NCBI GenBank assembly: GCA_021785655.1
Contig: JAJYET010000005.1
Coordinates: forward strand, 1 to 64,000
Length of the DNA stretch: 64,000 bases
Source: a bacterium
GTDB taxonomy: Bacteria; Chloroflexota; Dormibacteria; Aeolococcales; Bog-877
Direction of reading: 5' to 3'
Shown: positions 1 through 64,000 of the stretch, piece after piece
Layout: every line of letters starts with the position of its first letter
Numbering within the stretch: the stretch's first letter is position 1
The notes under the pieces: generated by a model
Databases searched by the model: none
Seen by the model: the letters and a program-made list of their open reading frames with translations, nothing else
What the model was told of the DNA's origin: nothing
Made by a program: the position numbers and the translations under genes

Positions 1-63
1 GAACCAGCGCAGGGCGGTCCGGGGGTGAACACCCTGGGTTCGAGCCCATTCGCTCAGCTTCAT
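1..63 (-). CDS. IS607-type serine recombinase (TnpA), N-terminal part, runs off the left edge
   Basis: Reverse strand from ATG at 63 reads MKLSEWARTQGVHPRTALRWF, the MerR-like HTH start typical of IS607 TnpA. Confidence 0.65.
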   Translation of the reverse strand, partial: MKLSEWARTQGVHPRTALRWF

Positions 64-668
64 CACGCCCCATGATACACCTGTACGCCGCCTAGTGTCT
101 TATCCGGCTCAGCAGTTCCCAACCCCTCCTGCCACGCCTCCCGGTCGATCTCGGCGATGTCGACAGCGGCGTGGGGGACCGAGGTGGCGAAGCAGTCGAC
201 GGCCCAGAAGACCCCGGTCGAGGGGTCGAACGGGCCGCGGGTGACCGGCGAGTCGAAGAAAGGCGGCCTGAGCGTTGCCAGGGTCCGCCAGCCAGCGCCG
301 ACGGCCATGTTTTCTTCCACGAAACGGCAGCGGCGCAGCGAGATCGGCCACTCCTCGATCATCCGGGCCACCGCGAACCAGCTGGTGACCAGGGTGGCGT
401 TGGGGCACGCCTCAAGCAGCGGGATGAGGTAGCCGGCGTGGTCGCGGTCGTCGTGGCTGAGGAAGAGCCAGCGGACATCGTCAGGATCGACCAGGGAAGC
501 CAGGGTGGCGAGAAAGTCGTCGCGATGCACCGGTGCGCCAGTGTCGATGACCACCGGCTCGGGCCCGCGGATCAGGGCGCTGTTGAAGTAGACATAACCA
601 ATCGGTGGGGCGAGGACCAGTTGGGGGATCACCCAGGTGTCTCGGGCCACCTCGTACGCATTAGCCAT
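63..668 (-). CDS. Metallo-beta-lactamase-fold hydrolase, possibly 3'-truncated by the adjacent IS607 element
   Basis: FLSHDDRDHAG (HxxxDH-like) metal motif, VIDTGAP strand; stop overlaps the IS607 start. Confidence 0.7.
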   Translation of the reverse strand: MANAYEVARDTWVIPQLVLAPPIGYVYFNSALIRGPEPVVIDTGAPVHRDDFLATLASLVDPDDVRWLFLSHDDRDHAGYLIPLLEACPNATLVTSWFAVARMIEEWPISLRRCRFVEENMAVGAGWRTLATLRPPFFDSPVTRGPFDPSTGVFWAVDCFATSVPHAAVDIAEIDREAWQEGLGTAEPDKTLGGVQVYHGA

Positions 669-1027
669 CTAGACGCTCCTGTCGAGCACGCCGCTTTCTG
701 CGGGCGTGATGAGTCGATTGAGATTCTGACACGCTCTGGGTTCGATGGACACTCCAGCGCCCCCGCCGCGGAAGCACCCGGACGCGACCAGATGGTGCGA
801 ACCGTGCCAGCGATCTCAACCGGATCGCCCGGGGCGCGTGGTCGGCGTCATCGGGATCGATTAGCATTAGCCGCATTAGCAGGGTGTTGAACTAGGCGAA
901 GAACCGGCGGAGTGCCCTTGCGAAGTGGCATTCCGCGGGATTTTCGGAGTGCACACAGTCCCCGGGACCGCCCGAGCGGGGCCCGGAAGCCTTTCGGGGA
1001 GAGCTCTCAGGCCGCAGTCTGGGCTCC

Positions 1028-1440
1028 TCAAGCGGGTGCCCCGGCCAGCTTGCCCATTCGGACCAGGTTGTAGGCCGCCATGGTCATCTCCACCCAGAGC
1101 CTGTTGCGTTCCACCCCCTTGTAGCGCGGTTTTCTGCTCCCCCCGACCGTGTTGGTCCAGCCGAAGATCTCCTCCACCCGCTTGCGCTTCCGCTGACTCA
1201 CCTGGTACCCCAGGGTGGTCGCCAGCCGAGCCAGGAGAGCACTGCCCCAGTAGCTCTCACGCCGGGCCACGTGGAGTGTGACCCGCAACTCCTCACACGC
1301 TTGGAGGAAGTCTTGCGTGTCGTAGCCTTTGTCCGCTTCCAGGGTGAGACGACGGTGCCGCACCCGCTCACGCATCCGCCTCAGCATCACCGTGGCAGCC
1401 TCCCGCTCGCTGGTCCCGCTTGCCCTGGTCAGCTCCAGCT
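1028..1440 (-). pseudogene. IS5-family DDE transposase, C-terminal remnant
   Basis: LTLEADKGYDTQDF and QRKRKRVEEIFGWTNTVGGSRKPRYKGVERNRL...AAYNLVRM are IS5 C-terminal signatures; N-terminal half absent. Confidence 0.8.
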
Positions 1441-1932
1441 CGTGCCGCCCGGGATCGGTTTCGCTCCTTCCCGAGGGTCGCTGAGCCGGAAGATGGGGTG
1501 GCGCGGAGCGATTCGGGCCAGCTCAGATTCCGGGGAATCCGCCCCCAGACCGTCGAAGAAGGTCCCGACCTCCACCTTCCAGTTGCGCAGGTAGCCCCGC
1601 AAGATCTCGAGCTTTTCTCGGTCCGGCACCTCTGTCGCCACGCGGTCCCAGCGCCGGCGGCCGAGGACCAGGGTGAGCCGGCCATCCCCTGCCCGCAGAT
1701 TGCGCACCCACTGAGTGTTGCCGCGCGGGGAGACGAGGTACTCGCGCCCGCCGTGCCTCAGCAGGTTGACCGGGGTCCTGCGGGCAAGGCCGGTGCTTCG
1801 GCCCTGGACCTCGAGGAGGCGACTTCCCTTGACGCTGATTCCGAGCTGGATCAGGCCCGCCACCATGGGGTTGAAGGCCCGCCGAACCAGGAGGCCCGGC
1901 TTACGGTAGCCTCCCCTGTCCCAGGCGTTCAA
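1429..1932 (-). CDS. Nitroreductase/deazaflavin (F420)-dependent oxidoreductase family protein
   Basis: LLEVQGRSTGLARRTPVNLLRHGGREYLVSPRGNTQWVRNLRAG is typical of this family. Confidence 0.75.
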   Translation of the reverse strand: MNAWDRGGYRKPGLLVRRAFNPMVAGLIQLGISVKGSRLLEVQGRSTGLARRTPVNLLRHGGREYLVSPRGNTQWVRNLRAGDGRLTLVLGRRRWDRVATEVPDREKLEILRGYLRNWKVEVGTFFDGLGADSPESELARIAPRHPIFRLSDPREGAKPIPGGTSWS

Positions 1933-2521
1933 GGTCTCTCAGTAGCCGCCGTCGGGCTGGCCGGCATCCGGGGTCGCCTGCTCTCCCGGGAACCGGCGGG
2001 ATGGCGACTCGGGGAGCGGTGCCGGCGCGGTGGCTGTGGGTGATCCGGACTCATAGGCAAGCTCCCATCGGAAACCGGAGAGTGCCGCAGTGGCAGGCCG
2101 ACGTCCACCGCGACGGGCAATGATACGTCGAAATCAAGCCTTCAGAGCAGGGGGTGGCATCCCGGCTCGAGCGCGCGCCGTCCGCGCCCTGAGGTGGACT
2201 ACGACCGCCGCACCATGGGTCAGCCCGATGCCAGCCACCTCCCATGCCGTCGCTGTGAGCGCGACTCGACCTACAGCTCGGCGCCCCGGACCCAGTGTCG
2301 CTGGCCCCCGCCAGGGCGGTGAGGGGCCGCTGGGCCGGCCCGGTGGGGGCCACGCGGAGCGGGGTCCCCCTCATTCCCGGGGGGCGACCCAGGCGAGGCC
2401 AGACTTACCTGGATCTCTGCAGGCCTGATGGCTGCCCTCGGGGCGGCCCACCCGGCTGCCGCGGCTGTCCACCGCCGCGAGGCGCTTCGGCTGCTCCTTC
2501 CGTTCAGCCTAGACTCGGGGG

Positions 2522-3499
2522 GTGGACACCAGGCGGCTCGGCCCCGGAGGCCCCACGGTGACGCGGTTCGGTCTGGGGCTGGCCGCGATCGGCCGCCCCG
2601 CCTACATCAACCTCCACCGGAACCGTGACCTGCCGGGGAGCCGCAGTGTGGCAGCCATGCGCACCCTGGCCGATGGTCTGCTTGACCACGCCTTCGAGGC
2701 CGGAGTCCGCTACTTCGACGCCGCCCGATCATACGGTCGGGCCGAGGAGTTCCTCGCCAGTTGGCTCGACCTTCGCGGGCTCCGGGGCGGAGGGGTGGTG
2801 TGCGGCTCCAAGTGGGGCTACACGTATGTCGGTGGCTGGAGGATGGACGCGCTGGTACAGGAGGTCAAGGACCACTCCCTGAGCCAGCTGGTCTCGCAGC
2901 TGGCGGAGAGCCGCCGCCTTCTCGGCGGCGACCTGCGCCTGTACCAGATCCATTCGGCGACCCTGGAGACCGGGGTGCTCGACGACCGCGAGGTCCTCTC
3001 GCGACTAGTGGAGCTGGCCGCAGAGGGGGTGGTCGTCGGTCTTTCCGTGAGCGGTCCCCGCCAGGCCGAGGTGGTGGAGCGAGCCATGGAGGCCTCGGTG
3101 GATGGGCGCAACCCCTTCACGGCCGTCCAGGCCACCTGGAACCTGCTCCAGACGGCGGCGGGTCCGGCCCTCGAAGCCGCCCATGACAGCGGCTGGGCGG
3201 TGCTGGTCAAGGAGGGGCTGGCCAACGGGCGGCTTCTGGAGGTGGGCGAGGCCCCTGCCCTGCTGGCCGAAGCTGCAGCTAGGCGCGGGGTGGGGCCGGA
3301 TGCCGTCGCGCTGGCAGCGGTCCTCAGCCAGGGCTGGTGCGATGTCGCCCTCTCGGGGGCGGTCACCCCCCAGCAACTCGATTCCAACCTGGGGGCCCTG
3401 AAAGTCACCTTCGACGACGGGGAGCTGAGCGAGCTCTCGGTGCTCGCCGAGGAGCCGGCGGTCTACTGGGGGAGAAGGTCGCAGCTGCCCTGGAGATGA
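2522..3499 (+). CDS. Aldo/keto reductase family protein
   Basis: GLGLAAIGRP, YFDAARSYGRAEEFL, LYQIHS, AKR barrel motifs. Confidence 0.8.
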   Translation: MDTRRLGPGGPTVTRFGLGLAAIGRPAYINLHRNRDLPGSRSVAAMRTLADGLLDHAFEAGVRYFDAARSYGRAEEFLASWLDLRGLRGGGVVCGSKWGYTYVGGWRMDALVQEVKDHSLSQLVSQLAESRRLLGGDLRLYQIHSATLETGVLDDREVLSRLVELAAEGVVVGLSVSGPRQAEVVERAMEASVDGRNPFTAVQATWNLLQTAAGPALEAAHDSGWAVLVKEGLANGRLLEVGEAPALLAEAAARRGVGPDAVALAAVLSQGWCDVALSGAVTPQQLDSNLGALKVTFDDGELSELSVLAEEPAVYWGRRSQLPWR

Positions 3500-3509
3500 C
3501 CCAAGGCCC

Positions 3510-5741
3510 TCAACCGCTCTGGCTCCGGTGCCCGTCGCGAGTGCGCTTCCCCAGTTGGCGATCGGCAGCCGAACGGGTCGGCGGCCGAACTGGGCGCAAC
3601 CACTTATTGGAGTTGGGCTCCCGGGAGAAGCTGATCCGGTAGGGGACCCCGGGCTCGGCCTGGAGGTCGGAGCTGCCCAGCCGCACCGGTCGGGCCCCGT
3701 TCGCGGCGGCGGTCACCGCGGTCAGGCCGGAGCAGCCGGGGACCGCCAGGGTGGCCTCGACCGCGCTGACCACCGTGGCCCCGATGCAGCGCCCGCTGGC
3801 CGAGTAGTGGTAGACGACGATGGCCCGGTCGTTGGCCAGGGTGCGCGCACTCACCCGGCCGCCCACCACATACTCCCAGCCCGTGCCGGTGGGGACCGCC
3901 CGACCCTGGCCGCGTGCTTGCGCCGCCCGGATCACCATGCCCAGGTCGCGGGCCAGTCCCGGGGCGAACCGAGTCCCCTTGGCCCAGCGTCCGACGTAGT
4001 AGATCGAGGGGATCCCGAAGACCGAGCTGGCCACGATATGGGGTATGGCCTGCGAGCTGAGCAGTGCCCACCCATCTCCGTCGATGGCGGAATTGGGGTC
4101 CACCGCGCTCACGATCGCGGCGCGATAGCTCCAGGTGGAGGCGAGGTGGGCGTCGTACAGACGCAGGGTGTCCTCGGTCCCACCGAATTGGGGGGCGACG
4201 GCCGAGGCATCGATGAGGCTGGTGGGGTCCGCGTGCCAGGCCGCAGATGACAGGATCCGCATGTAGCGCAGGAGGACCGCCGCGCCCAGGCCCAGCTGGG
4301 GCCTTGCCAGCTGCTCTGCCGAGGGCGGTGGCACCAGGAACGCCCAGTCGAGCTTGAGGCCGTCGGCGCCGAGCGAGTTGGGCCCGGGCCCCACCATCTG
4401 ATCCACCTGCGAGCTGAGCAGCGTCGTGAACCCGGGCTGGGTGGGGTCGTAGCTCGCCACCTTGCCATCGGGCAGCTGGTCCGTCCAGAGCTTCCACCAG
4501 AGCATCACCCGGATCCCCTCGGAGTGCAACCTGGCAATGAGCGCCTTCATCCCCGAAAAGCCACCGAAGCGGCTGCTCGGGGTGGGATCGCCAAGACGCG
4601 CCTGCCACTGGGCGTCGATGACCAGGGTGAAGTGGCGCACATGGAACTGCTGGCGCCACTGGGATGCGAAGTTAAGCACCCAGGCGGCGGTGTACATGGG
4701 CGAGTCGCGCGCAGCGCCGGTCAGGAGCTGCTGACCCCAGGTGTCCACCATCGGCCAGGACCACCATGAGGGCCGACGGCCCGGGGGGGCGGCCGTGGGG
4801 GCCATCCCCAGGGCCGAGAGCGCCAGGTGGTACTGGTAGAGTCCCGAGTACTGGTCGGGGGCGGCGGTGAACACGAAGCTGGGGAACTCCAGCCAGCTCC
4901 CGGCCAGCGGCTTCCCGGGCCCACCGCGCGGGGGGGCAACAGTCCCCCCGGCACCGGTGTCGGGGAAGTGTGCGAGCAGCCTCAGCGGGTAGTTGACCGT
5001 GATGGCCGAGCGCGAGTCGATGCTGAGGGCGGTGGCGTCCGGGACCTGGACCAGCCCCACGCCAGCCCATCCGCGGCGCAGCCTGAACTGAAGGTCGAGC
5101 GGAGGGGGGGCGAAGGGGGCGGTGTGGTACGGGCGGTGGACCCCGAGGTAGGTGGTGGGGAAGGGGCTCAGTGACTGGCTGACCGGATCGGGGCTGAAAG
5201 CGTGGAGGAATGCCGACTCCGGGAGCGCCTGGTGACCGTTGCTGAAGAAGGCGGGAACCGCGAAGCTGTCGGGGCCCAGCTGGGAGCTGAAGGTGACGGT
5301 GAAAAAGCCCCGGTGCGAGCGCAGCAGCGCCCTCTCCAGAAGCTGCCCGCCCCGGCTCAGAACATAGAGGTCGAGGTTGGCCCCATCGGTGGTGGGGAGG
5401 AAACGGGCCCCGGTCGGCAGCTGGTTGCGGCCCACCAGGGCCGTGAGGGGGAAGGCGAAGGAGCCCGCGGCCGAGGTCACAGTGAGAATGCCCGTGCGGG
5501 GCTCGAGGGCCAGCTGGTACTGAGGGGTGGAGAGCCTCAGGGCGCGATCCGCGTCGCCCGCCTCCGGCCAGGACCAGACCGGTGCCGACTCCTCGGCAGC
5601 CACCTGAGGGACGGCCACCGGGGGGGCCACGGACGACGGGCCAGAGATGAGGACGCCGCCGACGGTGGCTGACACCACCGCCAGCCCGACCACCACCACC
5701 GCCACTGCCCCGGGGCGCGGGAACCGACCGGCCGTCTTCAC
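3510..5741 (-). CDS. Membrane-anchored glycoside hydrolase, GH31/GH36-like TIM barrel
   Basis: N-terminal signal anchor; LHSEGIRVMLWWKLW and GADGLKLDWAF resemble the clan nucleophile strand; DTWGQQ. Confidence 0.6.
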   Translation of the reverse strand: MKTAGRFPRPGAVAVVVVGLAVVSATVGGVLISGPSSVAPPVAVPQVAAEESAPVWSWPEAGDADRALRLSTPQYQLALEPRTGILTVTSAAGSFAFPLTALVGRNQLPTGARFLPTTDGANLDLYVLSRGGQLLERALLRSHRGFFTVTFSSQLGPDSFAVPAFFSNGHQALPESAFLHAFSPDPVSQSLSPFPTTYLGVHRPYHTAPFAPPPLDLQFRLRRGWAGVGLVQVPDATALSIDSRSAITVNYPLRLLAHFPDTGAGGTVAPPRGGPGKPLAGSWLEFPSFVFTAAPDQYSGLYQYHLALSALGMAPTAAPPGRRPSWWSWPMVDTWGQQLLTGAARDSPMYTAAWVLNFASQWRQQFHVRHFTLVIDAQWQARLGDPTPSSRFGGFSGMKALIARLHSEGIRVMLWWKLWTDQLPDGKVASYDPTQPGFTTLLSSQVDQMVGPGPNSLGADGLKLDWAFLVPPPSAEQLARPQLGLGAAVLLRYMRILSSAAWHADPTSLIDASAVAPQFGGTEDTLRLYDAHLASTWSYRAAIVSAVDPNSAIDGDGWALLSSQAIPHIVASSVFGIPSIYYVGRWAKGTRFAPGLARDLGMVIRAAQARGQGRAVPTGTGWEYVVGGRVSARTLANDRAIVVYHYSASGRCIGATVVSAVEATLAVPGCSGLTAVTAAANGARPVRLGSSDLQAEPGVPYRISFSREPNSNKWLRPVRPPTRSAADRQLGKRTRDGHRSQSG

Positions 5742-6103
5742 CCTGTCAGCGACTCCTTCGGCCCAACTTGGGTGCAGCCGATGCGGTCCGCGGCCAACGA
5801 GAGGTGCTCACGGTGACTCCTGTGCGCCGCGGCCGGGGGCCGAGGGAAACCCCGGGTTCGTCCCTACAACGGCGGGCTGCCGCGCGATGTTTCGTGGCTC
5901 GAACTTCGCTCGGCGGGCGGCCCTTCGGGTGGGGACGGCCATCTGAGCTCGATCCTAGAATGTCGGGCAGGGGGGATAGAAGTGACTTTGGCCTTGAGCA
6001 GAGTTCGGGCGGCGGGACCGGCCCTCGGGCCGCTGGCCGGTGGCGGCGGCTTCGGCGCCGGAGGCAATCCAGGGGCCGGCCGTTCTCGGATGGCCCTCCG
6101 CTG

Positions 6104-6661
6104 ATGGCCGAGGGGCGGCCGAGAGCCCTCACCAGAGAGGCGGGCCTCTCGCCCGTGGCGGCCACCCTGAGCCTCTTCCAGGCGCAGCGACTGCTCGCCT
6201 CCGCCCTCGATCGAAGGCTGTTGGCGGCTGTGGGGTTGTCGTCCTCGGCAGCCGAGGTTCTGGTGCGCCTGGGGGCGGGCCCGGATGGCAGCCGCGGGAT
6301 CGGCGACCTTGCCGAGGACACCTGCTTCAGCAAGAGTGGGGTCTCCCGGATCATGGACCGGCTCGAAAGGCGTCAGCTGGTGACCCGCCGGACCTCTCCG
6401 GAGGACCGTCGGCACACCGTGATGGAGGTGACCCCGGCCGGGCGCGAGGTGATGTGGGAGGCGCTGGCGATAATGCAGCTGGCTGCGGAGGATGATTTCG
6501 CGCGCTACCTGTCGGACACGGACATCAGCCACCTGGCGGAGCGTCTCGACCAGGTGGTGGCCGGCATCCGGGGAGCGGAGGTTCAGGATCCGGTTGCTGG
6601 GCGGCCCCTGCGGCAGTCCGGGCCTAAGGTGGGCACAGATGGAGGTGGCGGAGTTGGATGA
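6104..6661 (+). CDS. MarR family transcriptional regulator
   Basis: Winged HTH: GIGDLAEDTCFSKSGVSRIMDRLERRQLVTRRTSPEDRRHTVMEVTPAGRE. Confidence 0.8.
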   Translation: MAEGRPRALTREAGLSPVAATLSLFQAQRLLASALDRRLLAAVGLSSSAAEVLVRLGAGPDGSRGIGDLAEDTCFSKSGVSRIMDRLERRQLVTRRTSPEDRRHTVMEVTPAGREVMWEALAIMQLAAEDDFARYLSDTDISHLAERLDQVVAGIRGAEVQDPVAGRPLRQSGPKVGTDGGGGVG

Positions 6662-7619
6662 GGTGGTCGGCCGGCGTCGCCTGGGGGTGGGGGGGCCGGA
6701 GGTGAGCGAGGTCGGGGTCGGGACCAACAACTTCGGGCGCCGCCTGGACCAGGCCGGGGCGCGGCGGGTGGTGGACGCGGCCCTTGACCTGGGCGTGAAC
6801 CTTTTCGACACCGCCGACATCTATGGCAACGGGGAGAGTGAGCGCTTCCTGGGTCAGGCCCTGCAGGGCCGGCGCGATCGGGCTGTGCTGGCCACCAAGT
6901 TCGGGATGCGGAAACCGGGGCTGGAACCCTCCGATCGACGGGGCTCCCGCGAGTACGTCCGCCGCGCGCTGGAGGGGAGTCTGCGCCGCCTCCAGGTGGA
7001 GACCATCGACCTCTATCAGATGCATGAACCGGACGCCGGCACTCCCATCACCGAGACCCTCCTCACCCTCCAAGAGGCGGTCAGGGAGGGCACGATCCGC
7101 TGGGTCGGGGTCTCCAACTTCAGCGCCGGTCAGCTCCGCGAGGCCGCGGCCGCGGCTCGGGCCATCGGCCTTCAGGTTCTGGTCTCCGCCCAGGAGGAGT
7201 ACAGCCTGCTGAACCGGTCGGTGGAGATGGAGGTGTTGCCCGCCCTCGAGGAGCTGGGAATCGGCCTCCTGCCGTACTACCCACTCGCCAGCGGTCTCCT
7301 TACCGGCAAGTACCGGAGGGGTGAGCCGCCCCCGCCGGGCTCCCGGCTTGCCAGCCCCGGGCAGGGCTCCCCACTGGAGGACCAGGCCACCCTCGACACC
7401 CTGGAACACTTGGAGCGGTTTGCCGCGGACCGCCAGGTGTCCGTTCTGGCGGTGGCCGTCGGGGCGCTGCTCGGCCGCCACCAGGTCGCCTCGGTGATCG
7501 CGGGCGCCATGACCGCGGAGCAGGTTGCGGCCAACTGCGCAGCCGCCCGCTGGCGCCCGAGCGCGGCCGACTGGGTGGAGCTCGACCGATTCACTCTCGG
7601 TGGCGCCAGTGCCGCCTGA
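6639..7619 (+). CDS. Aldo/keto reductase
   Basis: NLFDTADIYGNGESERFLGQAL, LATKFGM, ETIDLYQMHEPD, GVSNFSAGQL; start overlaps the upstream MarR stop. Confidence 0.9.
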   Translation: MEVAELDEVVGRRRLGVGGPEVSEVGVGTNNFGRRLDQAGARRVVDAALDLGVNLFDTADIYGNGESERFLGQALQGRRDRAVLATKFGMRKPGLEPSDRRGSREYVRRALEGSLRRLQVETIDLYQMHEPDAGTPITETLLTLQEAVREGTIRWVGVSNFSAGQLREAAAAARAIGLQVLVSAQEEYSLLNRSVEMEVLPALEELGIGLLPYYPLASGLLTGKYRRGEPPPPGSRLASPGQGSPLEDQATLDTLEHLERFAADRQVSVLAVAVGALLGRHQVASVIAGAMTAEQVAANCAAARWRPSAADWVELDRFTLGGASAA

Positions 7620-8463
7620 CGGCCCGGCCACCGGGCTCTCGGTCTACATCTCCTGTGACATGGAGGGGGTCGCCGGGATCGCCGATTGGGGCCAGGTCAG
7701 CCCAGGCCCCCAGTATCAGTTGGGCCAGGAGCTGATGCTGGCTGAGGTCAACTCGGCGATCGAGGGAGCGATGGAGGCTGGCGCGCAGCGCTTCCTGGTG
7801 AACGACTCCCACGGGCGCATGGCCAACCTGGACCCGTCACGGCTGGTGGGGAGAGCAAGCTACCTCGCCGGCTGGCACAAGCCCCACTACATGATGGAAG
7901 GGCTGGACGACACCTTCGACGCCGTGTTCTTCATCGGCTACCACGGTGCCGTGGATGCACCTCCGGCGATCCTCTCCCACACCTACAGCCCCCGGATGGT
8001 CGCCGGCGCCGCCGTTGATTCCCTGCCGGTGGGGGAGGCCGGCCTCAATTGCCTGGTCGCGGCTCACTTCGGAGTGCCGGTGGTCCTGGTCAGCGGGGAC
8101 CAGCACGCCGGGGCGGAGCTGCTCAGCCTGGCGCCGGGAGCGGAGGCGGTGGAGGTCAAATCCTCCCTCACGAGGTTCGCCGCTCTCAGCCTTCACCCCG
8201 AGGAGGCCCGGGACCGCATCCGCGCCGGGGCGGTCCGGGCGCTCGGTCGCCTCAGTGAGCTTGCCCCTCCCCGGGTGGCGGTGGACTGCCGCATCAGGGT
8301 CACCACCAGGAACGCGGACCTCGCCCAGCTGGCCTGCCGGGTGCGCGACGTGGACCGCACCGGCGAACTCGAGGTGGAGGTTGCCGGGGGTGACCGCCTC
8401 GAGGTGTTCCGCAACTTCGTGGCCGTGCTGGAGATCACCCGCCAGCTGGCCGCCGAGGCCTGA
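7606..8463 (+). CDS. M55 family D-aminopeptidase (DppA-like)
   Basis: SCDMEGVAGIADW, VNDSHGRMANLDP, GYHGAVDAPPAILSHTYS are M55 metal/active-site motifs; GTG start inferred. Confidence 0.85.
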   Translation, partial: PVPPDGPATGLSVYISCDMEGVAGIADWGQVSPGPQYQLGQELMLAEVNSAIEGAMEAGAQRFLVNDSHGRMANLDPSRLVGRASYLAGWHKPHYMMEGLDDTFDAVFFIGYHGAVDAPPAILSHTYSPRMVAGAAVDSLPVGEAGLNCLVAAHFGVPVVLVSGDQHAGAELLSLAPGAEAVEVKSSLTRFAALSLHPEEARDRIRAGAVRALGRLSELAPPRVAVDCRIRVTTRNADLAQLACRVRDVDRTGELEVEVAGGDRLEVFRNFVAVLEITRQLAAEA

Positions 8464-8493
8464 TCGCCCCTTTCGGCGGCGGATACTACCGTC

Positions 8494-9996
8494 GTGGCCG
8501 CAGAGCTCCCGGCGCCAGCCGGCACGGACAACGAGGTTGAGGTCTGGTTTGTGCTCCGGCCCCGGGAGGAGGGAGCATCGCTCGGGATCCCCCACCTGGG
8601 ATCGCGCCCCGCTCTCCTGCGGGACCATTTGGAGCCGGAGGAGCTGGAGCGCCGTCGCGGCGCCCGGACCGAGGAGCTGGACCGGGCCGCCGCTTGGGCG
8701 CTCTCCCACGGGTTGCAGGTGGTCGGGGCCTCGCTCTTGGACCGGCGGGTCCGGATCTCGGGGTCAGAGGGCGAAATTCGAGCCCTCCTGGGTCGAGGCG
8801 TCGGGGGGACGGCCGGCCTGGAGCCTCCGGAGGAGTTGCGGGACGCGGTGGTCGCGGTGCTGGGCCTGGGGACGACGCCGTTTGCTCGACCCCACTTCCG
8901 CCCCTTCCCACTGCCCGACCTGCCCCTTCCCGAGGCCGCTCCCCTGAGCTTCACGGCACCGGAAATCGCGGCGCTCTACCAGTTTCCCGCGGTGCCCTCG
9001 ATTGGGCTCGGGTGCCTGGGCCTCGTCGAACTGGGCGGGGGCTACGAGCCCTCGTCCCTGGCCGCCTACTTCACGGGGCTCGGCCTCCCGGTTCCGCAGG
9101 TGGCCACCGTCCCCGTGCTGGGCGGTGGCAACCTGCCCACCGGTGACCCTCAGGGTCCCGACGGCGAGGTCACCCTCGACATCGAGGTGGCGGGGGCGCT
9201 GGTCCCGGGAGCCAGGATCGCCGCCTACTTCGCGCCCAACACCGACCAGGGGTTCCTGGCCGCCATCCAGGCGGCGACTCACGACCTGGCCAACCGTCCT
9301 CAGGTGCTCTCCATCAGCTGGGGCGGCCCCGAGCCGGGCTGGCCGCCCGGGGTAAGGGCGGCCTTCGAGCATGCCTTCGAGGACGCCGCCCTGGTGGGGA
9401 TCACAGTCTGCGTCGCGGCCGGGGACAGCGGCTCATCCGACGGGATGACGGACGGCCTGGCGCACGTGGATTACCCGGCGGCCAGTCCGCTGGTGCTGGC
9501 TTGTGGGGGCACCCGCCTCCTGGCGGCTGGTGGGGGGATCAGCTCTGAGGTGGTCTGGAACGACCTCCCCTCCGGGGGAGCCACCGGAGGCGGCGTGAGC
9601 CGGGCGATCCCCCTCCCCTCCTGGCAGTCCGGGGCCGGGGTCCCTCCGGATGTCGACCCCGGGCGTTTCCGGGGCCGCGGAGTGCCGGACGTGGCCGGAT
9701 GCGCTGATCCCGAGACCGGCTACCGCGTGCTGGTGGACGGCCAGGCCGCCGTGTTCGGGGGAACCAGTGCGGTTGCCCCCCTCTGGGGGGCCCTGGTGCT
9801 GGTCTGCTCCGCCCAGCTGGGCCGCCGGCTCGGTCTACTCAACCCGCTCCTTTATTCTCGGGCCTCGGCCGAGGGTGCCTTCCGCGACATAACCCGGGGC
9901 GACAACGGGGTCTACAGGGCAAAGGTGGGGTGGGACCCCTGCACCGGTTGGGGCAGTCCCGTGGGCGCGGCCCTGCTAAGGGCGCTGGGAGCATGA
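8494..9996 (+). CDS. S53 family serine-carboxyl peptidase (sedolisin/kumamolisin type) with N-terminal pro-domain
   Basis: DGEVTLDIEVAGALVPGA, SISWGGPE, GDSGSSDG, YPAASPLVLACGGT, FGGTSAVAPLWGAL. Confidence 0.9.
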   Translation: MAAELPAPAGTDNEVEVWFVLRPREEGASLGIPHLGSRPALLRDHLEPEELERRRGARTEELDRAAAWALSHGLQVVGASLLDRRVRISGSEGEIRALLGRGVGGTAGLEPPEELRDAVVAVLGLGTTPFARPHFRPFPLPDLPLPEAAPLSFTAPEIAALYQFPAVPSIGLGCLGLVELGGGYEPSSLAAYFTGLGLPVPQVATVPVLGGGNLPTGDPQGPDGEVTLDIEVAGALVPGARIAAYFAPNTDQGFLAAIQAATHDLANRPQVLSISWGGPEPGWPPGVRAAFEHAFEDAALVGITVCVAAGDSGSSDGMTDGLAHVDYPAASPLVLACGGTRLLAAGGGISSEVVWNDLPSGGATGGGVSRAIPLPSWQSGAGVPPDVDPGRFRGRGVPDVAGCADPETGYRVLVDGQAAVFGGTSAVAPLWGALVLVCSAQLGRRLGLLNPLLYSRASAEGAFRDITRGDNGVYRAKVGWDPCTGWGSPVGAALLRALGA

Positions 9997-10039
9997 CCCC
10001 TCCGAGTGGGGCTCCCGGGACGGGGGAGGCGGTCCAGGA

Positions 10040-11437
10040 ATGAGCTGGCGGGAGGGGGCCTACGAGCGGGTCAACCTGCTGGCCGACCCACTTCACGAGT
10101 ACTGCAGCATCACCAAGCAGCTGGGGGACGGAGCCAGCTCGGAGCAGGCCCTGCTCGACAGCCCCTGGCTCCAGCGCCAGCGCCGGATCCACCAACTTCA
10201 GTCCGCCTGGTGGGTCTTCCACACCGCTGAGCACTCGAGGTTCCAGCATGCGGTGGGGGCGATGCATCTCACCGGGCGCTTCACCGAGCACCTCTATCCC
10301 AGCCTGCGAGAGAGCCTCCCCGACCTCCCCAGCCAGCCTCTGGTGGTGGAGACGATGCGGGTGGCCGGGCTCCTCCACGACGTCGGCCACGGCCCGTTCG
10401 GCCACTTCTTCGACAGCGAGGTGCTCTCCTCCCTCCACCTGGACCACGAGGACGTGGGGCGCGGGCTGGTCGTTGGCCCCCTCGCCGACCTCATCTCCTC
10501 CCTGCGGCGCAGTCCGGACGGGGATTTCGGCTCAGGGGAGTGGATCGACCCCCGCCATGTCGCCTACGTCATGGCCCCCGCCGAGTTGGAGGGCTTCGAC
10601 CCGCCAGCCTGGCTCGCCGCCCTGAAGCCGGTGCTGTGCGGGCCGGTCAGCACGGACAACATGGACTACGTGCCCCGGGACGCTTACATGTGCGGTGTCG
10701 CGGTGGGGCCGGTGGACCTCCCCCGCCTGCGCCACTACATGTTCATCAAGAACGGGCAGCTGGTCCTGCACCAGCACGGGGTGCCCGCGCTGGAGATGTT
10801 CCTCTCCGCCCGGCTCTTCATGTACAACCACGTCTACTTCCACCGCACGGTCCGGCGCATCGACCTGCACATGCGCCCCCTGTTCGCCGCCACCTGTGCG
10901 CAGCTCCTCCCGCCCGGCAGCCCCCTGCACCACCTGGACGACTACCTCCGCCTCACCGACTGGTCTCTGTTGGCGGCCGTGGAGCGCTGGCAGCGGCAGC
11001 CGGCCGACGCCGAGGAGCGCCGGCTGGGGGAGGGGTGGCTGGACGTCACCGAGCGCCGGCTGCCCTGGCGGCTGGCGTATGAGGCTTACCACGAGCCCGA
11101 CCCTCTCGACGGCGCCGCAGTCCCACCCGCGGCGGAGCTCGAGATGGCGATACGGGAGGCGCTTCCGGCCGACCTGCGGCAGGTGGGCCTGGCGGTCGAC
11201 TTGGCCAGCACCGCACCCCGGCCGGAGAACCCGGCCGCCGACCGCCAGCCGCTCCGGCTGTACGACCCCATGTCCGGCCGGGTGGAGGTGGAGGCTGCTT
11301 CCCGCCTCCTGGTCCGGCTTCTGCCCGCCCGGACGGTGTGGCTTAGGGTGTACACCGATTCCGCCCCGGACCGAGAGGCGATCCGCGCGGCCGCCGCCGA
11401 GGTCACCTACCGGGCGGGCCGTCGGCCGGGTACCTGA
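10040..11437 (+). CDS. HD-domain phosphohydrolase (dNTPase-like)
   Basis: TAEHSRFQHAVGAMHL, GLLHDVGHGPFGHFFDSE, DNMDYVPRDAYMCGV. Confidence 0.85.
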   Translation: MSWREGAYERVNLLADPLHEYCSITKQLGDGASSEQALLDSPWLQRQRRIHQLQSAWWVFHTAEHSRFQHAVGAMHLTGRFTEHLYPSLRESLPDLPSQPLVVETMRVAGLLHDVGHGPFGHFFDSEVLSSLHLDHEDVGRGLVVGPLADLISSLRRSPDGDFGSGEWIDPRHVAYVMAPAELEGFDPPAWLAALKPVLCGPVSTDNMDYVPRDAYMCGVAVGPVDLPRLRHYMFIKNGQLVLHQHGVPALEMFLSARLFMYNHVYFHRTVRRIDLHMRPLFAATCAQLLPPGSPLHHLDDYLRLTDWSLLAAVERWQRQPADAEERRLGEGWLDVTERRLPWRLAYEAYHEPDPLDGAAVPPAAELEMAIREALPADLRQVGLAVDLASTAPRPENPAADRQPLRLYDPMSGRVEVEAASRLLVRLLPARTVWLRVYTDSAPDREAIRAAAAEVTYRAGRRPGT

Positions 11438-11468
11438 GTGCTCCCGGGCCGCGGTCGGGGACCGGCGG

Positions 11469-12575
11469 TCAGCCCAGCCTGACCCTCGGCCCGGCCGGCA
11501 TCTCCGGGGCCTGCTGGGACGCGAAGTTGACCTGGCTGATCTGTCCCGCCACCGCGGCCGCCAGATCGCGGAAGATCCTTGCCTGCGGGGCCGCAGGGTC
11601 GTCCAGCACCAGCGGGCGCCCGGCACCCCCGCCCAGGCGGACCCGGGGGTCCAGCGGGATCTCCCCGAGGAAGGGCAGCTCCCGCGACTCCGCCAGCTGA
11701 CGGCCGCCGCCCCGGCTGAAGACGTCGGTCACCTCGCCACAGTGGGGACAGGCGAAGCCGCTCATGTTCTCGATGACCCCCAGCACCGGCACCCGCAGCT
11801 GCTCGAACATCGCTATTCCGCGCCCCACGTCCGCCAGCGAGACGTCCTGCGGCGTGGTCACGATCACGGTCCCGGTCAGGGGTATGGACTGGGCCAGGGT
11901 GAGCTGCACGTCTCCCGTTCCGGGCGGCAAATCGCAGATCAGGTAGTCGAGCTCTCCCCACTCCACGTCGAAAAGGAACTGACGGAGCGCGCCCGCGAGC
12001 ATGGGGCCGCGCCAGACCACCGGCTTCTCCGGGTCGATGATGGTGCCGATCGAGACCACCTTCAGGCCCTCCACCAGGTGGGGCATCATCCGACCCTCGA
12101 GGGCACTTGGAGGCTCGCTGATGCCCAGCATGATCGGGACGTTGGGCCCATAGATGTCGGCGTCGAGGAGCCCCACCCGGGCTCCGGTCTGGAGCAGGGC
12201 GAAGGCCAGGTTCACCGCCACCGTGGTCTTGCCCACGCCTCCCTTGCCGGCGCTCACCGCCACGGTGTTGCGAACCCCCGGGACATCCTGGCGTCCGGTG
12301 ACCCCGCGGGTGCGGGAGACGTCCGCGCCCCACTCCAGCTCCACCGCCTCCACCCCGGGCACCTTGCCCAAGACCGCGGCCTCGATCTCCCCCTGGATGC
12401 GGTCCTTGAGAGGGCAGGCCGGGGTGGTGAGGACCACCTTCACCCGGGCCACCCCGCCCTCCAAGCGGAGGTTTTTCAGCATCCCCAGCTGCATCATGGG
12501 TCGGTGCAGCTCCGGATCCTCGATCCGGGCCAGCGCGTCCTCCAGCTGGGCCAGGGCCGAACTCTCTCCACTCAC
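11469..12575 (-). CDS. mrp: Mrp/NBP35 family P-loop ATPase (Fe-S carrier) with N-terminal MIP18/DUF59 domain
   Basis: VSAGKGGVGKTTVAVNLA, LDADIYGPNVP, DYLICDLPPGTGD; DPELHRPMMQLGML DUF59 start; GTG start estimated. Confidence 0.9.
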   Translation of the reverse strand: MSGESSALAQLEDALARIEDPELHRPMMQLGMLKNLRLEGGVARVKVVLTTPACPLKDRIQGEIEAAVLGKVPGVEAVELEWGADVSRTRGVTGRQDVPGVRNTVAVSAGKGGVGKTTVAVNLAFALLQTGARVGLLDADIYGPNVPIMLGISEPPSALEGRMMPHLVEGLKVVSIGTIIDPEKPVVWRGPMLAGALRQFLFDVEWGELDYLICDLPPGTGDVQLTLAQSIPLTGTVIVTTPQDVSLADVGRGIAMFEQLRVPVLGVIENMSGFACPHCGEVTDVFSRGGGRQLAESRELPFLGEIPLDPRVRLGGGAGRPLVLDDPAAPQARIFRDLAAAVAGQISQVNFASQQAPEMPAGPRVRLG

Positions 12576-12664
12576 CACACCAGCATATCCTGCGCCCCGG
12601 GGGTCCGCGCTCGCGGGGCTCCTCGGTCTGTTGCAATAGCCGCGGCTTGATACCATTTGCACCA

Positions 12665-13093
12665 ATGGACGCGCTCGAGGCGATCAGGGATCGCGGGCTG
12701 CGGCTCACCCCCCAACGCCGTCTGGTGTACGCGGCGCTGGCCGAGCATGCAGGCCACGCCACCGCCGATCAGCTCTGCTCGGCGATCTCCCTCAAGGTCC
12801 CGGGCTTCCAGAGGACCACCGTGTACCGGACCCTCGACCTCCTGGTCGAACTCGGCCTGGCCCGCCGGGTTCAGCTGGGGCACGCCAGTGCCTACGAGGC
12901 GGTCCGGGACGGCAGCGAACTGCACCAACACCTGGTCTGTGAGGTGTGCGGGTCCACCACCGACATCTGGGTTGCCCAACTGCTGGAGGGCGTCCGGACG
13001 GCCACCTCCCAGATCGGCTTCGACCTGGAGCAGGTGGAGCTCGTCGGCCACGGCAGGTGCCGGGCCTGCGCCTCGGCGCGATCCTTGGCCTGA
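12665..13093 (+). CDS. Fur family metalloregulator
   Basis: RLTPQRRLVYAAL, QRTTVYRTLDLLVELGLARRV, HQHLVCEVCGST, paired CxxC. Confidence 0.9.
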   Translation: MDALEAIRDRGLRLTPQRRLVYAALAEHAGHATADQLCSAISLKVPGFQRTTVYRTLDLLVELGLARRVQLGHASAYEAVRDGSELHQHLVCEVCGSTTDIWVAQLLEGVRTATSQIGFDLEQVELVGHGRCRACASARSLA

Positions 13094-13119
13094 GTCTTCC
13101 AGCGATCCGACCGATCGCC

Positions 13120-14190
13120 CTACTGGCGCTGAGCCAGCAGGAGGAGGGCTAGGTCCTCGGTGTCGGAGCGGTCGCCACCGTGGCTCCGCTGGTGGCGCTC
13201 CAGCCGCACCACCTCCAGCTCAGGGGGCACGAGCCGGGAGAGCCTCGACTCGGTGAAGAGCAGTCCCAGGTGCCCCGGTCCGTGCTCCCCGGGGCTATCC
13301 GCGTGATGACCGATCACCAGGAGGTGCCCGCCGCGCGCGAGTGAGGAGGCCGCGACCTCCAGCACCGTGGCCAACTGCTCCTCCGGCAGGTGGATGTTGG
13401 CGAGCAGGCAGAGCTGGAAGGTCTCCGGGGGAGGGCGGTACCGCAGCAGGTCGGCCTGCACCACCTCGATCTCCATCCCCCGCTCCAGCGCGGCGCTGCG
13501 GAGCTGGTCCAGCGCCACCTTCGAGAAGTCGACCGCGGTGACCCTCCAGCCGAGTTCGGCCAGCCCCAGGCTGTTGCGACCGGCTCCGGAGCCCAGATCC
13601 AGCGCCCGCCCGGTAGGCAGCGCGGATGCCACCTCCAGCACCAGGGGATCTGGATCCGTGGAGAAGGGGCGGTGGCGGTGGCGCTCATCCCACGCCGTGG
13701 GGCCGTGGTCGGTGGAGTTGAGCGCCGCCTCCAGGGTCGACAGCGCCGTCGCCAGGCCGGTCATTCCCTCCTCCCCGAGGCGCGCCGCCAGCCACCGCTC
13801 CTGCTCCTCGACCAGCCCCTCCACCTCGGCCGCCAGCTCGCGGCCCCGAGAGGTGAGGGTCAAAGAGCGGGTGCGACGGTCCGCCGGGTCGGCCTCGCTG
13901 ACTATGAGACCCGCCTCTTCCAGGTGGTCCGCCAGGTGCTTGACGTTCATCGGATCGGTGGCCAGGAGTCGCGCCACTCCCCTGATTCCGGTACGGTCGT
14001 GGTCCAGCAGGGAGCGCAGGACCGCCGCCTGGGGCGGCGACAGCTCGAGGGGGGAGAGGCGCTCCGCCCAGGCGATCCGGAGGGTGCGGGCCGCTCGGCT
14101 CAACCTGAACCCGATGTGCTGAACCTCCGCCGCCGCCTGCCGAGGCTCTGGGGGGGCCGCCCCGGCCACCGGGGTCTTCCCCCTCTTCAT
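13120..14190 (-). CDS. MarR HTH domain fused to a SAM-dependent methyltransferase
   Basis: N-term MarR wHTH (PPQAAVLRSLLDHDRTGIRGVARLLATDPMNVKHLADHLEEAGLI..DRRTRSLTLTSRG); C-term ALDLGSGAGRNSLGLAELGWRVTAVDFS. Confidence 0.85.
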   Translation of the reverse strand: MKRGKTPVAGAAPPEPRQAAAEVQHIGFRLSRAARTLRIAWAERLSPLELSPPQAAVLRSLLDHDRTGIRGVARLLATDPMNVKHLADHLEEAGLIVSEADPADRRTRSLTLTSRGRELAAEVEGLVEEQERWLAARLGEEGMTGLATALSTLEAALNSTDHGPTAWDERHRHRPFSTDPDPLVLEVASALPTGRALDLGSGAGRNSLGLAELGWRVTAVDFSKVALDQLRSAALERGMEIEVVQADLLRYRPPPETFQLCLLANIHLPEEQLATVLEVAASSLARGGHLLVIGHHADSPGEHGPGHLGLLFTESRLSRLVPPELEVVRLERHQRSHGGDRSDTEDLALLLLAQRQ

Positions 14191-14858
14191 CGCCGGGCCC
14201 TGGCCATGGATCGCCGCACGTCCTCCAGGGCTCCCTCGGGGAACTCCCGCGAGCCGCCCAGCCCGGCTGCGGCGAGTTCCCCCCTCGCAGCCTCCTCCAG
14301 CACCACGAGGAGGGCTCGGGCGCCTTTGGGGTCTGGACCGAAGACCAGCACCCCATGGTTCCCCAGCAGCACGGCCAGGGTTCCGGCGCTGCGGCCCAGG
14401 GCCTGGGCGATGCCCTCCACGGAGCGGCTGGAACCTCGGGGCGCCCAGGGGACCACCGGCACCGGCTCAGCCTGCCCGAAGCGCAGCAGCGCCTCGTAGC
14501 GGCAGGGCAGCTCCCGGTTGGCCATGGCGAAGGCCAGGAGCCCCGGGGAGTGGGTGTGGATCACCGCCCCGGCCGAGTCCCGCTGGCGGTACACCAGCGT
14601 GTGCATGTCCACGATCTCGCCCATGGTGGGCTCCAGGGATCCCCGGACCACCTCTCCCTCCAGGCTCACCAGCGCCAGCTGGCTCGCCTGGAGCCCTCGC
14701 ACCCCGCCGTGGGCGGTGATCAGCATCTGCTCCCGCCCCACCCGGGCGGAGAGGTTGGCGTGGCCGCTGGCGGACATCACTCCACTGTCGAAGAGGCCTT
14801 CGGCGGCCTGGATCAGCGCGGCTGCCGCATCTTCTTCGGTCATGAGACTACTCCTCAC
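14187..14858 (-). CDS. Class II aldolase/adducin family protein
   Basis: SASGHANLSARVG, AVIHTHSPGLLAFA, LLGNHGVLVFG; ATGA overlap with the downstream MarR-methyltransferase. Confidence 0.85.
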   Translation of the reverse strand: MRSSLMTEEDAAAALIQAAEGLFDSGVMSASGHANLSARVGREQMLITAHGGVRGLQASQLALVSLEGEVVRGSLEPTMGEIVDMHTLVYRQRDSAGAVIHTHSPGLLAFAMANRELPCRYEALLRFGQAEPVPVVPWAPRGSSRSVEGIAQALGRSAGTLAVLLGNHGVLVFGPDPKGARALLVVLEEAARGELAAAGLGGSREFPEGALEDVRRSMARARR

Positions 14859-14864
14859 CTCCAG

Positions 14865-14886
14865 AGTTGTAGGTTAGTCTACAACT
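14865..14886. promoter_or_regulatory. Perfect inverted repeat AGTTGTAG-N6-CTACAACT, candidate MarR operator
   Basis: 8-bp perfect dyad seven bases upstream of the aldolase start codon. Confidence 0.65.
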
Positions 14887-15099
14887 TATCCGGGCAACGG
14901 CCCCGGGGATGTCGTCGGGCCCCGGCGGCGGAGTCCGTCGTTTGGTAACATTCCCGCTCCCGCCCGGCGCCGCGGTGGCCGCGACTCAGCTCCATCACGA
15001 GGCGTTCCCGGCCCCCCATCGGCCGCAGGGCCGATCCCACCCCGCCCCGCCACTCTGCCCTGCTGCCTGCTCTTCGTTCACCGAACATCTGGAGTTGCC

Positions 15100-16320
15100 T
15101 TGAGCGTCCGGTCCGCGCCCCATCCCACTGCGGCCCTGGGTTCCTCATTCTGGGCCTACGCCGCCTCCGCCACCGTCGCGGGGCTGGGCGACGGCGTGCG
15201 GGTCGCGGCCCTGCCGCTCCTGGCCGCCTCCCTCACCACCTCCCCCGCGCTGGTGGGCGCGGTGGCGGCCTGCCAGTCCGCCCCCTGGCTGCTGGTCAAC
15301 CCATTCTCCGGTGCCCTGGCGGACCGCCACGATCGTCGCTCGCTGATGCAGCTGGCCACCGTCGTGCGGGTCGCCCTGGCCGTGACCCTGGTGGCGATGG
15401 TGGGCCTTCACCTGGTGGACATCGCCTGGCTCTGCGTCCTCGGGTTCCTCCTGGGGTCGGCCGACACCCTGGGCAGCAACTCCGCCTCGGGCCTGCTGCC
15501 GCGGCTGGTGAGAGGGCCGCATCTGGAGCGGGCCAACGCCATCAGCCAGGGCGGATACGTCATGGGCGAGAACTTGTTGGGCCCGGCGCTGGGCGCCCTT
15601 CTCTTCACCGTGGCCAGGGAGCTGCCCTTCAGCGCCGATGCGGCGTCCTTCGCGCTCGCGGGGGCCCTGCTCCTGGCCGTGGCCGGCCCATTCCCCCCCG
15701 ACTCCAAGGGCGGGGGCGGGATCGTCTCCGAGGTGGCCCAGGGGGCCGGGTGGCTATGGGCTCACCGGCCGCTTCGACTCCTGGCGGTTCTGGTGGGACT
15801 GCAGAACCTCGCGTTTGGGATGGTTCTCAGCACCTTCGTGCTCTTCCTGCTGGAGGTCCTCCGGGTCCCGCGAGCCATGTATGGAGTGCTGTTGGCGGTC
15901 ATGGCCGCAGGTGGCCTCTTGGGAAGCCTGTTCGCCTACCGGGCCGGCGCCCGACTGCGGCGCCCCGCGCTTCTGCGCGCCATCCTGGCGGTGAACGGCC
16001 TCGGGCTGCTGGCCATCTGGGGGCTTCCCCGACTCTGGCTGGTGGTCCCGGTCCTGGTCTTGCTCGGCTTCCTGGGGACACTCTGGGACGTGACCGTGGT
16101 CTCCTACCGGCAGCGCGAGACCCCGGACTCCCTTCTCGGCCGGGTCACCAGCACCTTCCGGGTGGTGGGCATCGGCGCCTACCCGGTGGGGGCCGCGTTG
16201 GGAGGGGTGCTGGCTCAGGCGGCCGGCCTGCGCTTCCCCTTCCTCGCGGCCAGCCTGGTGATGGCGGTGGCCCTCGGGCTCAGCTTTCCCGGCCTCGCCG
16301 GAGTTAAGCTCAGCCGCTGA
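15100..16320 (+). CDS. MFS transporter (MFS_3/enterobactin exporter-like)
   Basis: 12-TM pattern with NPFSGALADRHDRRSLM. Confidence 0.85.
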   Translation: MSVRSAPHPTAALGSSFWAYAASATVAGLGDGVRVAALPLLAASLTTSPALVGAVAACQSAPWLLVNPFSGALADRHDRRSLMQLATVVRVALAVTLVAMVGLHLVDIAWLCVLGFLLGSADTLGSNSASGLLPRLVRGPHLERANAISQGGYVMGENLLGPALGALLFTVARELPFSADAASFALAGALLLAVAGPFPPDSKGGGGIVSEVAQGAGWLWAHRPLRLLAVLVGLQNLAFGMVLSTFVLFLLEVLRVPRAMYGVLLAVMAAGGLLGSLFAYRAGARLRRPALLRAILAVNGLGLLAIWGLPRLWLVVPVLVLLGFLGTLWDVTVVSYRQRETPDSLLGRVTSTFRVVGIGAYPVGAALGGVLAQAAGLRFPFLAASLVMAVALGLSFPGLAGVKLSR

Positions 16321-16669
16321 CCGCGTCCCGCCGCCGCAGGAGGCTGGCGAAGTCGGTCCCGGACACGGCCCGGGCCAGTTGCTCTCCGGAGAGCTCGATC
16401 TCCATCGCCGCCTCGTAGACGAAGGAGTAGACGTCCTGGAAGCTGGCCGGCGAGAAGCCCCTGAGCAGCATCATCTCCCCCAGCTCCGGCTCCTGGACCA
16501 GCTGGTCGCGCAGCTCCCTCGCCGCCAGGAGCAGGGACTCGAGGAGCTGGACCTCGACCATGTACTCCGCGATCAGCTCGGCCGACCCCTGGGCCTCCTC
16601 CAGCACCCGAGCCCGCCGCCTGAGGTCCGCGATCTCCTCCAGGTACTCGACCTGCTCGGCGTCGTCCAT
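16310..16669 (-). CDS. Hypothetical protein
   Basis: ORF of 119 aa, charged helical; lies between MFS and hppA. Confidence 0.4.
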   Translation of the reverse strand: MDDAEQVEYLEEIADLRRRARVLEEAQGSAELIAEYMVEVQLLESLLLAARELRDQLVQEPELGEMMLLRGFSPASFQDVYSFVYEAAMEIELSGEQLARAVSGTDFASLLRRRDAVSG

Positions 16670-16702
16670 GGCTTGGACCAGGTTACCTCTGGCGCCGCTG
16701 CC

Positions 16703-18745
<2,043 letters not shown>

Positions 18746-18950
18746 CGGGTCCTACACCTCCCAGCGGCGCGGCAAAGCCTGCCGGAGCGGAACCGGCGGC
18801 CGTGGCGGCGCCCGCCTACGACAGCCAAAGTGGCCGGATTATAACGTTCCGGGGTTGGAGCACACCAGCCTGGGGCCACGCTCTCGTTGCCCGACGGCCT
18901 CGGCCGACGCGAAACGGCTCGGTCCGCACCCCGCGACCCGCCGGCCTAGG

Positions 18951-19964
18951 TCAACCAGGAGGCTGGCGGCCAGCCGCGGCACCGTTTGGGGCCCGGCTCT
19001 GCCGGGCCTGCGTTCCTCCGCCGTGGGACGAGGTGAGCCTCAGGCCCAGATTGCGCAGATGACGGCGCAGGGCCTCTGGCTCGGTCACCACGAACGGAAC
19101 GCCTAGATCCACGAGGAAGCCGGCCGCCCAATCCAGTCGGTGGACACCGAAGGTGATCTTGGTTCGCTCTCCGGCTGCCTCCACCATCGAGACGCTGGAG
19201 GGGACGTGCGCGGACACCTCGGAGACCGGCGCGTCCAGTTCGGCCACCACCCGGTAGCGGTAGGGGGCCACCGCCACCGCCTGGGCCACCAGCTGTCCGG
19301 GATCGGGCCCGGGGCGCGGGGTGAAGGTCCGGCCGGTCCGCTCCAACTCACCCATGCGGTCGACTCGGAACGTGCGCCAGCCCGACCGGTCGAGATCGTA
19401 GGCGACGAGGTACCACTGCTCCTCGGTGGCCACCAGACGGTAGGGCTCCACTCTGCGGAGCCCCCGCCGCCCGTCTCCCGCCTCGTACCCCAGGTTGACC
19501 CGCTCCCGCACCTGGCAGCAGGCCGCCAGTGCCACCAGCCGCTCGGTGGGGACCCGGGGGAGGGAGCGGTCGAGGGAGATGGCTGTAGCCCTCAGGCTCA
19601 GGACCTGGCGGCGGACGTCCGCTGGGAGCAGCCGGTCCAGCTTGGCAAGGGATGAGACCGCGGCGGCCTCGGCCCGCGCCACCCCTTTGCTGCCCGGAGC
19701 TCCCAGGGTCACCGCCACCGCGGCCGCCTCCGCCCGGCTGAGCACGAGCGGCGGGAGGGTCGCGCGGTCGCCCAGGCTGTACCCGCCGCCCCCCGGCCCC
19801 GGCGACGCCCGAATCGGGTAGCCGGCAGAGCGCAGGCGTTCCACGTCCCGGCGCAGGGTGCGGTCGGTGACCCCCAGCTCACCCGCGAGCTCTCGGCCGC
19901 GAAGTCCTGGGCCGGCGTGCAAGAGGTCCAGGAGGCGGAGCAGGCGGAGCGCGGCTTCCGGCAT
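18951..19964 (-). CDS. WYL-domain transcriptional regulator (HTH_11 + WYL, YafY-like)
   Basis: LRGRELAGELGVTDRTLRRDVERLRSAGYPI; EPYRLVATEEQWYLVAYD. Confidence 0.85.
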   Translation of the reverse strand: MPEAALRLLRLLDLLHAGPGLRGRELAGELGVTDRTLRRDVERLRSAGYPIRASPGPGGGGYSLGDRATLPPLVLSRAEAAAVAVTLGAPGSKGVARAEAAAVSSLAKLDRLLPADVRRQVLSLRATAISLDRSLPRVPTERLVALAACCQVRERVNLGYEAGDGRRGLRRVEPYRLVATEEQWYLVAYDLDRSGWRTFRVDRMGELERTGRTFTPRPGPDPGQLVAQAVAVAPYRYRVVAELDAPVSEVSAHVPSSVSMVEAAGERTKITFGVHRLDWAAGFLVDLGVPFVVTEPEALRRHLRNLGLRLTSSHGGGTQARQSRAPNGAAAGRQPPG

Positions 19965-19978
19965 CTGGCAATCATCGC

Positions 19979-20009
19979 GCCAATGCGGACGCCGGGTGTC
20001 CGCATTGGC
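19979..20009. promoter_or_regulatory. 12-bp perfect inverted repeat GCCAATGCGGAC-N7-GTCCGCATTGGC in a divergent promoter
   Basis: Read directly; lies between the WYL regulator and the hydrolase/DinB gene. Confidence 0.75.
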
Positions 20010-20052
20010 ACCTAAGGTGGGGCTGACCGTAAGCCGAATCCGGAGGCCACCC

Positions 20053-21138
20053 ATGAGCGACGTGATCCTCTTCCACCATGCCCAGGGACTCACCGAGGGA
20101 GTGCAGCACTTCGCAGACGAGCTGCGCGACGCCGGCCACCACGTCACCGTCCCCGACCTGTACGAGGGCCGGACCTTCGCCACGGTGGAGGAGGGGGTGG
20201 CGCATGCCCGGGAGATCGGGTTCGAGACCGTCCTGGAGCGCGCCCGGCAGGCGGCCGAGAGGCTTCCGGACGGCCTGGTGTACGCCGGCTTCTCCCTGGG
20301 GGCGATGGCCGCACAGATGCTGGCCCAATCCCGCCCCGGGGCGATCGGAGCGCTGCTCTTCCATGGCTGCGTACCTCCCACCGAGTTCGGGGACGGCAGC
20401 TGGCCCCAGGGCGTGGGCCTGCAGATCCATGCCATGGACCACGACCCGTCCTTCGTGGACGAGGGCGACGAGGCGGTGGCCCGTGACCTGGTGTCACGGG
20501 TGCACGGGTCGCGACTCTTCCTCTACCCGGGGGACCAGCACCTCTTCGCCGACCGCAGCCTCGCCGCCTACGACCCGTCGGCCGCGCGGTTGCTGACGCA
20601 GCGGGTGCTGGCCTTCCTCGCCCTCGTCAGCCGAGAGGAGCCGGATCCCCAGGGAGAGGAGCTCGAGCTGCTCGAGGGCTACCTCGACCTGCAGCGCCAG
20701 ACCATGCTGGCCAAGACCGCGGGACTGGACCGGGAGGGAATGAGAAGACGCCTACCCAGCTCGACCCTCTCCTTGGGGGGGCTGGTTTACCACCTGGCCC
20801 TGGTGGAGGAGGGCTGGATGGAGGTCCGCTTCGCCGGCCGGCAGCTGCCGGAGCCGTGGCGCGGCGTCGACTTCGACGCCGACCCCGAGTGGGAGTTCCG
20901 CACCGGAGGGGAGTTGGATCCCGAGCAGGTGCGCGAGCGCTATCGGGAGGCGAGCGAGCGCACCCGCCGGGTGGTCGCCGAGGCCGGGGGCCCCGACCAG
21001 CTCTCCGCCATGCCCGCCCACAGCGGTCGTCCCTTCTCCCTCCGCTGGATCCTGCTGCATCTGATCGAGGAGACGGCGCGGCACATCGGGCACGCGGACC
21101 TGCTTCGGGAGGCCATCGACGGCAGCATCGGGGAATAG
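20053..21138 (+). CDS. Dienelactone hydrolase domain fused to a DinB/DUF664-type domain
   Basis: GFSLGAMAAQMLAQ nucleophile elbow, GDQHLFADRS; C-term LGGLVYHLALVEEGWM...LRWILLHLIEETARHIGHADLLREAIDG. Confidence 0.8.
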   Translation: MSDVILFHHAQGLTEGVQHFADELRDAGHHVTVPDLYEGRTFATVEEGVAHAREIGFETVLERARQAAERLPDGLVYAGFSLGAMAAQMLAQSRPGAIGALLFHGCVPPTEFGDGSWPQGVGLQIHAMDHDPSFVDEGDEAVARDLVSRVHGSRLFLYPGDQHLFADRSLAAYDPSAARLLTQRVLAFLALVSREEPDPQGEELELLEGYLDLQRQTMLAKTAGLDREGMRRRLPSSTLSLGGLVYHLALVEEGWMEVRFAGRQLPEPWRGVDFDADPEWEFRTGGELDPEQVRERYREASERTRRVVAEAGGPDQLSAMPAHSGRPFSLRWILLHLIEETARHIGHADLLREAIDGSIGE

Positions 21139-21246
21139 CGGGGACCGTGGCAGCGCTCGGCGGCAGCCATCGACTGCGGAGGCAGCGCCGCCCTCCGCGG
21201 TCCGGGCCGGCAGGGCCAGGGCGGTCTCCGGCTGCTCAGCCTCAGA

Positions 21247-22029
21247 ATGACGGGTATGGGGAGGAGCAGCTGGATCATCGCGGTGGGTGACGAGGTTCTC
21301 TCGGGGCACACCGCCGACTCCAACTCCCACTTCCTGGCCGGTCGGCTGCGGGCGACCCCCTACCCCGTGTCCCGGATCGTTGTGCTCCCAGATCGGGTAT
21401 CGGCCATCGTGTCCGAGCTCTCCTTGGCCGCCGCCGGGAGCCCCGACCGGGTCTTCTGCTTCGGGGGGCTCGGCCCGACCCCGGACGACCGCACCTACGA
21501 GGCGATCGCCGACTTCCTCGGCGTTCCGCTGGTGGAGGACCCGGCCACCATGGAGCGGATCCGGGCCCGGACCGAAGATCTGTACCGCCGGGGGCGCCTT
21601 GCCGGCCCCGAGCCCAACCCGGGGAACCGCAAGATGACGCTGGTCCCGGAGGGGAGCCTGGTCCTCCGCAACCCGGTCGGCAGCGCCCCCCCCACGGCGA
21701 CCCGCCTGCCCGGGAAGGGGGGCGCCAGGTGGCTGATAGCGCTCCCCGGTGTCCCCGCCGAGCTGCGCGCGATAGTCGACCAAGAGGTGCTCCCCCGCTT
21801 CTGCTCCGGCGGGCCGGCACTGGCGTTCGGGGAGCTGCGCTACAGCGGAGTCGCCGAATCCCAGTTCTACGGGGTCCTCACCGAGCTCGGCGAGGAGTTC
21901 CCCCAGGTGAGCTTCGGCTCATACCCTCAGCCGGGGCGCGGCGAACTGGTCATCCGGGTGTCGTCGTCCGACGGCGCCCAGCTGTCCCTGGCCCTCACCA
22001 GGCTCCGCGAACTGAGGCCACCGGCCTGA
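21247..22029 (+). CDS. CinA N-terminal/MoCF-biosynthesis-type molybdopterin-binding domain protein
   Basis: GDEVLSGHTADSNSHFLAGRL, GGLGPTPDDRTYEAIA, LPGVPAELRAI. Confidence 0.85.
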   Translation: MTGMGRSSWIIAVGDEVLSGHTADSNSHFLAGRLRATPYPVSRIVVLPDRVSAIVSELSLAAAGSPDRVFCFGGLGPTPDDRTYEAIADFLGVPLVEDPATMERIRARTEDLYRRGRLAGPEPNPGNRKMTLVPEGSLVLRNPVGSAPPTATRLPGKGGARWLIALPGVPAELRAIVDQEVLPRFCSGGPALAFGELRYSGVAESQFYGVLTELGEEFPQVSFGSYPQPGRGELVIRVSSSDGAQLSLALTRLRELRPPA

Positions 22030-22045
22030 GTTCAGTCGGGTCCGG

Positions 22046-22378
22046 TCAGCGGGCCACCCGGTGCTTGTCGAAGCAGTTGCTGCAGTAGACCGGACGGTCG
22101 TACTTGGGCTGGAAGGGCACCTGGGTCAGGGTCCCACAGTCCGCACACACCACCTCGAACATCTGCCGCGGAGCTCTGGGACCGGCCCCGTACCCTCCGC
22201 CGTTGCCCCCTTGGCGGGAGGCCTTGGCCAGCTGGCGGCAGGGCTGGCACCTGGTGGGCTGGTTGACCAGGCCCTTGGACTGATAGAACTGCTGCTCTCC
22301 GGCGGTGAAGATGAATTCCGACCCGCATTCCCTGCAGGTCAAGGTAACGTCGACGAGGCTCAACCGAGCATCCTCCAA
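22046..22378 (-). CDS. Zinc-ribbon protein with two CxxC pairs (zf-trcl + CxxCxG type)
   Basis: TCRECGSEFIFTAGEQQFYQSKGLVNQPTRCQPCR; VCADCGTLTQVPFQPKYDRPVYCSNCF. Confidence 0.85.
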   Translation of the reverse strand: MEDARLSLVDVTLTCRECGSEFIFTAGEQQFYQSKGLVNQPTRCQPCRQLAKASRQGGNGGGYGAGPRAPRQMFEVVCADCGTLTQVPFQPKYDRPVYCSNCFDKHRVAR

Positions 22379-22508
22379 CTATCCACTTAGCCAGGACCAC
22401 TCGGCCGTGCCTTGAATCGCCGCCCGGAACTGTCTGGCGGCCGCCACTATAGCAAAGGCTGGGGCATTGTGAGCGATTCCGGTCGACTTGGCCCCCCGGG
22501 CAGGGACC

Positions 22509-23348
22509 TCAGAAGGTGAAGAGGTCCAGCCCCCCCGCCACCGGGAGGGCGATACCGGTCACGTAGGCGGCCTCAGGGCTGGCGAGATAGCAGACCGCCG
22601 CAGCAATGTCCTCAGGGCGGCCCAGCTCCCGCATCGCGGTGCGGAGCACCATTCGGTCCACCACCGACGGGGGCGAGGTGCGGAAGCCCTCGGTCTCGAT
22701 AGCCCCGGCCACCACCGCGTTGCTGGTGATCCGGTGGCGCGCCCCCTCCAGAGCCATCGAGCGCATCAGGCCCAGGACCCCGGCGGAGGTAGCCGCCACG
22801 CTGGCATCACCGAAGCCTCCCTGCAGGGCGCTGACCGTGGACTTGTAGATGAGCCGTCCGTAGCCCCGGGCGCGCATGTGCGGCCAGGCCGCCTGGGTGC
22901 AGTTGAAGGCCCCGGTGAGGTTCACGTCCAGGTCGCGGCGCCAGAGCTCAGGGGAGAGGTCCATGATCTGGCCCCGGTGGTCCGAGACCCCTGCGCTGCT
23001 GACCAGGATGTCCAGCGAGCCGAATTCCTCGGCCACCTGGTCGAAGACCTCGCGCACCCGCTGCCGGTCGGTGACATCCAGCTGCACGGCGCGGGAGCGC
23101 CGACCCATGCGGGCTATCTCGGCGGCCGTGGCTTCCGTGTGGACCCCCCCCTGGGACGCCATCACCTGCGCCATCACGCTCTCGCTTCTGACCGCCACCC
23201 TTTCGATCTCTGGGTCCGACTCCGTGAGCAGATCAGTCAGCACCACGTCAGCCCCGGCGCGGGCCAGGGCCAGGGCGTCTGCGCGTCCCAGCCCCCGGGA
23301 AGCCCCGGTCACCACCGCGACCCTGCCACTCAGGTCGAACATGGTCAT
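22509..23348 (-). CDS. SDR family oxidoreductase
   Basis: VVTGASRGLGRADALALARAGADVVLTD; ITSNAVVAGAIETEGF. Confidence 0.85.
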   Translation of the reverse strand: MTMFDLSGRVAVVTGASRGLGRADALALARAGADVVLTDLLTESDPEIERVAVRSESVMAQVMASQGGVHTEATAAEIARMGRRSRAVQLDVTDRQRVREVFDQVAEEFGSLDILVSSAGVSDHRGQIMDLSPELWRRDLDVNLTGAFNCTQAAWPHMRARGYGRLIYKSTVSALQGGFGDASVAATSAGVLGLMRSMALEGARHRITSNAVVAGAIETEGFRTSPPSVVDRMVLRTAMRELGRPEDIAAAVCYLASPEAAYVTGIALPVAGGLDLFTF

Positions 23349-23425
23349 TCTTCCGACGAGTGTATCCCTCCTGCTATGGTGCCCCGGGGCCCTAGGCGGG
23401 GCCCGGCGCAGTTCCCGGGAGGCAC

Positions 23426-24133
23426 ATGCGACCGGTAGTCGGCTGGAGTGCGATCGTCGTCGCCGCCGCCACGGCCTCCTCCCTGACCCTGGCGGCCTGC
23501 GGCGGCAACGCTGAGGCGACCCGGAGCGGCCCCCGGATCCTGGCCGACGCCTCGGCCGCGATCAGCTCGGCCAAGTCCTTCCGCATGTCGGCAAGCGTCG
23601 CCACCTCCGGCGGGGTGGGCAAGTTCACCTTCGAGGTGGCCGGCAAGGGCGTGGGTGAGGGGACCTTCAGCCTCGGCAACCTGGAGTTCCAGCTGGAGGA
23701 GGACCACGCCACCGACTACATCAAGAGCTCCACCCTCTGGGCCAGCGTCGGCGGGGGTGCACTGCAGCAGTTGCTCACCGGCCACTGGGTTTCGCTGCCG
23801 GCATCCAATACCCTGGCTCAGCAGCTCACCGGCGGGCTGGCGGCGCTCACCTCACCTTCCCAGACGGCGGCATCCCTCACCAAGGGCGAGTCCAAGGCCC
23901 GGAGGGCGGGCACCTCCACCGTGGACGGCGAGGGGGTGGTGGCGGTCCGGGAAGTCGGCGGGGAAGAGGTGCTGGTGGCGACCCAGGGTCCGCCCTATCC
24001 CCTGGAGTTCCGCTTCGGGAGCGGGACCACCCTTTACCTGTCCGACTTCGGCAAGGCCTTCGGCATTCGTCCCCCGGCCCGCTCGCTCAGCCTTCTCAAC
24101 GTGATCGCCGGGTTGCAGTCCGGGGTGCCCTGA
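23426..24133 (+). CDS. Lipoprotein (LppX/LprG-like)
   Basis: Signal with lipobox LAAC; SAKSFRMSASVAT pattern. Confidence 0.6.
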   Translation: MRPVVGWSAIVVAAATASSLTLAACGGNAEATRSGPRILADASAAISSAKSFRMSASVATSGGVGKFTFEVAGKGVGEGTFSLGNLEFQLEEDHATDYIKSSTLWASVGGGALQQLLTGHWVSLPASNTLAQQLTGGLAALTSPSQTAASLTKGESKARRAGTSTVDGEGVVAVREVGGEEVLVATQGPPYPLEFRFGSGTTLYLSDFGKAFGIRPPARSLSLLNVIAGLQSGVP

Positions 24134-24142
24134 GGGGCGGGC

Positions 24143-24562
24143 TCAGAGCGGGCGCAGCTCCATCTCCGCCTTGGTGAGGGCCGGCTCCCCCGATCCGTTG
24201 CGAGCCTCCAGCACCAGCACCATCCGCCCAGGGTCCTCCTCCCTCACCTGCGGCTGCCCGCTGACCAGGTCGCCGGCTGGTACCGGAGCGGAGAAGCGGC
24301 ACGAGACTCGGGAGACGTAGGCCACCTCACCTGACCATCGCTCCAGGGGTGCGGCCGCGGCCGCCAGGGTGAGGAGTCCGTGGGCGATGGTGGACGGCAG
24401 CCCCACCGCGCGGGCGACGTCCGGGTCGAGGTGGATGGGGTTGTGATCGCCCGAGGCCTCCGCGTAGCTGTTGATCCTCTCCTGGGAGAGGGTCACCGAG
24501 AGCTCCGGCGGTTGCGTTCCCTCCCCCGGCGGAAGCCGGTCCAGAAGGCCGGTGGCGGTCAC
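24143..24562 (-). CDS. MaoC-like hydratase/dehydratase
   Basis: YAEASGDHNPIHLDPDVARAVGLPSTIAHGLLT hotdog hydratase motif; GTG start overlaps upstream stop. Confidence 0.85.
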   Translation of the reverse strand: MTATGLLDRLPPGEGTQPPELSVTLSQERINSYAEASGDHNPIHLDPDVARAVGLPSTIAHGLLTLAAAAAPLERWSGEVAYVSRVSCRFSAPVPAGDLVSGQPQVREEDPGRMVLVLEARNGSGEPALTKAEMELRPL

Positions 24563-24969
24563 GTGGCGCTCCGGACCAGAAACAGGCTCCGCGAGTGGGC
24601 GGCATCGTGCCCACCCTCGTCCCTGCCCGTGCAGGTCAGCTCCAGGAAGACCATCCCTCGGCGCTCCTCCGCCCGGGTGATCTCGCCACTCGGGGTCAGC
24701 CGCTCTCCGAACCGGATAGGCCGGTCGAACCAGAAGTCCTGCTCGCCGTGCAGCAGACGCGGCAGGTCCAGGCCGACATCGGGGTCCGAAAAGAGGAGAG
24801 GGACGATCGGCCAGAGGAGGTAGACCGAGGCGAAGGTGGCCAGCGGCCGACTCGGCTCCCAATCCGACCCGTCCCATACGGCGTGGAGGTAGGCGCGGTG
24901 CCGCTCCCGATCCACGATCTGCGGGCCGGCAGCGTAGGTGCGGCCGAGGCACTCCGGGTTGAACGCCAT
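24559..24969 (-). CDS. MaoC N-terminal/FAS1-like dehydratase domain protein
   Basis: LLHGEQDFWFDRPIRFGERLTPSGEITRAEERRGMVFLELT; forms a GTGA-coupled pair with the MaoC gene. Confidence 0.75.
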   Translation of the reverse strand: MAFNPECLGRTYAAGPQIVDRERHRAYLHAVWDGSDWEPSRPLATFASVYLLWPIVPLLFSDPDVGLDLPRLLHGEQDFWFDRPIRFGERLTPSGEITRAEERRGMVFLELTCTGRDEGGHDAAHSRSLFLVRSAT

Positions 24970-25008
24970 TGCCCCGCCAGCATACCCAACCGGTGCTACG
25001 CTGGCGCC

Positions 25009-25959
25009 GTGCCCACCTGGTCGATGCTGGGGGCGAGGGGCCACTACGGAAGGCGCTCCTGGGCCTGTCGCTGGGGCTTGGTCGCTGGACTCGCCGTCCT
25101 CACCGCCGCCACCGGGGCCACCCCATCTGTTGTGGCCGGCGCGCACCCGCCACCCACCCACCCGCCGGGCAGCACCAGTCCGGCCGCGTACGACCAGCCC
25201 GGACCCAACCGAACTGAGGCTCGCCTCCTGGCGATGAGCCTCCTGGCCGAGGCCTGGCTCCCTCCCGCCGCGACCCCGATGCCCGTCCCGACCCACGGGC
25301 TGCTGAGCCAGCCCCAGACCACGTTCGGCGGCGTCAACCTCATCGACCTCAGCGCTGGATACTGGGCCACCATGCGCACCTTCCTCTTCCAGGAGGAGGT
25401 GGTGCGGCACGTCCCTCCGGGCACCAGCTGGTCCGGCGGCGGCACTGCGTCCGGGCCCGGCACTCCGGACGTTTACTCCCTGGCCTTCGCTCCGCGGCAG
25501 CTCCCCGCGTTCGCCGAGGCGGCTCAGCTCGTCTACTCCTACTACGGCTACGGCCCGCGGACCCTGATTCGCATCGATTCCGAGGTGGCCTGGCGCCCCT
25601 TCCGGGGTCGATCCACGGAGCTGCCCCCCCGGCTGAGGCGGGCAGTGGTCCACTCCGTGCCCGAGGTGAGCCCCACCACGCTGCGTCCCCAAAGCATCAC
25701 CCTGGGACCGGGGTCGGAGCTGGACGCCCTCGTCTCCGCGGTTGACTCCGAGCCGGCGGTGTCCCCGAGCTTCACGCGCTGCGCCCTAATCCAACAGAAG
25801 GTCACGGTGACCTTCTACGCCGCTTCCGGAGTCCGCCCGGTGGCCGAGGTGACGATCCTCGTGGGCTGCGTCGACCTCAACCTGCGCCTCAAGGGCCAGT
25901 CCATCCAGCTGCAGGCGAGCCCCACCCTGGGAGTCCTGCAACGTCTCCTTCGGAGCTGA
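25009..25959 (+). CDS. Secreted hypothetical protein
   Basis: Long ORF with signal peptide; GTG start in frame. Confidence 0.6.
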   Translation: MPTWSMLGARGHYGRRSWACRWGLVAGLAVLTAATGATPSVVAGAHPPPTHPPGSTSPAAYDQPGPNRTEARLLAMSLLAEAWLPPAATPMPVPTHGLLSQPQTTFGGVNLIDLSAGYWATMRTFLFQEEVVRHVPPGTSWSGGGTASGPGTPDVYSLAFAPRQLPAFAEAAQLVYSYYGYGPRTLIRIDSEVAWRPFRGRSTELPPRLRRAVVHSVPEVSPTTLRPQSITLGPGSELDALVSAVDSEPAVSPSFTRCALIQQKVTVTFYAASGVRPVAEVTILVGCVDLNLRLKGQSIQLQASPTLGVLQRLLRS

Positions 25960-26099
25960 TCCCACCGCCGCGGAGCCATCCCCGACGCCACGACCGTCGC
26001 TGGTCGACGTCCCAGCCGGCTCCCAGCTTTGACACCGCTTCCGCCCCTCTGGTAGGGTGGCTGAAGTGCCGCTGGGGAGAGGCGGCCGGGCAAGGAAGC

Positions 26100-27008
26100 T
26101 TGGGGAGAAGCTGCTTGCAACGTGTCAATTCGCGCCTCGTGCACGGGGCCGTGGCGCTGCTGGCGACCGGACTGGTGATGGTCGGACTCCTGAGCGCCAC
26201 CCCAGGAGCGATCCAGGCGGCATCCCAGTCCACCGGCTACTGGCCAGCCCCGGCGGCGGCGGGCGCCGGCCTCTACTACGACAAGCCGGCCGCGGTCCCG
26301 GGAAGCATCTCGGTGGTTCCGGCGCCGGTCGTGGACGCCACCTCGAGCGCCAGCCTCGCCACGCTCGCGGCCCGCCATGGCACCTCCGTGGCCGAGCTGG
26401 CCTGGGCCAACCAGCTTCCCGCCGGGGCCTCGCCGCATTCGGGCCAGCCGCTCCTCATCCCGCCCACCGGTCCGGCGGTGCTGGTGCGGGTGCTGCCGGG
26501 GGAGGACCTGCAGTCCTTCGCGGCCCGCTTCCGGGTCAGCACCGGGGTGGTGCTCAACTACAACAACCTGAGTGGGAGCCAGCTGACCCCCGACACCTTC
26601 CTGCTCATGCCCAGGGCGGCCTCCCCCTCCTCGCTGCCGGTGCAGGATTTTCTGCCCCTCACCGCCGGGGTTCCGGAGGTGGCTCCCAGCCAGCCCCGCT
26701 CTCCCAACCCCTTTCCCTGGGGCCAGTGCACCTACTGGGTGGCCAGCCAGCGCTACGTGCCGTGGCAGGGCAACGCCATCGCCTGGTGGGCGGAGGCTCG
26801 CGCCTACGGTGTCCCCGAGGGGCTGGTTCCCGTGGCGGGGGCGATCGCGGTCTACAACATCGGCTACTACGGGCACGTGGCCTACGTCACCAAGGTCCTG
26901 GCCAACGGCAGCTGGCAGCAGTCCGAGATGAACGTCTACGGCCTGGGGATCAAGGACACCCGCACCATGGTTCCCGGGGAGGGCGGGTTCCTCGGCTTCA
27001 TCTACTGA
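26100..27008 (+). CDS. Secreted LysM + CHAP peptidoglycan hydrolase
   Basis: LysM-like repeats (TLAARHGTSVAELAWANQLPAGA..); CHAP: FPWGQCTYWVASQR...GAIAVYNIGYYGHVAYVTKVL. Confidence 0.85.
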   Translation: MGRSCLQRVNSRLVHGAVALLATGLVMVGLLSATPGAIQAASQSTGYWPAPAAAGAGLYYDKPAAVPGSISVVPAPVVDATSSASLATLAARHGTSVAELAWANQLPAGASPHSGQPLLIPPTGPAVLVRVLPGEDLQSFAARFRVSTGVVLNYNNLSGSQLTPDTFLLMPRAASPSSLPVQDFLPLTAGVPEVAPSQPRSPNPFPWGQCTYWVASQRYVPWQGNAIAWWAEARAYGVPEGLVPVAGAIAVYNIGYYGHVAYVTKVLANGSWQQSEMNVYGLGIKDTRTMVPGEGGFLGFIY

Positions 27009-27122
27009 CCAAGGCGGGCCCCGCCTCCACCTCGCCCTGTCCAGAGGGGCTGGACCGGCGCGGAACCTGCCCGCCCCGGACCGCGTTCGAATGGTCAGGA
27101 TGCGAGTGCCGCAGAACGTGAA

Positions 27123-28340
27123 GTGACGGGCCACCGCGCCCCTTGGCGTCGCCTTCGGCTTCTCCTGCCCGCTCTGCTGGTGCTCGTGGTGGCCGCTGGC
27201 GCCCTGCAGTTCCTGCGCCCCGTTCCTCCCATCGTGCTGGTACGGGCGGCTCCCTCCACGGTGACCCTCCCCGGACGACTTGGCCCCCTTCCCTGGCCGC
27301 AGTTTGGCGAGGCGGCGGTGGCCGTGAGCGGTGTGGGGATGGTGGGCGGCCACGGCGGTGATCAGGCCGAGCCGATCGGCAGTGTGGCCAAGGTGATGAC
27401 GGCAGTCCTGGTGCTCAAGGACCATCCTCTCCAGCTGGGCGCCACCGGCCCCACCGTGACCGTGACCCCTGCGGATGTCGCCACCTATCAGCAGGACCTG
27501 GCCGGCGGCCAGTCCGTGGTCCCGGTGGCCAGTGGGGAGGTCCTCACCGAGCTGCAGCTGCTGGAGGCCATGCTCATCCCCTCCGGCAACAACATCGCCA
27601 CCCTCCTGGCGCAGTGGGACGCCGGCAGCGAGGGCGCCTTCGTCAGCGAGATGAACCGGGAGGCCCGCGCCCTGGGTCTTCCCCGCACGACCTACGCCGA
27701 CGCCAGCGGGCTCTCCCCGGAGACGGCCAGCGACGCCGCGGATCAGACCCGCCTGGCCGAGTACGCAATGGCCAACCCGGTGTTCGCCGAGATCGTGGCC
27801 ATGCCCCAGGTCACGCTCCCCGTGGCCGGGGTCACCTACAACGTGAATGCCGACGTGACCCATGGGGGCATCGTCGGGGTCAAGACCGGCTCGACCCCAC
27901 AAGCTGGGGGGTGCTTCGTGTTCGCCTACCAGACCACCGTGGGGTCGCGGTCGGTGCTGGTCGTGGGCGCGGTGCTCGGCCAGGGCGGCACAAGCGTCCT
28001 GGACAGCGCCCTCGCGGCGGGCGTGGAGCTCGCCCACGCCCTCGGGCCCCAGTTAGAGTTGGTCCCTCTTCTCAGCCCGGCGACGGTCGTGGCCCGCCTC
28101 GAGCCGGCCTGGTCGACGCCCATCCCGGTCACGCCCTCACAGTCCTACACGGCCCTCGGCTGGCCTGGCCTCAAGCTCCACCTCCGAGTGGTCCCGCTGC
28201 GGCTCGGTACCTCGCTGCGGGCGCGCCAGCGGGTCGGGGCCGTGCTGGTGCAGTCGCCCGCCGGGCGCGTCTCCCTCCCCCTCGCGGGGCCCTCCCCGGT
28301 GCACGGTCCCTCTCTCCGATGGCGGCTCACCCGACTCTGA
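27123..28340 (+). CDS. D-alanyl-D-alanine carboxypeptidase (S11 penicillin-binding protein)
   Basis: SVAK (SxxK), SGNN, KTGS motifs in order. Confidence 0.9.
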   Translation: MTGHRAPWRRLRLLLPALLVLVVAAGALQFLRPVPPIVLVRAAPSTVTLPGRLGPLPWPQFGEAAVAVSGVGMVGGHGGDQAEPIGSVAKVMTAVLVLKDHPLQLGATGPTVTVTPADVATYQQDLAGGQSVVPVASGEVLTELQLLEAMLIPSGNNIATLLAQWDAGSEGAFVSEMNREARALGLPRTTYADASGLSPETASDAADQTRLAEYAMANPVFAEIVAMPQVTLPVAGVTYNVNADVTHGGIVGVKTGSTPQAGGCFVFAYQTTVGSRSVLVVGAVLGQGGTSVLDSALAAGVELAHALGPQLELVPLLSPATVVARLEPAWSTPIPVTPSQSYTALGWPGLKLHLRVVPLRLGTSLRARQRVGAVLVQSPAGRVSLPLAGPSPVHGPSLRWRLTRL

Positions 28341-28559
28341 GGCCTCGCCTCGCGGATGGGGGCCGACCCCTTCGGGGAGCTGATGGTGGGGAGGGGACGA
28401 AAGGTCGCGCGGGCGGCGCCGAGAGCGAGTTCCACGGCCGCAGCACCCTGCCGGGCCCGGGCCGCGGCCGAGCTAATCTAGGGAGGAGAACCCCAGCATC
28501 CGCCGCCGATGGCCGGCGGACGCGGCCGCGCTCCGTCGATCACTCCGAGGAGGCATCCG

Positions 28560-29036
28560 ATGGCCGAGAGCAACAAGGCGAGCAACGCCGCTGGGCGGGA
28601 GTCCGAGCCCGCGGCCCGCGGGCGGGCGAAGGCGTTCACCGAGGAGGAGCGGGCCGCCATGCGCGAGTACGCGCGGGAGCGGCGCATCAACCAGTCCAAC
28701 CCCGCGGATGGCGAGCGCGAGGTGCTGGCCAAGATCGCGGAGATGCCGGATTCCGACCGGGCGATCGCCGAACGGCTGCACGACCTGGTCAAGGCGACGG
28801 CGCCTCACCTCGTGCCTCGGACCTGGTACGGCATGCCCGCCTACGCTCAGGGTGGTGCGGTCATGCTCTTCTTCCAGAGCGCGCAGAAGTTCAAGTCCCG
28901 CTATGCGACCCTGGGCTTCAGCGACAAGGCCAAGCTGGATGAGGGCGGGATGTGGCCGACGAGCTACGCCCTGAAAGAGTTCGGCCCCGCCGAGTCGGCG
29001 CGGGTGGAGGAGCTGCTGCGCAGAGCGGTGGGCTGA
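28560..29036 (+). CDS. DUF1801-family protein
   Basis: [36 protein letters not shown]. Confidence 0.75.
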
Positions 29037-29068
29037 CGCGGGAAGTGGCCCGTTCGCGGGGACCGGGC

Positions 29069-29767
29069 CTAACCGGCGAAGCGGTAGCCGATCCCCGGGA
29101 CGGAGTGGATGTAGGTGGGGTGCTCGGCGCTAGGCTCGATCTTGCGTCGCAAGCGGTACACGTGGGCGTCCACGGTCCGGGTCTCGATCTCGACCTCGTA
29201 CCCCCAAACCCGGCGCAGGAGCTCGGCCCGGCTCATCACCTGGCCCGGCCGGCTGGCCAGCAGGGCGAGCAGATTGAACTCGGTGAGGGTGAGGGGAACC
29301 TCCTGATCGTCGCGGTACACCTGCCGGCGGCGCAGGTCGATGCTGAGCCCGGGAAACTCGAACCGCTCCCGAGCCTGCTCCTGGGGGGCGGCGTCCGAGC
29401 GCCGAAGGTGCGCTCCGATCCGAGCCACCAGCTCGCGCACCTCGAAGGGCTTGACCACGTAGTCGTCCGCGCCCAGCTCGAGCCCCACCACCACGTCGAT
29501 GGTGTCGCTCTTGGCGGTGAGCATGATGATCGGGACCTTGTGGCCATCGCTGCGCAGCTTGCGGCAGACATCCAGCCCGCTCATCCCCGGCAGGTTGATG
29601 TCCAGCAGTACCAGATCCGGACTGCTCTGCTGGACTAGCTCCAAGCCCTCGGTGCCGGTGGCGGCCTCCAGGACCGTGTAGTGCTGGGGCTCGCAGGCGA
29701 GCTTCACGATCTCCCGGGTCGCGGGGTCGTCCTCAACCATGAGGATGGTCTTGTTGCCGCCGCTCAT
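29069..29767 (-). CDS. OmpR-family response regulator
   Basis: REC (VLLDINLPGMSGLD) + winged helix (RTVDAHVYRLRRKIEP). Confidence 0.95.
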   Translation of the reverse strand: MSGGNKTILMVEDDPATREIVKLACEPQHYTVLEAATGTEGLELVQQSSPDLVLLDINLPGMSGLDVCRKLRSDGHKVPIIMLTAKSDTIDVVVGLELGADDYVVKPFEVRELVARIGAHLRRSDAAPQEQARERFEFPGLSIDLRRRQVYRDDQEVPLTLTEFNLLALLASRPGQVMSRAELLRRVWGYEVEIETRTVDAHVYRLRRKIEPSAEHPTYIHSVPGIGYRFAG

Positions 29768-31425
29768 GCGCCCAATGCCTCCAGGTACTCGGTTACGGTG
29801 TTGACGAAGCTCTTGACCTCGATGGGCTTGGTGATGTACCCCGAGCAGCCCGCGTCCATGGCCTCCCGCTCGTCCCCCAGCATCGCCCGGGCGCTGAGCG
29901 CCACGATCGGCGTCTGAGAGGTCCGCGGGTCCGCCTTGAGCAGGCGGGTGACGGTCAGTCCGTCGATCCCCGGGAGCTGGATGTCCATCAGGATGAGGTC
30001 ATAGGGATGGGCCTTGGCCTTCTGCAGTCCCTCCTGGCCGTCCGTGGCGGTGTCCACCTTGAACCCCTGCCCCCGGAGGACCAGGGTGGAGAGCTCGAGG
30101 CTGGACGGATTGTCCTCGATCACCAGGATACGGTTACGCAGCTGCCCGTTGGGACGCAGCCCGTGCAGGGGCAGGGTGACGGTGAAGGTCGCGCCCCGTC
30201 CCAGCTGGCTCTCCACCTTGATGGTCCCCCCGTGCAGCCCCACCATCCTCTTGACCAGGGCCAGCCCCAGCCCGGTGCCCTCGTATGGCCGGTCGGCGGA
30301 GGACTGGACCTGGAAGAACTCGCTGAAGATCTCCTCGTGGTGCTGCGGGTCGATGCCGATCCCGCTGTCCTTGACCTGGAGCACCAGCTGGCCCGCGCGC
30401 GGCTTGGTCCGGGCCCGGACCAGGGCGTATCCCCCCTCGGGGGTGAACTTGATGGCGTTGGCCAGGAGGTTGTAGAGGACCTGCTTGAACTTCCCCTTGT
30501 CGGCGCGCACCAGGGAGTCCTCGTGGTCGACCTCCACCTGGAGGGCCACCCGGGCCCGCTCCGCCAGCGGCCGCACCACGGTCAGCACTTCGCCTATGGC
30601 CGGCCCCAGCTGGAACTCCTCGTACTGCAGCTCCAGCCGGCCCGCCTCGATCTTGCTGAGGTCGAGCACGTCGTTGACCAGCCCGAGCAGATGGCGCCCG
30701 CTGGAGTGGATGTTCTCCAGGCACTCCTGCTGTTGCTGAGCGCTCATCTTTCCCGCCAGGTTGTCCTTGAGGATCTCGCTGAAGCCGAGGATGGCGTTGA
30801 GCGGGGTGCGCAGCTCGTGGCTCATGTTGGCCAGGAACTCGCTCTTGAGGCGGCTGTTCTCCTGGATCTGGGCGTTGGCCACCTCCAGCTCGTGCTTCTG
30901 CAGGGCGATCTCCTGCAGCTGGCGCTGGGCCGAGGCATGGAGGGATGCGTTGTCCAGGCTGATGGCGGCCTGGTTGGCGATCACCCGCACCAGCGCCTGC
31001 TCCAGATCGGTGAACGGCTTGACCCGTTTGCGCCCCAGGCTCAGGGCACCCATCACCCGGTTGGGGGACTCGAGCGGCATGACGAGGACGCTGCGGGGTG
31101 AGCTGGGACTGGGCAGGCTCTTGAAGCGCGGATCCTGGGTGGCGTCGTCCACCCGGACCGCCTTGCGCTCGGCCACCGCCCAGCCCACGATCCCCTCCCC
31201 GACGCCGAAGGCGGCCACGCTCCCCACCTGCTCGGTGTAGGGATAGGTGGCCATGGCGCTGAGCTGCGACTCCTCCTCGTCCAGCAGGAAAACCGTGGAG
31301 GCGTCGCACGCCACCAGTTGGGCGAGCGACCTCAGGGTGAAGTCAATGTTGACCTTGACGTCAAGGCTGGACGTGAACAGATTGCCAACCCGCTCCAGCA
31401 GGTCGACCATCGCCTTGTCGTCCAT
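29764..31425 (-). CDS. Hybrid histidine kinase GAF-HisKA-HATPase-REC
   Basis: MSHELRTPLNAILGFSEIL, GTGLGLALVKRMV, LILMDIQLPGIDGL; 4-bp overlap with the response regulator. Confidence 0.93.
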   Translation of the reverse strand: MDDKAMVDLLERVGNLFTSSLDVKVNIDFTLRSLAQLVACDASTVFLLDEEESQLSAMATYPYTEQVGSVAAFGVGEGIVGWAVAERKAVRVDDATQDPRFKSLPSPSSPRSVLVMPLESPNRVMGALSLGRKRVKPFTDLEQALVRVIANQAAISLDNASLHASAQRQLQEIALQKHELEVANAQIQENSRLKSEFLANMSHELRTPLNAILGFSEILKDNLAGKMSAQQQQECLENIHSSGRHLLGLVNDVLDLSKIEAGRLELQYEEFQLGPAIGEVLTVVRPLAERARVALQVEVDHEDSLVRADKGKFKQVLYNLLANAIKFTPEGGYALVRARTKPRAGQLVLQVKDSGIGIDPQHHEEIFSEFFQVQSSADRPYEGTGLGLALVKRMVGLHGGTIKVESQLGRGATFTVTLPLHGLRPNGQLRNRILVIEDNPSSLELSTLVLRGQGFKVDTATDGQEGLQKAKAHPYDLILMDIQLPGIDGLTVTRLLKADPRTSQTPIVALSARAMLGDEREAMDAGCSGYITKPIEVKSFVNTVTEYLEALGA

Positions 31426-31684
31426 CCGTGGGGGATTATAGGCAACGCTCGAATTCACGACCACCACCCGCGGGGTGCCCCGCCCAGGACCAGCCCCGGC
31501 TTGCCACCGCTCAACCGCCCCAGTCCCGGCCTGCTCCGACAGTTCTGACGCAGCCTTGGGCCCGCGCCGCGGGAAATCCCGGCCGAGGTGGTCATCCGGC
31601 CCGAGGCAACGGCCGACCGCCCACCGGCGTGCCGCTGGCTCCGTCCGGGTGGGGACCTGGCGGGAGAAGAGGCATAGCCACGCG

Positions 31685-32324
31685 TGACGGTACGCCTTGG
31701 GACGTCTGCCCGGCAACCCATCGCATTCCCTGGTGGGCGCGCGGGAGCAGGAGGGCCAAGAGGAAGGCCACCGCACAGAACCCGGCGACGGCACGGACGC
31801 CAGCATCGGTGGACCGGACCAGAGCCCGGCCCAGGTGTCCGCTCAGCCCCCCACCCGCCCCGAGGAAGACCCGAACCGCCACCGAAGGTGGCAGGCTGGC
31901 CTCGGCGACCACCAGAGCGAGGGTGAAGGAGAGGGCCATCCCCACGTTGCGCCGGGTGAAGAACATGCCCGAGGCCACCCCGGTCCGCCCCCGGGGCGCT
32001 GAGGAGTCCACCGCCTTGGTCAGGGCGGGAGGGGGCACCGTCGGCCAGGGTCGAGACCACCGTCATCTCGCCGATGGCCAGCGCTCGGTAGAGGGCGAAG
32101 ATCCCAACCGTGCTGCCCACGCCGCAGACCGCCTTCCATCCCAGGCTGGCAGGCGCCAGCCCGGTCCAGGGGAACAGCCAGAGCCCCAACAGGGCGGTAA
32201 CCAGGCCGAGCGGCTGGCTCAGCAGGGCCACGACGGCGGCGTGGCCCCGGCGTCCCGACACCTCCGCCAGGAAGTCCGAGGCGCCGTAGCCCACCGCCGC
32301 GGCCAGGATGAGGGCTATCCCCAT
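31685..32324 (-). pseudogene. Chimeric remnant: EamA/DMT transporter N-terminus joined to an MFS permease C-terminus in another frame
   Basis: 32038-32324: MGIALILAAAVGYGASDFLAEVSGRRG...; 31685-32038: RGRTGVASGMFFTRRNVGMALSFTLALVVAEA (MFS). Confidence 0.6.
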
Positions 32325-32615
32325 CGCCAAGCGTCGGCCGGCGGAGAGAGGGTGAACGGGGGCCTGCGCCCTAGGTGGCCAGCTGGACGCCGAGAGCGAC
32401 GCCTTGCGCCCCCTGGGCCGACCGCCGCACGACGCCTGCCCTCCACCGCGTCTTGCGCCGCCCCGGTTCATCCGCGCCGGTGCCAGGCCACCCCGGGCGG
32501 GAGTCACGGGCCGCAGGTGATGGGCCGATGGCGGTGGAGGTCGGTCCACCTCGTCCACAACCAGGCGGAGGGCTCGCCGGTCGCGGTCCCACCGAGGGAG
32601 GAGATTGGCGCCGCC

Positions 32616-33197
32616 TCACCCAGCCAGATAGGCCTGGAGGGTGGGCGCGATCCACGCGACAAGCCGCTCAGGATCGGCAGAGGCCAGCGGCTCGATGCAA
32701 AGCAGGTAGCGAGCCACCGCCAGGCCCACCAGCTGGCTGCCCACCAGCGTGGCGCGCAGCTCCCGCTCGGCACCCTCGAGGACGGTCCCCACCGGCTCGA
32801 CCACCGCCGCCCCGAGGAAGCTGGCCAGAAGCTCCCGCGCCCGGTCGTCGCTGACCGCGGACCGCAGCATGGCGAGGAGGGGCTCGCGGGTGGGCGGCCC
32901 CTCCCACAGCCTGAGGAACAAGCGGATGACCCGCTCTCCGGCTCGCGAGGGGTCGCCGCCGCGGAGCAGGTCGAGGATCTCGGCGGGAACCAGGGGCACC
33001 TCGAGGGCGACCGAGAAGAGGCGCTCCTTGCACTGGAAGTAGTGGGAGACCAGGGACGGGTCGACCCCGGCCGCGGCGCCAATGTCCCGGAGGGTGGTCT
33101 CGCGGTACCCGCGCTGCGCGAACAGCCTCCGGGCCACGGCGAGGATCTCCGCCTTTGTGTCCTCGCTCCCCGGCCGGCGGCCCGACCGCGGGCTCAA
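32616..33197 (-). CDS. TetR family transcriptional regulator
   Basis: KAEILAVARRLFAQRGYRETTLRDIGAAAGVDPSLVSHYFQCKERLF; TTG start overlaps permease stop. Confidence 0.88.
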   Translation of the reverse strand: MSPRSGRRPGSEDTKAEILAVARRLFAQRGYRETTLRDIGAAAGVDPSLVSHYFQCKERLFSVALEVPLVPAEILDLLRGGDPSRAGERVIRLFLRLWEGPPTREPLLAMLRSAVSDDRARELLASFLGAAVVEPVGTVLEGAERELRATLVGSQLVGLAVARYLLCIEPLASADPERLVAWIAPTLQAYLAG

Positions 33198-33931
33198 GGC
33201 GTGCGCCGTCGCAGGGTGAGGGCGCCAACCAGGAGGGCGAGGGGCCAGCAGAGCAGCACCACCAGGAGATCCTTGAGCAGCTCGGTGCCGAACGCCGTGG
33301 AGCTGGCGGCGCGAGTGATGCCGTCCACTGCATAGGTGAGAGGCAGCGCGTTGGCCAGCCCCTGGAGAGGTGGGATCATCGCGCTCCGGGGGACGAAGAG
33401 GCCAGAGAGGAGGGCCTGCGGAAAGACCAGGGCGGGCATGAGCTGCACGGCCTGGAACTCGGTCCGGGCGAGCGCACTGAAGCAGAGGCCCAAACCGGCC
33501 CCGAGCAAGGCGTCCAGCACCGCGAAGACGACGATCAGCAGAAGGCTCCCCCTCACCGTCACCTGGAGGGGCCCGAGTACCAACGCCAGGACCAGGCCCA
33601 CCTGTACTAGCGCGGTCGCCGCGAAGGCCAGGGCGTAGCCAAGGAGGATGTCCAGCTTGGCCACCGGGGTGGCGAGGAGACGCTCCAGGGTACCGCTGGA
33701 CCGCTCTCGGAGCATCGCCACGGAGGTGACCACGAACATGAGGACGAAGGGGAAGAGGCCGATCAGCTCTGGGGCGATGCGATCGAAGACGGTCCGGTCG
33801 TCGTTGAACATGTAGCGGAGCAGGGCCATGAGGACCAGGGGGACCAGCATCATGAGGGCCAGGGTGCGGGGGTCCCGGCGCAGCTGGCGCAGCACTCGCC
33901 ACGCGGTGGCCGCGGTGCGGCGGAGGCTCAA
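33194..33931 (-). CDS. ABC-2 type transporter permease
   Basis: 6-TM ABC2_membrane pattern, RERSSGTLERLLATPV. Confidence 0.9.
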   Translation of the reverse strand: MSLRRTAATAWRVLRQLRRDPRTLALMMLVPLVLMALLRYMFNDDRTVFDRIAPELIGLFPFVLMFVVTSVAMLRERSSGTLERLLATPVAKLDILLGYALAFAATALVQVGLVLALVLGPLQVTVRGSLLLIVVFAVLDALLGAGLGLCFSALARTEFQAVQLMPALVFPQALLSGLFVPRSAMIPPLQGLANALPLTYAVDGITRAASSTAFGTELLKDLLVVLLCWPLALLVGALTLRRRTP

Positions 33932-34647
33932 CCGGGCAGCTCCAGCTGCCGGACCACCTGCAGGAAGGCCCCGTCCAGATCCGAAGCCCTTGTCCTCTGA
34001 AGCAGGGCGGCGGGGGCTTCATCGGCCACCACCCGTCCGGCGCGGAGCAGGACCAGCCGTTGGCAGCGCCGGGCCTCGTCCATCACGTGGCTCGAGACCA
34101 GCACGGTGCTGCCCTCGGCGGCCAGTCGCGCGAAGAGTGACCACAGGTCCTCACGGAGCAGGGGGTCCAGCCCCACAGTGGGCTCGTCCAGGATCAGGAG
34201 TGGGGGGCTGGCCAGGAGGGCGGTCGCCAGCGACACTCGCGAGACCTCGCCGCCAGCCAGGTTGCCCACCCGGTCCCCCGCCCGACCTTCCAGTGAGACC
34301 TCGCGGATCGCCGCGGCGACCCGGGACCCGGAGACCCCCAGGATGGAGGCGAAGTAGGCGAGATTCTCCCGCACCGTGAGGTCCCCATAGACGGCGGGCG
34401 CCTGGGTGACGTACCCGACCAAATGGCGCGCCCCCGGGGAGCCGGCTGGATGGCCGACCACCGTGACGCTGCCCGCGCTGATCCGCTGGACGCCGACCAA
34501 AGCTCGCATGAGCGTCGTCTTGCCCGCCCCACTCGGTCCCAGCAGCCCCACCAGGGTGCCGGCCGGCACGACAAGGTCCACCCCCGCCACCACGGGACGA
34601 CCCCCCCGCACCACGGTGAGACCGCGGACCTCGACCGCGTAATTCAT
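33928..34647 (-). CDS. ABC transporter ATP-binding protein
   Basis: GPSGAGKTTLM, LAGGEVSRVSLATALLASPPLLILDEPTVGLDP. Confidence 0.93.
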   Translation of the reverse strand: MNYAVEVRGLTVVRGGRPVVAGVDLVVPAGTLVGLLGPSGAGKTTLMRALVGVQRISAGSVTVVGHPAGSPGARHLVGYVTQAPAVYGDLTVRENLAYFASILGVSGSRVAAAIREVSLEGRAGDRVGNLAGGEVSRVSLATALLASPPLLILDEPTVGLDPLLREDLWSLFARLAAEGSTVLVSSHVMDEARRCQRLVLLRAGRVVADEAPAALLQRTRASDLDGAFLQVVRQLELPG

Positions 34648-34661
34648 CAACTGATGAATTA
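34640..34661. promoter_or_regulatory. 10-bp perfect inverted repeat TAATTCATCA-AC-TGATGAATTA, candidate TetR operator
   Basis: Read directly; overlaps the start codon of the ABC ATPase, first gene of the ABC-TetR operon. Confidence 0.75.
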
Positions 34662-34812
34662 TAACCCTCTCCCCGCCACAGGTCAAGGAAGCTTCGGGCG
34701 GTCGGCTAGTCCCGCACCACCTCCAGGGTCTCAAGGCTGGGATCGGCGGCGCAGGCGATCCGCACCCCGGAGGCGGCCGCCACCCGCAGCGGCTCCACCA
34801 GCGGCGCGGCTA

Positions 34813-35110
34813 TCACCTCCCTGGGATGCAGCACCGGTTTCCCCGGGGGAAATGGGGCCACCAACTCAGCCCCGGTCCGGCCGTCCACTTCTGCAGCCGG
34901 GACAGCTCGGCCGCCACTCCGGTGATCAGGCAGCGGCACAGCCCCTCCCGGCGCAGCAGCGGGCCCTGGCGGGCCTTTTCCGGAGTCTCGTGCTCCTGCA
35001 AAAACCGCTGCTTGTACCCCGGACTCCAGCGCCGCATCCGGACCCGCTCGGGAAGCTCGGGACCCAGCTGCGCGGGGGCGTCGATTTCGACGGGGGAGGT
35101 GACCGTGAGC
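34813..35110 (-). pseudogene. Transposase orfA-type remnant
   Basis: RMRRWSPGYKQRFLQEHETPEKARQGPLLRREGL matches the conserved N-terminus of IS-encoded transposases; rest is frame-broken. Confidence 0.6.
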
Positions 35111-35207
35111 GGTGACCTCCTTCCGCCCCTGTGAATTCCGCTCGTCAGGTTGAGCCCCTGTGTCGCACCTTGTTGACCCTGGGGGGTGACAGTGGTTAGA
35201 TTCTTCA

Positions 35208-35729
35208 GTGGAAACGGATTCGGAGCAACCCGAAGCTGGTGGTCGCTCCATCCGATTTTCCCACGCCGTCAGGTCGCCGCTGGCAGTCATCTTTGGAGCG
35301 GCGATCTTGCTGGCCACGCTGATGGCTGCAGGTTGTGCAGCCACCCCGGCGCCGCCAAGGGGACCGCGGATACCGCCTTTACAAACGCCGTCTCCGACGA
35401 CCATCCCGGCAGGTGACGGGGCGGTGCTCGGTGGAATCGACTTCTGCGCCGGGGTCTTCCCGAAGGCATATCCACGGTTTGTGGCCGGCACGGTGAAGGT
35501 GTTTCGCGGCAGCCTGAAGTCCGAGCCGGTGTCCCCGTCCGGAGGCGTGCAGTACGTGCTTCCTGGCGTGGCGGTGGCCCAAGCCAAGGTGGGGGTCAAT
35601 CAGGAGTTCCAGTTCATTCTTCCACCCGGCGACTACGTCTTGGACGTCGGCCCCCCTTGGAACGCAGTCGAAGTGGTCGTTCGGCCCGGCGCGACCTCCG
35701 TGAAGGACATCCCCGGCACCTGCCTGTGA
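35208..35729 (+). CDS. Secreted/lipoprotein hypothetical
   Basis: Hydrophobic segment followed by GCAATPAPP lipobox-like sequence. Confidence 0.5.
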   Translation: METDSEQPEAGGRSIRFSHAVRSPLAVIFGAAILLATLMAAGCAATPAPPRGPRIPPLQTPSPTTIPAGDGAVLGGIDFCAGVFPKAYPRFVAGTVKVFRGSLKSEPVSPSGGVQYVLPGVAVAQAKVGVNQEFQFILPPGDYVLDVGPPWNAVEVVVRPGATSVKDIPGTCL

Positions 35730-35756
35730 GCCAGGGGTCCGGTCAGAGTCCTGCCT

Positions 35757-36200
35757 GCGCCTATTCTCCCATCGCCACCGACCTGCCCCAAGATGCGGCG
35801 GAGCTGGAGTTCTAGCAGCGGCGCCGGGCCCACATCGAGGAGCGCATCAAGGATCTCCAGCTGGGCTGCGGCCTGATCCACCTGCCGCCGGGCCAACTGC
35901 GCCGGGCAGACCGCGGCCGTGATCGCCACCAACCTGACATCCATGCTCGCGGCGGTCAACGTTTGCCGGGAGCGGCAGGAGGCTAAGGCCGCTGCCGGGG
36001 GCATCAGCACCAAGGAGCAACTCGCGGCCGTGGGCCAGCCCCACAACACCCAGCAGCTGCACGGGTGGCCGCCTTCGGTGCCGGCCAGGCTGGTGCCAGG
36101 TGGGCGGCGGCTACGCCTGCGGCTGGGTTCCGGGATGTTCCACAAGGAGGAGTTGTGGGCCCCGTACCCCCACGTCCTCTGCCTGGACCTGACCGGGTAG
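35757..36200 (+). pseudogene. IS1380-family transposase C-terminal remnant (stop codon + frameshift)
   Basis: YSPIATDLPQDAAELEF*QRRRAHIEERIKDLQLGCGLIHLPPGQLR then shifted QTAAVIATNLTSMLAAVN. Confidence 0.75.
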
Positions 36201-36283
36201 GCCACTCGCCACCCTCCGACGACCGGCCACCTGCACCAGTGCTTCATCCCGATACACCTCCTCGGCGTCCACCGGGCCTCGCA

Positions 36284-37408
36284 TCACGGGACGGTGAGGG
36301 GGAAGCTCGCAGCCGTTGGTCGACCGATTGCGATGAGGTAGCGGCCAGGCCCCGGGAGGACCTGCCAGAGCTTCCCGATTACCAACTCCGGGGAAACCTC
36401 TGTAAGTTCCCACGTATCGGCGAGGCTGGCGGACGGGAGACGGGCGGGTGAAGGTGGGCCGAGATTGGTGCGCGCGAGGCTTCCCTGTGCGGGCTCGATC
36501 GCCGGGTACAAATATTCAAACTGGAGCTTTGAGGCAGCGGCTGGCGGTGACCCAGGCCCACGAGTAAGAGTCCACAGTTGGGCGATCGGGCTTCCTCCCG
36601 AGGCGCGCCACTCCACGGACACTTCGGTGCCGGAGATGGCGATCGAAGTCACCTCATAGGTGATGCCGTCTACCGTTACGGGCGCTGGAACAGCCGGAGT
36701 CGCAGCGGGATGTTGGGCCACGGTCAGTCCGAGGATCCAATTCCCTGCAAACCGGGACTGACTACTCGGGTGGCCTGGCGAAGCGGGGGAGTTCATCACC
36801 AGCAAGGTCACGTCCAGTGTCAAGCGGACCGGGCCGTGAGTCGCTCGTCCGACGAGCGGCTGGAACACCAGCTCCTGGCCGTCCTCAACCCCGCAGCAGC
36901 CCGAGTACGAGTGCCCGTACTGGTCAGTGAGGGTCGCCAGTACGCCATATTCGGCTGCGGTCTTGGACGGTGGCGAGTCATGTCCGTCCACTTTGATGAG
37001 CACCACAGTCCTCGACGTATCGGCGAAGCCTCCCACCACTGTGATCGTCTGACCGTCCACGGTGGCGGAACTGCGGGCCGGAGTCAGCTGACTCGGCGTC
37101 AAGCCGGCAAGCTCCAGTAGAGGCGCTGAGATGGGGCCTATGACTGGTGCGTCCGCGAGTTGCATGGCGTAGCTGGGGATGAGCCGCGCGGCGATCACAT
37201 TGGTTAGAAGTAGGACCACCGCGGCAGCGACGGTCCAATAAGGCACCCGCCGGACCATCCCGCGCCCAACCCCTGACCGCGGAATCCGGGCCGCCCGTGG
37301 CGTTCCACGCAGCTGATTGAGCACCCGATCAGCGACCTCGTCGGCATCGTGCTGGGCACCCAGCACCCGATGAACCAGCTGCCTGGTCTGCGCATCACGC
37401 TGTCCCAT
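36284..37408 (-). CDS. Anti-sigma-factor-like single-TM protein
   Basis: Cytoplasmic N-term, one TM (YWTVAAAVVLLLTNVIAA), extracellular beta-rich domain; follows an ECF sigma gene. Confidence 0.65.
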   Translation of the reverse strand: MGQRDAQTRQLVHRVLGAQHDADEVADRVLNQLRGTPRAARIPRSGVGRGMVRRVPYWTVAAAVVLLLTNVIAARLIPSYAMQLADAPVIGPISAPLLELAGLTPSQLTPARSSATVDGQTITVVGGFADTSRTVVLIKVDGHDSPPSKTAAEYGVLATLTDQYGHSYSGCCGVEDGQELVFQPLVGRATHGPVRLTLDVTLLVMNSPASPGHPSSQSRFAGNWILGLTVAQHPAATPAVPAPVTVDGITYEVTSIAISGTEVSVEWRASGGSPIAQLWTLTRGPGSPPAAASKLQFEYLYPAIEPAQGSLARTNLGPPSPARLPSASLADTWELTEVSPELVIGKLWQVLPGPGRYLIAIGRPTAASFPLTVP

Positions 37409-37409
37409 G

Positions 37410-37955
37410 TCAGCTGTCCTCCTCTAGAGCAGTTCGGAGCACCTTCACCGCTCGATTGAGCCTCGACTTCACCGTCCCCAGCCGAACACGGAGGATGCGC
37501 GCGACCTCCTGCTGAGGCAGGTCGAGCTCGTAATAGAGGTAGAGCGCCGCCCGCTGGTCCCAGGTGAGTTGAGCGACCGCGACCTCGAGGTCGGCCCGAA
37601 GCTCGATCGACGCCTCATGACGGCGAGCCTCTAGCCGCTCAACGGTGGGATCCCCACCGATGGCCCTGCCTCGCCGCCACCAGCTGGACCGAAGGCGGGA
37701 TCGGCAGTGGTTAGTGACTATGGCCAGGAACCAGGCGCGCGCCATCCGATCGTCTCCCCGGAAGCGTGGGTAGGCGCGCCAAGCGTTCAGGGCGGCCTCC
37801 TGCAGGACATCCTCGGCCTCCGGGCTATCGCAAAGGATGGCTCGAGCTAAGCGAAAGCCGTCCACCAATAGAGGTCGGAAGCGCACATCAAAGTCTGCTG
37901 GGGCCGTGGCCTCAGCGACGACGTCGGCGCGGGCGCCTTTCAACAACTGCACCAT
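37410..37955 (-). CDS. ECF RNA polymerase sigma factor (sigma-70 family)
   Basis: SPEAEDVLQEAALNAWRAYPRFRGDDRMARAWFLAIVTNHCRSRLR; DLPQQEVARILRVRLGTVKSRLNRAVKVLR. Confidence 0.92.
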   Translation of the reverse strand: MVQLLKGARADVVAEATAPADFDVRFRPLLVDGFRLARAILCDSPEAEDVLQEAALNAWRAYPRFRGDDRMARAWFLAIVTNHCRSRLRSSWWRRGRAIGGDPTVERLEARRHEASIELRADLEVAVAQLTWDQRAALYLYYELDLPQQEVARILRVRLGTVKSRLNRAVKVLRTALEEDS

Positions 37956-38175
37956 GGGTTCCCACCGGTGCCACCTCGGCGCAACTCAACCTCCGTCACT
38001 GAGAGTCGGGGGCGATCCGTCGCCACCCGAACCAACGCCACCGCCGGTCCGAAAGTTCCCGGTGGCCGTGACGATGGATGTGCCGTCACTACAGTACCCA
38101 GCTCTCGCCGTAAGGAGTGAAAAGCGCCTATGCTCCCGGCGAAAGGATGACCGCTGGTTCTCGGGGGAGGCGAAG

Positions 38176-38562
38176 ATGTCCGTAGAAAGTACCCGACGAG
38201 TGGTGGAGGCATACCTCGGTGACCATGGGCTCGAGGCCCTCGCCGAGGATGCGGTGTACACGGTCATGGGTTCGGGCCGGGTGGCGCGCGGGAAGGCGGA
38301 GGTCGCTGCCCTCCTCGACTACTTCTACCACCGGGCCTTCGAGGCCACCCCCCGCGGCCGAAGCCTGGTGGTGGGTGAGACCCAGGCTGTCTTCGAGGGC
38401 GATTTCGAAGGGCGGCACGTAGGCGAGTTTGAGGGCATCCCCGCCACCATGAAGACCGTGCGAGTGCCGCTCTGCGTCGTCTACGACATTGCCGGCGACC
38501 GGATCCTGGCGGCGCGAATCTACTTCGAGATGGACGCGCTGCGGGATCAACTCGACCGCTGA
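38176..38562 (+). CDS. SnoaL/NTF2-like protein
   Basis: Size and GSGRVARGKAEVAALLDYFYHRAF, VPLCVVYDIAGDRILAARIYFEMDAL. Confidence 0.75.
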   Translation: MSVESTRRVVEAYLGDHGLEALAEDAVYTVMGSGRVARGKAEVAALLDYFYHRAFEATPRGRSLVVGETQAVFEGDFEGRHVGEFEGIPATMKTVRVPLCVVYDIAGDRILAARIYFEMDALRDQLDR

Positions 38563-38575
38563 GCGGCAGCCCCGG

Positions 38576-39997
38576 CTAGGTCGGCAGCGGCTCGAAGCGG
38601 GCCTGGAAGAAGCGCAGGTACCTCGGCTCGTGGGTCATCCTGAGGCCACGCACCGAGCTGGCGGCAGCGTACACGGCCTCCACCGCCTCCGCCACCACGT
38701 CCATGTGGGCCTGGGTGTACACCCGACGGGGGATTGTGAGCCGGGTCAGTTCCAGCCGGGGCCGGCGGTGGTCGCCGGTCTTCGGGTCCCGCCCCGCGGA
38801 CACGATGCCCCGCTCCATACTGCGGATCCCTGAATCGAGGTAGAGCTCCGCTGCCAAGGTCTGGGCCGGGAACGCGTCCTGGGGAAGGTGCGAGTAGAAG
38901 CGCTTGGCGTCGAGGAAGATGCCGTGGCCCCCCACCGGATGGACGAAGGGGATCCCGGCTCCGTCCAGCAGTTCGCCCAGGTACCGGACCTGTCCGACCC
39001 TGGCCCGGATGTGCTCCTCCTGGACCGACTCCCGGATGCCAACGGCGATCGCGGCCATGTCGCGACCGGCCAGGCCGCCGTAGGTGTGCAGACCCTCGAA
39101 GACGATCACCAGGTTGCGGATCTCGTCGAAGAGCTGCTCGTCGTTCACCGCCAGCCAGCCCCCGATGTTGACCAGGGCGTCCTTCTTGGCCGACATCCAG
39201 GCCCCGTCCACCAGGGAGGTGAACTCGCGCACGATCGACGCGATGGTCTGATCCGCGTAGCCGGGCTCCCTCTCCTGGATGAAGAGGGCGTTCTCCACCA
39301 GCCGGGTGGCGTCCAGGTAGATCGGCACTCCGTGCCGCTGGCAGAGATCGCGCACCTCTCGCAGATTGGCGATGGAGACCGGTTGCCCTCCGGCCATGTT
39401 CACGGTCGCGGCCAAGCTGAGGAAGGCGACCTCCGATCCTCCCCGGCGGCCGATCACCTCTGCCAGCTTCTCCAGATCGACGTTGCCCTTGAAGGGGTGG
39501 AGGCTCTCCGGGTCGTGCGCCTCGTCGATGATCACGTCGACGAAGATCCCCCCGGCGCGCTCCTCGTGGTCCCGGGTGGTGGTGAAGTACATGTTCCCGG
39601 GCACGAACTGGCCACTCCGGATCGCGCACTGGCTGAGCAGGTGCTCGGCCCCCCGTCCCTGGTGGGTGGGCACGACGTGGGAAAACCCGTAGGTCTCACG
39701 GATGGCGTCCTCGAACTCATAGAAGTTGCGCGAGCCCGCGTACGCCTCGTCCCCCAGCATTAGGGCCGCCCACTGCCGGTCGCTCATGGCGTTGGTGCCG
39801 GAGTCGGTGAGGAGGTCGATGTAGACGTCCTCGGAGCGCAGCAGGAAGGTGTTGTAGCCCGCCGCCTCCAGCGCCGACTGCCGATGCTCCCGGGTGGTGA
39901 TGCTCAGCGGCTCGACCATCTTGATCTTCCAGGGCTCCGCCCAGGAGCGACGCCGCAGCTGCTGTCCGGTGGTGGCGGGGAGGTGGGTGGTGGTCAT
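38576..39997 (-). CDS. tpl: Tyrosine phenol-lyase (beta-tyrosinase)
   Basis: AGYNTFLLRSEDVYIDLLTDSGTNAMSDRQWAALMLGDEAYAGSRNFY, VPTHQGRGAEHLLSQ, NMYFTTTRDH, MSAKKDALVNIGG, SMERGIVSAGRDPKTG (Arg as in TPL rather than tryptophanase). Confidence 0.9.
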   Translation of the reverse strand: MTTTHLPATTGQQLRRRSWAEPWKIKMVEPLSITTREHRQSALEAAGYNTFLLRSEDVYIDLLTDSGTNAMSDRQWAALMLGDEAYAGSRNFYEFEDAIRETYGFSHVVPTHQGRGAEHLLSQCAIRSGQFVPGNMYFTTTRDHEERAGGIFVDVIIDEAHDPESLHPFKGNVDLEKLAEVIGRRGGSEVAFLSLAATVNMAGGQPVSIANLREVRDLCQRHGVPIYLDATRLVENALFIQEREPGYADQTIASIVREFTSLVDGAWMSAKKDALVNIGGWLAVNDEQLFDEIRNLVIVFEGLHTYGGLAGRDMAAIAVGIRESVQEEHIRARVGQVRYLGELLDGAGIPFVHPVGGHGIFLDAKRFYSHLPQDAFPAQTLAAELYLDSGIRSMERGIVSAGRDPKTGDHRRPRLELTRLTIPRRVYTQAHMDVVAEAVEAVYAAASSVRGLRMTHEPRYLRFFQARFEPLPT

Positions 39998-40013
39998 GCT
40001 GGGATGCTATCAG

Positions 40014-40026
40014 ACCGGATTCCGGT
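40014..40026. promoter_or_regulatory. 13-bp dyad ACCGGA-T-TCCGGT in the tpl/GntR divergent promoter
   Basis: Read directly; between divergent starts at 39997 and 40077. Confidence 0.55.
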
Positions 40027-40076
40027 AGCTTTCCTTACCAGTTCGGTCTCATTTTCAGCCCGGACCGGGTACTCTC

Positions 40077-40838
40077 ATGGGGATGAAGACCTTCGCCATC
40101 GGACCGGTCCGCACCCGCCGCAGCTTCGAGGAGGCGGTTTCACAGATCGCCGAGGCGATCCGGGCCGGGGACTTCGGGGTCGGGGACCGTCTCCCCTCCG
40201 AAAGGGTCCTCGCGACCACCATGGAGATCTCGCGGCCCACCTTGAGGGAGGCGCTGCGGGTGCTTCGCGAGGCCGGGGTGCTGGCCCCCCGGGACGGGGC
40301 GCTCACCGTGGTGTCGGAGAAGATCCCACTTGGGGTGCTGGAGCGGCGTTCCGAACTTCGCATCGGGGAGGTCGCCCAGGTGCTGGAGGCGAGGCGGCTG
40401 CTCGAGCCCAGGGTGGCCCAGCTGGCCGGAATGTACGCCACCGAGCAGGACCTGGAGGACCTGGGCGAGATCCTGGACCGTCAGCGGGCCGCCGCTGGAG
40501 ACCGGGAGCGGGTCAGGCTCCTGGATACCAGGTTCCACCTGGCGATCGCCCGGGCGACCCGCAACCACGTGGTGGTGGACCTCACGCGCTCCCTCCTCCG
40601 CCGGGTCGAGATCGCGCGGGACATGGCGCTACGGACCCCGGTCGAGCCTCGAAGGGTGATCGAGATGCACGCGCGCACCCTGCGGGCCATTGCCGCCGGC
40701 GACCCCCTGGAGATCGAGGCGGCGATGGACGAGCACCTCGCCTATCTGGAGGTGATCTGGGAGCGCGAGTCCGGTCGGCCCCGGCTTCGCCGCCCGCCGG
40801 CGTTCCTCATCTCCAAGGCGGGGACAGACCCCAGCTGA
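40077..40838 (+). CDS. GntR family (FadR/FCD) transcriptional regulator
   Basis: IRAGDFGVGDRLPSERVLATTMEISRPTLREALRVLREAGVL; FCD domain. Confidence 0.9.
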   Translation: MGMKTFAIGPVRTRRSFEEAVSQIAEAIRAGDFGVGDRLPSERVLATTMEISRPTLREALRVLREAGVLAPRDGALTVVSEKIPLGVLERRSELRIGEVAQVLEARRLLEPRVAQLAGMYATEQDLEDLGEILDRQRAAAGDRERVRLLDTRFHLAIARATRNHVVVDLTRSLLRRVEIARDMALRTPVEPRRVIEMHARTLRAIAAGDPLEIEAAMDEHLAYLEVIWERESGRPRLRRPPAFLISKAGTDPS

Positions 40839-40849
40839 CGGACTCCTGG

Positions 40850-42235
40850 TCAGGAGTCGAAGCCGATCCCCAGCCGGTCGAGGGCCCCGAGGAGCACTCC
40901 CCGCCGCCCGGTGCGGTCGGCGGCGGACATCGCCCCCTGGACCGCTGCCAGGGTCGGCCAGCGCAAGGGTTCAGGGGGGAACGGGAAGGGGGGTTCGCGG
41001 ACCAGGCGCAACCGCAGGAGGGGAGAGGTGGGCTCCACCAGGCGGGCTGCCAGCACCCCGCCGGCGAATCTGGTGGCCGCCACCCCCAGGCCGGTGTAGC
41101 CCAACGCATACACCACGCGCCCACCCAGCGCTGACCCGAAAGTGCAGGTGAAGCGGGTGGTGGAGGCGATGGCGCCTCCCCAGCGGTGGGTGAAGGCAAG
41201 GTCTCCCAGGGCGGGAAACATCTCCCGGAACTGCTCCAGGAGGCGCAAGTAGGTCTTCGGGCGGTGGTCGAACTGCGGCCCCACCGCCCCCCCGAAGTGG
41301 TAGATGGCGTCGTAGCCGCCCCAGAGGACCCGGTCGTCCGCGGTGAGGCGGAAGTAGTGGAAGTGATTGCTGTGCTCGGAGGCTCCCTCCCGTCCCGCCC
41401 ATCCGATCCGTTCCATCTGCTCCCGATTGAGCGGTTCAGACACCAGGACGTAGTCGTAGATGGGTACGAACCGGGAGCGCAGCCGCGACAGCAGGTGGCC
41501 GCTGTAGGCGTTGGTGGCCAGGACCGCGCGCCGGGAGCTGGCCACCCCCCCGTCGGCCACCACCTCCACCCCTCCGGCAACAGGTCGCAGCTGCCGAACC
41601 GGAGTGCGCTCCCAAATCCGCACCCCCAGCTCCTCCGCCACCCGGCGGAGCCCGCGGGCCAGCCGAGCGGGGTTGAGCAGAACCGGCACCGGGTCGTACA
41701 GCGCCGCCAGAACCCGGGGTGAGTTCAGCCGTGAGCGAGCCGAGTCTCCCTCCAGCAGCTGCAGCTCCGGCCTCCTCGGTGAGCGCTCCAGCAGTTCGGC
41801 CCGAAGATCCTCCACCTGCCAGGGGGTGGTGGCCAGCTCCAGGACCCCGGAGCGCTCCAGGTCACAGGGGATCCGGTGGAGCTGCACAAAGTCGAGAAGG
41901 CCGTCGAAGTTCTCCCTACCGAGCCTCTCCAGTTCTTCGAGATCGTCCGGGAAGTGGCGCATCCCGTTGGCGTGGCCATGGGTGAGGCTGGGCTCGCAAA
42001 ACCCGCCGTTGCGGCCGCTCGCGCCATAGCCCACCACCGCCTGCTCCAGCACGCAGACCTCCAGCCCAGGATCGCGCCGCTTCAGCTCGATGGCGGTCCA
42101 CAGTCCGGTGAAGCCACCTCCCACAACCGCGACATCCGCCCGGACCCGGCCCCTCAGCGACTCGGTGGGGACGTAGTCGTCCTGGCTCAGCCAGAAACTC
42201 GGCCCCCGGTCGCCCTCCCAGCTGTGATCCGCCAT
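40850..42235 (-). CDS. FAD-dependent oxidoreductase (DAO/glycine-oxidase-like)
   Basis: VAVVGGGFTGLWTAIELKRRDPGLEVCVLE; GASGRNGGF; ALGYTGLGVAATRFAGGVLA. Confidence 0.9.
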   Translation of the reverse strand: MADHSWEGDRGPSFWLSQDDYVPTESLRGRVRADVAVVGGGFTGLWTAIELKRRDPGLEVCVLEQAVVGYGASGRNGGFCEPSLTHGHANGMRHFPDDLEELERLGRENFDGLLDFVQLHRIPCDLERSGVLELATTPWQVEDLRAELLERSPRRPELQLLEGDSARSRLNSPRVLAALYDPVPVLLNPARLARGLRRVAEELGVRIWERTPVRQLRPVAGGVEVVADGGVASSRRAVLATNAYSGHLLSRLRSRFVPIYDYVLVSEPLNREQMERIGWAGREGASEHSNHFHYFRLTADDRVLWGGYDAIYHFGGAVGPQFDHRPKTYLRLLEQFREMFPALGDLAFTHRWGGAIASTTRFTCTFGSALGGRVVYALGYTGLGVAATRFAGGVLAARLVEPTSPLLRLRLVREPPFPFPPEPLRWPTLAAVQGAMSAADRTGRRGVLLGALDRLGIGFDS

Positions 42236-42293
42236 CTCACCTCCCTGCGACCAGCAACCCAGGGTACTTGGGCGGAGACGGCGGGTGTCCGGC

Positions 42294-43718
42294 TCACGGG
42301 CTATGGGGCGCTGGGTCAGAACCACGGGCCCGTGGTAGGCGGGCCGTGACCGTGGTTCCCTGTCCCGGTCCCCCGCGGATCTCCAGCCGCCCGCCACGGA
42401 ACTCGGCTCGCTCCTCCATGCCCAGGATCCCCAGCCCGTACGTGGCCTTCTTGGCGTCGAAGCCCTGGCCGTCGTCGCGGACCCGCACCAGCGCGTACCC
42501 CGGCAGCACCTCGACCATCACGTCCGCGGTGTGGGCACGGGCGTGCCGCTCCACGTTGTTGAGCGCCTCCTGAGCGATGCGGAAGACGGCCGTCCTCAGC
42601 TCCGGGTCGAGCTCCCCGATGGGTCCCCGGAGGTGGAGGGCGGCCTCCACCCCCGAGCGGGAGGAGAACTCCTCGGCCAGCTGGCGCAGCGCCGGCCCCA
42701 GGCCGAGGTCGTCGAGCCCGGAAGGGCGCAGCCCCTGGGCCATGTGGCGGAGCTCGTCGATCACCGTCGCCAACACCTTCCGAGAGGCCTCAAGGTGCTC
42801 ACGGATGTCGCTGGGGAGGCCCCTGGAATCGATCAGGAAGTCGAGCCGGCGGAGCAGGTAGATCAGGGCCTGGAGCGGCTCGTCGTGCAGGTCCTGGGCC
42901 ACCTTGCGCCGCTCCTCCTCCTGGGCCTGGAGCAGCTGAGAGGCGTAGGCCTCGGTTCGGCGCTGCCGCTCCTGCTCCTCGGTGAGGTCGTGGAGGATCA
43001 CCTGCAGGAGCGGCTCGCCGCCGCGCTCGGTCACCAGGGTGGAGAGTGGCTGGAGGGACCGGATGAGCCCATGGGGGTCGGCCACCGAAACCGTCCTGGG
43101 GGGCACCTGGGCCAGCAGGCCCCGGGCGGCCGCCGGGTCCAGCAGGGACTCCAGACGCCGCCCCGAGACGCCCGCCCCGAAGAGCTCTTCAGCTGCCGGG
43201 TTCGCCTCCCGCACCAGTTCGTCTGCCCCGACGACCAGGGTCGGGGCGGAGCTGGCCTCGAAGAGCGCTCGGTACCGCGCCTCCGCAGCGCTGTGGGCCT
43301 GGACCGCCTGGGCAGCCCGGTGCCGCGCCACCACCTCCCGGTCCACCCGCTGTCCAACGGCGAGAGCCCCCGCCCCCGCCAGCAGAAGCAGGGTCCCGTC
43401 CACCCACCGCGAGCCCGCTCCCGGGGCCAGCACCAGGTTGGGGACCATGAGGATGATCCCCCAGGCCGCCGTTGCTCCAGCTCCCCCGAGACCGAAGCTG
43501 AGGGCGCCGTACACAACGGGGACCACAATCAGTCCGCTGAGGACCGATACCGGGACCCCGAGGGGAAGCTGGCTTCGGGCGAGGTTGAGGACCAGCTGGC
43601 CCAGGACCACCACGAGGACCAGCAGCTGCACCACCCAGAAGCGCCGGTCGCGCCAGGGAGGGTGGGTCAGCCCCCGGATGACCTCCGTCCGCGAGGGTAT
43701 CGAGCCGTCCACGGCCAT
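42294..43718 (-). CDS. NarL-type sensor histidine kinase (PAS + HisKA_3 + HATPase)
   Basis: EERRKVAQDLHDEPLQALIYLLRRL; RIAQEALNNVERHARA; DDGQGFD. Confidence 0.9.
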   Translation of the reverse strand: MAVDGSIPSRTEVIRGLTHPPWRDRRFWVVQLLVLVVVLGQLVLNLARSQLPLGVPVSVLSGLIVVPVVYGALSFGLGGAGATAAWGIILMVPNLVLAPGAGSRWVDGTLLLLAGAGALAVGQRVDREVVARHRAAQAVQAHSAAEARYRALFEASSAPTLVVGADELVREANPAAEELFGAGVSGRRLESLLDPAAARGLLAQVPPRTVSVADPHGLIRSLQPLSTLVTERGGEPLLQVILHDLTEEQERQRRTEAYASQLLQAQEEERRKVAQDLHDEPLQALIYLLRRLDFLIDSRGLPSDIREHLEASRKVLATVIDELRHMAQGLRPSGLDDLGLGPALRQLAEEFSSRSGVEAALHLRGPIGELDPELRTAVFRIAQEALNNVERHARAHTADVMVEVLPGYALVRVRDDGQGFDAKKATYGLGILGMEERAEFRGGRLEIRGGPGQGTTVTARLPRARGSDPAPHSP

Positions 43719-43814
43719 CTGCTCATCATGGCGGCCGGGGCCATTCTCCGGCTCGCCGGGGAGCCCAAGAGGTCCTGGGCCGCCTCGCGGCGAGATCGCT
43801 GCTATCCTCCTCCT

Positions 43815-43910
43815 GGGAGTGCATGGGTCCAGGTGGGCCCCTCGATCTTCAAAATCGATGGGGGGCGCCTCAGGCGTCCCCGGAGGGATCGTTCCCCTCG
43901 CCTCCCGCCA
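43815..43910 (+). tRNA. selC: Selenocysteine-type tRNA (UCA anticodon), possibly non-canonical or degenerate
   Basis: D-arm GGGTCC-AGGT-GGGCCC (6-bp stem, 4-nt loop), anticodon arm TCGAT-CTTCAAA-ATCGA (anticodon TCA), long G/C variable arm, T-stem GAGGG/CCCTC, GCCTCCC-G-CCA 3' end. Acceptor stem only 5 bp (GGGAG/CTCCC) and atypical T-loop ATCGTTC. Confidence 0.6.
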
Positions 43911-43970
43911 CTTCAAATCGCCTGGATTCTGGGCGTCCCCGGCTTCGCGTAGGCCGCGATTGACGGCGGA

Positions 43971-43992
43971 GTGTAGCAGCGGTGTAGCAACG
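43971..43992. repeat. Tandem direct repeat GTGTAGCA(G/A)CG x2
   Basis: GTGTAGCAGCG GTGTAGCAACG, between the tRNA-like sequence and the integrase; candidate arm-type integrase sites. Confidence 0.6.
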
Positions 43993-43995
43993 CGC

Positions 43996-45126
43996 TCAGG
44001 AGGTCGGATTCCCGGGCCGCGTTCGGAGCACCGCATCCAGAGCTTCAGCGGCTGCCTCGTGCATGCCCGAGGTGACGTGGGAGTAGGTGTCGAGCGTGAC
44101 GGCGACCGTGGCGTGGCCCAGCATGTCCGCCGCCACCTTGGGGTGGACCCCCTGCTCCAACAGGAGCGTCGCCGCAGTGTGCCGGAGATCGTGGAATCGG
44201 ACACGGAGAAGGCCCGCTCGCTCCAAGAGCCCCGTGAACTCGATCCGGACATCGTGGGCGTCCACCACGCCGCCCACCCGGGTCGCAAACACGAGGTCGA
44301 GTTCTCTCCACTCGGACCCAGCCCGGAGACGCTCAGCAAGTTGAGCGGTACGGTGCCTACGGAGAGCGTCAACAGCGCTGGCCCCGAGGTGTACCTGGCG
44401 GCGTGAGCGGGCGGTCTTCGGCTCGGCGATCTTCAGTCCCTCCTGCGGGTGCCGCTGGAGTGTCCCCGTGACGGCCACGACAGCACGGTCGAGGTTCACG
44501 TCCCGCCAATGGAGGGCTAGGAGCTCCCCCTGTCGCATTCCGGTCGCAAGGGCGAGCACGTACAGCGCCTCCCGGCGATGGCCCCTGACGGAGCCGAGGA
44601 AGGTGCGCACTTGGGCCGCGTCAAGGACGCGGACTTCCGTGCGGGGTGCCCCTGGCGCGTCCACGAGAGCCGCCGGCGACCGAGTGATAATCCGCCACCG
44701 CTCCGCCTGCCCCAGAGCGCGATGGAGGACCATGTGGACGCACCGAACGCTCCTGGGCGACAGCCCCCGCGTGGCTGCCGCCGCATAGCACCGCTGCAGG
44801 TCCTGGGGGCCGAGTCGCGCCAGCGGCAGGCGGCCCAGCGAGGGCACGAGGTGGAGCCGGACGATTTCTTCATACCGTTGCCACGTCCGCGGACGGAGCG
44901 TCGGCTTGGCGGCCTCCAGCCACTGTCCGAGGAAGGAGTCTGTCCGCAGCCGCATCCCGGCTCCTGATCTGTCCACTCCCTCGGCACGGACCGCTTCCGC
45001 CAGCCTCTGGGCAGCCTCCCCACGGCTCTTCGCGTACCACGTCTGCCGGCGGCCAGTCGGCCAGGTGACGGTAGCCACCCACCGTCCATCTGAAGCGCGC
45101 CGGAAGATCGACCCCTCGCCGTTGCC
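43996..45126 (-). CDS. Tyrosine recombinase/phage-type integrase
   Basis: ATGMRQGELLALHW; HDLRHTAATLLLEQGVHPKVAADMLGHATVAVTLDTYSHV (R..HxxR..H..Y). Start estimated. Confidence 0.93.
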   Translation of the reverse strand, partial: GNGEGSIFRRASDGRWVATVTWPTGRRQTWYAKSRGEAAQRLAEAVRAEGVDRSGAGMRLRTDSFLGQWLEAAKPTLRPRTWQRYEEIVRLHLVPSLGRLPLARLGPQDLQRCYAAAATRGLSPRSVRCVHMVLHRALGQAERWRIITRSPAALVDAPGAPRTEVRVLDAAQVRTFLGSVRGHRREALYVLALATGMRQGELLALHWRDVNLDRAVVAVTGTLQRHPQEGLKIAEPKTARSRRQVHLGASAVDALRRHRTAQLAERLRAGSEWRELDLVFATRVGGVVDAHDVRIEFTGLLERAGLLRVRFHDLRHTAATLLLEQGVHPKVAADMLGHATVAVTLDTYSHVTSGMHEAAAEALDAVLRTRPGNPTS

Positions 45127-45134
45127 GCGTCGGC

Positions 45135-45641
45135 TCACCTCAGGCCGAGCTGGTGCCCGACGTGCGTCCGGATGTAGATCTGGCGGCCAGCGGGAACCCC
45201 CAACGCGTCCCAACGCTCTTCCCACCCGGCCTGCGAGGGCAGGTCTTGGGTGAGGTGCCAGATGATCCCACGATGGATCAACTCCCTAGTAGACCAGGCT
45301 TCCCCTTGATAGAAGCCGATTAGGCCTCCTGCTCGGGGCCACTGCGTGGTCTCCCACGGGAGCTGGCGCGGAGGTGTCCCCGAGCAGATCCACCGCCAGT
45401 CCGCCCGAGAGCGGACCCGCTCGTACCTCAGCTCGTGGGCCCAGATTCGACCCAGGGCGCGGAGCTCGGCTCTGTGCGGTGAGGGCAGCTGGTGGCTCCA
45501 AACCGACGGGGGCAGGAACCGCACGACGGCCCGCGTCAGCACCGCCATTCGACGCGAACGGGCCGCGCGCCACCACGGATCCGCACTGAAGGGCTCCTCA
45601 GCGCGCAGGGAGCGGCGAGTGCGGTACGGTGTGCCGGTCAT
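45135..45641 (-). CDS. Hypothetical protein upstream of integrase
   Basis: ORF; possible excisionase-equivalent position but no recognisable HTH. Confidence 0.45.
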   Translation of the reverse strand: MTGTPYRTRRSLRAEEPFSADPWWRAARSRRMAVLTRAVVRFLPPSVWSHQLPSPHRAELRALGRIWAHELRYERVRSRADWRWICSGTPPRQLPWETTQWPRAGGLIGFYQGEAWSTRELIHRGIIWHLTQDLPSQAGWEERWDALGVPAGRQIYIRTHVGHQLGLR

Positions 45642-45813
45642 GGAGCTGGACCTCTGTGGCCGGGCGGCGGGCCTCCCCGGGGTCGCGCCGCCCCTATTCC
45701 TCACTTTGAGTGTACGCCTACCCGAAGTTAGGTGACCCTCTGTGGCAGCATGTGACATCGCCTGACCGGACCTTGCACTTTCCCGGCCCCAGGCCGAGGG
45801 GTACCTTCATCTC

Positions 45814-46578
45814 GTGCCCTCTCCCGTCCCCGGCGATCCAACCCGCCTCCTGGTCGCCGGCGACACCCACGGCAACCACATGCACTGGAAGCACGCCCTG
45901 CTCCCAGCTGCGCGGGAGCACCGGGTGGACGGCATCGTCCAGCTCGGGGACTTCGGGTACTGGCCGCTGACCGGCGAAGGCCTGAACTACCTCGCCTGGC
46001 TCAGCGCCGAACTCGACGACGACGATCTGAGGACCGTGTTCGTGGACGGGAACCACGAGGACCACAAGGCATTGCGGGATCTCCCAACCCGCCCCGACGG
46101 CTTCGTGGAGGTCACGGACCGCATCCCCTGGGCTCCACGAGGCCACAGGTGGACCTGGCAGGGCGTCCGCTTCCTCGCCCTCGGCGGGGCCTTCTCCATC
46201 GCCCGGCAGTACCGGAAGCTCGACTCCGGCAGGTGGGGATGGTTCAAGGAGGAGGTGATCACGGCCGAGGAAGCCCAGCGGGCCATCGCGGGCGGGCCGG
46301 CCGACGTGCTCCTCGCCCACGACGCTCCGGCCGGGGCGCTGCCCATGGTCGCTGGCGGGCGGTACGACCCCTACACCCTCCAGAGCGCCCGTCACGTTCA
46401 AGAGGCGGCCGCGGCCACGAAGCCGAAGCTCTTGCTCCACGGCCACTGGCACAAGTTCCAGCACGTCCGGCTCTCCGGGCAGGAGACGGAGGTGATCGGG
46501 CTTTCCTACGACGGCGCTCGGAAGAGCTGGCTGGTCCTCAACCTGCCGGGGCTGGAGGTCACGCACGAGCCTGACTGA
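45814..46578 (+). CDS. Metallophosphoesterase
   Basis: VAGDTHGN, LGDFGYW, VDGNHED, HGHWHK. Confidence 0.88.
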   Translation: MPSPVPGDPTRLLVAGDTHGNHMHWKHALLPAAREHRVDGIVQLGDFGYWPLTGEGLNYLAWLSAELDDDDLRTVFVDGNHEDHKALRDLPTRPDGFVEVTDRIPWAPRGHRWTWQGVRFLALGGAFSIARQYRKLDSGRWGWFKEEVITAEEAQRAIAGGPADVLLAHDAPAGALPMVAGGRYDPYTLQSARHVQEAAAATKPKLLLHGHWHKFQHVRLSGQETEVIGLSYDGARKSWLVLNLPGLEVTHEPD

Positions 46579-46598
46579 ATTCGGGGTATGCTCTCCCC

Positions 46599-47372
46599 AT
46601 GACCGTCGATCTCGACGCCCTGCTCGCGGCGCTGAAGTCGGACCCAGTGGCGCGGGACGCCATCCGGCGGGAGGTGCTGACCGAGGACCTTCTGGCTCTT
46701 CCCGGCCTGATGGAGAGAATGGCGGTGCGGACCGACGCTCGCTTCGCGGAGCTGGGAGGCGCACTGTCGCAGCTCACCGAGCGGGTGGACCACCTGACCG
46801 AGCGGGTAGACCAGCTTGCGAGCCGAATGGACCACCTGACCGAGCTGGTAGACCAGCTTGCGGGTCAGATGGCCGCGTTGGTGGCTCAAGTGGGGACCCT
46901 GGCCAAAGCACAGCAGCGGATGGGTGGCGAGGTGAGCCGTCTCGTGGGAGCCGAATACGAGGCGTGGGCGCTGCGCACGGCCCGGCCGGTCGCTCGGGCT
47001 CTCGGAGCGCCTCCGGCGCAGGTCCATCCCATCTCGGCGAGCGCGCTGGAGGCACTGCTAACTGCGGCAGAGGATGCTGGCGGGCTTGAACCCGATGCCG
47101 CCGACGATCTGGCCCAGGCGAACGGCATCTTCGTCTGGGAGCCAGGCGAGGCACGGCCCCCCGTCTACGCGGTGGTGGAGGTGTCGGTCACGGCCAAGGG
47201 CGGCGATGTGGACAGGGCCGTCGCTCGGGCCAACCTGCTTGCCAAGACGGGCGTCATCTCTCGGGCCGTGGTCCTCAGCGATGCCGTGGACGACGAAGCC
47301 GCCCCTGGGCTGGAGACCCATCACGTGGGATGGCAACGGGTCGCGCCCAGGCGCTCCATGCCGCTGTTCTGA
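46599..47372 (+). CDS. Coiled-coil heptad-repeat protein (DUF3782-like architecture)
   Basis: LTERVDH LTERVDQ LASRMDH LTELVDQ LAGQMAA heptads followed by an alpha/beta C-terminal domain. Confidence 0.6.
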   Translation: MTVDLDALLAALKSDPVARDAIRREVLTEDLLALPGLMERMAVRTDARFAELGGALSQLTERVDHLTERVDQLASRMDHLTELVDQLAGQMAALVAQVGTLAKAQQRMGGEVSRLVGAEYEAWALRTARPVARALGAPPAQVHPISASALEALLTAAEDAGGLEPDAADDLAQANGIFVWEPGEARPPVYAVVEVSVTAKGGDVDRAVARANLLAKTGVISRAVVLSDAVDDEAAPGLETHHVGWQRVAPRRSMPLF

Positions 47373-47394
47373 CCTCTCCCCTGTCGCGACCGCT

Positions 47395-47490
47395 TCCCCA
47401 CCCTGCCCGGCCAGGAGACCGAGGTGATCGGGCTCTCCTACGAGGGGGCCCGCAAGAGCTGGATGGTGCTCGATCTGCGGGGGAGAAGCG
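47395..47490 (+). pseudogene. Second metallophosphoesterase, C-terminal remnant only
   Basis: Reads LPGQETEVIGLSYEGARKSWMVLDLRG, near-identical to LSGQETEVIGLSYDGARKSWLVLNLPG of the 45814-46578 gene. Confidence 0.75.
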
Positions 47491-47587
47491 GTGCCGCAGA
47501 TGTGACGGCCCGCCGCTGGTAAGGGACTTCAGCCAAAGGTGAAGGCGGTCGCGGGCGCACACCTAGAGAGCGGCGCTATGGTATCGG

Positions 47588-48961
47588 ATGCCAACCCCGC
47601 GCCAGCAGGCGGAGGGCGATAGACTCGCTCGAGTGTGGAGTGTCCGCAAGCTCCTGTCGTCTCTGCCTACGCCGCCGCCAAGTATCCCAAGCTGGCTCGC
47701 GATAGCGCTACTTGCGGGCGCCGCCGCGCCGGCAGTGGCCTTCGGAGTCGGAGGCGTTCCCCACACAGGTCGCGTTGGTCTGGCTGCCGGAGGCCTGTCA
47801 AGTCTGGCTACGGTGGCCACTAAGCTCATGTCCGGCCAGCCGCCCTACACGCCCGGCTTCCACGGCTCTGTTCCCTTCATTTATCCGCCGGGCATGCTCA
47901 TCTTCATACCCGCGCCCTTGTTAGCTGGCCCTGGCCGATATGTCCTGGCCTTTGCTGTAGAGATGCTCATAGTCTTGTTGGTCGGGGTCGCTCTGGTTCG
48001 CGCCTACCACGCCAGCTCCGACCCACGAGCCGACGCGCTCGGATGGTCGCTGCTGGCAGTTCTAGCTGCAGCTGGACCGCTCACCCTATACCGAACCGAT
48101 CCTGTCATCGGACTGCTGCTGGTCGCAGCGGCGATAGCCTGGCGTCGAGGGAGTGTCGGCACCAGCTTCCTACTCGTTCTTGCAGCCGGGTTGATCAAGG
48201 AGTACGCCTGGGTCGAGGTGGTGCCCCTGCTTGGCTGGCAGGTTGGCGCCACGGTCAGGGGTCGTCCCAGCAGTCTTCGACTCGCCAGCGCCACCGTACG
48301 ACCCGTGTTGCTGGCTGGCGTCCCCATCCTGGTGATATTGGCAGCGGTCGAAGTCTGGTCACATGGCGGGCTCGTAGCATCCCAGCTTCACAACCTTGAC
48401 CGCGGAGTCGAGATTGAGAGTTTGCCGGCCGCTGTCGCCATGCTCCTCGCTGGTCTAAGAGGAGTGATCGTAGTCAGAGGTGCACTCGGCTCCATGCAGA
48501 TAGCTGGGTCGGGCCTACATCTTCGCCTCATATCCACCGCCTTCGCTGCGGCTGGCGTGGGTCTACTCGCGCTGATCGCAATTCGGTCGGCTAGGCCGCC
48601 TATTCTTCCCGGTACTGCCTTCTCCTTCGCCATGGGACTGGCCCTGCTGGTCACCCCGGTGCTGTCTCCCCAGTATCTAGACGCACTCACCCCATGCCTG
48701 TGCCTAGCCGCCCTGGAAGCGCGGCCTTCTATCCGCGCGTATTTACTCTGGGGAACGCTGGGCTTGGCACTGCTTACACAGCTCGAGTTCCCGTATCTCT
48801 GGACCTCTGTGCTCAGCCTCTCCGCGCACGGTCTGGTCGCATTGGAGTTGCGCAACCTGGCCCTCGTGGCCATCGTCGCCACGATCGGAACGGTATGGAT
48901 GAGATCGGGAGCGCCAGGTGCCCGAACCGCTGTTCTTCCCACAACTTCCAATTCCCACTGA
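47588..48961 (+). CDS. Polytopic membrane protein, GT87/DUF2029-like glycosyltransferase
   Basis: Multiple TM segments, GQPPYTPGFHGSVPFIYPPGMLIFIPAPL, GLIKEYAWVEVVPLL. Confidence 0.6.
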   Translation: MPTPRQQAEGDRLARVWSVRKLLSSLPTPPPSIPSWLAIALLAGAAAPAVAFGVGGVPHTGRVGLAAGGLSSLATVATKLMSGQPPYTPGFHGSVPFIYPPGMLIFIPAPLLAGPGRYVLAFAVEMLIVLLVGVALVRAYHASSDPRADALGWSLLAVLAAAGPLTLYRTDPVIGLLLVAAAIAWRRGSVGTSFLLVLAAGLIKEYAWVEVVPLLGWQVGATVRGRPSSLRLASATVRPVLLAGVPILVILAAVEVWSHGGLVASQLHNLDRGVEIESLPAAVAMLLAGLRGVIVVRGALGSMQIAGSGLHLRLISTAFAAAGVGLLALIAIRSARPPILPGTAFSFAMGLALLVTPVLSPQYLDALTPCLCLAALEARPSIRAYLLWGTLGLALLTQLEFPYLWTSVLSLSAHGLVALELRNLALVAIVATIGTVWMRSGAPGARTAVLPTTSNSH

Positions 48962-49249
48962 ACTCACCTCGCTCCAAGGCCAAAGCACCCAGGTCGATGC
49001 GTCGCCTTCCCCGGAGGACCTCCTGCACTCGGCCAAGACCAAGCTCCGTCGCATCGTCCCCCAAGGCACCATCGAGATCGCGGCTGCGCACCCAAACCGG
49101 TAACCCGCAGCCCCACCAGTAGACGGTAGCTTCAGACTTGACCGCGCTCAGGCAGCGTGGTACCGTGCTGGGCGGTCCCGCGGGCACGCCGCTCCCGGGC
49201 CAGTATCGGACCAAGCAGGTAACGCCTGACTCCATCAGGGAGTGTTGGT

Positions 49250-50308
49250 ATGCCCCACAGTAAGCCGAGGCCATTATGGCGTATATTCCAGTACGGCTCC
49301 CACACACGGTCCGGCACGCCGCTCCCGCTTGGTCCGCTCGGCACCCCACACAGATGGCGCCTGTTGGCGGTCGTGGCCACGGCCTTCGTCATACCCTTGG
49401 CCTACGGAGTGTCTGTGGTCCAAGCGGCAGATAGCGCTGGCTACTATTACGGTACTGACAGCAACAGTACCGCCTACCCCTCCGGGTCACCTTACCAGGA
49501 GCCGGGAAACGTTGGTGGGAACTACGGTGGGTATGTTGGTGAGATTGGTACATGGCAACAGACCGCGGGCTGCTCAAACTACACCAACTACTTCAACACC
49601 ACCGACGCGTCAGCGGCCAATAGCAACTACAACTCGGGTATCGGGGTTGGGGTTGGCGGCTATTTCTTTATGGGCGGACCCGGTGCCGATCCGAACTACA
49701 ACGGGACGGCGAGCGAGGCCACGGCCTGGGGTGCAGCGCAGGCCAAGACCGCCGTCAGCAACTGGGATGCCAGATCTGGCTACACGAGCACATCAAATGG
49801 CTACCTACCCTATGAAGTGGTGTGGATGGACATTGAGGGAAGTGCCTCCGCTTCGAACGGATGGGATGGTCGTCTGACCAACTGTGGCGCCTCTGACAGC
49901 GAGACGGGCATGAACTATGTACTCGATCGCGATACTTTCAACGGCTTCTGGAACTACATCGTGAACAACACCGCCCATCTCAAGCCAGGGGCGTACTCAT
50001 CGGGGAGTTTCTGGAACTACACGTTCACCCCGACCGACTCCCCCTGCAGCGACTATCCAACCGAGTGCGAGATCCTCAACACGTGGGAGTGGACCTATGA
50101 GAACGACAGCGGGTCAGTCCTCTATGGACCACAGGGATGGACACAGACCGTACAAGCCACAGGCACCCAGGTGAGTGCCTCCTTCTTCGGAGGCCAGAGC
50201 CGCGGCGGACCCTACAATCTCGGTTGGCAATGGTGTATTCCGTCGGCATGTGGCGGCAGCGACGACTACGATCAGCTCGACCAAAGCAATATGGCGTCTG
50301 GCTGGTGA
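49250..50308 (+). CDS. Secreted protein, possibly glycoside-hydrolase-like TIM barrel
   Basis: Signal peptide; YEVVWMDIEG and Trp/Tyr-rich barrel-like sequence. Confidence 0.45.
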   Translation: MPHSKPRPLWRIFQYGSHTRSGTPLPLGPLGTPHRWRLLAVVATAFVIPLAYGVSVVQAADSAGYYYGTDSNSTAYPSGSPYQEPGNVGGNYGGYVGEIGTWQQTAGCSNYTNYFNTTDASAANSNYNSGIGVGVGGYFFMGGPGADPNYNGTASEATAWGAAQAKTAVSNWDARSGYTSTSNGYLPYEVVWMDIEGSASASNGWDGRLTNCGASDSETGMNYVLDRDTFNGFWNYIVNNTAHLKPGAYSSGSFWNYTFTPTDSPCSDYPTECEILNTWEWTYENDSGSVLYGPQGWTQTVQATGTQVSASFFGGQSRGGPYNLGWQWCIPSACGGSDDYDQLDQSNMASGW

Positions 50309-50324
50309 GGTGACTACATTGATC

Positions 50325-51029
50325 ATGAGCAGGTTTCTGCGGACTGCCGGCGGGCTGGTAGTTGTGATAGGGATGTGTATGGCCGCGTGGACCGTCGTTG
50401 GCCTCTCAGCACGTGCCCACAGCCGTGGGCGCATAGGTGGGGTAGTGCAAGTCGCGGCGGCAAGCAGCCCGTCCGCGCCTCCCCAACAATCGCCGACAGC
50501 TGGATCAGGTGGCAGTTCTTCTGCAGTCTGCTCGGGCAGCCAATTGTCGATTCGAGAAGATCCAGGTCCTACGGCCATGGGGTTCGCCTACGAAGTCTTC
50601 GTCTTCACGAACGGCGGTTCATCTGCTTGCACCTTGGTGGGGTACCCGACGGTCACGGAGTCGGGTCCGGCCGCTAATAGCCACTCATCCCTTGCCCCTG
50701 GTGCTTCCTCAGCGATGGGCGCCGCCACTGCGCCCCACTACGCGAGGAATGGGCAGTTCGATCCAGCCTCTATCGTGACACTCGCTGCTGGCGGGACGGC
50801 GTCGTTTTTTATGGACATGCAGCCAGCCATCATGAACGGCGCGTGTTGGGGGCCAAAGGGAGGTACCCCAAGCGACGTGCTCTACGTCACGCCGCCTGGT
50901 TCTGCAATAGCGCTGGCGATCGCTGGGGCTGGTAGCTTTTGTGGTGACCTGGTCCCGCCTGTTTCTCCGGTGTTCCCAGGAGTCGTCTTCACCAATGAGC
51001 AGCCCCCTGTCTCGGCGGTGGGCAATTGA
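50325..51029 (+). CDS. Secreted DUF4232-like protein
   Basis: Signal peptide; AYEVFVFTNGGSSACTLVGYPTVTESG... Confidence 0.65.
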   Translation: MSRFLRTAGGLVVVIGMCMAAWTVVGLSARAHSRGRIGGVVQVAAASSPSAPPQQSPTAGSGGSSSAVCSGSQLSIREDPGPTAMGFAYEVFVFTNGGSSACTLVGYPTVTESGPAANSHSSLAPGASSAMGAATAPHYARNGQFDPASIVTLAAGGTASFFMDMQPAIMNGACWGPKGGTPSDVLYVTPPGSAIALAIAGAGSFCGDLVPPVSPVFPGVVFTNEQPPVSAVGN

Positions 51030-51217
51030 AGGGGCGCGCAGAGCGGGGCCACTGAGGTCGATGTGGCCCGGAAGCAGGCGGGTTGGGCGGTCTCCGCAGC
51101 ACTCGGCGGAGGGCAGAGAGGGCAGTTCGATACGACTGAGATGGTGGTGCGTGCTTCGGTGACCTCCTGCCCGGTGATCGACACAGGTAGGGAGCGGAGC
51201 GCACTTCGCGGCGCGTC

Positions 51218-52435
51218 TTGGCAATAGGCGGGCGGCATAGGGCTCCGTGGGCGCCTTGTATCGCCGTCGCATGTCTCGCTCTTGCTGGTTGCGCAAGTGC
51301 TCGGGGACCAAGCCCTGCGGTCAAGCCATCAGTAACAGGGCACTTGGCCTCTGTGAGCACGACTAGGAGTGGCAGTACGGCATGGGCGGTGGGCGCGACG
51401 GCATTGACCAGCGATGCCCTGCCTAGGACTCTGATCCTTAGGGAGAGTGGTGATGCATGGGTGCGAGTGATCAGCCCAGACGTGATGGGCGCGCAGCATA
51501 ACAGATCCGGGGCCGACAACGAACTCACAGGCGTCAGCGCAGTGTCCAAGCAGGACGCTTGGGCAGTCGGGTACTACACACCCTACGCAGAGCGAGCTCC
51601 GAGTACTGAGGGGGAGAGTTGGCCTTTGATCCTGCACTGGAACGGCTCAGTCTGGACGCGGGTGCGGGCCAATGTGTTCACTGCTGGGTGGGTGACGCTG
51701 AGTGCAGTTAGTGCCGACTCCCCCAATGACGTCTGGGTAGTCGGAGCATATCGCGGAGCATATCCTCGTGTATTCCACTGGAACGGTGATGCTTGGCAGT
51801 CCGTATCGTTGCAGGGTGCGCTGGGGGCAGGTGGCTTGTACGGCACGAGCATTTCCGCCGTTCAGGCGCTCGGCCCTGCAAACGAATGGATGGTGGGCTC
51901 GTCAGGAGGAGCGTCGCCGCTCGTATTGCACTCTAGTGGCTCTGCATGGACCTCTGTTCCAGCTCCGAGAAGCGGTGCCGAAGGCGTAGGGAGCTCGCTC
52001 ACCTCGGTGAGCATGACGCAATCAGGTGTCGGGTGGGCCAGCGGTGTCGTAGGGTCAAACACTGGGGTCCTTGACTACTGGAACGGCAAGGCATGGACTT
52101 CTGACAGTGCGTCGGCGGTCTTGGCCTCCGGGTCGCTCAGATCTGTCTCAGTGTTTTCATCCTCGTCATCCTCGGCTCCGGAAGGCTGGGCGGTTGGAGG
52201 GGTCAACAGCCGTGGCGCCGCCGTGCTGGAGCTGACCGGATCGGGTTGGACTGCGGTGGCAACTCCCAGTGTGCGAGGTGGCGATCTGTCCTTGAATGCG
52301 GTCGTGAGCATACCTAATGGTGGGGCGGAGGTCGTTGGTTCGTACGTCAAGTCGGACGCCTCGCCAATCGCACCCAGCCCACTCGTGCTCTCTTGGAAGT
52401 CTGGCAAATGGGAGCAGGAACCCATTGTCGCGTGA
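51218..52435 (+). CDS. Secreted repeat protein, probable beta-propeller
   Basis: About six repeats of DxWAVGxxx...LxLHWNGxxWTxV. Confidence 0.65.
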   Translation: MAIGGRHRAPWAPCIAVACLALAGCASARGPSPAVKPSVTGHLASVSTTRSGSTAWAVGATALTSDALPRTLILRESGDAWVRVISPDVMGAQHNRSGADNELTGVSAVSKQDAWAVGYYTPYAERAPSTEGESWPLILHWNGSVWTRVRANVFTAGWVTLSAVSADSPNDVWVVGAYRGAYPRVFHWNGDAWQSVSLQGALGAGGLYGTSISAVQALGPANEWMVGSSGGASPLVLHSSGSAWTSVPAPRSGAEGVGSSLTSVSMTQSGVGWASGVVGSNTGVLDYWNGKAWTSDSASAVLASGSLRSVSVFSSSSSSAPEGWAVGGVNSRGAAVLELTGSGWTAVATPSVRGGDLSLNAVVSIPNGGAEVVGSYVKSDASPIAPSPLVLSWKSGKWEQEPIVA

Positions 52436-52746
52436 ACGGGTGCTTGTTGCGATGCGCGGCAACGACAGAATGGGTTGCCCGCGGCCAAGAACGGCGCCGT
52501 GAGGCGCGGCAGCGGAGCGAGGAAGTGGGGAGCCCAGAAGGCTGCGCAGGGGGGACGCTGAGAGCGGGAGGGGTAAGAGGCCGGGGGAGGCATTGCCCAC
52601 TCCCCGGCCTCCGTCAGGAGCCCGTGCCGTACCCCAACGCGTGTGGGGAGCGCCTCCAAGGCTGTGCCGACCTCGAAGGCAGCGTCACTGCAACCCCCAC
52701 ACCCGTGAGGCAGGCTCCGGCCCAGAAGCCTAGCACCCCCCTGCCC

Positions 52747-54138
52747 TCACCGCTCCCCCACCACCCGCACCGGGGGTCGATCCCGCAGTCGAGGCGCGGG
52801 CAGCCTGAGCCCCGACACCGCAGACACACCGCCTTCGCTCTCGGGCTCGGAGACCATCCGGGCAGGTCCGAACCCCACTGCCTGCCGCTGCACCTCGCCC
52901 TCGGGCCGCGTGCCCAGCCGCTCCGCCACGAACTCCGGGGTGATCCACACCCGCCGGGCCGGCGCGCCCTGGGCGATGGCCCGGTGAAGCAGCGACTCCA
53001 TGCGGGTCTCCACCGACCGCAGCCCGGCCTCACCCGAGGCGGCGTACCCAGTGACCACCAGGTCCAGCGCCTCCGCGCTCAACGGCACCACCCGCCGGGC
53101 GAGCCCGTAAGCGTCGAGCAGCCGGGGCCACAGGTGCGAGCCCGCCACCTCCACCCGCTCGGCCTTCGTCAGACCCTCCACCTCCACCACCTCGCAGCGG
53201 TCCAGCAGGGGCGCGGGAATCGGATCAAGGGAGTTGGCCGTCGCCACGAAGCTCATCCCCGCCATCGGGTAGGGGACGCCCACGTACCTGTCGGTCCAGG
53301 TGGTCGAGCCCAGCAGCTCCAGCATCCAGGCCGTGGGCGAGGCCCCGTGCCGGGACCACCCACCGCCCAGCTTGTCGATCTCGTCGAGGACCAGCAGCAG
53401 CCGGGACGTGCCCGCCCGCCGGATCGCCCGGATGATCGCCCCCGGCTCCGCCGAGCTCCACACCCGGTCGGCACCGGCGAGGTACACCTCGTCCATCGAG
53501 GCCATAGGGACTGACACCACCTCGCACGGGCGACCCAGGGCGTCCGCCATCGCACGCGCCAGGGTGGTCTTGCCAGTCCCCGGCGGGCCGACCAGGAGCA
53601 GGGGTCGGATGCGATGCTCGCCGCCGCCCTGCAGCTCCAGGTGCGCCTGCGCCGCCACGCGGTCGGCCAGGATGGCCTTCACCCCGGCGTGCCCGCCGTG
53701 GGCCGCGTCGAGCGCCCGCTGGGCCGCCAGGGCGGCAGGCTTGCGCTCTGCGGGGGGCGCGGTCCAGGGAAGCTCCGCCACCAGCCGCAGCCAGTTCCGC
53801 TGGTGCTCCGACCCGTCCTCGTCGGCCATCACTCGCCCAGCCACCGACTCCACCTCGGACCTCGCCGCTTCGGAGGCCTCCGCCACCGCCGACCGGGCCG
53901 CGGCCACCAGGTCGCCATCGAGGTTGGGTGAGCCCGGCCGGGCCCGCTCGGCCGCCGTCTGTCTCGCCGCCTCAATCGCGGCCTCGGCCTTCTCCTGCGC
54001 CTCGTCCTCTCTCGCCTCCGCCTCGGCCCGCACCGCCTCGGCCCGCAGCCGGACCGGGCAGTCCTCACGGGGGACCGTCGGATGCACCAGGCCACAGCTC
54101 GAGCACGGGCGCAGAGGATCGAAGTCAAAGCGAGACAC
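52747..54138 (-). CDS. Stand-alone Lon-type AAA+ ATPase without a visible S16 protease domain
   Basis: HAGVKAILADRVAAQAHL..PLLLVGPPGTGKTTLARAMADALGRPCEVVSVPMASMDEVYLAGADRVWSSAEPGAIIRAI; LLLVLDEIDKL; N-term CSSCG...C. Confidence 0.8.
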   Translation of the reverse strand: MSRFDFDPLRPCSSCGLVHPTVPREDCPVRLRAEAVRAEAEAREDEAQEKAEAAIEAARQTAAERARPGSPNLDGDLVAAARSAVAEASEAARSEVESVAGRVMADEDGSEHQRNWLRLVAELPWTAPPAERKPAALAAQRALDAAHGGHAGVKAILADRVAAQAHLELQGGGEHRIRPLLLVGPPGTGKTTLARAMADALGRPCEVVSVPMASMDEVYLAGADRVWSSAEPGAIIRAIRRAGTSRLLLVLDEIDKLGGGWSRHGASPTAWMLELLGSTTWTDRYVGVPYPMAGMSFVATANSLDPIPAPLLDRCEVVEVEGLTKAERVEVAGSHLWPRLLDAYGLARRVVPLSAEALDLVVTGYAASGEAGLRSVETRMESLLHRAIAQGAPARRVWITPEFVAERLGTRPEGEVQRQAVGFGPARMVSEPESEGGVSAVSGLRLPAPRLRDRPPVRVVGER

Positions 54139-54399
54139 TGAGCCACCTCCTGCCAGCCACCAGGGCGCGCCCACAGAGCGCATGCCTGTCCCCTGGGGGA
54201 CTGTGGTGGCGCTGGCCCATCGGTCGGGGCCGGCGACTTCTTGCAGTCTACCCCGGAGCCGGGGCGGCCAAATGCCCCACAACATGGACCATGAATCGTG
54301 AAGCGTGAAGCGAGGCTCGCCGGGGCGAAGGCCTCAGCCATCGCCTCGCAGCTGCGCCGATCAGATATCCCCGGCCGAGGCCAGGGGTAGCGTTGGGAC

Positions 54400-54651
54400 G
54401 TGAGATCACCGGCAGCGGTCGCCGTGGCCAGGGCGGCCCGGACCTACTACCGGGCGGAGAGCTCCATGGCCCGCGCCCAGGACCGGGCCGACAGGGCGGC
54501 GGCCACACTCCGCGCCGCAGCCCAGGGCGCGCCCGAGGGTAGCGTCTCAGTCGGCGTCTGGCGGGTTAGGATCGACGACCGCGGCGCGCTCACCGTCGTG
54601 GCCGTCCCCCAGGCCCCGGTCAACCAGCTTCCTCTTCCGTTCGGGGACTGA
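54400..54651 (+). CDS. Small hypothetical protein
   Basis: 83-aa ORF with GTG start; isolated. Confidence 0.35.
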   Translation: MRSPAAVAVARAARTYYRAESSMARAQDRADRAAATLRAAAQGAPEGSVSVGVWRVRIDDRGALTVVAVPQAPVNQLPLPFGD

Positions 54652-54770
54652 CCACGTTGCCGGCGCGGAGCTGGCTCCTGGCACTGGTCTCCGCAGCCAA
54701 GGCGTTTCGCAGGGCGGACCACTCAGCCCCACCTGCGCGAAGCCGGTCGAGGGGGACTATAGGAACATCC
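54650..54770 (-). pseudogene. Degenerate copy of the RHH partition-protein C-terminus
   Basis: LDRLRAGGAEWSALRNALAAETSARSQLRAG vs LDRLRAGGAGWPELREAVAGEIRARTRRG at 55736. Confidence 0.6.
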
Positions 54771-54842
54771 CCGTCGCCCAGCCATAGGGTGGCGCGCGAG
54801 CGGGCTCGCAGGACAACTGCGGGCCCGCTCATCAAGCTTACG

Positions 54843-55094
54843 TCACTTCGTGCCTGGTCTTCCGCTTGAGTGCAAGACCCTGGTCACCCAGGGCCGAGTC
54901 GGGATGGGGCCAATCCACAGCCGCAACAGGCCCAAGCCCAGAGCCACTGCAATCACGAGACCGACCGGCCAGCCCCACCAAGCGTTGCGAAACCCAAGCG
55001 CGTCCACCAATACCGTAACTATCGGCACAATAACTCCAGCACTGACCATGAAGGGCACCGCTGGCACCTTCCGCGTTGGCTGTTGAGTACTCAC
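54843..55094 (-). CDS. Small two-TM membrane protein, translationally coupled to the upstream Gly-rich peptide gene
   Basis: GTG at 55094 overlaps TGA (GTGA); VSTQQPTRKVPAVPFMVSAGVIVPIVTVLVDALGF..WWGWPVGLVIAVALGLGLLRLW. Confidence 0.6.
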   Translation of the reverse strand: MSTQQPTRKVPAVPFMVSAGVIVPIVTVLVDALGFRNAWWGWPVGLVIAVALGLGLLRLWIGPIPTRPWVTRVLHSSGRPGTK

Positions 55095-55561
55095 GAGATT
55101 ATGAGTTCCGCCAAAGCTCCCCCGGCGCCGCCAGATAGGCATGCCACAGCGATACTGCCAGCCACTATCCACCCTCCAACTGGCGCAATCGCGGCAATCA
55201 CCGCCGCGCCAAAGAACCCAAAAGAGCACCCCACGAAGCCACCTGCATAGTACTTCGATGCGTTTCCATACTCATGCTTGCCGCCACTCCAGATATTGAA
55301 GTACCCAGCTTCCAGATAGAAGACAGCTCCACAGGTCCCCGGCCCGGGCCCACAGATCATCTCCGGCTGCACGCCGGTGGCACTCTCAACCGCTGCCACC
55401 AGTTGCGCCGTTGTCGCCGCGGTTCCCTGCGTGGGGGCAGACCGCACGGAAGTAGCCGCTGCTGCCACCGTCGTCCCGCCCAGCCCCACAGAGGCTCCCA
55501 TCGCCGCCAGCGCCATCAATGCCGCCAGAGCGGGCACTCTCAGCCATCGCAGTCCTGTCAC
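55091..55561 (-). CDS. Secreted small protein with Gly-rich hydrophobic Cys-containing C-terminus (bacteriocin-like)
   Basis: RBS GGAGGGAG before GTG; signal peptide; C-term YYAGGFVGCSFGFFGAAVIAAIAPVGGWIVAGSIAVACLSGGAGGALAELIIS. Confidence 0.55.
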   Translation of the reverse strand: MTGLRWLRVPALAALMALAAMGASVGLGGTTVAAAATSVRSAPTQGTAATTAQLVAAVESATGVQPEMICGPGPGTCGAVFYLEAGYFNIWSGGKHEYGNASKYYAGGFVGCSFGFFGAAVIAAIAPVGGWIVAGSIAVACLSGGAGGALAELIIS

Positions 55562-55735
55562 CAGTCTCCCTCCTTGCGGAACTGTGCGGGGCCGTCCTGA
55601 CCGCTCTAATCGGAACGAAGAGTAGCACCTGCGTGTGGTGTTTTGGGGAGCCTGCACATCGTGCCCGCCACCAGGGCGCTCTGCCCAATGGACGGGGCCG
55701 GCGACTGACTGAAGTCCGCCCCGAGCCCAGGGAGG

Positions 55736-56224
55736 CTAAATGCCCCGCCGCGTCCGCGCCCTGATCTCCCCAGCCACGGCCTCGCGCAACTCCGGCCATC
55801 CAGCCCCTCCGGCCCGGAGGCGGTCCAGTGCCAGGCGGAGCACGTCCCCCTCGCTCACCCTGACCCCCTCTCGCATGGCGTCGGCGACGAATCCGTTGAG
55901 CCAGGACTCCTGATCCGCGCGGAGCTGCACCTTGCCCCGCCGAGGCGCATACGCTCCGGCTGTCTTGGTGGGCATCTGGGCCACTGTCCCCTGGTCCCTA
56001 TGTCCCCGGCGGGACCTGGGCACATCGGCCTCCGGGGGCACGGGGTCGTGGGCACGTGAGGTCGTGGGCACGGCGTCCACCGCGCTCACTGCGTCACTCG
56101 CACCTGAAGCTGGGCTCTGCCCCTCCCATGTCCGCGGATGCAGCGACGGAGTGACGGGCACCTTCGGCGGGCGCTGGGCTCGGCCCCCGACCTTCGCCAT
56201 CATCGAGTCCAGGACATCAGGCAT
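55736..56224 (-). CDS. Putative ParB-like/RHH partner of ParA
   Basis: Overlaps the ParA stop; C-term KVQLRADQESWLNGFVADAMREGVRVSEGDVLRLALDRLRAGG RHH-like. Confidence 0.6.
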   Translation of the reverse strand: MPDVLDSMMAKVGGRAQRPPKVPVTPSLHPRTWEGQSPASGASDAVSAVDAVPTTSRAHDPVPPEADVPRSRRGHRDQGTVAQMPTKTAGAYAPRRGKVQLRADQESWLNGFVADAMREGVRVSEGDVLRLALDRLRAGGAGWPELREAVAGEIRARTRRGI

Positions 56225-56993
56225 GGGCCACCTCCAGGGAGTTCGCAGAGGACACCGACGGGACCAGCCCCACCTTCTGACGGACCACATCGGCCACGAT
56301 GCGGAACTCATCGGCCGCCGTGGTGACTTGGCTCCCCGGGGAGTGCGTCAGCACCAGGGCTGCCCGCCGGCCGCGGTGTGGCAGCCAGGGATGGTCGCCG
56401 ATGGGAGGCGCGACCTCTAGCTTGTAGGTCTGTGTGAGGTTCCAGAGCTGGCGGAGCAGCCGCCGCTCCCGGACCCGACCGGCGAAGCGGTTGGGGACCA
56501 GCAGGAGGGGGAAGTCGGCGCGCATCCGCAGGAAGCTGGCGAGCGCCGCCAGCTCCATCCCTCCGAGAACCATCGGCACCACGACACACTGCGCGGCGGC
56601 GATGGCCCCGTCCGAGAGGGCCCCGGTCCCCGGGTGCGTGTCAACGACCACTGGCCGCCCCCACTCCCTCGACCAAGCGGTCAGGCGGTCGATCACCCGG
56701 CCGGGCTCGATCCCTGTGAGTTCCGCCAGGCGCGTATCCGACGGGACCAGGCCCGGTCGGCCATCCGCACTCAGGAAGCCGGGGGCGGGGCCGAAACCGA
56801 GAACCAACCCAGTCAAGAGGGCGCTGCGGACCCGCCTCTCGGGAGAGTCCCCCCAGCGCCCGGTCGCTCCACCTCCATCCCAGTCGAGATCGACCAGGAC
56901 CGCGCCCAGGGCACCCGCCAGCTCGAAGGCGAGGGTGGTCTTGCCGATCCCGCCCTTCGGCGATGCGACGGTGACGATGGGCCATGTCCTCAT
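56217..56993 (-). CDS. parA: ParA/MinD family partition ATPase
   Basis: VASPKGGIGKTTLAFELAGALGAVLVDLDWDGG; VVVDTHPGTG. Confidence 0.85.
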   Translation of the reverse strand: MRTWPIVTVASPKGGIGKTTLAFELAGALGAVLVDLDWDGGGATGRWGDSPERRVRSALLTGLVLGFGPAPGFLSADGRPGLVPSDTRLAELTGIEPGRVIDRLTAWSREWGRPVVVDTHPGTGALSDGAIAAAQCVVVPMVLGGMELAALASFLRMRADFPLLLVPNRFAGRVRERRLLRQLWNLTQTYKLEVAPPIGDHPWLPHRGRRAALVLTHSPGSQVTTAADEFRIVADVVRQKVGLVPSVSSANSLEVAHA

Positions 56994-57020
56994 GGGATCG
57001 ACTATACCACGTGGCCCCGT

Positions 57021-57178
57021 GTCCCCGGCGGGACATGGGCACGTGGGGCTACGGGGTCGCGGCCCCTTGGCCACGTGGGGTCGTGGGCTCGGGCGGCACC
57101 TGGGGCACATGGGGTCGTGGGCACGTGGGGCTACGGGGTCGCGGACCCTTGGCCACGTGGGGTCGTGGGCTCGGGCGG
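57021..57178. repeat. Iteron-like region upstream of parA (candidate centromere/parS)
   Basis: 60-bp direct repeat at 57037-57096 and 57119-57178 with one mismatch; multiple CACGTGGGG(C/T) units; palindrome GTCCCCGGCGGGAC. Confidence 0.7.
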
Positions 57179-57249
57179 GCCGCAGCAGACGCTGGCCACT
57201 TGGCCCGGGAGCGGCTCAGCCGAGCGGCTTCCGCTCGACCCCCACAGGC

Positions 57250-57867
57250 TCAGGAGCCGGGGACAGCCTCCGCCTCGCCGCTCGCCAGCGCAGCCTTCAG
57301 CGCGGCGACCATGGCTTCGATGGCTTCGGTCGGATCAGCCGGATGCGGCGGCTCCCCCTCCCCCTCCAGCCACTCGGCGACCATGCCGCCCACAGCGGCG
57401 TCGAACTGCTCCCGCGACCTGCCACGGCGTGCAAGGTCCAGGTCCAACTCCTCGTCGGTCAGCTCGCGCGCTTGGTCGAGAGTGAACAGCCGGTCTCGCC
57501 CGTGGCCCTCAGCCACCCACCGCTGCACCACCGAGAGAGGCTTGGGTACCTCAGGCACCACGGAGGCCTCCATAGGGACGGGAGGGGCGGGGCGCAGGAG
57601 GGGCGGCTCCACGGCCACAGGGGCGGCCTCCACCTCCACCACAGGGGCCAGGGCCTCCAGCCGCTCGACCAAGCGGAGCACCTCGGCTCGGGTTGCCTCC
57701 AGCACTGCCCGCAAGCTCCCCGCAGCCGTCGCCTCATCGGCCAGCTCATGCTCCAACGCAGCGGAGACCAAGGCAGCCAGGGACACGGAGCGTTGGGCGG
57801 CGGCAGCCGTGGCGCGGGCAGCTAGGCCCCGGTCGATGCGGACGCCGAGTTGCTTCGTGCTCATCAC
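57250..57867 (-). CDS. RHH/CopG-type DNA-binding accessory protein
   Basis: QLGVRIDRGLAARATAAAAQRSVSLAALVSAALEHEL. Confidence 0.65.
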   Translation of the reverse strand: MMSTKQLGVRIDRGLAARATAAAAQRSVSLAALVSAALEHELADEATAAGSLRAVLEATRAEVLRLVERLEALAPVVEVEAAPVAVEPPLLRPAPPVPMEASVVPEVPKPLSVVQRWVAEGHGRDRLFTLDQARELTDEELDLDLARRGRSREQFDAAVGGMVAEWLEGEGEPPHPADPTEAIEAMVAALKAALASGEAEAVPGS

Positions 57868-58331
57868 CAGTCCTCGGGGTGGACCAGCGCGGCGACCTCC
57901 GCGACGATCTCCTCGGACACTTCCACCTCATCGGGCCGCTCGCCCAGCCTCACCCGCACCATCAAGTGCTCGACTATCTCAGTGGCCAGGGACCAGAGTT
58001 CGCTTCGCACCGCCTCCCGTGCGAGACGGCCTGGCAGAGAGGTCAACTCCTCCAGCTTCCGCTCGTGGTCTCGCACCGTGGCGGCCAGTATCGAGACGCG
58101 CTGATCCAGGTTGTCGATCTCATCCAACTTTTTCTGCTCGCGGTAGGTATGTGTCCGGCACACCGAGCAGCGGGCTTCCTCGGCCAGTTCTCGCTCTAGG
58201 GCGCAGGTGATCAACTCTGTTAGCGAGACCGTCCGCTCGGCGGCGATGGCATGGGCGCGGTCAGATAGGTTGCGCTCGACCACGGCGCTCACCGTCACCC
58301 GGTTTGGATCTCCGCTTCGCATATCCCTCAT
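57864..58331 (-). CDS. RHH/CopG-type DNA-binding accessory protein, paralog of the previous gene
   Basis: RVTVSAVVERNLSDRAHAIAAERTVSLTELITCALEREL; 4-bp overlap; divergent from relaxase. Confidence 0.7.
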   Translation of the reverse strand: MRDMRSGDPNRVTVSAVVERNLSDRAHAIAAERTVSLTELITCALERELAEEARCSVCRTHTYREQKKLDEIDNLDQRVSILAATVRDHERKLEELTSLPGRLAREAVRSELWSLATEIVEHLMVRVRLGERPDEVEVSEEIVAEVAALVHPEDW

Positions 58332-58494
58332 GGTAGCACGTGTGGTAGCAGTGCCTTGGCCTTTCGGTCCTCGCGGAGGGGCGGCCTTGTTTGACAGGTG
58401 CCTCTGTCAGCCCTCCGACAGCAGAGCGGTCACACGCTTAGAACGCTTGCATCAAGATGCGGGGCCGCCGCCGAAGTGTGCTACGCTTCGGCTC
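58331..58494. promoter_or_regulatory. Candidate oriT / relaxosome region
   Basis: Direct repeats TGGTAGCA (58331, 58343), IR TGACAG-N6-CTGTCA (58392-58409), hairpin GCCGAAG-TGTGCTACG-CTTCGGC (58470-58492) abutting the relaxase start. Confidence 0.5.
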
Positions 58495-61400
58495 ATGTGG
58501 ACCGTCGCCGTGATCAAGGACCCCGCCTACTACCTCCGCTGCGTGGCCGACCGGGCCACCGCGCAGGAGCTGGGCCTGCGCCGCCTGGCCGAGGCCACCA
58601 TGGTCGCCTACGAGCTGGCGGACGGCACCACGCTGGAGGCGTCCGAGGTCCACGCCCTCCGCCGTCAGGTGAAGGTGGCCGGGCTCCGGCTGGCGGACGG
58701 CCGGGAGGTGGCGCTGGACCTGGTGGAGGTCTTGCGGGACGGTCGGCACGTCGCCGGGTACCGGTTGGCCGACAAGACCGTGGTCGAGAAAGAGGATGCC
58801 CAGCGCGTCACCCTGACCCGCAGGCGGCTGGCGGCCTACCGACTCGCCGACGGCACCACGCTGGCCAAGGGCGAGCTGCGGGCCATCACCGCCGGGGAGA
58901 CGCTGGCGGGGCTCACGGACGCCGAGGGACGGCCGGTCGAGGCGGCCATGGTGGCGATCCGCGACCAGATGAACGGCCGCATCCTCGGGTACTACTCGGA
59001 GCACGGCGAGGCCCCCGGCCAGTGGATCGGCAAGGGAGCGCTGGAGGACCTCGGACTGACAGGGCTGGTCTCGCTGGACGAGAACCGGCAGGCGTACGAG
59101 CGGCTGATGGCCGGGCTCCACCCGGTCACGGGCGAGCGGCTGACCCACGGCCAGCCCGGCGGGGAGCGGGTGTCGGGCTTCGACCACCTGGTCACGGTCC
59201 CCAAGTCGGTGTCCCTGCTCTGGGGCTTGACCACCGACCAGGCGGTCCGGGAGGCCATCGAGGCCGCCCACAAGGAGTCCATCACCGAGGCGCTGGGCTG
59301 GCTGGAGTCGCAAATCTCCGTGGCCCGCCGGGGGCACGCCAGTGGCGGAGAGAACGACAAGCACCCGGACACCATCCACCACGTCCCGACCACCGGAGTG
59401 ATCGGCGTCCGGTTCCAGCACCGGGCGACCCGGCCGGGCGAGGGCGACCCGTGCGGCGACCCGCACCTGCACACCCACGTCACCATCGCCAACCTCGCGC
59501 ATGGGCAGGACGGCCAGTGGAACGCGCTCGACGCCCAGCTGATGTACCCGCACCTGCGGACGGCCTCCTTCGTCGAGCAGGCGGCCTTCCGCCGGCTGGC
59601 CGTCCAGAAGCTCGCGGCCCTCGGGCACCACATCGAGTGGACACAGCCGGTGAACGGCCACGCGGAGATCAAGGGGTTGGAGCGCCGCGACTGGATCGAG
59701 GCCTTCTCCCGCCGCTCCGCCGAGGCCGACGCGGCGCTGGAGCGCAAGGAGCTGATCGAGGAGGTCGGCTCCGGCCCCAGCAAGGCTCGCGACCAGGCGG
59801 GCCACGCGACCCGCCGAGCCAAGGAGACCGGGCTGGCCACCAGCGAGCTTGTCGCCGACTGGCAGGCTCGGGCGGCGGAGATCGGGCTCGGGCCGGGGCA
59901 GGTGGAGGCGGCGCTCCGGCGGCAAGCGACCCCCGAGGCGGAGCCCGAGCTGACCCCCAAGCTGGCGACCCAACTCGCCCAGGACCTCACCGAGCAGCAG
60001 AACGTGTTCGGCCTCGGGGACGCCATCCAGGCGGTCGCGAACGCCGCCCGGCTGGGCATGACCGTTGCGCGGGCCGTGGAGATGGCCAAGGAACTGACCC
60101 ACGGCGCGACGGACCAGATCGTCGCCTTGAAGCAGACGGCGCGCACCGTGATCCGGCGGGACGACGGGCGCGTGGTCAAGGTGCGGCTCAACGACGAGAT
60201 GGCCGAGTGCTTCACCACCAAGGAGGTGATCCGGCTGGAGAGCCAGGTGATCACCATCGCCAAGGAGCGCAGGCTCGCCGGCGTGGGGCTGGCCCGGCCG
60301 GAGGCCCTCGCCGCCGCGCTGGCCGCGCATCCGGAGCTGGGCGAGGATCAGGTGGCGATGGTGACGGGCCTCTGCACCGACGGGGCCGGAGTCGCCATCG
60401 CGCTGTCCCCCGCCGGCCACGGCAAGACGACCGCGCTCAGGCCAGCGGCCCAGGCTTGGCAGGACAGCGGCTTCACCGTGCTCGCGACGGCGCAGATGGC
60501 CGCACGAGCCCACGATCTGGGAGAGGGAGTCGGGCTCGACCCCAAGCGGGCGATGACCATCGCCGCGCTCCGGCAGCGCGTGGAGGGGACGGACGATATG
60601 CCGGTTGGCACCCCGCTTCCTCAGGGCGTCGTCCTACTGGTGGACGAGGTGTCCGTGGTCGATCTGAGGGACCTCGCAGCGCTGGAGTGCCACGTGAGGG
60701 CCGCCGACGGCAAGCTGGTGCTGGTGGGCGATCCGCAGCAGCTCGGCTCCATCGGGCCCGGGGCTCCGCTGGTCGAGCTGCCCCAGGTCGCGCCGACCTA
60801 CGAGCTGGTGGAGAACCGGCGGCAGACGGCGACCGAGCGCGACGCCGACGGCAAGGAGATTCTCGGACCCGATGGGAAGCCGATCTACTGGGAGCGCTCG
60901 GCCATCGAGGGCTTGCGGCGGGGCGCGTGGGGCCTGGCCAATCCTGAGGAATACCAGAGGTGGGCGGCGGAGAAGGCGAGGGGGACGGGTGAGGACGCCC
61001 CGACGGCCAGTGGGTTGATCGGCTTCGCGCTCCAGGACTACGACCGCCACGGCCGCATCGTCTACGCCGAGGGGGAGAGCCGGGCCGCCAAGGCCGACCT
61101 CATAAAGCAGGCGGCTCAGGACTACCTGAGCGCGAAGGACAGCGGGCAGAGCGTCGCCCTGATGGCCCACACCCACAAGGACCGCCTGAGCCTCAACGCC
61201 GTCATCCGGTCGGAGCTCATCCAGCGGGGAGAGGTGGCGGCCGATGGCATGAAGGCCGGCGATCTGGAGGTCGCCGCAGGCGACACCCTGCAGGTGCTCA
61301 AGAACTCCCGCAAGCTCGGGCTCGACAACTCCGACCTGGTGCGCGTCGAGGGGATCGACAAGGAGAAGAAGATCGCCTCGGTCCGGCGTCCCGACGGGGA

Positions 61401-62016
61401 GCTGGTGGAGCTGAACCACGGGTATCTCGCCAAGTACGCCGCCCACGGGTACGCCGAGACGGTGAACAAGGCGCAGGGCACGACGGCCGACGTGGGGCTG
61501 GTGCTGGCCGACAGCTCCAGCCTCAGCTCCCAGTTCGGCCAGGTGGCGCTCACCCGGGGCCGGGAGGACAACCGGATCTACTTCGCCGGACCAAGGCCCG
61601 TGGACCCCGAGCACCACCTTCCTGAGGAACAGGCTCCCTCAGAGGACGACCAGTGGAAGCTCATCTTCGCCGGGCTCACCCGAGACCGGAGCAAGGAGCT
61701 GGCCAGCGAGGTGATCGCCGCCCTCGACCGGGACGACCGGCAGGCCGTGGAGAAGGCGCTGGCCGCCAGCGTCGAGGTCACCAGGGCGGCGGCCCAGGTG
61801 GAGAGAGACCGGCTGGCGGCCCAGGCGGTCAAGGCCGAGGGTGAGGCCCTCGCTCGGCGCGACCTGCAGGCCATCGAGGCGATGCAGGCCGAAGAGGCCG
61901 CCAAGACCTCCGAAGAGAGGGAGGCGGAGCGGAGGAGAGCCGACCACGAGGCCGACGAGCACCGCCAGCAGCACCAGTCGCACGGCATGCAGCGGACACG
62001 GGGGCCGCGACCCTGA
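58495..62016 (+). CDS. MobF (TraA/TrwC-type) conjugative relaxase-helicase with internal repeat insertion
   Basis: N-term DPAYYLRCVA tyrosines, FDHLVTVPKSVSLLWGL, DPHLHTHVTIANL metal His triad; helicase SPAGHGKTTALR, VVLLVDEVSVVD, VNKAQGTTADVGLVL, LTRGREDNRIYF. Confidence 0.93.
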   Translation: MWTVAVIKDPAYYLRCVADRATAQELGLRRLAEATMVAYELADGTTLEASEVHALRRQVKVAGLRLADGREVALDLVEVLRDGRHVAGYRLADKTVVEKEDAQRVTLTRRRLAAYRLADGTTLAKGELRAITAGETLAGLTDAEGRPVEAAMVAIRDQMNGRILGYYSEHGEAPGQWIGKGALEDLGLTGLVSLDENRQAYERLMAGLHPVTGERLTHGQPGGERVSGFDHLVTVPKSVSLLWGLTTDQAVREAIEAAHKESITEALGWLESQISVARRGHASGGENDKHPDTIHHVPTTGVIGVRFQHRATRPGEGDPCGDPHLHTHVTIANLAHGQDGQWNALDAQLMYPHLRTASFVEQAAFRRLAVQKLAALGHHIEWTQPVNGHAEIKGLERRDWIEAFSRRSAEADAALERKELIEEVGSGPSKARDQAGHATRRAKETGLATSELVADWQARAAEIGLGPGQVEAALRRQATPEAEPELTPKLATQLAQDLTEQQNVFGLGDAIQAVANAARLGMTVARAVEMAKELTHGATDQIVALKQTARTVIRRDDGRVVKVRLNDEMAECFTTKEVIRLESQVITIAKERRLAGVGLARPEALAAALAAHPELGEDQVAMVTGLCTDGAGVAIALSPAGHGKTTALRPAAQAWQDSGFTVLATAQMAARAHDLGEGVGLDPKRAMTIAALRQRVEGTDDMPVGTPLPQGVVLLVDEVSVVDLRDLAALECHVRAADGKLVLVGDPQQLGSIGPGAPLVELPQVAPTYELVENRRQTATERDADGKEILGPDGKPIYWERSAIEGLRRGAWGLANPEEYQRWAAEKARGTGEDAPTASGLIGFALQDYDRHGRIVYAEGESRAAKADLIKQAAQDYLSAKDSGQSVALMAHTHKDRLSLNAVIRSELIQRGEVAADGMKAGDLEVAAGDTLQVLKNSRKLGLDNSDLVRVEGIDKEKKIASVRRPDGELVELNHGYLAKYAAHGYAETVNKAQGTTADVGLVLADSSSLSSQFGQVALTRGREDNRIYFAGPRPVDPEHHLPEEQAPSEDDQWKLIFAGLTRDRSKELASEVIAALDRDDRQAVEKALAASVEVTRAAAQVERDRLAAQAVKAEGEALARRDLQAIEAMQAEEAAKTSEEREAERRRADHEADEHRQQHQSHGMQRTRGPRP

Positions 62017-62017
62017 G

Positions 62018-62404
62018 ATGGGCTCGCTATTCGCGCCGCTAGCCATCCTGGCCCTTGGGGCAGTCGCGGCCCTGGCCGGGGCTCGGAGGCCCTCGGGCCG
62101 CCGGCCACTGGTTCCGGCCCTCCCACGCAGGGACCTCGACCGCGAGCAGGCGGGCGATCCAGCCACTCCCGCGTTCGAGCTGGCCGTGCTGAGCCATCAC
62201 CCGGACCCCTTGGTGCGCCTCCAGGTGGCGCTGAATCCCAGCACCGACGGCTGGACCCGCGAGCGCCTCGACGCCGACGACGAGCTGGAAGTCCTCCGCT
62301 CCGGCTACGGGGAAGGGCGCGGGGCACGGGCCGCCAGCTCGGGCACCTGGCCGTGGTCGCTGCCCGGCGACCTCGACGCTTGGCGGCTGTCTTGGGCGGC
62401 CTGA
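62018..62404 (+). CDS. Small hypothetical protein with N-terminal TM
   Basis: ORF immediately after relaxase; LAVLSHHPDPLVRLQVALNPSTD. Confidence 0.5.
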   Translation: MGSLFAPLAILALGAVAALAGARRPSGRRPLVPALPRRDLDREQAGDPATPAFELAVLSHHPDPLVRLQVALNPSTDGWTRERLDADDELEVLRSGYGEGRGARAASSGTWPWSLPGDLDAWRLSWAA

Positions 62405-62467
62405 CGTGGGCAATTTCCCGGCTCGCCCACGGGTGAGACGCTCCAGCGAAGGCCAAGGAGGTGCCAG

Positions 62468-63169
62468 ATGAACAGCAGCCATCGCGGAGCGGTGATCGCA
62501 CTGGCGATGCTGGCGGGCACGCTCGGTCTCAGCTCGCTCCTCGCGGTGTCCGGCTCGGCGGCCCCCGCCGGGCCCAGTCGCCCTGCCGCCGTGGCCAGCA
62601 CCCAGGTCCTGGGCAGCCTGCCCCGCCCGAGCCAGGTGAGGCCCGCGGACGTGGCCGTCAAGAGCACCCCTACCCCGTCGCCCTCGGCCGACCCCACCGA
62701 GCAGCCCAGCACAGCTGCTGCGCCCCGGCCTACGACCGTGGCCGCTGCGCCGCCGTCGCGGCCAGCTCCTACTCATACGCCGTGGCCGACTCCCCGGCCG
62801 GTGGCCACCCCCAGGCCAACTCCCGTCCCCACGCCCCCAGGACCCATCGACAGCGGCCCCCTGCCCGCTCTGACTTGGACCGTGGTGAACCAGGGCGGCG
62901 CGCCCGTTGTGTCCACCGGCAGCTCGGTCAGCGCCTCCTACACCTATCCGCCGGGCACCTACACCACCGGGATCGCCGTCTCCACAAGCTGGGGCAACTA
63001 CTCCCTGTGCGCGACGGAGACCGAGATCGACACGAGCGGGTCCACGACCTTCACGTCCACCTACGAGACGTGCGGCGTGGACCAGTCCTGGCAGGGCCTG
63101 GGAAGTGGTGGCGGCTCGCCCGACACCGCCGAGTCGATCACCGTCACCCTGTCCTGGTACCAGCCGTAG
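62468..63169 (+). CDS. Secreted protein with Pro/Thr-rich linker and C-terminal beta domain
   Basis: RBS (AAGGAGG), signal peptide, PTP-rich stalk, C-terminal beta-rich domain with two Cys. Confidence 0.7.
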   Translation: MNSSHRGAVIALAMLAGTLGLSSLLAVSGSAAPAGPSRPAAVASTQVLGSLPRPSQVRPADVAVKSTPTPSPSADPTEQPSTAAAPRPTTVAAAPPSRPAPTHTPWPTPRPVATPRPTPVPTPPGPIDSGPLPALTWTVVNQGGAPVVSTGSSVSASYTYPPGTYTTGIAVSTSWGNYSLCATETEIDTSGSTTFTSTYETCGVDQSWQGLGSGGGSPDTAESITVTLSWYQP

Positions 63170-63511
63170 GGGCCGGCGCGAACACAGGTTAGTCCCGCGA
63201 CGCCTGTGTCAATCCACTTCCCCGTACGTCGCAAGTCGATCCCGGTCTGCCGGTCGAGCCTCCTTGGCCACCGGGCTCCTGCCGTTCGTCCATGTTACTC
63301 ATCGGTAACCAGGGACCCCATTCCACGCAACTGCGCGTACACTCGCAGGTCACGAAGACGCGATCGAGCACGGGAGGAACAAAAGGAACATTTCGTCACC
63401 GGTCACTCTTCGCCGAAGGCGGGCTAGACAGCAGCTCGCCCCTCCGCTTGGGGCGTAGGGTGGCCGTGCGTTGATACGAACCGTTCAAGTACACACAAAC
63501 GGGGGGGCACT

Positions 63512-64000
63512 ATGCGATCGTTTACTACGCGGCTCGCGCTTGTCGGCGCATTGGTATGCGGGCTGGCAACAGCCTTCTCCGGGACCGTCCAAGCGGCCAG
63601 CGCGACGACGACTGCATCGCCATCAGCCCCGACGCTCACAGCTTCACAAGTCGCTGCGGTCGCAGGATACAAGGCTAGTCATGACACAGAAGCGGCCCAG
63701 ATAGCCGCCCTTGGTGCGCAGTACGCGGCTCTGAATGCCACGAAGACGCAAGCCTTTCAAGACGGCACCGTCACAAGACCTGGAGCCCCACGGGGTTCTC
63801 GCGGCAGTGGCATTAGTCCAAACATTCTCTGCTGCGGCAATCCTAATCCGCCGAGCGAAGCGGTTGTTCCCTACCTGGTCCAATATGGACAGGACACTGG
63901 TTGGTTCTGCGGCCCGGCCACGGTCGCCGAGATGTCTGCGACCGTACCTGGACCGAGCGCGTACAACTTGAACCAGTACGCTGTCGCGAGCTACATGGGG
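63512..64000 (+). CDS. Secreted C39-like cysteine peptidase domain protein, runs off right edge
   Basis: Translation from ATG 63512 (not in ORF track, no stop): signal peptide ... VVPYLVQYGQDTGWFCGPATVAEMSATVPGPSAYNLNQYAVASYMG. Confidence 0.65.
   Translation, partial: MRSFTTRLALVGALVCGLATAFSGTVQAASATTTASPSAPTLTASQVAAVAGYKASHDTEAAQIAALGAQYAALNATKTQAFQDGTVTRPGAPRGSRGSGISPNILCCGNPNPPSEAVVPYLVQYGQDTGWFCGPATVAEMSATVPGPSAYNLNQYAVASYMG

Follow-up and report, generated by a model that had tools for sequence, protein, structure and literature searches.

A relaxase-bearing integrative element at the tRNA-Sec gene of a Dormibacteria genome

Results

The tRNA-Sec gene and its surroundings

The window, which here means the whole 64,000-nt stretch of DNA that was analysed, comprises bases 1–64000 of the 84278-bp contig C40, and contig numbering continues window numbering to the right. 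It holds a selC gene encoding tRNA-Sec, a tyrosine integrase gene pointing toward it, and downstream genes that include a partition ATPase and a relaxase. The features within the window are as follows.

42294–43718, minus strand: histidine kinase-like gene to the left of selC (labelled a kinase by reading its letters), a chromosomal anchor, 88–91% identical beside selC in G002, G003 and G005
43815–43910, plus strand: selC, tRNA-Sec(TCA) with encoded CCA (ARAGORN, Rfam); its 5′ part is chromosomal and its 3′ part falls to the element's side of the junction
43847–64000: part of the element inside the window; the element runs on as far as contig position 78673, where the attR repeat (78674–78736) closes it
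43847–43909, plus strand: attL repeat, 63/63 identical to contig 78674–78736, its start coinciding with that of the anticodon loop (CTTCAAA)
43996–45225, minus strand: tyrosine integrase (PF00589, E=2.7e-25; PF14659; PHROG integrase), convergent with selC and ending 87 bp away
45814–46578, plus strand: calcineurin-like phosphoesterase (PF00149), a conserved backbone gene, about 78–80% identity in sister elements
52747–54087, minus strand: AAA ATPase with Lon-like ATPase domain (PF00004, partial lon match), a backbone gene
55736–56311, minus strand: small protein beside ParA, no Pfam match, 37–59% in sister elements; RHH by eye only
56217–56993, minus strand: ParA-like partition ATPase (CbiA, 7e-6; AAA_31, 1.6e-5), 48–51% in sister elements
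57250–58298, minus strand: two small proteins adjoining the relaxase (gene calls, no Pfam match)
58495–62016, plus strand: MobF relaxase-helicase of TrwC type (NCBIfam MobF, 172 bits against a cut-off of 100; TrwC, 7e-62; PF08751, PF13604)

A preliminary description of this DNA had pointed to a tRNA-Sec-like sequence ending in CCA at 43910, and the covariance model agrees, with RF01852 matching 43815–43906 at 56.6 bits, over the gathering score of 47. ARAGORN likewise calls a tRNA-Sec with anticodon TCA at 43814–43909, and the CCA is encoded at 43908–43910, the 3′ end of the gene. This selC is the single tRNA-Sec gene of the draft genome (2.30 Mb, 67 contigs); the other tRNA-Sec match over the cut-off, on contig C12, is a tRNA-Ser(TGA) and was rejected. 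The sixth position of the selC acceptor stem is irregular, and because the same irregularity is found in congeners, we do not read it as decay of the gene. The host, judged from its coding sequence, uses selenocysteine in a formate dehydrogenase: a molybdopterin-oxidoreductase frame on contig C21 has an in-frame TGA (U) in QARIUHSATVPGLGASFGRGG, and the QARIUHSATV stretch is the formate dehydrogenase active-site motif.

Boundaries of the element and the interrupted sel locus

Beyond the window, at contig 78674–78736, the 3′ part of selC is repeated exactly over 63 bp (attR). The repeat begins where the selC anticodon loop (CTTCAAA) begins and ends with the CC of CCA, and a genome-wide search finds two copies only, attL and attR. 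Since all 63 bases agree and the match is in register with a tRNA gene, we regard a chance match as excluded. The displaced selC fragment at the far end has the same orientation as selC, as in tRNA-integrated islands. The element so bounded is about 34.8 kb long, with 14.7 kb of it past the window end, and its G+C content is 68.6%, compared with 70.3% in the left flank and 72.6% in the right flank. The proposal that a tRNA 3′ end serves as attB of an integrative element, which called for a direct repeat at the right end, is thus borne out by the covariance-model match, the exact repeat and empty sites in relatives. The span first assigned to the element, 43815–64000, does contain it but is incomplete, the true right limit being contig position 78673.

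Just 3′ of the CCA at occupied sites we also see the motif CCA[ACG]TTCAAA (43907–43930 here), which resembles the loop core CTTCAAA and is perhaps a candidate integrase binding site. The motif is also present where G005 has an empty site, possibly as a relic of an earlier element.

Directly to the right of attR lie three selenocysteine genes, each over its NCBIfam cut-off.

Contig 79028–80326 as called (true start probably 78947): selA
Contig 80323–82233: selB
Contig 82224–83246: selD

When the left and right flanks of the element are joined, they are collinear with the empty sites of G002 and G003. The comparison with an uninterrupted relative that the preliminary description had proposed has a clear outcome: in three genomes of the same genus (G002, G003 and G005) the orthologue of 42294–43718, selC and selA adjoin one another, selC lying immediately upstream of selA, so that a selC-selA-selB-selD locus was broken up by the insertion. 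An uninterrupted selC-selA junction is also found in eight genomes of another family of the same taxonomic order, and the junction is therefore ancestral. By its sequence, selC has been kept intact even though the insertion parted it from selA-selB-selD. Since the genome is a draft in 67 contigs, one could suppose that a plasmid or phage contig had been joined to the selC locus during assembly or binning, but such an artefact would require two independent misjoins at exactly the same bases. The two outer flanks correspond to the empty locus of congeners, independent genomes have the same architecture with other elements, and we hold this explanation to be very improbable.

Gene content and mobility

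The 14.7 kb beyond the window carry the rest of the element.

Contig 67329–68813: VirD4/TraG coupling protein (profile match)
Contig 69828–70298: HNH-like protein
Contig 70397–72034: polytopic protein, VirB6/TrbL-like by topology only (weak)
Contig 75344–76735: DnaB helicase (a second DnaB copy lies on contig C51)
Contig 76732–78144: probable Rep (weak RPA match, somewhat better in a homologue)
Contig 78141–78371: HTH/excisionase-like protein

Several labels that had been assigned by reading the letters hold up against profiles, namely the convergent integrase beside the tRNA (PF00589 and PF14659) and the MobF relaxase, which is well over its cut-off. In the pair labelled ParA/RHH, the ParA half stands, but the RHH half has no Pfam match at E≤0.001. 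The RHH labels of the two accessory proteins beside the relaxase were likewise made by eye only and have no Pfam match at the same threshold; these two are putative relaxosome/RHH accessory proteins. The first ~155 residues of the relaxase, which contain imperfect repeats, precede its YY motif; this N-terminal extension is kept in G009 and G017, and sister elements at tRNA-Ser align only from residue ~157–161. The regions 47588–52435 and 62468–64000 encode secreted- or membrane-looking proteins with weak coding scores and without clear family matches. No solved structure matched the Rep-like pair, and PADLOC returned weak ATPase-type matches only and no defence system.

The preliminary description had seen no type IV secretion or coupling protein and reasoned that the element must extend to the right or be mobilizable only. 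Both of these alternatives apply. A coupling protein does exist, past the window end, but VirB4 was not found: no protein in the genome is over the VirB4 cut-off, contig C40 has not even a weak match, and the best VirB4-like matches, on contig C60, are far below the cut-off. Searching the remaining large ORFs of the element against Pfam at E≤5 also gave nothing of VirB4 type. The element thus has the integrase and relaxase of an integrative mobilizable element (IME), and a complete mating-pair apparatus was not found; of the hallmarks of an integrative conjugative element (ICE), the relaxase and coupling protein are there, and a VirB4-type ATPase and mating channel were not found. Because VirB4 was not found, we consider the element mobilizable rather than self-transmissible. 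Neither an oriT nor an excised circle nor transfer was seen. A self-transmissible ICE that encodes a highly diverged mating apparatus of its own would fit the relaxase and the closeness of the coupling protein to a polytopic membrane protein, and it could be accommodated in the ~10 kb of the element (46.6–52.7 and 62.5–66.7 kb) that encode secreted-looking or unassigned proteins, but the searches above, which turned up no VirB4-sized or VirB4-type protein in the element, make it improbable.

Two weak VirB4-like ATPases lie ~13 kb apart on C60 of this genome, G000 (24415–25281 and 37707–38561), and similar pairs are present in G001, G005 and G012, perhaps as a conserved chromosomal secretion-like locus.

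The integrase and the metallophosphoesterase both have phage relatives, which a prophage or phage satellite could explain, but no capsid, terminase, portal or tail gene was found among the element genes profiled, and MobF and VirD4 are present, leaving a phage origin highly unlikely. Actinomycete AICEs are built in the style of integrative plasmids, with Int, an Xis-like protein, Rep and a tRNA site, and move double-stranded DNA by an FtsK-like protein. The element shares the first four of these and has MobF and VirD4 in place of the last, since its only matches of this kind are of VirD4/TraG type and no FtsK/TraB-like double-stranded DNA translocase was found.

It may also be asked whether the element integrated long ago and is now an immobile remnant. 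It is present as a single copy in the genome and no circular form was seen, as would be expected of a remnant, but the two att copies still match at all 63 positions and the integrase, relaxase, DnaB and coupling protein are all full-length open frames, and we therefore think immobility unlikely. From the boundaries and gene content together, we conclude that this is a 34.8-kb integrative element at the sole selC, most likely an integrative mobilizable element or integrative plasmid, with a probability of about 0.88.

Relatives of the element and its integrase

Backbone genes of the element are common to elements at other sites. The G017 element on contig C104 shares Rep, the HNH protein, the coupling protein, DnaB, MobF, the Lon-like ATPase, ParA and the phosphoesterase, and elements at tRNA-Ser(TGA) in G005 (C38) and G012 (C55) have MobF, the Lon-like ATPase and ParA in common with the element of this window. 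The closest integrases are found at selC in G009 (58%), at tRNA-Cys in G001 (56%) and in three cases at tRNA-Ser(TGA) (52–53%), all of them 83–89 bp from their tRNA. For the sister elements at tRNA-Ser and tRNA-Cys, no tRNA fragment repeat was found within the sequence examined. Named relatives of the integrase are MAGs of Candidatus Dormiibacterota, the phylum to which the class Candidatus Dormibacteria belongs, or of unclassified bacteria. Elsewhere in the phylum, a further relative has a tmRNA gene as its neighbour, at a distance of 38 bp (L096:2510–2876).

Occupancy of selC in the family

Fourteen family genomes have a locatable selC, and an integrase lies beside it in seven (G000, G001, G004, G009, G012, G015 and G017), which, in a small sample of draft genomes, is a count and not a rate. 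The site is empty in five (G002, G003, G005, G007 and G013; G007 was scored by eye, from its selA leader), and in the remaining two the locus is rearranged without an integrase. In these two we see, by eye, transposase- and transporter-like ORFs (G008) and thiamine-gene-like ORFs (G014) in the gap between selC and selA, and neither was counted as occupied.

Where both ends were seen (G000, G004, G012 and G017), the first base of the repeat is always the same position of the anticodon loop. The congener G004 has a different, 7-kb element in the same place with the same repeat boundary, and in G017 the repeat and the integrase match each occur twice, an occupancy that reads as a tandem array. 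Integrases at selC occupy at least three separate positions in the tree, several deep forks of which are weak: that of this window with G009, those of G012 and G015, and those of G055 and G224. These observations indicate that selC is a recurrent docking site used by several integrase lineages in the family.

Among the genes of the 7-kb G004 element are one for an AbiEi-type antitoxin and one for a NUDIX-methyltransferase fusion (L048:5252–6061 and 6419–7489), and the fusion is also present in the G017 array. Three genomes of another family of the class (G050, G056 and G058) have real repeats of the selC 3′ part with no integrase of this group between them; in G050 the genes between the repeats look chromosomal, and the repeats are possibly remnants.

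Variation within selC

In the family alignment of selC, 3 of the first 39 positions are variable, compared with 24 of the other 56 columns. The displaced 3′ part at the far end of the G012 element has the variable arm of the selC of its congener G008, and the working selC of G012 has a different one, which implies that the element supplied the working arm. Because the variable arm is also fast-evolving in its own right, we take this case as suggestive and not as proof. A broader reading, which we offer tentatively and at less than even odds, is that selC has been repeatedly rewritten by elements, combining a host 5′ half with element-borne 3′ halves, and that this also parted selC from selABD.

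Discussion

The architecture of the locus is seen directly in the sequence, and the recombination behind it may be reconstructed as follows. The tyrosine integrase would have recombined attP with the anticodon loop of the sole selC, so that an element-borne copy of the selC 3′ part rebuilt an intact tRNA-Sec gene at the left end and the original 3′ part was displaced 34.8 kb rightward, to just before selA-selB-selD. Judging from gene content, excision would proceed via the integrase and the HTH/Xis-like protein, the circle would be maintained by the Rep-like protein, DnaB and ParA, and transfer would use the MobF relaxase and VirD4 coupling protein with a mating apparatus from another element.

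selC is a known site of enterobacterial pathogenicity islands, with which this element has insertion in selC in common. Integration at the anticodon loop with restoration of the tRNA gene is standard (PMC4383910; PMC8371274), and the tDNA islands of Islander (PMC4383910) have the same integrase beside the tRNA, restored 3′ part, displaced far-end fragment and anticodon-loop crossover subsite. The host lineage and target differ, the target here being selC within the selC-selA-selB-selD locus of Dormibacteria. Phage PhiE067 occupies selC of Burkholderia thailandensis with a 19-bp att (PMC7266877), at a site that also lies within a Sec-gene region, and a Paracoccus yeei prophage sits in tRNA-Sec with 15-nt repeats (PMC6209633). 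Those are phages with repeats of 15–19 bp, whereas the element described here bears a relaxase and a 63-bp repeat starting in the anticodon loop.

According to a 2017 review, no known canonical IME encodes a MobF relaxase (PMC5704250); the Dormibacteria element has MobF and, in addition, VirD4, DnaB, a Rep-like protein and ParA. Non-canonical IMEs combine an integrase, a relaxase and a partial type IV secretion system without a complete mating system, as here, and among the categories of that review the element is closest to these. The kind of element and the use of selC as a site elsewhere are thus already known. What is new is the hosts, the recurrence at selC, the split Sec locus and the MobF/VirD4/Rep backbone. 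Among the papers searched, none names both Dormibacterota and selenocysteine.

These findings document a selC integration hotspot in an uncultured lineage far from the enterobacteria, in Sec-using bacteria, and a family of MobF elements in Dormibacteria with integrases that have switched among tRNA-Sec, tRNA-Ser(UGA) and tRNA-Cys. If selC is indeed rewritten by elements, each integration would swap the variable arm, T arm and 3′ acceptor strand of the tRNA, and the exchange may persist after loss of the element. Because empty, singly occupied and tandemly occupied sites are all present, it can be tested directly how integration affects a single-copy, special-purpose tRNA.

Follow-up and report, generated by a model that had tools for sequence, protein, structure and literature searches.

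A tandem-repeat domain inserted between the two tyrosine pairs of a MobF relaxase from the Dormibacteria

The relaxase gene and its surroundings

The window, that is, the whole stretch of DNA analysed (64,000 nucleotides; positions 1 to 64,000 of contig JAJYET010000005.1, assembly GCA_021785655.1, from a bacterium of the lineage Chloroflexota; Dormibacteria; Aeolococcales; Bog-877), contains a gene (58495..62016, plus strand) that codes for a MobF relaxase-helicase of 1173 amino acids. This identity, proposed in the original prediction, was borne out by profile searches: residues 160-462 match the TrwC family PF08751 (E=6e-62, 210 bits against a cut-off of 25), and the NCBI MobF model NF041492 scores 172.6 bits (cut-off 100). 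The C-terminal part carries a RecD/TraI-type helicase ATPase domain (60337..60840, plus strand; AAA_30 at residues 615-782, E=2e-33). Two tyrosine pairs and a histidine triad of the HxxxDPxLHTH type are also present. Residues 1-19 (58495..58551, plus strand) comprise strand 1 and the first tyrosine pair, Y12/Y13, in the region of TrwC Y18/Y19; this segment is kept in two orthologues (L004 and L005, see below) and is similar in the insert-less relaxases L006/L007. The second pair, Y166/Y167 (58990..58995, plus strand), is equivalent to TrwC Y26/Y27 in a profile alignment to TrwC 1omh. The codons of the HUH histidines H309, H326, and H328 lie inside 59419..59478 (plus strand), and these residues occupy invariant alignment columns that were matched to TrwC FRHETSRERDPQLHTH. 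Judged by these motifs, the protein is an otherwise standard MobF relaxase with an intact HUH site and ordinary-looking catalysis.

Matching N-termini in two orthologues support the ATG at 58495 as the start codon, and a similar N-terminus is present in the insert-less sister relaxases (MLKVWPVMDIDYWLRQVAG...). A downstream start at M153 or M160, which would exclude the insert from the protein, was ruled out by this conservation of strand 1 in the orthologues and its resemblance in the insert-less sisters. Since the N-terminal tyrosine strand is separated from the remainder of the relaxase domain, the profile alignments start late, at position 29 of NF041492 and position 16 of PF08751. In the helicase part, about 58 further residues (residues ~784-842, about 60844-61020, plus strand; DADGKEILGPDGKPIYWE...) are absent from both orthologues. 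The source genome also encodes a second MobF relaxase (contig C44, 14016-14912, minus strand), which belongs to a different clade and has no insert.

Upstream of the relaxase gene lies an AAA ATPase gene (52747-54285, minus strand) whose product contains a Lon-like module matching TIGR00763 at positions 284-563 only; it has no recognised Lon protease domain, and a CSSCG...C segment precedes the AAA module. A gene of this kind, 59-68% identical, occurs close to the relaxase in each of the five elements of the group whose flanks were compared. A small ORF follows the relaxase gene (62018-62404, plus strand) and has counterpart ORFs in L080, L081, and L032/L083, with 62-72% identity along 69-96 residues. 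Just past the window, downstream, a TraG/TraD-type coupling protein is encoded (67332-68921 of contig C40, minus strand; L077:5332-6921). Its presence on the relaxase contig is consistent with a conjugative or mobilizable element; the contig also carries typical chromosomal genes. ARAGORN called a tRNA-Sec at 43814-43909 (plus strand) within an opposite-strand histidine kinase ORF, and this call may be spurious.

A repeat-containing insert between the tyrosine pairs

The classical tyrosine motif of MobF relaxases is YY-X(5-6)-YY (PMC9868005); in the relaxase of the window the motif reads YY-X152-YY, with 152 residues between Y12/Y13 and Y166/Y167. The extra portion comprises residues 20-159 (58552..58971, plus strand), about 140 amino acids. 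The original prediction had placed an extra segment of about 130 residues in the catalytic domain, which is real although slightly larger, and had stated that canonical TrwC/TraI proteins lack it, which was corroborated by comparing the spacers and models of other MobF proteins. Spacers are about 4-27 residues long in the other MobF relaxases compared, including those of viral contigs and seven named plasmids, so that the classical spacing of five or six residues does not define the family, and the insert is absent from the PF08751 and NF041492 models. The protein shares with TrwC (R388) and TraI (F, pKM101) the HUH fold, the order tyrosine pair, tyrosine pair, histidine triad, and the fused RecD-like helicase, but differs from them in having 152 residues with a repeat domain where they have five or six. 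It is also close to insert-less MobF relaxases that members of the same family carry on syntenic elements (L006/L007; genomes G012 and G005), which are sisters to it (support 100/100), have a similar N-terminal strand and a nearby Lon-like AAA gene, but show a short DYW-to-LQYY spacer and no repeats. Elements of the insert-less sisters are related to that of the window, with the Lon-like AAA gene, ParA, and other genes in common.

The insert is a tandem repeat with a period of 25-26 residues (best self-comparison offsets 76, 25, 26, and 51), and its top repeat score was reached by none of 1000 shuffles in each of the three orthologues. Clear units start at residues 37, 62, 87, and 113; at 138, in exact register, a fifth, degenerate one follows. 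From self-comparison, the AlphaFold2 model, and the unit register, the units were delimited on the plus strand as unit 1 (residues 35-58, 58597..58668), unit 2 (residues 59-84, 58669..58746), unit 3 (residues 85-110, 58747..58824), and unit 4 (residues 111-135, 58825..58899). The fifth (residues 136-158, 58900..58968) scores 3.2, against 36-40 for units 1-4, and its secondary-structure order matches at low pLDDT. The repetition proposed in the original prediction therefore stood, with a count of five units, the last degenerate, in place of four. Orthologous units resemble each other more closely (0.62-0.83 for the window against L004) than do the units of a single protein (about 0.3-0.5), which indicates an old, stable repeat array.

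Two orthologues contain the insert: one in JAKABB010000096.1 (L004/L031), 76% identical, and one in JAJYPP010000002.1 (L005/L032), 53% identical, both from other genera of the family to which the source bacterium belongs. Since the insert is present in three separate genome assemblies, an assembly artefact was ruled out. Both tyrosine pairs are invariant in these three relaxases. The inserts themselves are 72% (L004) and 47% (L005) identical to that of the window and measure 139-140 residues in all three despite about 50% divergence, length and unit number being unchanged across the three genera. Insert and core agree in GC3 (0.957 and 0.958), and in the insert dN is lower than dS (0.24 against 0.37 for window and L004; 0.49 against 1.02 for window and L005), with dS probably underestimated because of the extreme GC3. 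The continuous GC3 and the low dN indicate that the insert is translated and under purifying selection. It changes faster than the catalytic core (47-74% identity compared with 58-76%) and about as fast as the helicase part. By these results, the domain insertion is genuine, conserved, and specific to one lineage, within an enzyme class that is already known.

Regarding the nature of the repeat, the original prediction had called it DUF3892-like, from a superficial strand-DG-strand resemblance, and this part did not hold. Pfam hmmscan of the three orthologous inserts gave nothing up to E=10, PF13031 had no match in the source genome at E<=10, and hhalign against an alignment of eight DUF3892 sequences gave probabilities of 0.2% (insert) and 0.9% (unit alignment). 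The DG turn between strands is alike, but the collected DUF3892 sequences are built around another conserved core and show no evident repetition of their own. It is therefore most improbable that the insert is an array of DUF3892 repeats. No family in Pfam, NCBIfam, or PDB matched the repeat above cut-off, and matches in PHROGs were at chance level only. Residues 1-172 also gave sub-threshold Pfam matches to aspartyl protease families (E 4e-4 and 2e-3), which did not reappear with the insert or its orthologues and were discarded.

Predicted fold and distribution of the insert

AlphaFold2 was run on residues 1-466 with seven alignment rows, three of which cover the insert, so that this part of the model rests on three sequences; mean pLDDT was 74.5, reaching about 79-92 over residues 41-130. 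Each unit is predicted to consist of a strand, a turn, a short strand, one helical turn, and a strand, and the strands that close units 1 and 3 extend into those that open units 2 and 4 (residues 52-66 and 102-117). At the level of prediction, the four units thus have a common strand order, in agreement with the equivalent structural repeats expected originally. Invariant arginine pairs (R56/R57 and R110/R111) are located on the two long predicted strands. Low-confidence regions surround the tyrosines (residues 14-22 and 149-170), and a single-sequence run of the insert yielded no usable model (pLDDT 42).

In Foldseek searches of the model against PDB, TrwC/TraI structures came first (top match TrwC 1omh, E 1.6e-17, target TM 0.75), and the first non-relaxase matches were all KDM4A double Tudor domains (E 0.0098-0.1, prob 0.7-0.97). 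The predicted insert resembles the hybrid double Tudor of KDM4A/JMJD2A (2gfa, 2qqr) in having long strands common to two lobes. Nevertheless, the target-normalised TM is about 0.3 at an rmsd of about 12 A, below a threshold TM of 0.5, identity is ~10%, and the insert is poor in aromatics, which makes a methyl-lysine cage unlikely; homology is unsupported. No Tudor family in Pfam matched the inserts of the three orthologues up to E=10, a PDB sequence search with the insert profile gave no match, and a search of a viral structure library returned nothing meaningful. The four units of about 25 residues are predicted to form a compact beta module akin to a tandem Tudor/SH3-like domain, the likeness in this model being a topological hint rather than a fold assignment.

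The insert was found in 3 of 50 genomes of the order. Among 399 genomes of the phylum, a sample that leaves out the third insert-bearing genome (G017), 15 had MobF matches (29 in all), and the insert occurred only in the window and in the orthologue of genome G009. Searches with tblastn using residues 1-162 gave only chance matches in 72,556 plasmids and 50,697 phage records, and the insert was absent from the viral contigs searched. In genomes G051 and G309 the insert profile had weak matches (E about 4e-4 to 5e-4), which run across a stop codon in both cases. The relaxase of G011 was considered as a fourth case, its Pfam match also beginning at profile position 16, but it merely has an extended spacer. 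In a tree of 35 relaxase cores with the insert removed, the three insert-bearers form one clade (99/97), sister to the insert-less L041/L042 (100/100). Given the insert-less outgroups, a single gain on the branch leading to the three bearers is the simplest history. No such insertion in a MobF or HUH enzyme was described in the titles and abstract openings searched, which come mostly from openly accessible journals.

Possible role of the insert

Our preferred reading, to which we give a probability of about 0.5, is that one lineage gained an all-beta repeat domain in its MobF relaxase and that this domain serves for docking next to the active site. It lies in the naturally variable loop leading from helix 1, with the first tyrosine pair, to the second pair. 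In pKM101 TraI, the loop that follows helix 1 touches the thumb, the part closing on DNA, at its base (PMC9868005), and a folded domain in such a loop is well positioned for additional contacts at the active site. Anchored at the active-site entrance near the equivalent of this thumb-closing site, the insert, probably a module without chemistry of its own, may offer a docking surface that keeps the relaxase at DNA flanking oriT or at a coupling or relaxosome partner. A DNA- or partner-binding module, as originally suggested, is plausible; the near-zero net charge of the insert (22 K/R, 22 D/E) makes it no obvious DNA binder, although the invariant arginine pairs lie on its two long predicted strands.

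This neutral charge fits protein binding, and a narrower version is that the insert docks a protein encoded by the element, such as the Lon-like AAA ATPase, whose gene accompanies the relaxase in all elements compared, or the coupling protein encoded downstream on the same contig. However, the Lon-like AAA gene also lies beside insert-less relaxases (L080, L081), so that co-occurrence does not mark it as an insert-specific partner, and we consider docking of such a protein rather unlikely. Passive expansion, in which a tolerant surface loop was lengthened through tandem duplication without any specific role, would agree with the variable loop length of MobF relaxases and with an insert evolving faster than the catalytic core, but it appears doubtful in view of the constant length and unit number over three genera, the confident predicted fold, and a dN below dS at a rate similar to that of the helicase part.

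The insert might also uncouple the tyrosine pairs, leaving one pair catalytic and the enzyme a functional single-tyrosine relaxase, as the 152 residues that part Y12/Y13 from Y166/Y167 could suggest. In TrwC the tyrosines differ in role, Y18 having been proposed as the DNA carrier into the recipient and Y26 as completing strand transfer (PMC10359608). Against this, neither pair varies among the three insert-bearers. Inserted domains often have their two ends near each other, and therefore the geometry of the tyrosines in the active site may be unaltered. We regard a single-tyrosine enzyme as improbable, more so than the two preceding alternatives.

Under the preferred docking reading, a folded domain would stand between two tyrosines to which DNA may become attached. 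A more specific proposal, which we offer only tentatively, is that a previously undescribed tandem Tudor-like beta-repeat domain, grafted between the catalytic tyrosines, governs the choice of tyrosine or the closure of the thumb on oriT. If this were true, the insert would be an allosteric or targeting module in an HUH active-site loop.

The two tyrosines of MobF relaxases have different tasks in conjugation and are usually separated by a very short loop. By conserving both pairs around a folded domain, this natural enzyme offers a ready test of how far the two-tyrosine spacing can be stretched, and of whether the inter-tyrosine loop can carry regulatory or targeting modules. In addition, the three insert sequences provide a seed for a protein repeat for which Pfam, NCBIfam, and PDB gave nothing above cut-off.
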